A DNA stretch of 21,120 bases from a virus. Numbering within the stretch: position 1 is the stretch's first letter; the number at the start of each line of letters is the position of its first letter. The DNA is taken from the IMG/VR virus record IMGVR_UViG_3300012944_000069, positions 1-21,120 of that record. One strand, written 5' to 3'. Under the pieces are notes generated by a model. That model did no database searches and was not told the origin of the DNA. It worked only from the letters and a program-made list of their open reading frames with translations. A program made the translations under genes and the position numbers. Positions 1 through 21,120 of this stretch are shown one piece after another.

Positions 1-999
1 AACAAAGTCCTTCTGAATACGTTCAGAGAGCTTTGTCGTCTCCATCGCTTCGCCGAATATGTTTCGCTTGGCCTTGTAGACGGCGTTGTCGTCAGCAAAG
101 GCGATATCGAGATCGAGAACCGAAGCCATCCGATGACTGATGATGCCCTGCTTTGCCAAAGTATCGACAACCCTCGGTTTATGCACAGCCACATCATACT
201 CACCAAGGATTACAAGGATCGATGTCGAGGCGAAGTGAACTACTAGGAAGTTACGGAATGAAGACAGTCCTCGAAGATCACCGCCAGTTTTGGCCGAATA
301 CGAGGCAATATTCAGCGACAGTCCATCATTCGGAGCAGGATCACCGACCCATGTTCCGCTTGTTCCTTGAGACGAAATGTAGATGTCATCCGGCGATGCC
401 GTCAATCCGGCGATGATGCAGTAATTCCCAACAGTCGTGACATATCGACCAATTGGTGTGTTGACGTTCGAGCCGGTTGCGAGGTCCTGAAGATATGTAA
501 CCGTGTGCGTCTTGCTGAGCAGGATCGGCTTATCGACGCCGTTGCACACAACCAGTTCATTCCTGAACTCTGTCGTGCTGATCGTCTGTAGTCCTGACGA
601 CCAAAATCCCGGCGCACCGGGGAGGGCAGCAGCAATGGCTGCGGACCATATCAAAGTTATGGTTCCGGTGTCGGTGACTGTTACTACATGACCTGTAGTA
701 GTGAACACAACCAACTTATCTCGGAAATAGACCATCTCAAGAATGGTCCCACCAGCACCGCTAGCAGCAATGTCAAATTTGAGCTTGGTACCAAAGCGAA
801 AGCTCATCGATCCATCAAGATCGCGATGAGCATTGATCAGCTCTTTCGCAAACGAAGTATTCAGATGAACGTCTTCGTCAGCAATATTCAGACCACCAGA
901 AAAATCGTCGAGCGTCCTCTCGTCCGGGCGAGGACGGGAAGAGTGAGGTATCTTCGGTCGATTTTGTTTCTTAGATAGTCCGAATGGTGATAGGGGCAC
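1..999 (-). CDS. Tail stabilisation / tail-tube-B-like virion protein (partial, C-terminus beyond left edge)
   Basis: A reading frame of 333 codons stays open to the left edge. I start it at GTG 999-997 because GGAGG lies 8 bases upstream and no ATG exists nearby; this overlaps the preceding connector gene by 29 bases. Near the N-terminus is FSGGLN (about residues 33-38), followed by an acidic stretch and GSMSFRFGTKL. From memory this is the layout of podovirus stabilisation/tail-tubular-B proteins, where a GGLN box is followed by a GS-S-R-GT motif; they sit at the end of the connector and extend the short tail. Position after the connector gene fits. The repeat element at 685 is read here as TTGHV. 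Function is inferred from recalled motifs and gene order, not from a search. Confidence 0.6.
   Translation of the reverse strand, partial: MPLSPFGLSKKQNRPKIPHSSRPRPDERTLDDFSGGLNIADEDVHLNTSFAKELINAHRDLDGSMSFRFGTKLKFDIAASGAGGTILEMVYFRDKLVVFTTTGHVVTVTDTGTITLIWSAAIAAALPGAPGFWSSGLQTISTTEFRNELVVCNGVDKPILLSKTHTVTYLQDLATGSNVNTPIGRYVTTVGNYCIIAGLTASPDDIYISSQGTSGTWVGDPAPNDGLSLNIASYSAKTGGDLRGLSSFRNFLVVHFASTSILVILGEYDVAVHKPRVVDTLAKQGIISHRMASVLDLDIAFADDNAVYKAKRNIFGEAMETTKLSERIQKDFV
685..697. repeat. Repeat element copy 1
   Basis: TACATGACCTGTA, inside the tail protein gene, read TTGHV. Left half deviates (T at position 5). Confidence 0.85.
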
Positions 1000-1636
1000 G
1001 CCACCGACCTCCGCCATGTCCTATCACGTCCTCATTGATGTTCGCGATCAGATCGCGATAGGACGTTTCGAACAGTAGCTGAGCCTTTGCTGCCGCTGTC
1101 GGATTTATCCCGTCGTTGTCAAGCAAATGCCAAGCGGCTGCTTGTGTCATCACGACATCAGGGAAAGGCACCGTGCCAGTGGGGACGAAGTCGGCCGGCT
1201 TGGTCCGGCACTGAATGACTACATCACCTGTAGCGGTGATGGGCCAGAATTTCAAGAGACGTGTTGCTGCAAGAGCATCAGTCCACGGAAGCGGGGTGTA
1301 GTAGAGTGGATTTGATCCAGTGACGCGAAGGTGCTCACGATCGATCGGATGGACAACACGACGATCAGTGTCCTTGATATAGATACAGGCGATGTCGGTC
1401 GGATCAGCAGCGTAGGTGCTAATATTGGTTGTCACAATACCGGTCGCACCATCGAGTGTGAACGAGTAAAAATCCGTCAACCATTCCCAATAGCGCTTGA
1501 TAAAGAGCATGTCGAACTGTGCTTGAATAGCGGCTCGAACCTGCGGCTCGGTGTAGGTCTGCACACCAGTTCCAGTGACAAGGCCCACCAAGGAAATCAC
1601 AGACTGTGTAAGTTGGTTCACTGTCTTGAATGCCAT
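971..1636 (-). CDS. Head-tail connector / adaptor protein (tail-tube-A-like)
   Basis: 221 aa starting MAFKTVNQLTQ, with GGAGG 9 bases before the ATG. The length (about 200 aa), the N-terminal helical pattern with a YWEW aromatic cluster (about residues 49-52), and the position between head genes and the tail stabilisation gene fit a connector/adaptor protein that closes the portal after packaging. No catalytic motif is visible. The repeat element at 1220 is read in frame as ATGDV near the middle of the protein. The C-terminus overlaps the next gene by 29 bases, which suggests translational coupling. The assignment rests on size, order and general pattern. Confidence 0.5.
   Translation of the reverse strand: MAFKTVNQLTQSVISLVGLVTGTGVQTYTEPQVRAAIQAQFDMLFIKRYWEWLTDFYSFTLDGATGIVTTNISTYAADPTDIACIYIKDTDRRVVHPIDREHLRVTGSNPLYYTPLPWTDALAATRLLKFWPITATGDVVIQCRTKPADFVPTGTVPFPDVVMTQAAAWHLLDNDGINPTAAAKAQLLFETSYRDLIANINEDVIGHGGGRWRAPITIRTI
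1220..1232. repeat. Repeat element copy 2
   Basis: TACATCACCTGTA, inside the connector gene, read ATGDV. Left half deviates. Confidence 0.85.
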
Positions 1637-1658
1637 GATGGGCCTCCATTGGTTCGAC

Positions 1659-1671
1659 TACAGGACCTGTA
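1659..1671. repeat. Repeat element copy 3
   Basis: TACAGGACCTGTA, consensus form, in the 39-base gap between the 228-aa gene and the connector gene. Confidence 0.9.
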
Positions 1672-1675
1672 GCAA

Positions 1676-2362
1676 TCAGGTGTTGAAGTGCTGAATGCCC
1701 ATCAGGCCGCCGCGGTTCGACGAGTTCACGAAGTTGCTGAATTCGCAATCGACCTCGATGATCTTCGATCCGTTCGGCGTGGTCGTGGGAGTGTAGAGCC
1801 CACGAGGATCGCCGGTGATGGTCGTCTGCGGATCGGTGAAGATCGGAGCCACGAGGGTTCCCGCTGCGGCCACAACGTTGTCGGCGAACTCACGTTCGAC
1901 GGCAGTGGTTACATAGGGAAGGCCGAACTTCGCGCCGGTACCGACGTTGATGGTGGTAGCAGCGGTGATGCCAGCCAGCAAACGATCGATGTATGCGAAA
2001 GCCTTCACACCCTGCACGGCGGTCGTGCCGTTGAGTGTCAAAACTTCACGCATGGGCTGACCGATGTAGTCACGACCGATGACAGTCACTGTCGACGTCG
2101 CGGCACCGGATGCGACGACCTGCACCGTTCGACCATACGTACCCATCTGCGTTCGAATGGCATCGGCCGAGGTCAGGAACGTGGTCGTGTCCACTGCCGC
2201 CGCGATCGACTGCGCCGACAGAAAGTATGTCGCATTTGCGACGATCAGTGCTCCGTAAAGCACTCGCTGGCGAAGGAACTGCCCGAGGTCGCCACCTCCC
2301 TGCATTGCGGGGACATAGTTGTTGAACCCCGCGATCCAGAAGTTACGCTGCTTTTGCGTCAT
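1676..2362 (-). CDS. Virion-associated protein of unknown function
   Basis: 228 aa from MTQKQRNFWIAGF. I prefer ATG 2362 to the longer start at 2392 because GAGGAAGAG lies just upstream; the gene then overlaps the previous one by 20 bases. The protein is rich in Ala, Thr, Val and Gly in alternating hydrophobic pattern, with a VIGRDYIGQPMREVLTLNGTT stretch in the middle, so it is probably mostly beta. Its place between capsid and connector genes suggests a minor head or decoration/head-completion component. I do not recognise the family. It has no internal copy of the repeat element, but one lies just past its stop (1659-1671). Confidence 0.6.
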   Translation of the reverse strand: MTQKQRNFWIAGFNNYVPAMQGGGDLGQFLRQRVLYGALIVANATYFLSAQSIAAAVDTTTFLTSADAIRTQMGTYGRTVQVVASGAATSTVTVIGRDYIGQPMREVLTLNGTTAVQGVKAFAYIDRLLAGITAATTINVGTGAKFGLPYVTTAVEREFADNVVAAAGTLVAPIFTDPQTTITGDPRGLYTPTTTPNGSKIIEVDCEFSNFVNSSNRGGLMGIQHFNT

Positions 2363-2747
2363 CTTTCTCTTCCTCGTTATCAGCATAGCCACCGCGGCGC
2401 TTACACGCCCTGATGACCTGCTCTTCCAGCTGACGATAGGCCGCCTTCTTCGTCTGTTCGCTCATCGCGAACTTGAATTTGCCGGCCGGTGATTTGGTGT
2501 CGTTCACCAACTCGAAGTTGATGATCGATGGCTCGCGATCGAAACCGCGCTGAACCAGTTCAGCCGGCGAGAGCCTGTAAGACGTACCATTCGGGAAATA
2601 GACCATGTACCCGGCCGGTTCCGTCTTCGCGGTTTCCTCGATCCGACGAGTCTTGTCGTTGAAGGAGTGAAAGGCTCTCTTGCGATTGCCTTTCAACTGC
2701 CTCACGACGAACTCCAGTCGAGGACCTCTTCCTACACTCAAAGCCAT
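2343..2747 (-). CDS. Hypothetical protein in the head-gene cluster
   Basis: 134 aa, MALSVGRGPRL to a Lys/Glu/Asp-rich tail (NEEEKDDAKAA). The start is preceded by AAGGAAGC about 6 bases upstream. The N-terminal third is basic (RQLKGNRKRAFHSF), the middle resembles a small beta domain (YMVYFPNGTSYRLSPAELVQRGF), and the C-terminal part is helical and charged. It lies directly after the major capsid gene, where small head-stabilising proteins are common, but nothing in the sequence fixes a role. It overlaps the next gene by 20 bases, so the two are probably translated together. Confidence 0.6.
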   Translation of the reverse strand: MALSVGRGPRLEFVVRQLKGNRKRAFHSFNDKTRRIEETAKTEPAGYMVYFPNGTSYRLSPAELVQRGFDREPSIINFELVNDTKSPAGKFKFAMSEQTKKAAYRQLEEQVIRACKRRGGYADNEEEKDDAKAA

Positions 2748-2769
2748 GATAGCTTCCTTTGTTGCCTGC

Positions 2770-2782
2770 TACAGCACCTGTA
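2770..2782. repeat. Repeat element copy 4
   Basis: TACAGCACCTGTA, between the capsid gene and the 134-aa gene; symmetry extends to TGCTACAG / CTGTAGCA. Confidence 0.9.
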
Positions 2783-2796
2783 GCACGGCGTTGTCG

Positions 2797-3747
2797 TCAG
2801 TTGGTGACGAAGGCGTGGGTCCGGTAGTTCTTCCAAGTGCAGAGTTGGTACTCCATGATGTACCGACGCCCGATCGCGTCTTGGTTCCACGGAGCGGTCA
2901 GCTTCTTCACCTTCATGTTGGCGCCCTTGAGGATGTGGATTTTGAGGAACTCGTCATCCACGAAGTAGGCGCTGTTCGCCGTCATGGACTCGTCGTAGAT
3001 CAGGGGAATGCCCTGATGCGTCGTGCCCTTGATGCCGAGATTGATCAGCGTCTTGCCGAAGCCGGTCGCTGCAAGGTTGATCTGCGCTTTGTCACGAGCC
3101 GCCGCCTTGTGCAGACGCCAGATGTTGCGGCCGACGAACATGACATTCGGCGACTCGTCGTCGTGGGTCAGATCGAGTAGGATATCGTCGAACGCCTCCT
3201 CGATGTTGTTCTCGTCGAGCGCGCCGGCGAAGTTGTAGGATGAAGGACGGAACATCGGCTCGTTGGCGAGGTTCAGACCACCTACAGTGCCTGTAGTCGG
3301 GTCGGAAGGAAGCAGGTTCGGAAGCCCGTTCGGGTCGGTGCCGGAGTTCAGCGAAACCGCCTTCACACGCTGGAACTTCTTGATCGCGTGTTCCAGAGCA
3401 GTGATCTTGCCTTCCATGATGTCGATGATCTTCGCATCGCCTTCGTTTTCATCCGCTTCCTGATCGGACATGATCAGACTGCCGACGAGACGGGTCATCG
3501 TGTGCAGAACCGTATCGAACTCCGACGTTTCGTCGATCGGCACGGAGTCGTAATAGGTGGCTGTGGTCACGTTGGGGTTCGAGCCGGTGATGAGCGGGTT
3601 CTCGATCTCGGGACCGCCGTCTTCCATCTCGATCTTGCCCTTGGCGGCGAGGTACGTGTAGACACCGCCTGCCAGTGTGCCCGCAAGGATCATCTTCTTG
3701 CGGGAGCGATTGGCCATCGCCTGTGCGATGGTTTCGGGAGTTGCCAT
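2797..3747 (-). CDS. Major capsid protein
   Basis: 316 aa from MATPETIAQAM. The start at 3747 is chosen because AAGAGG, which lies in the last codons of the scaffold gene, is 7 bases upstream; a longer start at 3795 has no such site. The protein follows terminase, portal and scaffold, the usual place for the coat gene, and its length suits an HK97-fold coat protein. Supporting features are a long central helical acidic region (about residues 75-105), NVMFVGRNIWRLHKAA, GIKGTTHQGIPLIYDE, and the C-terminal AIGRRYIMEYQLCTWKNYRTHAFVTN. The repeat element at 3283 is read as TTGTV in a loop-like Gly/Asn/Pro-rich stretch. The product call is based mostly on order, size and composition. Confidence 0.8.
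   Translation of the reverse strand: MATPETIAQAMANRSRKKMILAGTLAGGVYTYLAAKGKIEMEDGGPEIENPLITGSNPNVTTATYYDSVPIDETSEFDTVLHTMTRLVGSLIMSDQEADENEGDAKIIDIMEGKITALEHAIKKFQRVKAVSLNSGTDPNGLPNLLPSDPTTGTVGGLNLANEPMFRPSSYNFAGALDENNIEEAFDDILLDLTHDDESPNVMFVGRNIWRLHKAAARDKAQINLAATGFGKTLINLGIKGTTHQGIPLIYDESMTANSAYFVDDEFLKIHILKGANMKVKKLTAPWNQDAIGRRYIMEYQLCTWKNYRTHAFVTN
3283..3295. repeat. Repeat element copy 5
   Basis: TACAGTGCCTGTA, inside the major capsid gene, read TTGTV. Confidence 0.85.
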
Positions 3748-3751
3748 GTGG

Positions 3752-4867
3752 CTACCTCTTATCCAGCTGCTGTAGGTCGCGGAGCAATTCCGCACCTATC
3801 TGTTTGAACGATCTCGACGGGTCGACTGCCTTGAGTGACAGCTTTGACCCATTCGGGCGATCTCGCGAGCCATTTCTGGCCGGAGGTTCGCGGAGTTGAC
3901 GTTCGCCACCACGGCGTTGATCGTCATTTCCACGTCTTTGTTTGTTGTTCTTTTCGAGAGCCTTCCTAGCTCCCTTCTGCAACTCGATCCAAATCTGTTG
4001 CAGAGACATATGCGGCCAGTCGGTTTTTGCCTTGGCGATAAGGCCCTGATAACGAACCGCCCCAGGATTGGCCAAGAGGAATGCCTGTGCTTCCTCTTTC
4101 GCAGCGTTGCGGCGAGCGGTTGTCACCTCGCCTTCCCGCTTCAAACGAGCAGTTTCCTGCTGCTCCACGACGTACTTCGCGACTTCTCTCGCGTCTACAG
4201 GAGCTGTAACTCCAAGGTCTGATAGGTCGGTGCCAGCAAGATGCAACTTTGTCAAGATGCTTCTGATGGCAGCCTTGGGATCGATCTTGGCATGGGCCAT
4301 AAGCTCGACCGCTTCCTTGGCTTCTTGAGCTGTCAAGCCCTTTGAGGCACCGAAGTTGGCGGTATCCTTGAGTTCGTTGTACTGCGCAAGCAGTTGACGA
4401 CCGGCGGAAGCGAGGGTCTGAGCGTGTTGAACGAGACCCTTGGAGATATCCTGTTGCTCCTTCCAAGCCTTCTTGAGCTTGGACCAAGCATTGCGAGGAC
4501 GACCACGTGCGAAGAGGACCTTGCCGTCGACATCGACGATATCGCCTGCGCGGTTCTGCTGGTACTGGAAGTTCTTGTCGGGGTCATCGTCGTCAACTAC
4601 AGGGTCTGTAGTTGGCTTGCGTTTGTCGTCGGCAGTGATGTCGTCGTTCTCGTCGTCAACGCCATCATCGCCGGTGTCATCGTCGCCAGCGTCGTTGTCG
4701 TCGGTATCGTCGCCGGTATCATCGTCGTCTTCGCCGATATCACCCTTGTCGTCATTCGAGCCGTCGAAGTCGTCATCGCCTTCGCCGGGATCAGTCCCTA
4801 GCGGCTCGTCTTCATGCTCCGTTAACTGCTGGAGCAGGTTCTTGTGGGCTTCCGGTTCCCGTGCCAT
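3752..4867 (-). CDS. Capsid scaffold protein
   Basis: 371 aa. Roughly the first 95 residues are extremely Asp-rich (runs such as GEDDDDTGDDTDDNDAGDD), followed by a Lys/Arg/Gln helical region with coiled-coil character and a basic, Arg/Asn/Gly-rich C-terminus. An acidic low-complexity head and helical body with a basic tail that can contact coat protein are typical of phage scaffolds, and the gene sits between portal and major capsid genes. It overlaps the portal gene by 56 bases and ends 4 bases before the coat start, supplying its ribosome site. Two repeat elements are inside: 4196 read as TAPV and 4598 read as TTDPV, both in linker-like sequence. Confidence 0.75.
   Translation of the reverse strand: MAREPEAHKNLLQQLTEHEDEPLGTDPGEGDDDFDGSNDDKGDIGEDDDDTGDDTDDNDAGDDDTGDDGVDDENDDITADDKRKPTTDPVVDDDDPDKNFQYQQNRAGDIVDVDGKVLFARGRPRNAWSKLKKAWKEQQDISKGLVQHAQTLASAGRQLLAQYNELKDTANFGASKGLTAQEAKEAVELMAHAKIDPKAAIRSILTKLHLAGTDLSDLGVTAPVDAREVAKYVVEQQETARLKREGEVTTARRNAAKEEAQAFLLANPGAVRYQGLIAKAKTDWPHMSLQQIWIELQKGARKALEKNNKQRRGNDDQRRGGERQLREPPARNGSRDRPNGSKLSLKAVDPSRSFKQIGAELLRDLQQLDKR
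4196..4208. repeat. Repeat element copy 6
   Basis: TACAGGAGCTGTA, inside the scaffold gene, read VTAPV. Confidence 0.85.
4598..4610. repeat. Repeat element copy 7
   Basis: TACAGGGTCTGTA, inside the scaffold gene, read TTDPV; symmetry extends to CAACTACAG / CTGTAGTTG. Confidence 0.85.
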
Positions 4868-6836
4868 CTGTGCTTACGCCTTTTGTTAAATTCGCCTGAA
4901 TTTCTTGAGTCAGCATTGCCCAATCTGCGTCCTTAACCACAAGTCCACTGAACGCTGTCTGTAACATACGAACCATCAGCGTCATGGTTGTGCCGGGTGC
5001 TGCTTGACCCACCTGACCGAGCGCTTGAGCAATTTGCAGAGCTTCCTGCTTCTTGAACTCAGACGTCGGTTTCTCGATGCTACCGGGTGCGATTTCCATC
5101 CGATAGGATTGATTGAACTCATCGACAGACATCTGTACAAACGCTGATGCCTTCTCTTCACCTACAAGTGCTGTAATGTCTTCGCTGGTATATTTCGAGA
5201 TCAGAATTTCGGTCATTGACCACGTAACGTCTTCCAAAGCTTCCTCGACGGTATCGACAAGAACACCGGAGGTCTGCTGTTTGTTCTGTGCATAGAACTG
5301 AACCTGCTGGTTAGTCGTGTTCGTCTTGAACTGCTGACCACGATCGATTTCAGACTGGTTCGCTGCTCGATCGACAGCTGAACGAAGGGCTGTCGTATCG
5401 TAGAGTTCCTTTGCCTGTGCTGGTGGAGGGACAAGCATCTCCAAGACCTCTGCGATCTTCTTGTCGGGATCGGTGCTGACGCCGAAGGATGCAACCTGTT
5501 TCGGATTGCGAAGGTGTCGAACGAGCTTCTGAACCTCTTTCCCATCGACGGCTTGCTTGTTGTATACGATCGTATTGAATGCCGCATCGCGAATACGCTT
5601 GGCCTCACGATTGATACGATTGATCTCGTTGACCTGACCGATGTAGAAGCTGACTTCACCGGGCTGAATAACTGACTCAATGGGCTCGCCGAATGCGATG
5701 GCGAAGTGACGGAAGTATCGGCTCAGGCCCATGTCATCTTCCCAAGCGTAGAGCGGATGCTCCCATTGCTCGGAACTGAACAGATAGTGCCGACGGAGTG
5801 GCTTGTCGTAATACATATAGCAACGGATCGTGTCCTTGAGATTGAGGTCACGAATTTCCTTCGGAGACGAGTTCAGCACTGTGTCGACGATGGACTGTTT
5901 AGTTACAGCACCTGTAGTACCGTCGTCGCTATCATTGGTCGGCGTTCTACCAGTGGTGATCTTCTTGTTGGCTCGAAGGTAGTAACAGCCTTCTTCCTCG
6001 TCGTGAACGTAATATTTGTTCATGATATAGGATCGATCGTAGTCGATCTCTTCGGCCACAAAGTCGGAGTCGGTGAAATCGATCATCGTGCAGCCCTTAG
6101 ACACAATGATACGATTGGGCAGGACGTTTGACACGGCCATGCCCTTGTTGATCAGTGAAGGAAGCTTCTCGTGGACCACTTCGAGCTGTGCGTAGAGGTC
6201 CTCGATCTCAGACTTCTTCTTCGCCTTGGCGAGCTTCTTCTCGATGGCTTGAATAGCATTGACGGCTTCCTGTCTGGAGCCATCCATCGGCTGATAGTCA
6301 AGCCTGATGATGCCAAAGTTGGTCATCTGACCATGGGCGATCCATCGACGGATTTTCGCTCGCATGTTCATGCCCGGCCACGTCTTCTTGTTCATCAAGA
6401 AGTCGAGGACGTATTCGAGACACTCGCCGAGCTTCGACTCCGACGTGACATCAGTGAACTCGACATGCGGGTTCTGCATGTATGTCGTCCGCATCATCGT
6501 CTTGATGTTATTGCGAATGATGTTCTCGTCAGCATCACTGTCGAAATGCAAATTGTAGTCTTCTTCGAGGTTTAGATTACCCTCGTTGCCAGACTTCTGG
6601 TATTCCTCGAAAATCCGATCCCACTTGGCATGGATGATCTCATATGAGGTCTTGCCCTGCTCGATGTTCCGCTGAATGAACTTCGACTGAGCCCTCGTGA
6701 AGCGAATTGACATGCCCTCGGCTGGCATCATTCCCTCTACAGGGTCTGTAGTACCATAGCCGGGTTTGGTGGACGGGTCGTCTTCGAGAACTGTGTCGAG
6801 AACGGCGTTTGATGCTTCTACTCGGCCTCGTGCCAT
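4812..6836 (-). CDS. Portal protein
   Basis: 674 aa from MARGRVEASNAV, with GGAG 9 bases upstream; it overlaps the terminase gene by 19 bases. Portal proteins form the dodecameric ring through which DNA enters the head. Length, position directly after large terminase and before scaffold, the long amphipathic helix with Gln/Asn-rich segments (about residues 480-520) and the Gly/Pro/Ala-rich disordered C-terminus all fit a podovirus-size portal. Three repeat elements lie inside: 6738 (TTDPV, residues about 29-33), 5904 (TTGAV, in a Ser/Asp/Gly linker) and 5163 (TALV). This is the highest number of copies in one gene here. Confidence 0.8.
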   Translation of the reverse strand: MARGRVEASNAVLDTVLEDDPSTKPGYGTTDPVEGMMPAEGMSIRFTRAQSKFIQRNIEQGKTSYEIIHAKWDRIFEEYQKSGNEGNLNLEEDYNLHFDSDADENIIRNNIKTMMRTTYMQNPHVEFTDVTSESKLGECLEYVLDFLMNKKTWPGMNMRAKIRRWIAHGQMTNFGIIRLDYQPMDGSRQEAVNAIQAIEKKLAKAKKKSEIEDLYAQLEVVHEKLPSLINKGMAVSNVLPNRIIVSKGCTMIDFTDSDFVAEEIDYDRSYIMNKYYVHDEEEGCYYLRANKKITTGRTPTNDSDDGTTGAVTKQSIVDTVLNSSPKEIRDLNLKDTIRCYMYYDKPLRRHYLFSSEQWEHPLYAWEDDMGLSRYFRHFAIAFGEPIESVIQPGEVSFYIGQVNEINRINREAKRIRDAAFNTIVYNKQAVDGKEVQKLVRHLRNPKQVASFGVSTDPDKKIAEVLEMLVPPPAQAKELYDTTALRSAVDRAANQSEIDRGQQFKTNTTNQQVQFYAQNKQQTSGVLVDTVEEALEDVTWSMTEILISKYTSEDITALVGEEKASAFVQMSVDEFNQSYRMEIAPGSIEKPTSEFKKQEALQIAQALGQVGQAAPGTTMTLMVRMLQTAFSGLVVKDADWAMLTQEIQANLTKGVSTDGTGTGSPQEPAPAVNGA
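5163..5175. repeat. Repeat element copy 8
   Basis: TACAAGTGCTGTA, inside the portal gene, read ITALV. Left half deviates (A). Confidence 0.8.
5904..5916. repeat. Repeat element copy 9
   Basis: TACAGCACCTGTA, inside the portal gene, read TTGAV. Confidence 0.85.
6738..6750. repeat. Repeat element copy 10
   Basis: TACAGGGTCTGTA, near the portal N-terminus, read TTDPV. Confidence 0.85.
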
Positions 6837-8389
6837 CTTAAATGCTCCGGGGTGATGACGGGTTTGTGGAAGTGGAGTTCGGATGCTGCGGGAAGCTTAG
6901 AAAGTCCATACTTCAAAGCATCACAAAAGTCATCACCGCCATCGCGAGGTTCGTCTACTCGCTCGCCCGTGCTGGTGTCTGTTTTCCAGAAGTACGCAAC
7001 CATTTCGTTCTCAATAAAGGTCAAATCGTCGGCAAAATAGATCATCGGACCTTCATCTTTGGTCGAAAGGTAGTGCATCCCGGTTCGAGGGATTAAATAG
7101 TCGGTCACTTTCGCAATTCCAGACAGTTTATCATTCTGTCCGGGGTAAAAGTTCAGTTCAAACCGGTCTGCGAGCAGTTTTTTGATGGTTGTGGTGCCAC
7201 CTTTGCCCTTCCCATCGATAACAGTACGTCGAAATATCGCAGGGTCGGCCCAAATCGGGTTATCCCACGACATTCCGTCCATATACTGCTCACGAAGTTC
7301 GAGAATACGCTCACCGATCTGGTCGATGTTCATATTTGCTCGATGAAAACCGTCGATGATGAAGACTCGGCCACGATAGTCGACGAAGCCGATGCAATAG
7401 CACGATGGAACAGCCTGTCCGTAGTCGAATATCTCGAAGTTCTGGAACAACGAGTTCGATCGAATGGCTTCGTTCAGCATTGAGATCATATGCTGACGAG
7501 GAATGAAGTGCGTTTCTACTCCGAAAGCAGGATAGACCAAGCCTTCGTAGGCTGCCCACTTACCCATAAGGTAGCGTTCACGCATTTGACCTCGATAGGT
7601 CGACTCCAATCCTGCGATAAAGTCTGGATCGAGGTTATGTTTGTTCTCGTATGTCGACCCTTCAAAGATTTCGATGATGGGTTCGAGAGTAGTCCGATCG
7701 ACGAGAAGATCATCACCTACAAGTCCTGTAGCACGCCAATGGTGATATGGTTTTACGAGACGTTTGTAACACCAGTTGGCTGTTGGGTTGAGAGTGAGTA
7801 GCATGTACCGAGGACCGGTCATAGGCATGGTTTCATCATCGCCTTTGTATGGCGTGGAACCACGGAGACGTCCCATGAGGTCGAGGAAATCTTTGTACTG
7901 AATTTCAGGGTCTTCGAGCTGGTCGACGACTATCCAGTCGTATGTCGCTGATAGAAGATTGGACGTGGTTTGTCCTTCAAGGGATTGTTTGCCCCGTTGA
8001 GCGATATACCGAAAGTTAATCGTGGTCCCATTGCGCATGATAGCGGTATTGTCATCCTTGGTAGGGAACCGCTTGATATGGTCTCTCGGACACCACTTAA
8101 AGAACTCTTTGCGGATCGTGTCGTTGAGCTTGGGATAGGTTGCTCGTGCAATGAGCCCATTGGAGCCGGGGTAACTGTATGCGAATTGTAACGCCTTAAC
8201 ACAACACGCCGCCGTTTTCCCATTGCCGAACCCTCCGCCGAGAAGTTGTATCTTCCTGCGACAATTGAGGAACTGCTGGTGCATCCCTCCTTCGATGATA
8301 CTGTAATTAGGCAATGTGAAACCACTTGTTGTTATATTCGAGGACTCTGTTCGTAGAAGGATAGATTGGTTTCCACTGAGGATATCCAC
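6818..8389 (-). CDS. Terminase large subunit (packaging ATPase / nuclease)
   Basis: Up to 523 aa. Walker A is clear as GGGFGNGKT (residues 51-59), a Walker B-like segment WIVVDQLED is at about 152-160, and TLNP (199-202) fits the coupling motif. The nuclease domain shows FDYGQ with Asp322 and a C-terminal DGGDDFCDALKYG containing Asp490. The protein pumps phage DNA into the prohead through the portal encoded next door and cuts it. The start is uncertain: ATG 8389 has only a weak GGTGG before it, and starts nearer Walker A (for example TTG 8320 or ATG 8284) are possible. The repeat element at 7718 is read as ATGLV. Confidence 0.9.
   Translation of the reverse strand: MDILSGNQSILLRTESSNITTSGFTLPNYSIIEGGMHQQFLNCRRKIQLLGGGFGNGKTAACCVKALQFAYSYPGSNGLIARATYPKLNDTIRKEFFKWCPRDHIKRFPTKDDNTAIMRNGTTINFRYIAQRGKQSLEGQTTSNLLSATYDWIVVDQLEDPEIQYKDFLDLMGRLRGSTPYKGDDETMPMTGPRYMLLTLNPTANWCYKRLVKPYHHWRATGLVGDDLLVDRTTLEPIIEIFEGSTYENKHNLDPDFIAGLESTYRGQMRERYLMGKWAAYEGLVYPAFGVETHFIPRQHMISMLNEAIRSNSLFQNFEIFDYGQAVPSCYCIGFVDYRGRVFIIDGFHRANMNIDQIGERILELREQYMDGMSWDNPIWADPAIFRRTVIDGKGKGGTTTIKKLLADRFELNFYPGQNDKLSGIAKVTDYLIPRTGMHYLSTKDEGPMIYFADDLTFIENEMVAYFWKTDTSTGERVDEPRDGGDDFCDALKYGLSKLPAASELHFHKPVITPEHLRWHEAE
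7718..7730. repeat. Repeat element copy 11
   Basis: TACAAGTCCTGTA, inside the large terminase gene, read ATGLV. Left half deviates (A). Confidence 0.85.
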
Positions 8390-8570
8390 CCATCCACCCC
8401 ATCGGAGGATGACTCAGACTGATCGCCACGATCATTCCTCGAAATGAAACGAACTGCCACGGCTGATCAACGTGTGGCAGTTCGTCATATGATGGAGCGA
8501 TGTGTTGCACTACAGGTCCTGTATCGATTAACGATTTATGCTTGTAGCGCCCCAACGTAGGCCGTGCCAT
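8307..8570 (-). CDS. Possible 87-aa protein between spike and terminase genes
   Basis: An open frame starting MARPTLGRYKHKS, overlapping the spike gene end by 35 bases and the terminase start by up to 83 bases. In favour: composition is protein-like (many Trp, Tyr, Pro, Gly), and the repeat element at 8511 is read as DTGPVV, the same frame used in most genuine genes here. Against: no ribosome site precedes the ATG, and a perfect 11-bp inverted repeat (8450-8484) inside looks like a terminator. If real, terminase probably starts later than 8389. No family recognised. Confidence 0.4.
   Translation of the reverse strand: MARPTLGRYKHKSLIDTGPVVQHIAPSYDELPHVDQPWQFVSFRGMIVAISLSHPPMGWMGGYPQWKPIYPSTNRVLEYNNKWFHIA
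8450..8484 (-). terminator. Perfect inverted repeat after the spike gene
   Basis: CGAACTGCCAC / GTGGCAGTTCG with a 13-base loop. On the - strand it is followed by TTTCATTTC, so partial termination between spike and terminase genes is possible. It conflicts with the 87-aa ORF being important. Confidence 0.4.
8511..8523. repeat. Repeat element copy 12
   Basis: TACAGGTCCTGTA, just past the spike gene; read DTGPV if the 87-aa ORF is real. Confidence 0.9.
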
Positions 8571-10782
8571 TGGTCGGAACGGCGGTGCCGTTGAGGTCGA
8601 AGGGGAAGGCTGTCAGACCGGCTGGAATTTGCGGTAGTACCGTAGTGGCCGAATTCGGTTTGTAGTTACCATTGCCAGCTCCAGCGACGGTAAAACTAGC
8701 ATCACTGATCCAGTTGACAGCAATCGGAGCACCGTTCGTCCCATTACTGTCACCGCGTCCGACGATTTCCGCTTGCCAACTATCGGCTGCTACAGAGTCT
8801 GTATTGGAGTCACCGCGCATGTGGCAGCAATAGAACCCGTCGACACGATAACGGAATGACCAGTTGCCGATGCAAACACCGTTGGTCGCGAAAACGTCAC
8901 TCTTGCTGTTGAACTCGTTCCACACCGAGCAGGCACTAATGCCATCGGCTGTGATCAGCGATGCACTGCTTCCGTCATTGTAAAGGTAATTCTCTCTGGC
9001 ACCGACACCAGTATTGGCGATGTCGAGCATCTGTGTCGTTGTGTTTGTCCCACTGTGGTTCATTGCAATAAGTGGCTGCGTAGCCCCAGTGCGTTGTTCC
9101 AGAACGTTACCTATTAGTGCCACTTCAAGATTGTTGCGTTGGGCGCCCAAGTCTCCGCTGTCGGCATTGCCGAAGAAGCACCAACCCATGAAACATTTTC
9201 CGGGAGTCTGAAACTGAGCTACGGCGTCGCGACCAGCTGAATATGAGAGATTCTGGCTTTTGTTTCCACAGTGATTGTAGACCGCATCGTGTGCTGCAAC
9301 GACATCACACCCCCATGCGTTGATCATCTTTGCATTGCTGGCAACTGACTTGGCTATATTTAGCATGTTGCCGGTACAATTGATCAGGGTTAGCTGGCCA
9401 ACATCGAGCATCCATCCGTCATAGTCGGTCGTCGCATTGAGGTCGAAGATGCAGTTGTCGATGATTGTGGCGTTGTTGCTATTCGTTGTGCCTCCAGTCG
9501 AAATGAACACAACACTGCCGGCTCCATTCTTGCGCAGCGTGAGGTTCTTGATCTTCGTATAGGCGGGGAAGCCATTGAAGACGTTGGCACCGCTGTCGCG
9601 AAAGATCGTGGTCGCCTTGTTCACCGGGTTAGATGCTTGTATCGTCAGCGGGATCAATCCACCTGTGACGGCTCCGAATGTGCCATGGGTGTGCGTCGTG
9701 GCGGTTAGCTTGATGATGCCGCCGGAAGCATCGTTGCGGCCATAGGTGGCGTTGTTGAACGTCTTTATAGCGGCTGCGGCCAGTGCGACCGTAGAATAGG
9801 GATTGGCGGCGGCGCTCGTATCGGCCGTCGCGATTGTTACCGCGCTGGTCCCACCGAATACGGTAGGCGTTCCCGCCCCGACGCCATCGACGTAGGCAAT
9901 GGCTGTGCCAAACGCCTGAGTTTTGTTGTTGAGAACTCTAAGCGTGGTCATGTTCGGTGACGGATAGGCTGCCCCATCAACGCTCGCCTGCCACGAATTG
10001 CCGACCCATGGATAGATGATGCAGTCAATTGTTAGGAGATCGCCTTGTGTCAGTGTTGACAAGTCAAGGTTCGCTCGAAACTCCGATGCGTTAAGCGCTG
10101 ATCCCGTAAATGTGATCTTACTCATTGCTGTCGCGATCACGCTCGCACTGTTAGAATGCTGATCGGTAGCAATGAACTTGACAGCCCGAACTTGTTGGCC
10201 GCTTTTGAAAAAGCGATGCGCACATGTCAGACCGATGCTAAAACTCGTCGATGTGGCTTCGTCACGATCTGAGTTGAGCCACATCGCGATCGGCGCGGGA
10301 TATACTTGGGATGAATTGTTGGTAACAGCTGGAGTCTGCAAAGCAGAAACACCTCCCGATCCACCGGGACCATTATCGGTGAAGAAGCCCGCTGCAACTG
10401 AGCATGCAACAATCGAGTCACTAGAATAGACCTTCGACGATAGCACATACTTAACAGTGATGTTGCTTCCTGAAGTAGCTTCGTCTCGATTGGCATGTTG
10501 ATTGTATGCCTTGCGCAAAGCTGCGGTAGCAATCACTGTTCTGTCGACTGTCGTCTGCACTCCACCAGAGGTCCATGAGACCGAGCGAACCGTCAACGCC
10601 AAACCGGGCGTTGCGTAATTGTTGAGGTTAGCATAGGCACCGCCAACCTTCGATGCTGTAATAGTAGCATCCAGCTCCCAACCATTTGTATTGATAGAAA
10701 GGGAGGTCAGCGATTGGGTAGGTATCGAACCGCCGGCTTCGTTACTTCGTAGCAGTCCAACTCCAAGCCCGATCTTTGTCAT
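8536..10782 (-). CDS. Right-handed beta-helix spike / fibre protein
   Basis: 748 aa (MTKIGLGVGLLRS), with GGAG 8 bases upstream; GTG 10785 is an alternative start. Composition is Gly, Ala, Ser, Thr and Asn rich with almost no charged clusters. The first 290 residues contain two similar beta domains: DRDEATSTSFSIGL echoes NRDEATSGSNITVKYV, so these may be internal repeats. From about residue 330 (ANPYSTVALAAAAIKTFNNA) comes the entry of a parallel beta-helix, with many N/I/D turns such as NNATIIDNCIFDLN and TLINCTGNMLNI. Such proteins bind or cut surface polysaccharide. The gene follows a spike-base-like gene. The repeat element at 8791 is read as TDSV; the stretch 8804-10793 has none, the longest gap in the window. 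Confidence 0.75.
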   Translation of the reverse strand: MTKIGLGVGLLRSNEAGGSIPTQSLTSLSINTNGWELDATITASKVGGAYANLNNYATPGLALTVRSVSWTSGGVQTTVDRTVIATAALRKAYNQHANRDEATSGSNITVKYVLSSKVYSSDSIVACSVAAGFFTDNGPGGSGGVSALQTPAVTNNSSQVYPAPIAMWLNSDRDEATSTSFSIGLTCAHRFFKSGQQVRAVKFIATDQHSNSASVIATAMSKITFTGSALNASEFRANLDLSTLTQGDLLTIDCIIYPWVGNSWQASVDGAAYPSPNMTTLRVLNNKTQAFGTAIAYVDGVGAGTPTVFGGTSAVTIATADTSAAANPYSTVALAAAAIKTFNNATYGRNDASGGIIKLTATTHTHGTFGAVTGGLIPLTIQASNPVNKATTIFRDSGANVFNGFPAYTKIKNLTLRKNGAGSVVFISTGGTTNSNNATIIDNCIFDLNATTDYDGWMLDVGQLTLINCTGNMLNIAKSVASNAKMINAWGCDVVAAHDAVYNHCGNKSQNLSYSAGRDAVAQFQTPGKCFMGWCFFGNADSGDLGAQRNNLEVALIGNVLEQRTGATQPLIAMNHSGTNTTTQMLDIANTGVGARENYLYNDGSSASLITADGISACSVWNEFNSKSDVFATNGVCIGNWSFRYRVDGFYCCHMRGDSNTDSVAADSWQAEIVGRGDSNGTNGAPIAVNWISDASFTVAGAGNGNYKPNSATTVLPQIPAGLTAFPFDLNGTAVPTNGTAYVGALQA
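8791..8803. repeat. Repeat element copy 13
   Basis: TACAGAGTCTGTA, inside the spike gene, read NTDSV. Confidence 0.85.
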
Positions 10783-11066
10783 CACCGAACTCCTACAAGT
10801 CCTGTAGCAGTCGTGCCAGTAGAGTTGACACGCTTGCAGTAGTCAGTGATCCGCTGACCGGCGACAACGGTGTATGATACGACCGTATCATCCTGCTCGA
10901 CGATCGCAACAGTTCCCGCACCCCCAACAACGATCTCGCGAGGAGGCGTCGTGAAATTGATCGTATCCGAAGGTGTGATTGCGAAGTTGTCTCGTGATGC
11001 GTTGCTTCGGACGTAATGAGGATCAATGATGGACTCAGGACGTCCAAGGTCTTTCACGATAGCCAT
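10782..11066 (-). CDS. Spike base protein, resembling the RCAP_Rcc01079-type family
   Basis: 94 aa with AAGGAG before the ATG. From residue about 29 it reads AITPSDTINFTTPPREIVVGGAGTV-type sequence, and it ends in a V-A-G-Q-R-I turn and RVNSTGTTATGLV. From memory, the order TPSD - T/PR-h-h-VGGAG - hydrophobic strands - R-V--TGTTATGLV matches small proteins annotated as spike base in Rhodobacter-type gene transfer agents and related phages, where they anchor a beta-helix spike. The next gene is such a spike and its start overlaps this stop by one base (TGATG), giving translational coupling. The repeat element at 10794 coincides with the C-terminal ATGLV motif and abuts the spike ribosome site. 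Confidence 0.65.
   Translation of the reverse strand: MAIVKDLGRPESIIDPHYVRSNASRDNFAITPSDTINFTTPPREIVVGGAGTVAIVEQDDTVVSYTVVAGQRITDYCKRVNSTGTTATGLVGVR
10794..10806. repeat. Repeat element copy 14
   Basis: TACAAGTCCTGTA, end of the spike base gene, read ATGLV; abuts the spike ribosome site. Left half deviates (A). Confidence 0.85.
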
Positions 11067-11069
11067 TAG

Positions 11070-11672
11070 TCATCTCCTTGAGAAGTCGATTTCAACGTCG
11101 GTCTTGTCATCATCAGCTTTTCTGACAACGATCTTCAAACCGTCCAGATTATCGCCAGCCTGTTTGCCGAATAGAACTTCGGGATGCAGACCAGATCGAT
11201 CGAGAATATCTTGGTTCGCTTTGAGCTTTGCGTTCTCATTGACAGCATTTTTGCCGAGATTGATCACTTCGTCTAGCGCTGCCGGCGCGGCTTTCGCGAT
11301 CTTGGCCACGAGACTCTGGCCGTTGGAATGGATCATCTCCCAAAACAGGAGGTCATAGGTTTCCTGATATGCATCAAGGCTCTTGAGCTTCTTGACGTCT
11401 GAGACGGATATATTGACGGTATGCGCGATCTCATTATCACTGAGACCAAATAGAGAATAGAAGAGGACGACAGTCAATGCTGTCTGAGTCCTTGGTTCAG
11501 CCGGAAGTTCTGTAATCGACCGCCGCTTTGATGGAACATGGTTTCGAGCTGTTCCTGATCCGATGCTAACGTCGGCAGAAGGAAAGGTATCGATTTCAGT
11601 CCCGTCGCCTTTGGCAGCAAGGACCTTTCCTCTTGTGGTAACATATGGATCACCGGGCTTCGGAAGTGCCAT
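11070..11672 (-). CDS. Probable terminase small subunit
   Basis: 200 aa with GGAG 9 bases before the ATG. Residues about 75-100 (FGLSDNEIAHTVNISVSDVKKLKSL) have the pattern of a helix-turn-helix, which small terminases use to recognise packaging DNA. The central part is helical with Ala/Lys/Asn (AKAAPAALDEVINLGKNAV), suited to oligomerisation, and the C-terminus ends in a charged segment DDDKTDVEIDFSRR that could contact the large subunit. Position near the start of the late operon, ahead of large terminase, fits. An alternative is a regulatory DNA-binding protein. A perfect 29-base palindrome containing the repeat element lies just upstream (11690-11718). Confidence 0.55.
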   Translation of the reverse strand: MALPKPGDPYVTTRGKVLAAKGDGTEIDTFPSADVSIGSGTARNHVPSKRRSITELPAEPRTQTALTVVLFYSLFGLSDNEIAHTVNISVSDVKKLKSLDAYQETYDLLFWEMIHSNGQSLVAKIAKAAPAALDEVINLGKNAVNENAKLKANQDILDRSGLHPEVLFGKQAGDNLDGLKIVVRKADDDKTDVEIDFSRR

Positions 11673-11689
11673 TGTCTTACTCCAGAGTG

Positions 11690-11718
11690 GGTCCCACTAC
11701 AGGGCCTGTAGTGGGACC
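11690..11718. repeat. Perfect 29-base palindrome around a repeat element
   Basis: Arms GGTCCCACTACAGG and CCTGTAGTGGGACC around one central base, between the first late gene and small terminase. It is the most extended copy of the element and could also fold in the mRNA. Confidence 0.8.
11698..11710. repeat. Repeat element copy 15
   Basis: TACAGGGCCTGTA, centre of the 29-base palindrome at 11690-11718. Confidence 0.9.
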
Positions 11719-11724
11719 AAGAAA

Positions 11725-12123
11725 TCAGGCGCTGATGTTTCCGTTGCCGGAAAAGATACCAGACGTCTGAAGCTGACCGGGCTGCTGAGGATAGGAACTC
11801 GGCCGCGAGGACTTCTGAAGCGCGTTGGCAATGCGCGTCTGATCAGCCGCGACGGTCACGCGATTGATGTAGGTATTCGTCTCGATGACACGCTTGCCAC
11901 CCTGCTCGGCAGTGATACCAACCGAAGCCTGCACACGACCTTCAGTATAGAGCGCTGCTCCACCGACGGCTGCACCATTGAGAGCCTGTGCAAGCTTCCT
12001 CGGAACCTTCAGCCGAGTGAAGACACGCTTGGTTGCGCGTTCCAGAGCACCGCGATCGATGCTGAGTACCAACGCGGTGGCAGAATTCAGAAGACCGGAC
12101 CAGCCGGTCGCTGTCGTAGCCAT
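11725..12123 (-). CDS. First gene of the leftward late operon, unknown function
   Basis: 132 aa from MATTATGWSGLLNSA. ATG 12123 is chosen because GGAGC is 6 bases upstream and it lies just downstream of a leftward promoter; a longer frame to 12222 would run through that promoter. A basic helical segment (RATKRVFTRLKVPRKLAQAL, about residues 25-44) is followed by Gly/Ala-rich strands, VASV-type hydrophobic sequence and a Ser/Pro/Gln-rich tail ending FSGNGNISA. No family recognised. Being first in an operon of virion genes, it may be a minor structural or packaging protein. Confidence 0.6.
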   Translation of the reverse strand: MATTATGWSGLLNSATALVLSIDRGALERATKRVFTRLKVPRKLAQALNGAAVGGAALYTEGRVQASVGITAEQGGKRVIETNTYINRVTVAADQTRIANALQKSSRPSSYPQQPGQLQTSGIFSGNGNISA

Positions 12124-12154
12124 GATTAGCTCCATAGTTTGTTGCAACAACCAA

Positions 12155-12183
12155 TCGCTACAGGAGCTGTAGTACGATGTCAA
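12155..12183 (-). promoter_or_regulatory. Leftward promoter of the late operon with embedded operator
   Basis: On the - strand a perfect TTGACA (12183-12178) is followed by exactly 6 bases, then the repeat element (12171-12159), whose TA starts the hexamer TAGCGA at a 17-base spacing. The -35 is perfect but the -10 is weak. It lies just upstream of the first late gene (12123). A protein on the element would block polymerase, or an activator could compensate for the weak -10. Confidence 0.6.
12159..12171. repeat. Repeat element copy 16
   Basis: TACAGGAGCTGTA, between -35 and -10 of the leftward late promoter. Confidence 0.9.
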
Positions 12184-12407
12184 GAAGGGATCACATATGA
12201 ATACAAGTAGCTTGCAATACACGATGAACTATGATATTCCACAGATGTAATCTGTTCCAAGAAACAGATCATATCCATTGAATATCACGCTGAGAGCAAC
12301 AGCATGTGATACAGATTGCTAGAGGTATGTCTTTTATCATGACTTCTCACCTTCGGTTCGTTTCTGTCGAAACGAACCTTCGGCTCCCGAGCGCAGCGAG
12401 GAATATC

Positions 12408-12602
12408 ATGCGAGTGTTCATACGAAGTCCTGACTTCGTGAAGAAGGTTGCAAGTGGTGAACTCACTCATCATAAACTAACCCAACGAGCTGCTCAATGG
12501 TTACTACGCGAAGCCGAAAGTCGCAAGAGGAATGCACTGCGAAAAGCGATGGATAAGGATACGAGGAAACATCGACGAAATCGTAGGATTACACTTGCTT
12601 GA
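12408..12602 (+). CDS. Small very basic protein, possible nucleic-acid binding
   Basis: 64 aa from MRVFIRSPDFVKK. ATG 12408 has GAGGA 6 bases upstream; a longer frame back to 12306 has no good ribosome site and runs through a perfect hairpin (12355-12378), so I reject the longer form. Over a third of the C-terminal 35 residues are Arg or Lys (ESRKRNALRKAM, TRKHRRNRR), compatible with DNA or RNA binding. It is the first rightward gene after the divergent region, and its stop codon lies inside the -35 box of the next promoter. Function unknown. Confidence 0.5.
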   Translation: MRVFIRSPDFVKKVASGELTHHKLTQRAAQWLLREAESRKRNALRKAMDKDTRKHRRNRRITLA

Positions 12603-12627
12603 CATCATACTACAAACGCTGTAGTAA
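12599..12627 (+). promoter_or_regulatory. Rightward promoter 1 with embedded operator
   Basis: TTGACA at 12599-12604, 6 bases, repeat element 12611-12623, hexamer TAGTAA/AGTAAT at a 17-18 base spacing. The -35 overlaps the stop of the 64-aa gene. Confidence 0.55.
12611..12623. repeat. Repeat element copy 17
   Basis: TACAAACGCTGTA, between -35 and -10 of rightward promoter 1. Left half deviates (A). Confidence 0.85.
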
Positions 12628-12713
12628 TCAATCATTGATGGATCACTTCCCCCCTCCCGGTGAACATCAATCGGCGGCCAGAGATCGAACCATGGCGGAC
12701 CTACTCTGGTCGC

Positions 12714-12742
12714 TTGCATTTGCACTACAAAAGCTGTAGTGT
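12714..12742 (+). promoter_or_regulatory. Rightward promoter 2 with embedded operator
   Basis: TTGCAT at 12714-12719, 6 bases, repeat element 12726-12738, hexamer TAGTGT at a 17-base spacing. Same geometry as promoter 1, about 115 bases downstream. Confidence 0.5.
12726..12738. repeat. Repeat element copy 18
   Basis: TACAAAAGCTGTA, between -35 and -10 of rightward promoter 2. Left half deviates (A). Confidence 0.85.
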
Positions 12743-12832
12743 AACATCATCGGTCGAAGCACGGGTGTCAGCACCATCAGTGCTCCCGATTGGCGGGGTC
12801 CGGTTTTTGAGACGGATCGGACCCCGCCGTCC

Positions 12833-12861
12833 TTGACAATCAACTACATGTCCTGTATTGA
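12833..12861 (+). promoter_or_regulatory. Rightward promoter 3 with embedded operator
   Basis: TTGACA at 12833-12838, 6 bases, repeat element 12845-12857, hexamer TATTGA at a 17-base spacing. Best -10 of the set. It would read into the phosphatase gene at 13015. Confidence 0.6.
12845..12857. repeat. Repeat element copy 19
   Basis: TACATGTCCTGTA, between -35 and -10 of rightward promoter 3. Left half deviates (T). Confidence 0.85.
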
Positions 12862-12987
12862 TACCTCATCGCGCTGAGCAATCTTGCTTGAACCCCGAGC
12901 GCGATCGGGTGACCCTCACACCCAACCGACTGGAGCTACCCCCATTGCTCCAGTCGGCACCCCATCCGGGATCGTCTCATCTAAAGA

Positions 12988-13016
12988 TTATCATCCAACT
13001 ACAGGACCTGTACCAT
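12988..13016 (+). promoter_or_regulatory. Promoter-like remnant overlapping the phosphatase start
   Basis: TTATCA, 6 bases, repeat element, then TACCAT at a 17-base spacing. The last two bases of TACCAT are the first two of the ATG at 13015, so a transcript from here would lack the start codon. Probably an operator site with a decayed promoter. Confidence 0.25.
13000..13012. repeat. Repeat element copy 20
   Basis: TACAGGACCTGTA, 2 bases before the phosphatase ATG; its AGGA may act as ribosome site. Confidence 0.9.
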
Positions 13017-13425
13017 GGCTAAGCCAATCCTCTGCCTCGACTTCGACGGTGTTATTCATTCATATGACTCAGGCTGGAAAGGAGCAGAAGTAATATCCGA
13101 TCCAGTCACTCCCGGCTTCTTCGAATGGCTTGAAACGGCGCGCGATGTCTTTGACGTCGTGATCTATTCATCGAGATCATCCGATACCGAGGGCATCAAC
13201 GCTATGCAAGCATGGTTCCGTAAAGAGTATCATGCTCGCTACGGAACCACATTCAATGATTTCGCCGACATCGGACTGAGATTTGCCCACAAGAAACCAG
13301 CAGCCTTTCTCACCGTCGATGATCGCGCGCTATGCTTCTCTGGAAACTGGTCAGATTACAGTCCTGAGACGCTGCTCAAGTTCAAACCATGGAACAAGCG
13401 AGCTAAGTCCGATCAACCATTCTGA
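13015..13425 (+). CDS. HAD-superfamily phosphatase-like hydrolase
   Basis: 136 aa, MAKPILCLDFDGVIHSY at the N-terminus. LDFDG supplies the HAD motif I (Asp9 nucleophile and Asp11), VIYSSR (about 49-54) fits motif II with Ser52/53, Lys94 in KKPAAF fits the motif III lysine, and TVDDRA (Asp102/Asp103) fits the acidic metal-binding motif IV. All are in the right order in a protein short enough to lack a large cap. Related phage proteins act on phosphate esters, for example nucleotides or nucleic-acid ends; the substrate here is unknown. The repeat element at 13000 ends 2 bases before the ATG, and its AGGA may serve as the ribosome site. Confidence 0.8.
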   Translation: MAKPILCLDFDGVIHSYDSGWKGAEVISDPVTPGFFEWLETARDVFDVVIYSSRSSDTEGINAMQAWFRKEYHARYGTTFNDFADIGLRFAHKKPAAFLTVDDRALCFSGNWSDYSPETLLKFKPWNKRAKSDQPF

Positions 13426-13486
13426 CGCACGGAGTGCACGATAGGACTGTCGCCAAAAACCCACAATCATTATCGAAGGACTCACG

Positions 13487-13708
13487 ATGCAGATGCCCCA
13501 GAAATCCTATCTGAAGTCGCATCTCTACAGCAGCTGTAGTTGGTTCGGAATACAACGAATGGCATTGATCGATATGGAGGATGCGAGCTTCATCGCGCAG
13601 GACGGATTTGTGCTTGTGTCGAATCAAGAGATTTGGACGAGGGTGGTGATGATTGAGTGCGAGACCGCGCGTGCGCACGATGCGAAATTGTCCGGAAATC
13701 TTCATTAG
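13487..13708 (+). CDS. Possible 73-aa protein
   Basis: Frame MQMPQKSYLKSHLYSS with AAGGA 7 bases before the ATG. The middle looks protein-like (FGIQRMALIDMEDASFIAQDGFVLVS). The internal repeat element at 13526 is read here as YSSCS, unlike the Thr-X-X-Val frame used in nearly all other genes, which lowers my confidence. It follows the phosphatase gene by 61 bases in the same direction. No family recognised. Confidence 0.45.
   Translation: MQMPQKSYLKSHLYSSCSWFGIQRMALIDMEDASFIAQDGFVLVSNQEIWTRVVMIECETARAHDAKLSGNLH
13526..13538. repeat. Repeat element copy 21
   Basis: TACAGCAGCTGTA, inside the possible 73-aa gene, in the unusual frame YSSCS. Confidence 0.85.
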
Positions 13709-13710
13709 GC

Positions 13711-13739
13711 TTGACAACTAGAATGACACAGTGCATACA
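13711..13739 (+). promoter_or_regulatory. Promoter ahead of a possible small RNA
   Basis: Perfect TTGACA (13711-13716), 17 bases, then CATACA. The repeat element (13736-13748) covers the -10 and start region rather than the spacer. An ATGACA with 7 bases to the element is also present at 13723. Confidence 0.4.
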
Positions 13740-13748
13740 GATGCTGTA
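13736..13748. repeat. Repeat element copy 22
   Basis: TACAGATGCTGTA, over the -10/start region of the possible small RNA promoter. Confidence 0.85.
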
Positions 13749-13823
13749 GTTCGGCTTCGCCGGGCTACCGTTTCTGAACTCCCTGAACCTTGGGGGCTGG
13801 CTGAGAGGCTGGCCCTTTTTTTT
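13746..13823 (+). ncRNA. Possible small RNA under operator control
   Basis: From the expected start of the 13711 promoter to the terminator at 13823 is about 78 bases with no ORF. It can fold into a CGGC TTC GCCG hairpin, an enclosing AGTTC/GAACT pairing and the terminator stem. Its promoter start region is covered by the repeat element. Alternatively this is only the 3' end of the 13487 unit. Confidence 0.35.
13794..13823 (+). terminator. Rho-independent terminator
   Basis: Stem GGGCTGGC / GCTGGCCC (8 pairs including two G-U), loop TGAGAG, then eight T. A second small hairpin (CCTGC TTC GCAGG, 13826-13838) follows. Confidence 0.8.
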
Positions 13824-13922
13824 GTCCTGCTTCGCAGGGGTGAAAAGCTGTGGGAATAATAGCAGTAGCAGCTACCTCGCTACGCTCGCCGGCGGTCTGT
13901 CAAGAGCGACTACTGTCCCATT

Positions 13923-14111
13923 TTGATACAACCGGGGGACTACCGGGGGTTGTATGGACAGCACAGCATCGCGCGCGATGGGAAGATAATCCTACAACCT
14001 GATCACAAGTTCGTGATACAACCTATGATCGGTGTTACTACAGGACCTGTAGTGTATGATGATCCTTGTCAACAGAAGGACACAGCCAATGCCAAGGGTT
14101 CGTATCTATAA
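13923..14111 (+). CDS. Doubtful short protein with repeated Gln-Pro motif
   Basis: A 62-codon frame from a TTG codon with no visible ribosome site. It contains IQP, LQP and IQP at in-phase spacings because the DNA word TACAACC recurs at 13927, 13993 and 14017. The repeat element at 14039 is read as TTGPVV, the frame preferred in true genes, which is the main reason to list it. It may equally be a non-coding regulatory stretch. Confidence 0.3.
   Translation: MIQPGDYRGLYGQHSIARDGKIILQPDHKFVIQPMIGVTTGPVVYDDPCQQKDTANAKGSYL
14039..14051. repeat. Repeat element copy 23
   Basis: TACAGGACCTGTA with symmetry to ACTACAGG / CCTGTAGT; TATGAT follows at 14055. Confidence 0.9.
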
Positions 14112-14221
14112 CAAACCGTGCAAACGGGCTAGGACAATTGCGCGCAAAAGGAAAGCAGCATCGCGCGCAATCTGGCTCTAATATCAACGCGCGATATTGC
14201 GCAACAATGGAGGACTGAATT

Positions 14222-14479
14222 ATGGTACTGGAAACCAAAACTGCTCCGGTCGACACCACGGAAACCAAGGCCGATACGTTCAAGCGGCTCTGTGGCAAGC
14301 GCGTTGCCAATGCGCTCGAAAAGATCGACTTGATTGGCAATTGCGCGAACCGCAATCAATACGAATACACGCCCGAACAGGTCGAGAAGATCAAGCAGGC
14401 TCTGATAACCAAAGTCGAGTTCACGATGAACAAGTTTGCCGATAAGGCGAAAGCAACAACTATCACATTCGAACTCTGA
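14222..14479 (+). CDS. Conserved-looking small phage protein, function unknown
   Basis: 85 aa, MVLETKTAPVDTTETK, with a strong GGAGG 9 bases upstream. The core FKRLCGKRVANALEKIDLIGNCANRNQYEYTPEQVEKI is the kind of short helical block I recall from many alphaproteobacterial phage and mobile-element hypotheticals, but I cannot name a function. Helical, mixed charge, no signal or membrane segment. It is preceded by a region rich in GCGCGC inverted repeats and followed by a long hairpin (14499-14554). Confidence 0.75.
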   Translation: MVLETKTAPVDTTETKADTFKRLCGKRVANALEKIDLIGNCANRNQYEYTPEQVEKIKQALITKVEFTMNKFADKAKATTITFEL

Positions 14480-14498
14480 CGCGAGGGCTGATCATGGT

Positions 14499-14554
14499 GA
14501 CTGGACCTCAACTTGACTAGTCTCATTCATTGATGCTAGTCACAAGGTCCAGTC
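14499..14554 (+). repeat. Long two-tier hairpin after the 85-aa gene
   Basis: Outer stem GACTGGACCT / AGGTCCAGTC (10 bp), inner stem TGACTAG / CTAGTCA (7 bp), loop 15 bases. No T-run follows. An ATG at 14494 with GAGGG upstream would encode the 8-residue MVTGPQLD across its left arm, so a leader/attenuator is possible. Confidence 0.5.
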
Positions 14555-14565
14555 TCATAGCCAAC

Positions 14566-14578
14566 TACAGGACCTGTA
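14566..14578. repeat. Repeat element copy 24
   Basis: TACAGGACCTGTA, intergenic, 11 bases after the two-tier hairpin. Confidence 0.9.
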
Positions 14579-14633
14579 GCTAATTGTGAGACAATTGGCT
14601 TCAAAACTTGTAGCATTTGTTGGCAAAGTCTCA

Positions 14634-14639
14634 TATAAT
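14634..14639 (+). promoter_or_regulatory. Perfect TATAAT without clear -35
   Basis: TATAAT about 95 bases before the zinc-ribbon gene, in an AT-rich stretch. The best -35 at 17 bases is TAGCAT, which is poor. A candidate only. Confidence 0.25.
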
Positions 14640-14735
14640 TGAGGCCAAATCGAAGGCTGATACGTGTGAGAGAGGCTAAAGCCAGTGCTGACAGATGAGA
14701 GTTGTGGGCAATAGGGCTCAATTGAAGGAGAAATC

Positions 14736-14936
14736 ATGAAAATGCACAAATCAATCACAGCCGACCTCATCATGGATGCTGTCGAGCGGCGCATGATAAC
14801 CCTCGATAATCCGGGCTTCTGCAAAGCCTGTGGAAATGAGCAAGAGGGCTGCGAGCCAGATGCTCGGAACTACGAATGCGAGGCTTGCGGCGAAAAGCAA
14901 GTCTTCGGTTCTGAAGAGTTGCTTTTGGAACTCTGA
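14736..14936 (+). CDS. Zinc-ribbon-type small protein
   Basis: 66 aa with AAGGAG 6 bases before the ATG. It has a helical N-terminal third (ITADLIMDAVERRM) and then two CxxC pairs, FCKACG (about residues 28-33) and CEACGEKQ (about 47-54), plus one extra Cys between them. This is the arrangement of a zinc ribbon, found in phage proteins that bind nucleic acid or other proteins. Partner unknown. Just after the stop a hairpin carries the repeat element at 14960. Confidence 0.75.
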   Translation: MKMHKSITADLIMDAVERRMITLDNPGFCKACGNEQEGCEPDARNYECEACGEKQVFGSEELLLEL

Positions 14937-14959
14937 TCTACAGTCTAATGGGGTTCAAC

Positions 14960-14972
14960 TACAGGTCCTGTA
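14960..14972. repeat. Repeat element copy 25
   Basis: TACAGGTCCTGTA, after the zinc-ribbon gene; flanks GGGTTC / GAACCC lengthen the hairpin with one bulge. Confidence 0.9.
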
Positions 14973-15025
14973 GTGAACCCTATTGGGAAGTCGATCATGG
15001 CTTCACAACATAGGAGTAACGTCTC

Positions 15026-15268
15026 ATGCTCAATAAGATCATTCTCACTGCAATCACCCTCGTCAGCCTGTCCAACATGCCGGCGTCAGCCGGTGACTAT
15101 ATCGATGATATGGTCGCCAAGGCTCAGAAGTCGGTCGTCTCGGCGCAAGCCCGTTTGGACAAAGCCCTTCTCTGTCAGAAGGACAAGCCCACCTGTCTGA
15201 CTGGCCTGCGACAGGCTGCACAGAAGTCGGCCGATCGTGCAGCAGCCAAGCTCGCAGCAATCAACTAA
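15026..15268 (+). CDS. Exported small helical protein with signal peptide
   Basis: 80 aa with AGGAG about 9 bases upstream. MLNKIILTAITLVSLSNMPASA is a good Sec signal: a Lys after the start, a hydrophobic core and an ASA cleavage site before GDYIDD. The mature part (about 58 aa) is helical and Ala/Lys/Gln-rich, with one Cys pair (LCQKDKPTC) that could form a disulfide in the periplasm. No lipobox is seen. Possible roles are superinfection exclusion or another cell-envelope function, but no family is recognised. A cluster of hairpins follows it. Confidence 0.75.
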   Translation: MLNKIILTAITLVSLSNMPASAGDYIDDMVAKAQKSVVSAQARLDKALLCQKDKPTCLTGLRQAAQKSADRAAAKLAAIN

Positions 15269-15269
15269 T

Positions 15270-15433
15270 CCAACCGGCGACGGTTGGTAGGGATAACTTA
15301 TCAAGCTTGCCTCTGATCAGTTATCCCCCAGTGTGATCATGGTTGACAGTCACGGGGCTGTCTCTGTTAGCCCTCTGGTCACACTGGTTTATCAGTATTA
15401 GTAACCCCAGCCACTGTAGTTACTAATGCTGAT
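15270..15433 (+). repeat. Four consecutive stem-loops
   Basis: Stem 1 CCAACCG/CGGTTGG (15270-15287). Stem 2 GGGATAACTTATCA / TGATCAGTTATCCC with one mismatch (15290-15327). Stem 3 CCAGTGTGA/TCACACTGG (15328-15387) with inner pairings. Stem 4 ATCAGTATTAGTAAC / GTTACTAATGCTGAT with one mismatch (15391-15433), followed by T-rich sequence. They nearly touch each other and lie between the exported protein and the next gene. Confidence 0.65.
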
Positions 15434-15467
15434 TTGATCGTTTTGATTGTATTTTTCGGTCAAACTG

Positions 15468-15490
15468 CATCGTGCCCTACGGGCGGAAAG
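15468..15490 (+). promoter_or_regulatory. Leader hairpin upstream of the gene at 15503
   Basis: ATCGTG, then CCC TAC GGG forming a stem-loop, then CGGAAAGGA containing the ribosome site. The same frame with a changed stem occurs before the gene at 15901. Confidence 0.45.
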
Positions 15491-15502
15491 GAATGTTCTA
15501 CA

Positions 15503-15856
15503 ATGGCTATCAATCTAATCATCAAAGGCTCATTCGATGATGCAATCAATGCTGCGTCATCGCGCGGTATCATCCTTCGTCAACTACAATCAACCGGTCA
15601 TGGTGAGACTTTGGCAATCACTGGCGACAGGAATTTAGTTGTTGTCATAGAATGGTTCAATGCTGACTTCGCACCGATCAAGCTCGGTGAAAGCCTTGGC
15701 TATGCTGCTGGATCACTACTTCACTATTCACAGCCAGAGGCGCGATCTCATATGGCTTTATACGTTGGCGATGAGGATCAATTCAGCGATGATGACTTCG
15801 CTACAGACCCTGTAGCTGATCAGCCTGATCTGTCTGCGGATATGATTGACGGCTGA
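15503..15856 (+). CDS. Hypothetical protein
   Basis: 117 aa from MAINLIIKGSFDDAIN. ATG 15503 is chosen over an upstream start at 15434 because AAGGA precedes it and the upstream part crosses a conserved leader hairpin. The first 70 residues look like a small alpha/beta domain (INLIIKGSF, ILRQLQSTGHGETLAITGD, LVVVIEWFN); the end is acidic (EDQFSDDDFATDPVADQPDLS). The repeat element at 15802 is read there as ATDPV. The motif RQL--TGHGE recurs in the gene at 16534. Confidence 0.65.
   Translation: MAINLIIKGSFDDAINAASSRGIILRQLQSTGHGETLAITGDRNLVVVIEWFNADFAPIKLGESLGYAAGSLLHYSQPEARSHMALYVGDEDQFSDDDFATDPVADQPDLSADMIDG
15802..15814. repeat. Repeat element copy 26
   Basis: TACAGACCCTGTA, inside the gene at 15503, read ATDPV. 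Confidence 0.85.
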
Positions 15857-15874
15857 ATTTTTGGTGTAATCACA

Positions 15875-15897
15875 TCGTGCGCTCTGCGCGGAGAGAG
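15875..15897 (+). promoter_or_regulatory. Leader hairpin upstream of the nucleotidyltransferase gene
   Basis: ATCGTG, then CGC TCT GCG, then CGGAGAGAG just before the ATG. Compared with 15468 the stem changes a C-G pair to G-C while the flanks stay the same. Confidence 0.45.
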
Positions 15898-15900
15898 AAT

Positions 15901-16338
15901 ATGACAATCGTTGATGATTTGATCAGTGAGGGCTGTCAAGCAACTTTGATTGGTTCTCGCGCTATCTGTGATCCAGTGCCAACCAGCTCGGACGAGGATT
16001 ATCTGATCTATCATAAGCCAACACTATCGATTGACGATGTTCTCAAGAAGCATGGCTTGGATATCGCTGCTCCAACAGATTATGGAAATCTGTCGAAGGG
16101 AGACTTTCGGTCGTTTCGTTCAGGTAATATCAATCTGATCATCACAACGAAGACCACCTTTGAGACTAAGTTTCTGCTCGCTGTTCACGTATGCAGAAGC
16201 CTCAATCTACTATCTAAGTCTGATCGCATTCTCGTTCATCAAGCAATCTTGTATGGCAATAAGTACGAGAAGAAGAAACTGGCTAAAGTCTCGCCTGCGA
16301 ATATATGGCAACTGATCATAGATGCAGCAACACAGTAG
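15901..16338 (+). CDS. Nucleotidyltransferase-fold protein
   Basis: 145 aa from MTIVDDLISEG, with GGAGAGAG before the ATG. LIGSRAICDPVPTSSDEDYLIY (split here: LIGSRAICD, then PVPTSSDEDYLIY) matches the nucleotidyltransferase signature: Gly-Ser (18-19), a spacer with Pro, then Asp31-x-Asp33 as metal ligands followed by hydrophobic residues. The rest contains a further strand (INLIITTKT) and a helical C-terminus, like minimal or phage-type members. Such proteins transfer NMP to a protein, RNA or small molecule; the substrate is unknown. It shares a leader hairpin type with the gene before it. Confidence 0.7.
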   Translation: MTIVDDLISEGCQATLIGSRAICDPVPTSSDEDYLIYHKPTLSIDDVLKKHGLDIAAPTDYGNLSKGDFRSFRSGNINLIITTKTTFETKFLLAVHVCRSLNLLSKSDRILVHQAILYGNKYEKKKLAKVSPANIWQLIIDAATQ

Positions 16339-16363
16339 CTCTGTACGGAAAGGATGAAAGATC

Positions 16364-16537
16364 ATGCTCACCAAAGCTCAATTGGACAAAGCTCTATCAC
16401 AGACGCTTGAAGCTCAGCGTATCCTTACAGGGATACAGCAGCTGATCGCACTGCCATATGGGATTGCTCCACTAGCTGACACGTTCGATTTGATACAGGG
16501 TCTGTATGCAGAATTGAAACAGGAAGACAAGTCATGA
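16364..16537 (+). CDS. 57-aa helical protein
   Basis: MLTKAQLDKALSQTLEAQRI start with AAAGGA upstream and a stop overlapping the next gene (ATGA at 16534-16537), so the two are coupled. The sequence is almost fully helical, with heptad-like Leu/Ile spacing. The repeat element at 16494 is read as IQGLY near the C-terminus, the less usual frame. No function recognised. Confidence 0.65.
   Translation: MLTKAQLDKALSQTLEAQRILTGIQQLIALPYGIAPLADTFDLIQGLYAELKQEDKS
16494..16506. repeat. Repeat element copy 27
   Basis: TACAGGGTCTGTA, inside the 57-aa gene, read IQGLY (less usual frame). Confidence 0.85.
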
Positions 16538-16794
16538 AAGTTTCGCTTCCATCTCGCCCGTACAAGGTGTATGCATTCGTGTCTACACAGTGCGAACTCG
16601 AACGTGAGCCATCATGGTTGATTGGTGTTGACAATGCTGAACCGGCTAAGCGTCGGATCAGTCTGTTTAGAACTGTGTATGCTGGTATATATGGGTTTTC
16701 TGATGTTGACAACCGGGACAAGTTCGTGCGACAATTGAACAATACTGGACACGGTGAGATCGCTCATGTGTGTTCGTTACTAAAGGGTGAATAG
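16534..16794 (+). CDS. Hypothetical protein, coupled to the upstream gene
   Basis: 86 aa, MKVSLPSRPYKVYAFV, with AGGAAG about 10 bases before the ATG; the ATG overlaps the upstream stop. Probable small alpha/beta domain: strands KVYAFVS and SWLIGVDN, then a helix DNRDKFVRQLNN. Its C-terminal RQLNNTGHGE resembles RQLQSTGHGE in the gene at 15503. No family recognised. Confidence 0.65.
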   Translation: MKVSLPSRPYKVYAFVSTQCELEREPSWLIGVDNAEPAKRRISLFRTVYAGIYGFSDVDNRDKFVRQLNNTGHGEIAHVCSLLKGE

Positions 16795-16804
16795 CACAGT
16801 CCAT

Positions 16805-16817
16805 TACAGGTCCTGTA
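16805..16817. repeat. Repeat element copy 28
   Basis: TACAGGTCCTGTA, between the 86-aa and 342-aa genes; symmetry extends to TCCA / TGGA with one mismatch. Confidence 0.9.
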
Positions 16818-16867
16818 GTGGATCATGGTGTTCATCGGGAGCACTATAACAGAAGGAGTTATCTATC

Positions 16868-17896
16868 ATGGCAAAGGAAGCAAAAAAGTCACCCGCCGCC
16901 GAGGCGCCAAAGGCTGATGCAGCCGAAACCGCCACAAAGCCGATCAAGAAGGTCAATCCTTCAACCCTCGGCAGTGTCGATCTGGTCCCCTTCAAGGCCA
17001 ATCAGGTCGCTGCATTTGGCAACAACTTCATGGTCGCCCTCGTTGCGCAGGCCGGTCTGGAAGAGGATGCACAGAAAGCCCTCGCCGACGCATCGCAGGC
17101 CAAGGTTTTTCTCTCATTCGAGATGACCAAGGCGATCTTCACACTCGCTCACAAGTCCAAGGGCTCGAAGAACGAGATCGACGTGTTTGGTATCTTCGGC
17201 GATGTCAAGGATGTCGAGAAGCTCAACAAGCGTATCCTCATTGAGATGGGCGTGATGAAGCGGCAGGTCAACGATGCGACCGACGCTGTGGAATACATCT
17301 GGACCGACGAGAAGGTCAAGGCGCTCTACGAATATACTGCTGAACTCAAGGACAAGGACAAGCCGGAATACGATCGGCGGTATAACAACCGCAAGCGGCT
17401 GAACCTCCGCCTTTCGGAAGCGTGCAAGGCGGCATCAACCCTCATGGATCACAAGCTGAACCCGGATGATCTGTTCTATTCGGAGTCCGAGACTGGCGAA
17501 CTGGTTCCGACGATCAAGAACGCTCCGAAGCAGATTGGCGGCGATGCTGGCATTGTGCAGATGAACGTTCGCAAGCCGGTCAAGGGTGCGACGCTCTCGC
17601 CCACGATGTCTTCGCTCGTGAAGATCAGCACCGAGCGTCACAAGGAACCCGCGAAGCCGCGTGGTGACGAGGGCGAGAAGCGTGAAGAAGAGAAGATGGG
17701 GATGACCGACGAGGCTTTCGGATCCATCGTCAACTCTGTCAAGCGCGCCGTGATGAAGCAGGAGAACGTCTTCACGCCCGAGATGCAGAAGCATATCACG
17801 TCGCTCTATACCCAACTCGGCGAGACGATGAAGACGTGGATCATCAAGAAGCCGGAAGCTTCGAACGCCGACAAGGCGGCCGAAGCGGTCGCGTAA
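16868..17896 (+). CDS. Large hypothetical protein, probably highly expressed
   Basis: 342 aa with GAAGGAG 8 bases upstream. The first 30 residues are a low-complexity Ala/Lys/Pro/Glu tail; then come a mixed domain (about 35-150, with FMVALVAQAGLEEDAQKALADA and VFGIFGDVKDVEKLNK), a charged helical region (YTAELKDKDKPEYDRRYNNRKRLNLRLSEACKAA) and a Lys-rich C-terminal part. Codons are strongly biased to AAG, CTC, GGC and GAG compared with neighbours such as 15503-16794, suggesting high expression or a different origin. It stands between two repeat elements (16805 and 17898). No domain recognised; an abundant nucleic-acid-binding or scaffold-like protein would fit but is not shown. Confidence 0.8.
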   Translation: MAKEAKKSPAAEAPKADAAETATKPIKKVNPSTLGSVDLVPFKANQVAAFGNNFMVALVAQAGLEEDAQKALADASQAKVFLSFEMTKAIFTLAHKSKGSKNEIDVFGIFGDVKDVEKLNKRILIEMGVMKRQVNDATDAVEYIWTDEKVKALYEYTAELKDKDKPEYDRRYNNRKRLNLRLSEACKAASTLMDHKLNPDDLFYSESETGELVPTIKNAPKQIGGDAGIVQMNVRKPVKGATLSPTMSSLVKISTERHKEPAKPRGDEGEKREEEKMGMTDEAFGSIVNSVKRAVMKQENVFTPEMQKHITSLYTQLGETMKTWIIKKPEASNADKAAEAVA

Positions 17897-17897
17897 C

Positions 17898-17910
17898 TAC
17901 AGGTCCTGTA
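17898..17910. repeat. Repeat element copy 29
   Basis: TACAGGTCCTGTA, two bases after the stop codon of the 342-aa gene, just before its 3' hairpin. Confidence 0.9.
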
Positions 17911-17911
17911 A

Positions 17912-17939
17912 TCAGGCCCGACAATCCCGTCGGGCCTGA
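17912..17939 (+). terminator. Hairpin after the 342-aa gene, weak terminator
   Basis: 11-bp perfect stem (TCAGGCCCGAC / GTCGGGCCTGA), loop AATCCC, but only CTCTTT after it. It may attenuate reading into the acidic-protein gene or protect the 3' end of the upstream message. Confidence 0.5.
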
Positions 17940-17962
17940 ACTCTTTCAGAAGGAACACAGAT

Positions 17963-18262
17963 ATGGCAATGGATGACAACGATGACGGCGTTTTCGTGGA
18001 TGCGACGCTGGATAATCATGGTCTCGACAGCGACATCTTCGATTTCACTTCAACGACGGATGACAACACAGACATTTTTCCTGTTGTTGCTCCAATTCCT
18101 GCAATCATGGATGCTCATTATGCTGTCAATGACGACGGCACAACAGACACAGCTGCGATCAGTTTTGTCGATGCGAGCAACAATCTCGTGCTGTCTGTGG
18201 ATTTCATTCATCACAGTGTTTGGTCAGTGCTCAACGGCGAACGCACCGACTGGATATTGTAG
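17963..18262 (+). CDS. Acidic hypothetical protein
   Basis: 99 aa, MAMDDNDDGVFVDATLDNHG, with AGAAGGAA upstream (ATG 17969 is an alternative). The first 45 residues are very Asp-rich; the second half looks like a small beta domain (AAISFVDASNNLVLSVDFIHHSVW). It is followed 11 bases later by a strong terminator, so it ends a transcription unit. No family recognised; acidic phage proteins sometimes mimic DNA, but nothing specific supports that here. Confidence 0.65.
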   Translation: MAMDDNDDGVFVDATLDNHGLDSDIFDFTSTTDDNTDIFPVVAPIPAIMDAHYAVNDDGTTDTAAISFVDASNNLVLSVDFIHHSVWSVLNGERTDWIL

Positions 18263-18273
18263 TCGATCTCTTG

Positions 18274-18307
18274 GGGGCTGATCAATCTGATCAGCCCCTT
18301 ATTTTTT
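18274..18307 (+). terminator. Strong rho-independent terminator
   Basis: Perfect 11-bp stem GGGGCTGATCA / TGATCAGCCCC with loop ATC, followed by TTATTTTTT. It ends the unit containing the genes at 16868 and 17963. Confidence 0.9.
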
Positions 18308-18329
18308 GTGCCTTTTGGAAATACAGTTG

Positions 18330-18358
18330 TTGCAATTAAGTGAGATATTAGGTATAAT
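18330..18358 (+). promoter_or_regulatory. Sigma70-like promoter
   Basis: TTGCAA, 17 bases, perfect TATAAT, starting 23 bases after a strong terminator and 46 bases before the 28-aa gene. It has no repeat element in its core, so it may be constitutive; an element lies about 60 bases downstream. Confidence 0.6.
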
Positions 18359-18403
18359 CATTTGTTAGCTGATTTGATCCAGCAACGAACATAGGAGGAA
18401 GCC

Positions 18404-18490
18404 ATGCGAGGGGATACTGCTACAGGCTCTGTAGTTGAAAGCCCTCTGATCACACACACGCTCCACCACTACCAAAGCATTCGGGGATAA
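18404..18490 (+). CDS. 28-aa peptide carrying the repeat element in frame
   Basis: MRGDTATGSVVESPLITHTL and 8 more residues. AGGAGGAA lies 4 bases before the ATG, about the strongest ribosome site in the window, and a good promoter lies 46 bases upstream. The repeat element at 18421 is read as ATGSVV, the frame used in real genes. It may be a leader peptide for the 122-aa gene that follows or a short functional protein. Confidence 0.5.
   Translation: MRGDTATGSVVESPLITHTLHHYQSIRG
18421..18433. repeat. Repeat element copy 30
   Basis: TACAGGCTCTGTA, inside the 28-aa gene, read ATGSV. Confidence 0.85.
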
Positions 18491-18572
18491 TATCCCGGAT
18501 CGACATATCAATTGAGCGGGGTGCGACGCTCATTCTGATCCGCACACTAAACGTCTCAATAGGAGGTTGATC

Positions 18573-18941
18573 ATGCCACAGCAATTCACAAACGATATCG
18601 AAACTAAATACTCTGGTCTTATCAGGGATGCCAACTTTGTTGTATCGGCATATCATGCTGACAAATCGCCTGCTCTTCAGATCATGTCTCCTGAAGGTGA
18701 AGCGGTACTTACAGCATCTGTATGCATGGATATTCCGCCGGAGGAAGATTGTATCATCATCAAAGATTGGTCGGAGAATGAAGGTATCGAGGCTGTATTG
18801 ATCAAAGCAGGTCTCATCGAGGCCAACAATGATCCTCGACTTCATGCATCAGGTTTTGTTCTTGCTGGCGAGTTTAAGATGATTGGTAAATTGCTCGAAG
18901 CTTGGCAGAAGTTCAAGGCAACTGAACTACAGTACCTGTAG
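18573..18941 (+). CDS. Hypothetical protein with a 'KDWSENEG' block
   Basis: 122 aa from MPQQFTNDIETKYSG with GGAGG 7 bases upstream. The core ALQIMSPEGEAVLTASVCMD, then IIIKDWSENEGIEAVLIKAGLI, is of a type I recall from small phage proteins of unknown role. Two repeat elements touch it: 18710 read as LTASV inside, and 18928 whose last bases form the TAG stop (CTG TAG), so operator and stop codon are superimposed. Confidence 0.7.
   Translation: MPQQFTNDIETKYSGLIRDANFVVSAYHADKSPALQIMSPEGEAVLTASVCMDIPPEEDCIIIKDWSENEGIEAVLIKAGLIEANNDPRLHASGFVLAGEFKMIGKLLEAWQKFKATELQYL
18710..18722. repeat. Repeat element copy 31
   Basis: TACAGCATCTGTA, inside the 122-aa gene, read LTASV. Confidence 0.85.
18928..18940. 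repeat. Repeat element copy 32
   Basis: TACAGTACCTGTA; its last bases form the TAG stop of the 122-aa gene. Confidence 0.9.
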
Positions 18942-18955
18942 TTGGGGCGATCAGT

Positions 18956-19057
18956 ATGGCTGTTTGGTTTGCCATTCGTCGTGCCAGTGATGGAGCATTC
19001 TATTCAAAGAATGCTGCCTATCGCACAAATAGAAAGGAACCGTCTCATGGCAACTGA
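18956..19057 (+). CDS. 33-aa basic peptide
   Basis: MAVWFAIRRASDGAFYSKNA and 13 more residues ending EPSHGN. A GGGG run 9 bases upstream could serve as ribosome site. The stop overlaps the next gene start by 11 bases, like many junctions here. Aromatic-rich and basic, it looks like a real small protein rather than noise. Function unknown. Confidence 0.45.
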   Translation: MAVWFAIRRASDGAFYSKNAAYRTNRKEPSHGN

Positions 19058-19283
19058 AGTCAAAATGTATCGCGACAAGGCTGGTGAACTCCACAATGAT
19101 CGGCTTTCTGCTGATGTCGGCGATGCTCGTTACACTGTTGAGGAAGTTCTGATCAATCGCGATTGGAAGGATATTGAAGCTAAGGAGATCGTTGGCTTCC
19201 TTCTCTCTAATCGGCCGATAGTACAGGACCTGTATCGAGCCATTGATAAGAAAGCTAGAGCGGAGGTTAAGGCCAATGTTTAG
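19047..19283 (+). CDS. Hypothetical protein
   Basis: 78 aa from MATEVKMYRDKAG; AAAGGAA lies about 8 bases upstream, and the longer frame back to 18942 is rejected because it lacks a ribosome site. Pattern: short strand, YTVEEVLINRDWKDIEAKEIVGFLL, and a Lys/Arg/Ala helix at the end. The repeat element at 19222 is read as VQDLY (less usual frame). The end overlaps the next gene by 8 bases. No family recognised. Confidence 0.6.
   Translation: MATEVKMYRDKAGELHNDRLSADVGDARYTVEEVLINRDWKDIEAKEIVGFLLSNRPIVQDLYRAIDKKARAEVKANV
19222..19234. repeat. Repeat element copy 33
   Basis: TACAGGACCTGTA, inside the 78-aa gene, read VQDLY (less usual frame). Confidence 0.85.
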
Positions 19284-19458
19284 CTCCAGAACCAAACGAG
19301 CAGCCTTGCGAAACTTGCTCATCGTAGCCGATACTTATGCCTTCAAGGGCACAATGCATTGGGACGAACACGACGATATGGATCGACAATATCTTCGTGC
19401 CATCAATCGCATGGAGAAAATTCTCGATCTGCCCCTGACGAAGAAGCTAGAGCCATGA
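19276..19458 (+). CDS. 60-aa hypothetical protein
   Basis: MFSSRTKRAALRNLLIVADT start with GGAGGTTAAGG upstream inside the previous gene. Helical, with a basic N-terminus and a conserved-looking TMHWDEHDDMDRQYLRAINRMEKIL segment. The stop overlaps the next start as ATGA. No function recognised. Confidence 0.55.
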   Translation: MFSSRTKRAALRNLLIVADTYAFKGTMHWDEHDDMDRQYLRAINRMEKILDLPLTKKLEP

Positions 19459-20078
19459 CTGACCAGTCCCAATCTCGTGTCAAACTCTTTCACGTCCAAG
19501 TCCTTCTCCCCGAGGCTCTCAATTGGACAACCCTATCCATTATCGCTGAAACTCATTGGGCTGCTCGTCACTGTGCCGAGCATTTTGGCATTGTCGGGCT
19601 GGCCTTCGAGGTCCCAATCAATCCTCAACCATTCGACGATTACGAAGAGGGCATCTTCCACCAAAACTCCCATCGCGCCGCTGGCGTGGTCCCCGCTACA
19701 GGGCCTGTAGCAACATCAAGGAAACCTCAAATGACCAAGAAATCGAAAGAAGGCGACCAGACTGATCCGAATGTCGATGTTTCGACTGATCTCGGTCCAG
19801 TCTACATCGATCCGATAGAGGCGAAGATCACGGAAGCTCTCGCTGCGGCGCAGGCCGAGTTCGGCCGTGAGCTTTCCGATGCCGAAGTCCAGTCCATTCG
19901 TGATCATGTCCGCAAGGAGCACAACGAGGCTGTCGCCGAGGACGACGAGAAGGCTCGTTTGGCATTCAGCACTGCCGTGTTTGATGAGGGCGGTCCATCG
20001 GCCAATCGGCTTCTTCAGACTCTGTACAAGAAGCATGTCCTCAGCTGGATTGATGTGAAGCACATTCTCGGCGACTAA
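19455..20078 (+). CDS. 207-aa two-part protein, possibly a fusion or two start sites
   Basis: MTDQSQSRVKLFHVQVLL start, coupled to the gene before. The first about 92 residues form one unit (LNWTTLSIIAETHWAARHCAEHFG). The last 115 residues begin with their own MTKKSKEGD (ATG 19731, preceded by AAGGAAA) and are acidic and helical with strongly biased codons like the gene at 16868. Between the two lies the repeat element at 19697, read as ATGPV. Either a single protein, two fused genes, or a gene with an internal second start. No family recognised. Confidence 0.6.
   Translation: MTDQSQSRVKLFHVQVLLPEALNWTTLSIIAETHWAARHCAEHFGIVGLAFEVPINPQPFDDYEEGIFHQNSHRAAGVVPATGPVATSRKPQMTKKSKEGDQTDPNVDVSTDLGPVYIDPIEAKITEALAAAQAEFGRELSDAEVQSIRDHVRKEHNEAVAEDDEKARLAFSTAVFDEGGPSANRLLQTLYKKHVLSWIDVKHILGD
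19697..19709. repeat. Repeat element copy 34
   Basis: TACAGGGCCTGTA, at the junction of the two parts of the 207-aa protein, read ATGPV. Confidence 0.85.
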
Positions 20079-20111
20079 CCTCGCCGAGCCAAAACTTCTC
20101 TTGCAAAAGAG

Positions 20112-20172
20112 CCGAACTCCTGATAGTGTCTTGTTTAATAACAAATGTTAAGAAGACATATCAGGGGTTCGG
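20112..20172 (+). repeat. Long imperfect hairpin
   Basis: About 20-bp arms (20112-20132 and 20153-20172) with one mismatch and one bulge, enclosing a 20-base AT-rich loop, in the gap before the gene at 20256. No T-run follows. Confidence 0.55.
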
Positions 20173-20228
20173 GCGGTGAAAAATCTCACAGAACTAATCT
20201 GTCTGTCGTCTCACGTCTCTAGTCTCAC

Positions 20229-20242
20229 TACAGCACCTTGTA
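20229..20242. repeat. Repeat element copy 35, variant
   Basis: TACAGCACCTTGTA, 14 bases, one inserted T in the right half; intergenic, before the gene at 20256. Confidence 0.7.
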
Positions 20243-20255
20243 TTGGAAACCAATC

Positions 20256-20468
20256 ATGTCTCGCATCCGGCTCAACTTGGGCCGTCAGCAGCCGTTTGTC
20301 GATCGCGTACTCGGTGGCTGGCGGTTTTGGATAATCTACAACTCTGACGTCTCAGCAGGAACGTATTACGAGCTTTGGGATACTGGTGAAGTCAATCTCG
20401 TAAAGGCTTCTGCAACTCAAACGGAGGATATCATTTATGTTAGAAAAGCTGATCCAACTGAAAAATAG
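20256..20468 (+). CDS. 70-aa hypothetical protein
   Basis: MSRIRLNLGRQQPFVDRVLG, with GGAAACC just upstream. Aromatic-rich strands (WRFWIIYNSD, TYYELWDTGEVNL) suggest a small beta-rich fold. The last 32 bases overlap the next gene, whose ribosome site is inside this one. No function recognised. Confidence 0.55.
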   Translation: MSRIRLNLGRQQPFVDRVLGGWRFWIIYNSDVSAGTYYELWDTGEVNLVKASATQTEDIIYVRKADPTEK

Positions 20469-20811
20469 CCTCTCGCCTACTGGTGGTGGCAACACCGATC
20501 CGGTCATGTTTGACTACAGGTTCTGGAGTGAAGCTCTGACCATCGTCACCAAGCAGCGCGAGAATGCCAAGATCGACATGCTCAAGCTCAGCACCGATCC
20601 AACCAAGCCGGGCGTGATCTTGAAGTCCAAGCTCTATCGTCTCGTCTTCAGTGAGTCCAAGCCGATTAGGACATTCGATCTCGAAAGGATGATCGATATC
20701 CTTGTGAAGAAATATCCCAAGGATCGATTGTTCATTCGTGAAGCTGCCCTCAAAGCCGAGGTCGACGGCTCTACGAAGAAGACCTACAAGGTGGAGCGGA
20801 ACGATGACTAA
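20437..20811 (+). CDS. 124-aa helical hypothetical protein
   Basis: MLEKLIQLKNSLSPTGGGNT with GGAGG 9 bases upstream. The body is helical and basic (WSEALTIVTKQRENAKIDMLKL, RMIDILVKKYPKDRLFIREAALKAEV) and uses the same biased codons as the gene at 16868. A decayed copy of the repeat element (TACAGGTTCTGGA, 20515-20527) is read as YRFW. It ends in GATGACTAA, which also starts the next gene. Confidence 0.65.
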   Translation: MLEKLIQLKNSLSPTGGGNTDPVMFDYRFWSEALTIVTKQRENAKIDMLKLSTDPTKPGVILKSKLYRLVFSESKPIRTFDLERMIDILVKKYPKDRLFIREAALKAEVDGSTKKTYKVERNDD

Positions 20812-21016
20812 GTTCACCTTCGTTCACTGTGGGGAATTTGATGTCAATCCTCATGCTGTAGCGTTTGTGTCAGAGAATGACACAGAAGTCATCATAACAC
20901 TGACAAGCACACTTCAGCTTCACCTTCCAAAACATATCGGCGATATTGTCGTTCGCGATCGCGTTGCGGTCGTCGACGCAATCGAGCGATCCATGATTGT
21001 CTCCGACGATGACTAA
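20804..21016 (+). CDS. 70-aa hypothetical protein
   Basis: MTKFTFVHCGEFDVNPHAVA start inside the end of the previous gene (8-base overlap); the longer frame from 20738 is rejected because it reads the previous gene out of frame. Predicted beta strands VAFVSEND, EVIITLTSTLQLHL, DIVVRDRVAVVDAI suggest a small beta domain. Ends ERSMIVSDDD in GATGACTAA. No function recognised. Confidence 0.55.
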   Translation: MTKFTFVHCGEFDVNPHAVAFVSENDTEVIITLTSTLQLHLPKHIGDIVVRDRVAVVDAIERSMIVSDDD

Positions 21017-21120
21017 ATCATCATTCGATGTTGATACAGGCTCTGTAGTTAAGAAGCCTCGTAAGCGCCAGTCTCACCATACCCTCGAACAGCGCAGAGA
21101 TCAGCGCGCTCGTGCTCTCA
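21009..21120 (+). CDS. Start of a basic protein, cut by the right edge
   Basis: MTKSSFDVDTGSVVKKPRKR, then a His/Gln/Arg-rich stretch to the edge. Starts within the end of the previous gene through the same GATGACTAA junction. The repeat element at 21035 is read as DTGSV. Too little is present for a product call. Confidence 0.5.
   Translation, partial: MTKSSFDVDTGSVVKKPRKRQSHHTLEQRRDQRARAL
21035..21047. repeat. Repeat element copy 36
   Basis: TACAGGCTCTGTA, inside the right-edge partial gene, read DTGSV. Confidence 0.85.

Follow-up and report, generated by a model that had tools for sequence, protein, structure and literature searches.

Dispersed palindromic sites of a phage clade and F19, a likely candidate for the phage-encoded protein that binds them

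Results

A palindrome dispersed over the window

The stretch of DNA analysed here (21,120 nucleotides; the window) carries major capsid, portal and terminase genes, a control region between two gene arms and, in the replication/early arm, the gene of a protein named F19 (Table 1). Copies of the palindrome TACAN4CTGTA are dispersed over both arms, as a sequence-only reading of the window had noted, and its count of 35 exact copies was confirmed on the + strand. This number was said to lie far above chance, which is borne out by 100 dinucleotide shuffles, where the motif is effectively absent (mean of 0.05 copies, both strands). The further copy with a 1-base insertion corresponds to TACAGCACCTTGTA at position 20229. 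Freeing the ninth position (TACAN5TGTA) recovers no extra copies in the window, and allowing one mismatch to TACAN5TGTA adds just eight further places, the expectation for all matches being 3.8.

The fuller consensus of the window copies is CTACAG-N3-CTGTAG, the core being preceded by C in 28 of 35 copies and followed by G in 25, while positions 5 and 9 are symmetric in 27 of the 35. In probe form, the window palindrome reads CTACAGGACCTGTAG. Mean spacing (599 bp) and the longest gap (2003 bp) agree with the approximately 0.6 kb and 2 kb reported before, and the sites are spaced more evenly than random (CV 0.65 versus 0.96, p = 0.003). According to a curated gene list, 18 of the 35 copies fall in gaps, non-coding DNA making up 20% of the window (binomial p = 3e-5); the earlier division into 16 copies in gaps and 20 in genes was therefore close, though not exact.

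Table 1. Positions of the dispersed sites and of the F19 locus in the window.
Feature	Position	Strand	Sequence	Context	Basis
Site	685..697	.	TACATGACCTGTA		exact match
Site	1220..1232	.	TACATCACCTGTA		exact match
Site	1659..1671	.	TACAGGACCTGTA	gene junction	exact match, gene list
Site	2770..2782	.	TACAGCACCTGTA	gene junction	exact match, gene list
Site	3283..3295	.	TACAGTGCCTGTA	within major capsid gene	exact match, gene list
Site	4196..4208	.	TACAGGAGCTGTA		exact match
Site	4598..4610	.	TACAGGGTCTGTA		exact match
Site	5163..5175	.	TACAAGTGCTGTA		exact match
Site	5904..5916	.	TACAGCACCTGTA		exact match
Site	6738..6750	.	TACAGGGTCTGTA	close to portal gene N-terminus	
Site	7718..7730	.	TACAAGTCCTGTA	within terminase large subunit gene	exact match
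Site	8511..8523	.	TACAGGTCCTGTA		exact match
Site	8791..8803	.	TACAGAGTCTGTA		exact match
Site	10794..10806	.	TACAAGTCCTGTA		exact match
Site	11698..11710	.	TACAGGGCCTGTA	junction upstream of terminase small subunit	
Site	12159..12171	.	TACAGGAGCTGTA	upstream of first leftward gene	
Site	12611..12623	.	TACAAACGCTGTA	spacer of promoter-like TTGACA-17-TAGTAA	
Site	12726..12738	.	TACAAAAGCTGTA	divergent control region	
Site	12845..12857	.	TACATGTCCTGTA	spacer of promoter-like TTGACA-17-TATTGA	
Site	13000..13012	.	TACAGGACCTGTA	shortly 5' of rightward ORF at 13015	
Site	13526..13538	.	TACAGCAGCTGTA		exact match
Site	13736..13748	.	TACAGATGCTGTA		exact match
Site	14039..14051	.	TACAGGACCTGTA		exact match
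Site	14566..14578	.	TACAGGACCTGTA		exact match
Site	14960..14972	.	TACAGGTCCTGTA		exact match
Site	15802..15814	.	TACAGACCCTGTA		exact match
Site	16494..16506	.	TACAGGGTCTGTA		exact match
Site	16805..16817	.	TACAGGTCCTGTA	centre 57 bp upstream of F19 start; candidate autoregulatory operator	
F19 gene	16868..17896	+		342 aa; candidate cognate DNA-binding protein	family pattern, site-divergence tracking
Site	17898..17910	.	TACAGGTCCTGTA	immediately 3' of F19 stop codon	
Hairpin	17913..17938	+		strong GC-rich inverted repeat just 3' of F19 stop and 17898 site	
Site	18421..18433	.	TACAGGCTCTGTA		exact match
Site	18710..18722	.	TACAGCATCTGTA		exact match
Site	18928..18940	.	TACAGTACCTGTA	gives part of TAG stop of ORF 18573-18941	
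Site	19222..19234	.	TACAGGACCTGTA		exact match
Site	19697..19709	.	TACAGGGCCTGTA		exact match
1-base-insertion copy	20229..20242	.	TACAGCACCTTGTA		
Site	21035..21047	.	TACAGGCTCTGTA		exact match

No general offset of the sites relative to -35/-10 elements was found, and their interpretation as promoter elements was rejected on this ground; the only clear promoter-like overlaps are those at 12611 and 12845, both in the control region, besides which weaker ones occur.

Site sets in related genomes

Being a 21-kb fragment from IMG/VR, the window cannot by itself show that the element is genome-wide; this claim is confirmed by the near-complete relatives of the window phage (43-48 kb), which contain 51-87 copies of TACAN5TGTA each. 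Among unrelated phages, the motif occurs once in T7 and not at all in LUZ24, Mx8 and ctMlz233, and, as had been supposed, it is not a word of any described system. Loss of the sites in close relatives without effect had been named as evidence against the element: the word is indeed lost in more distant relatives, yet another dispersed palindrome replaces it. These clade members contain seven further odd-centred palindrome classes (GTTACAAn3, GTTACATn3, TTAAAn5, TGTGTGAn, TGTATGAn, TGTTTGAn and AACTTTAAn), which are equally dispersed and as dense as the window word. The consensus is symmetric in every class, and some sets differ by a single symmetric base (TGTGTGAnTCACACA versus TGTATGAnTCATACA). 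A 17-base palindrome scan retrieved mostly contigs with 1-5 copies, together with two true relatives.

The sites prefer gene junctions, as illustrated by G022 (23 of 30 sites intergenic, 2.6 expected), G025 (27 of 37, 3.2 expected) and G009 (29 of 60, 6.7 expected), and many junction sites are wedged exactly between a stop codon and a start codon. Genomes of different site class use common junctions, each with its own word: 275 co-occupied pairs were observed versus 213 +/- 11 in permutations, none of 1000 being as high. For the site close to the portal N-terminus at 6738, the corresponding place in G009 has a site, and G005 has the corresponding peptide TDPV.

A rival reading is that the palindrome at these stop/start junctions would act in mRNA, through ribosome binding, processing or a hairpin. 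Some copies hold GGAG at Shine-Dalgarno distance from an ATG (TAACTACAGGAGCTGTAATG), and this overlap could explain why the strict half of asymmetric intergenic copies is on the upstream side with respect to transcription in 31 of 40 (31 versus 9), most window copies being palindromes; the orientation of asymmetric in-gene copies (77 versus 50) is compatible with codon background. We nevertheless consider an RNA or translational role very improbable, since TGTGTGAnTCACACA, with its 1-nt centre, cannot close as such a hairpin, since sites are also found within genes and in the inter-arm control region, and since the words change symmetrically between relatives, as DNA binding by a protein dimer would lead one to expect.

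A different reading assigns the sites to a genome organiser, F19 or another phage protein, which would fold, mark or segregate the phage DNA as MatP/matS or ParB/parS do, without controlling transcription, the even spacing being functional. In TACA-class genomes the spacing CV is 0.53-0.65 versus approximately 0.97 for random placement, long genes are filled with sites, the sites are symmetric and no lysogeny genes were found. Sites of the TGTG and TATG classes, by contrast, are mostly at gene junctions and leave long genes nearly empty, no ParA was found, and evenness can in part be produced by coding constraint and gene length; the organiser reading is therefore regarded as unlikely. The partition and packaging-mark roles offered by the sequence-only reading are so far without support, the sites being dispersed and not clustered and no ParA having been found.

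In the TACA class about half of the sites lie within genes, and their spacing is more regular than control of genes would demand; both observations count against a transcriptional reading, as does the lack of a systematic association with promoters.

In 16 near-complete genomes, nothing matched the profiles PF00589, PF07508 and PF13614, so that integrase, serine recombinase and ParA are absent as far as these families are concerned. No prophage was found, and a search of 84,980 species of bacteria and archaea gave no relative of the capsid protein. Therefore, a lysogeny-type repressor is not expected.

F19 as the candidate binding protein

Every near-complete genome with strong sites (16 of 16) encodes F19, which was detected in none of four relatives with weak or no sites; no other family shows this pattern. 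The argument from presence and absence is weakened because, in three of the four F19-less genomes, weaker palindromes with a different geometry (TAACn3-4GTTA, ACACGTGT and TTATAnnTATAA) are dispersed, which may be bound by some other protein or by an F19 that has diverged; in a profile comparison of the large early proteins of F19-less genomes with F19, only a marginal match, in G035, was obtained. Divergence of F19 follows that of the sites with a Spearman coefficient of 0.79, the best among shared proteins (14 others tested), and partial correlations of 0.59-0.66 are retained after correction for polymerase, capsid, helicase or portal. The divergence of other shared proteins likewise correlates with that of the sites, as phylogeny predicts. 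F19 is the best-matching family and likely the binder of the dispersed sites.

This tracking also bears on the proposal that a host protein, for example a nucleoid or regulatory protein, binds the sites and that the phage carries its host's word. Hosts could differ between site classes, but site divergence tracks phage protein divergence, F19 foremost, the word is common to near relatives, and the copies of a genome, all of one specificity, have a density that is unexpected for a host regulon, which makes a host binder improbable.

In a basic segment of F19 (YNNRKRLN) Arg175 is invariant, while its surroundings vary with site class: NNRKRLN accompanies TACAG, SNRKRLN TTACAA, AQRNALN TTACAT, SRRVALN TTAAA, and xR[ST]N TGTGTGA. 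The predicted structure comprises a helix (113-126) and two strands (130-135 and 140-145) that form a beta hairpin (130-145) in a winged-helix-like arrangement, followed by a long basic helix (165-194) holding the invariant Arg, and by C-terminal helices; both ends are low-confidence or disordered. These ends count in favour of the organiser reading, as do the C-terminal helices, which could serve in multimerisation. Residues 112-172 align weakly (Z 2.5-3.3) with ArsR/MarR winged-helix repressor chains. The family has no Pfam, PDB or BFVD match; fold searches with two models against PDB and BFVD gave nothing below E 0.001, and VIA-align weak rows only. A search of 50,697 phage records did not find F19, and a viral-contig scan with a TGTG-class F19 returned only the query itself.

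Most genomes have sites on both sides of the F19 gene, with an upstream site at 18-71 bp in 11 of 16, and stop codon, site and hairpin occur together in most relatives. Given this bracketing and its place in the replication/early arm, F19 probably regulates its own expression.

In a further reading, the binder would not be F19 but a small ribbon-helix-helix protein (Arc/NikA-like, 66-95 aa) whose gene lies upstream of that for the helicase. Approximately 54 clade loci encode it, many with TGTG, TATG or TTTG sites, it gives weak Pfam matches to NikA-like/TacA1, and one strand residue appeared to track site class. It was rejected, and is very improbable as the binder, since it was not found in the TACA class, G030 and G036, which all have strong sites, yet occurs in G034 and G044 despite weak or no sites. 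The DNA-binding part of MatP is a ribbon-helix-helix, and the distribution just described differs from MatP/matS in that sites occur where such a protein was not found.

Other candidates were also set aside: small Cro-type HTH proteins (G005_024 and G009_030) and the LuxR-type HTH of G005 are not common to TACA-class genomes, and the terminase small subunit, being common to all genomes, is also present where strong sites are lacking.

Discussion

The results suggest that each phage encodes its own binder for the whole site set, so that a change in this protein alters all sites of the set jointly. The mechanism that we propose involves one site specificity per phage at 30-90 places and, very probably, a version of F19 of the phage's own, which would bind these places as a symmetric dimer; on junctions and in the inter-arm control region, F19 would most likely block or punctuate transcription, as stoperators do. 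We hold this complete reading, palindromes as sites of a self-encoded F19 acting on transcription, with about even confidence, and infer that stoperator-like control at gene junctions is to be favoured over genome organisation. It is possible, if doubtful, that the clade is lytic and that its 30-90 symmetric sites, kept for a protein of unknown fold which the phages themselves encode, serve to organise or mark the genome and not lysogenic repression, whole site sets having been rewritten to new specificities with the protein several times.

A regulator with dozens of targets is expected to be tied to its site, since a single change would disrupt all of them at once. One phage family here presents at least eight versions of a site set with a candidate protein for each, which opens the evolution of a many-site regulon to direct tests, and the F19 family, without database relatives, gains a probable function.

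Stoperators of Cluster A mycobacteriophages (24 in L5, 34 in Bxb1) are dispersed and mainly intergenic, with a consensus that is not the same in all relatives and changes along with the repressor (PMC3029335, PMC6550527). The present clade is similar in its tens of near-identical dispersed sites, mainly intergenic (about half within genes in the TACA class), and in the joint variation of site consensus and candidate protein. In these temperate phages, however, the stoperator is an asymmetric 13-mer with an orientation that follows transcription, and it is a monomeric two-domain repressor that binds it (PMC9283540), whereas the sites described here are palindromic, number 30-90 per genome, often lie within genes in the TACA class and belong to genomes in which no integrase or ParA was found, and F19 matches no known family. 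The likeness to L5 stoperators drawn by the sequence-only reading therefore holds as a concept; membership in the stoperator family finds no support, since neither the defining asymmetry nor lysogeny is seen.

In the Bacillus prophage SPbeta, the phage-encoded non-canonical repressor MrpR binds a repeated element, SPBRE, across the phage genome (PMC10516654). Here, too, a phage-encoded candidate binder is associated with a genome-wide repeated element, but SPbeta is temperate, has approximately ten SPBRE at promoters, and MrpR has a tyrosine-recombinase fold. As in MatP/matS of Escherichia coli, with 23 matS in 800 kb (PMC3330122), a 13-bp site occurs at many dispersed places with a dedicated, here candidate, protein; matS is chromosomal and far sparser, and F19 is predicted to be winged-helix-like. 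As for ParB/parS, no match to a ParA-type ATPase (PF13614) was obtained in the 16 genomes.

T1-like lytic phages (T1, TLS and Stevie) carry 16-20 dispersed intergenic repeats of 21-22 bp (PMC4319613, PMC11447400), which are asymmetric, oriented with transcription and far fewer than the palindromic sites reported here, for which there is a candidate binder. The sites point to a genome-wide layer of control or organisation in phages without detectable lysogeny genes, a question that the T1-like repeats also raise.

Dispersed palindromes in the window and in relatives

A dispersed palindrome, TACAN4CTGTA, had been proposed by the sequence-only reading, and its count of 35 copies in the 21,120-base window was confirmed, against 0.05 in dinucleotide-preserving shuffles, as was an additional copy with a 1-base insertion (Table). 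Allowing any base at the ninth position adds no copies in the window, and the word is therefore sharply defined. With flanks included, window copies read CTACAG-N3-CTGTAG, and their spacing is more regular than random.

The source record is a 21-kb IMG/VR fragment without DNA-level relatives among 50,697 phage records, the closest of which share ~23-27% protein identity. Genes recognised in its left arm are those for a terminase large subunit, an SU10-like adaptor and a capsid protein that belongs to a known phage family. IMG/VR scans with the capsid and terminase proteins recovered relatives, several of them 43-48 kb, whose DNA polymerase is a UDG-PolA fusion; a scan with that polymerase returned 80 loci. 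Terminal repeats in G007, G009 and G020 are exactly 127 bases long; this is probably the overlap that the assembler used and points to circular assemblies.

The site is retained in close relatives, five near-complete genomes each carrying 51 to 87 copies of TACAN5TGTA; distant relatives lack this word but possess dispersed palindromes of their own, detected without prior assumption of a word. All consensus palindromes listed in the Table share an odd centre. Four unrelated phages, T7, LUZ24, Mx8 and ctMlz233, contain TACAN5TGTA once or not at all, and none has a comparable palindrome.

Table. Per-genome consensus site words and positions of individual features
Feature	Genome or locus	Position
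CTACAG-n3-CTGTAG		
GTTACAA-n3-TTGTAAC	G028	
GTTACAT-n3-ATGTAAC	G029	
TTAAA-n5-TTTAA	G036	
TGTGTGA-n-TCACACA	G022, G025, G040, G041	
TGTATGA-n-TCATACA	G020	
TGTTTGA-n-TCAAACA	G037, G039	
AACTTTAA-n-TTAAAGTT	G030	
Copy with 1-base insertion	window	20229
Asymmetric copies	window	685, 1220, 5163, 7718, 10794, 12611, 12726, 12845
Sites inside promoter-like spacers	window	12611, 12845
F19 ORF	window	16868-17896 (+)
Ribbon-helix-helix family, examples	L081	12382-12582
	L078	2087-2305
	L074	10436-10642
HAD-type phosphatase-like protein	window	13015-13425

Placement and orientation of the sites

Gaps constitute 20% of the window yet hold 18 of the 35 copies. Intergenic enrichment is 2.3- to 4.3-fold in the TACA class, and genomes of the TGTG and TATG classes have 23/30, 27/37 and 24/32 of their sites between genes, where ~3 would be expected. 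Sites frequently occupy the exact wedge between stop and start codons (e.g. TAACTACAGGAGCTGTAATG and TAGTGTGAGTCACACATG), and several are clustered in the control region that separates the arms. Co-occupied junction pairs between genomes of different site class number 275, against 213 +/- 11 in permutations, indicating that different words stand at the same places.

In all eight asymmetric window copies the CTGTA half is strict and the TACAG half varies (+ strand); the strict half likewise lies on one side in 5/5 such copies of G009, while G004-G007 are mixed. When eight genomes are pooled, it lies upstream with respect to transcription in 108 copies and opposite in 59. The orientation of in-gene copies is compatible with the codon background; intergenic copies are unequally divided (31 to 9), a skew that a built-in Shine-Dalgarno GGAG could cause.

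A candidate binding protein

Genes were called in every genome with a simple purpose-written caller and grouped into families by all-against-all BLAST. One family, F19, was found in 16/16 near-complete genomes with strong sites, the runner-up in 9/16. Among the shared proteins tested, F19 distances gave the best fit to site distances, both uncorrected and corrected for four other proteins; part of every site/protein correlation is explained by phylogeny. Members are 285-383 aa long and diverge down to ~25% mean identity, a single arginine (R175) being kept in 17/17 aligned sequences and its flanking residues varying with site class. The predicted structure, with a mean pLDDT of 80 (~93 in the core), comprises a helix and beta hairpin in a winged-helix-like arrangement, weakly matching known winged helices, followed by a long helix bearing R175.

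By the same BLAST families, F19 was not detected in G031, G034, G035 and G044. This absence is not clean, since G034, G035 and G031 (L207-L209, L210-L212 and L204-L206) carry weaker dispersed palindromes of other geometry (TAACn3-4GTTA, ACACGTGT and TTATAnnTATAA, with even centres or two spacings) and one of the four genomes encodes a possible remote F19.

Possible function and known systems

A site lies 18-71 bp upstream of the F19 gene in 11/16 genomes, and a site with a hairpin directly follows its stop codon in most of the 16. Considering these sites, the junction locations, the control-region cluster and the promoter-like spacers, we favour, with roughly even confidence, a predicted regulator that would block transcription at many places in the manner of stoperators. 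A role of the sites in genome organisation, for which the even spacing and the in-gene sites of the TACA class leave room, appears rather unlikely. A lysogeny repressor is not expected, since no integrase, recombinase or ParA was found in the 16 near-complete genomes searched, and a search of 84,980 species gave no relative of the capsid protein.

Nearest in concept to the window sites are the stoperators of L5 (24 sites) and Bxb1 (34), which are intergenic with a consensus differing with the repressor (PMC3029335); they differ in their asymmetry and in that a monomer binds them (PMC9283540). The repeats of T1-like phages occur in lytic phages and have no known function (PMC4319613, PMC11447400), and SPbeta carries about ten sites for MrpR (PMC10516654). 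No system compared here unites palindromes at such density, differing site sets among relatives and a candidate binder of unknown family.

Other features of the clade

Outside the TACA class, most clade members encode a fast-evolving ribbon-helix-helix family directly upstream of the helicase (the examples in the Table and ~50 further loci). Among 70 proteins scanned from the right arms of G005 and G009 (L058, L060, L070, L072), one gave a match to the Acb2/Tad1 hairpin domain, which is associated with counter-defence, and another to a dATP/dGTP diphosphohydrolase. The window's HAD-type phosphatase-like protein (HAD_SAK_2, below cut-off) has homologues in G005 and G007, and is common to some clade members only.
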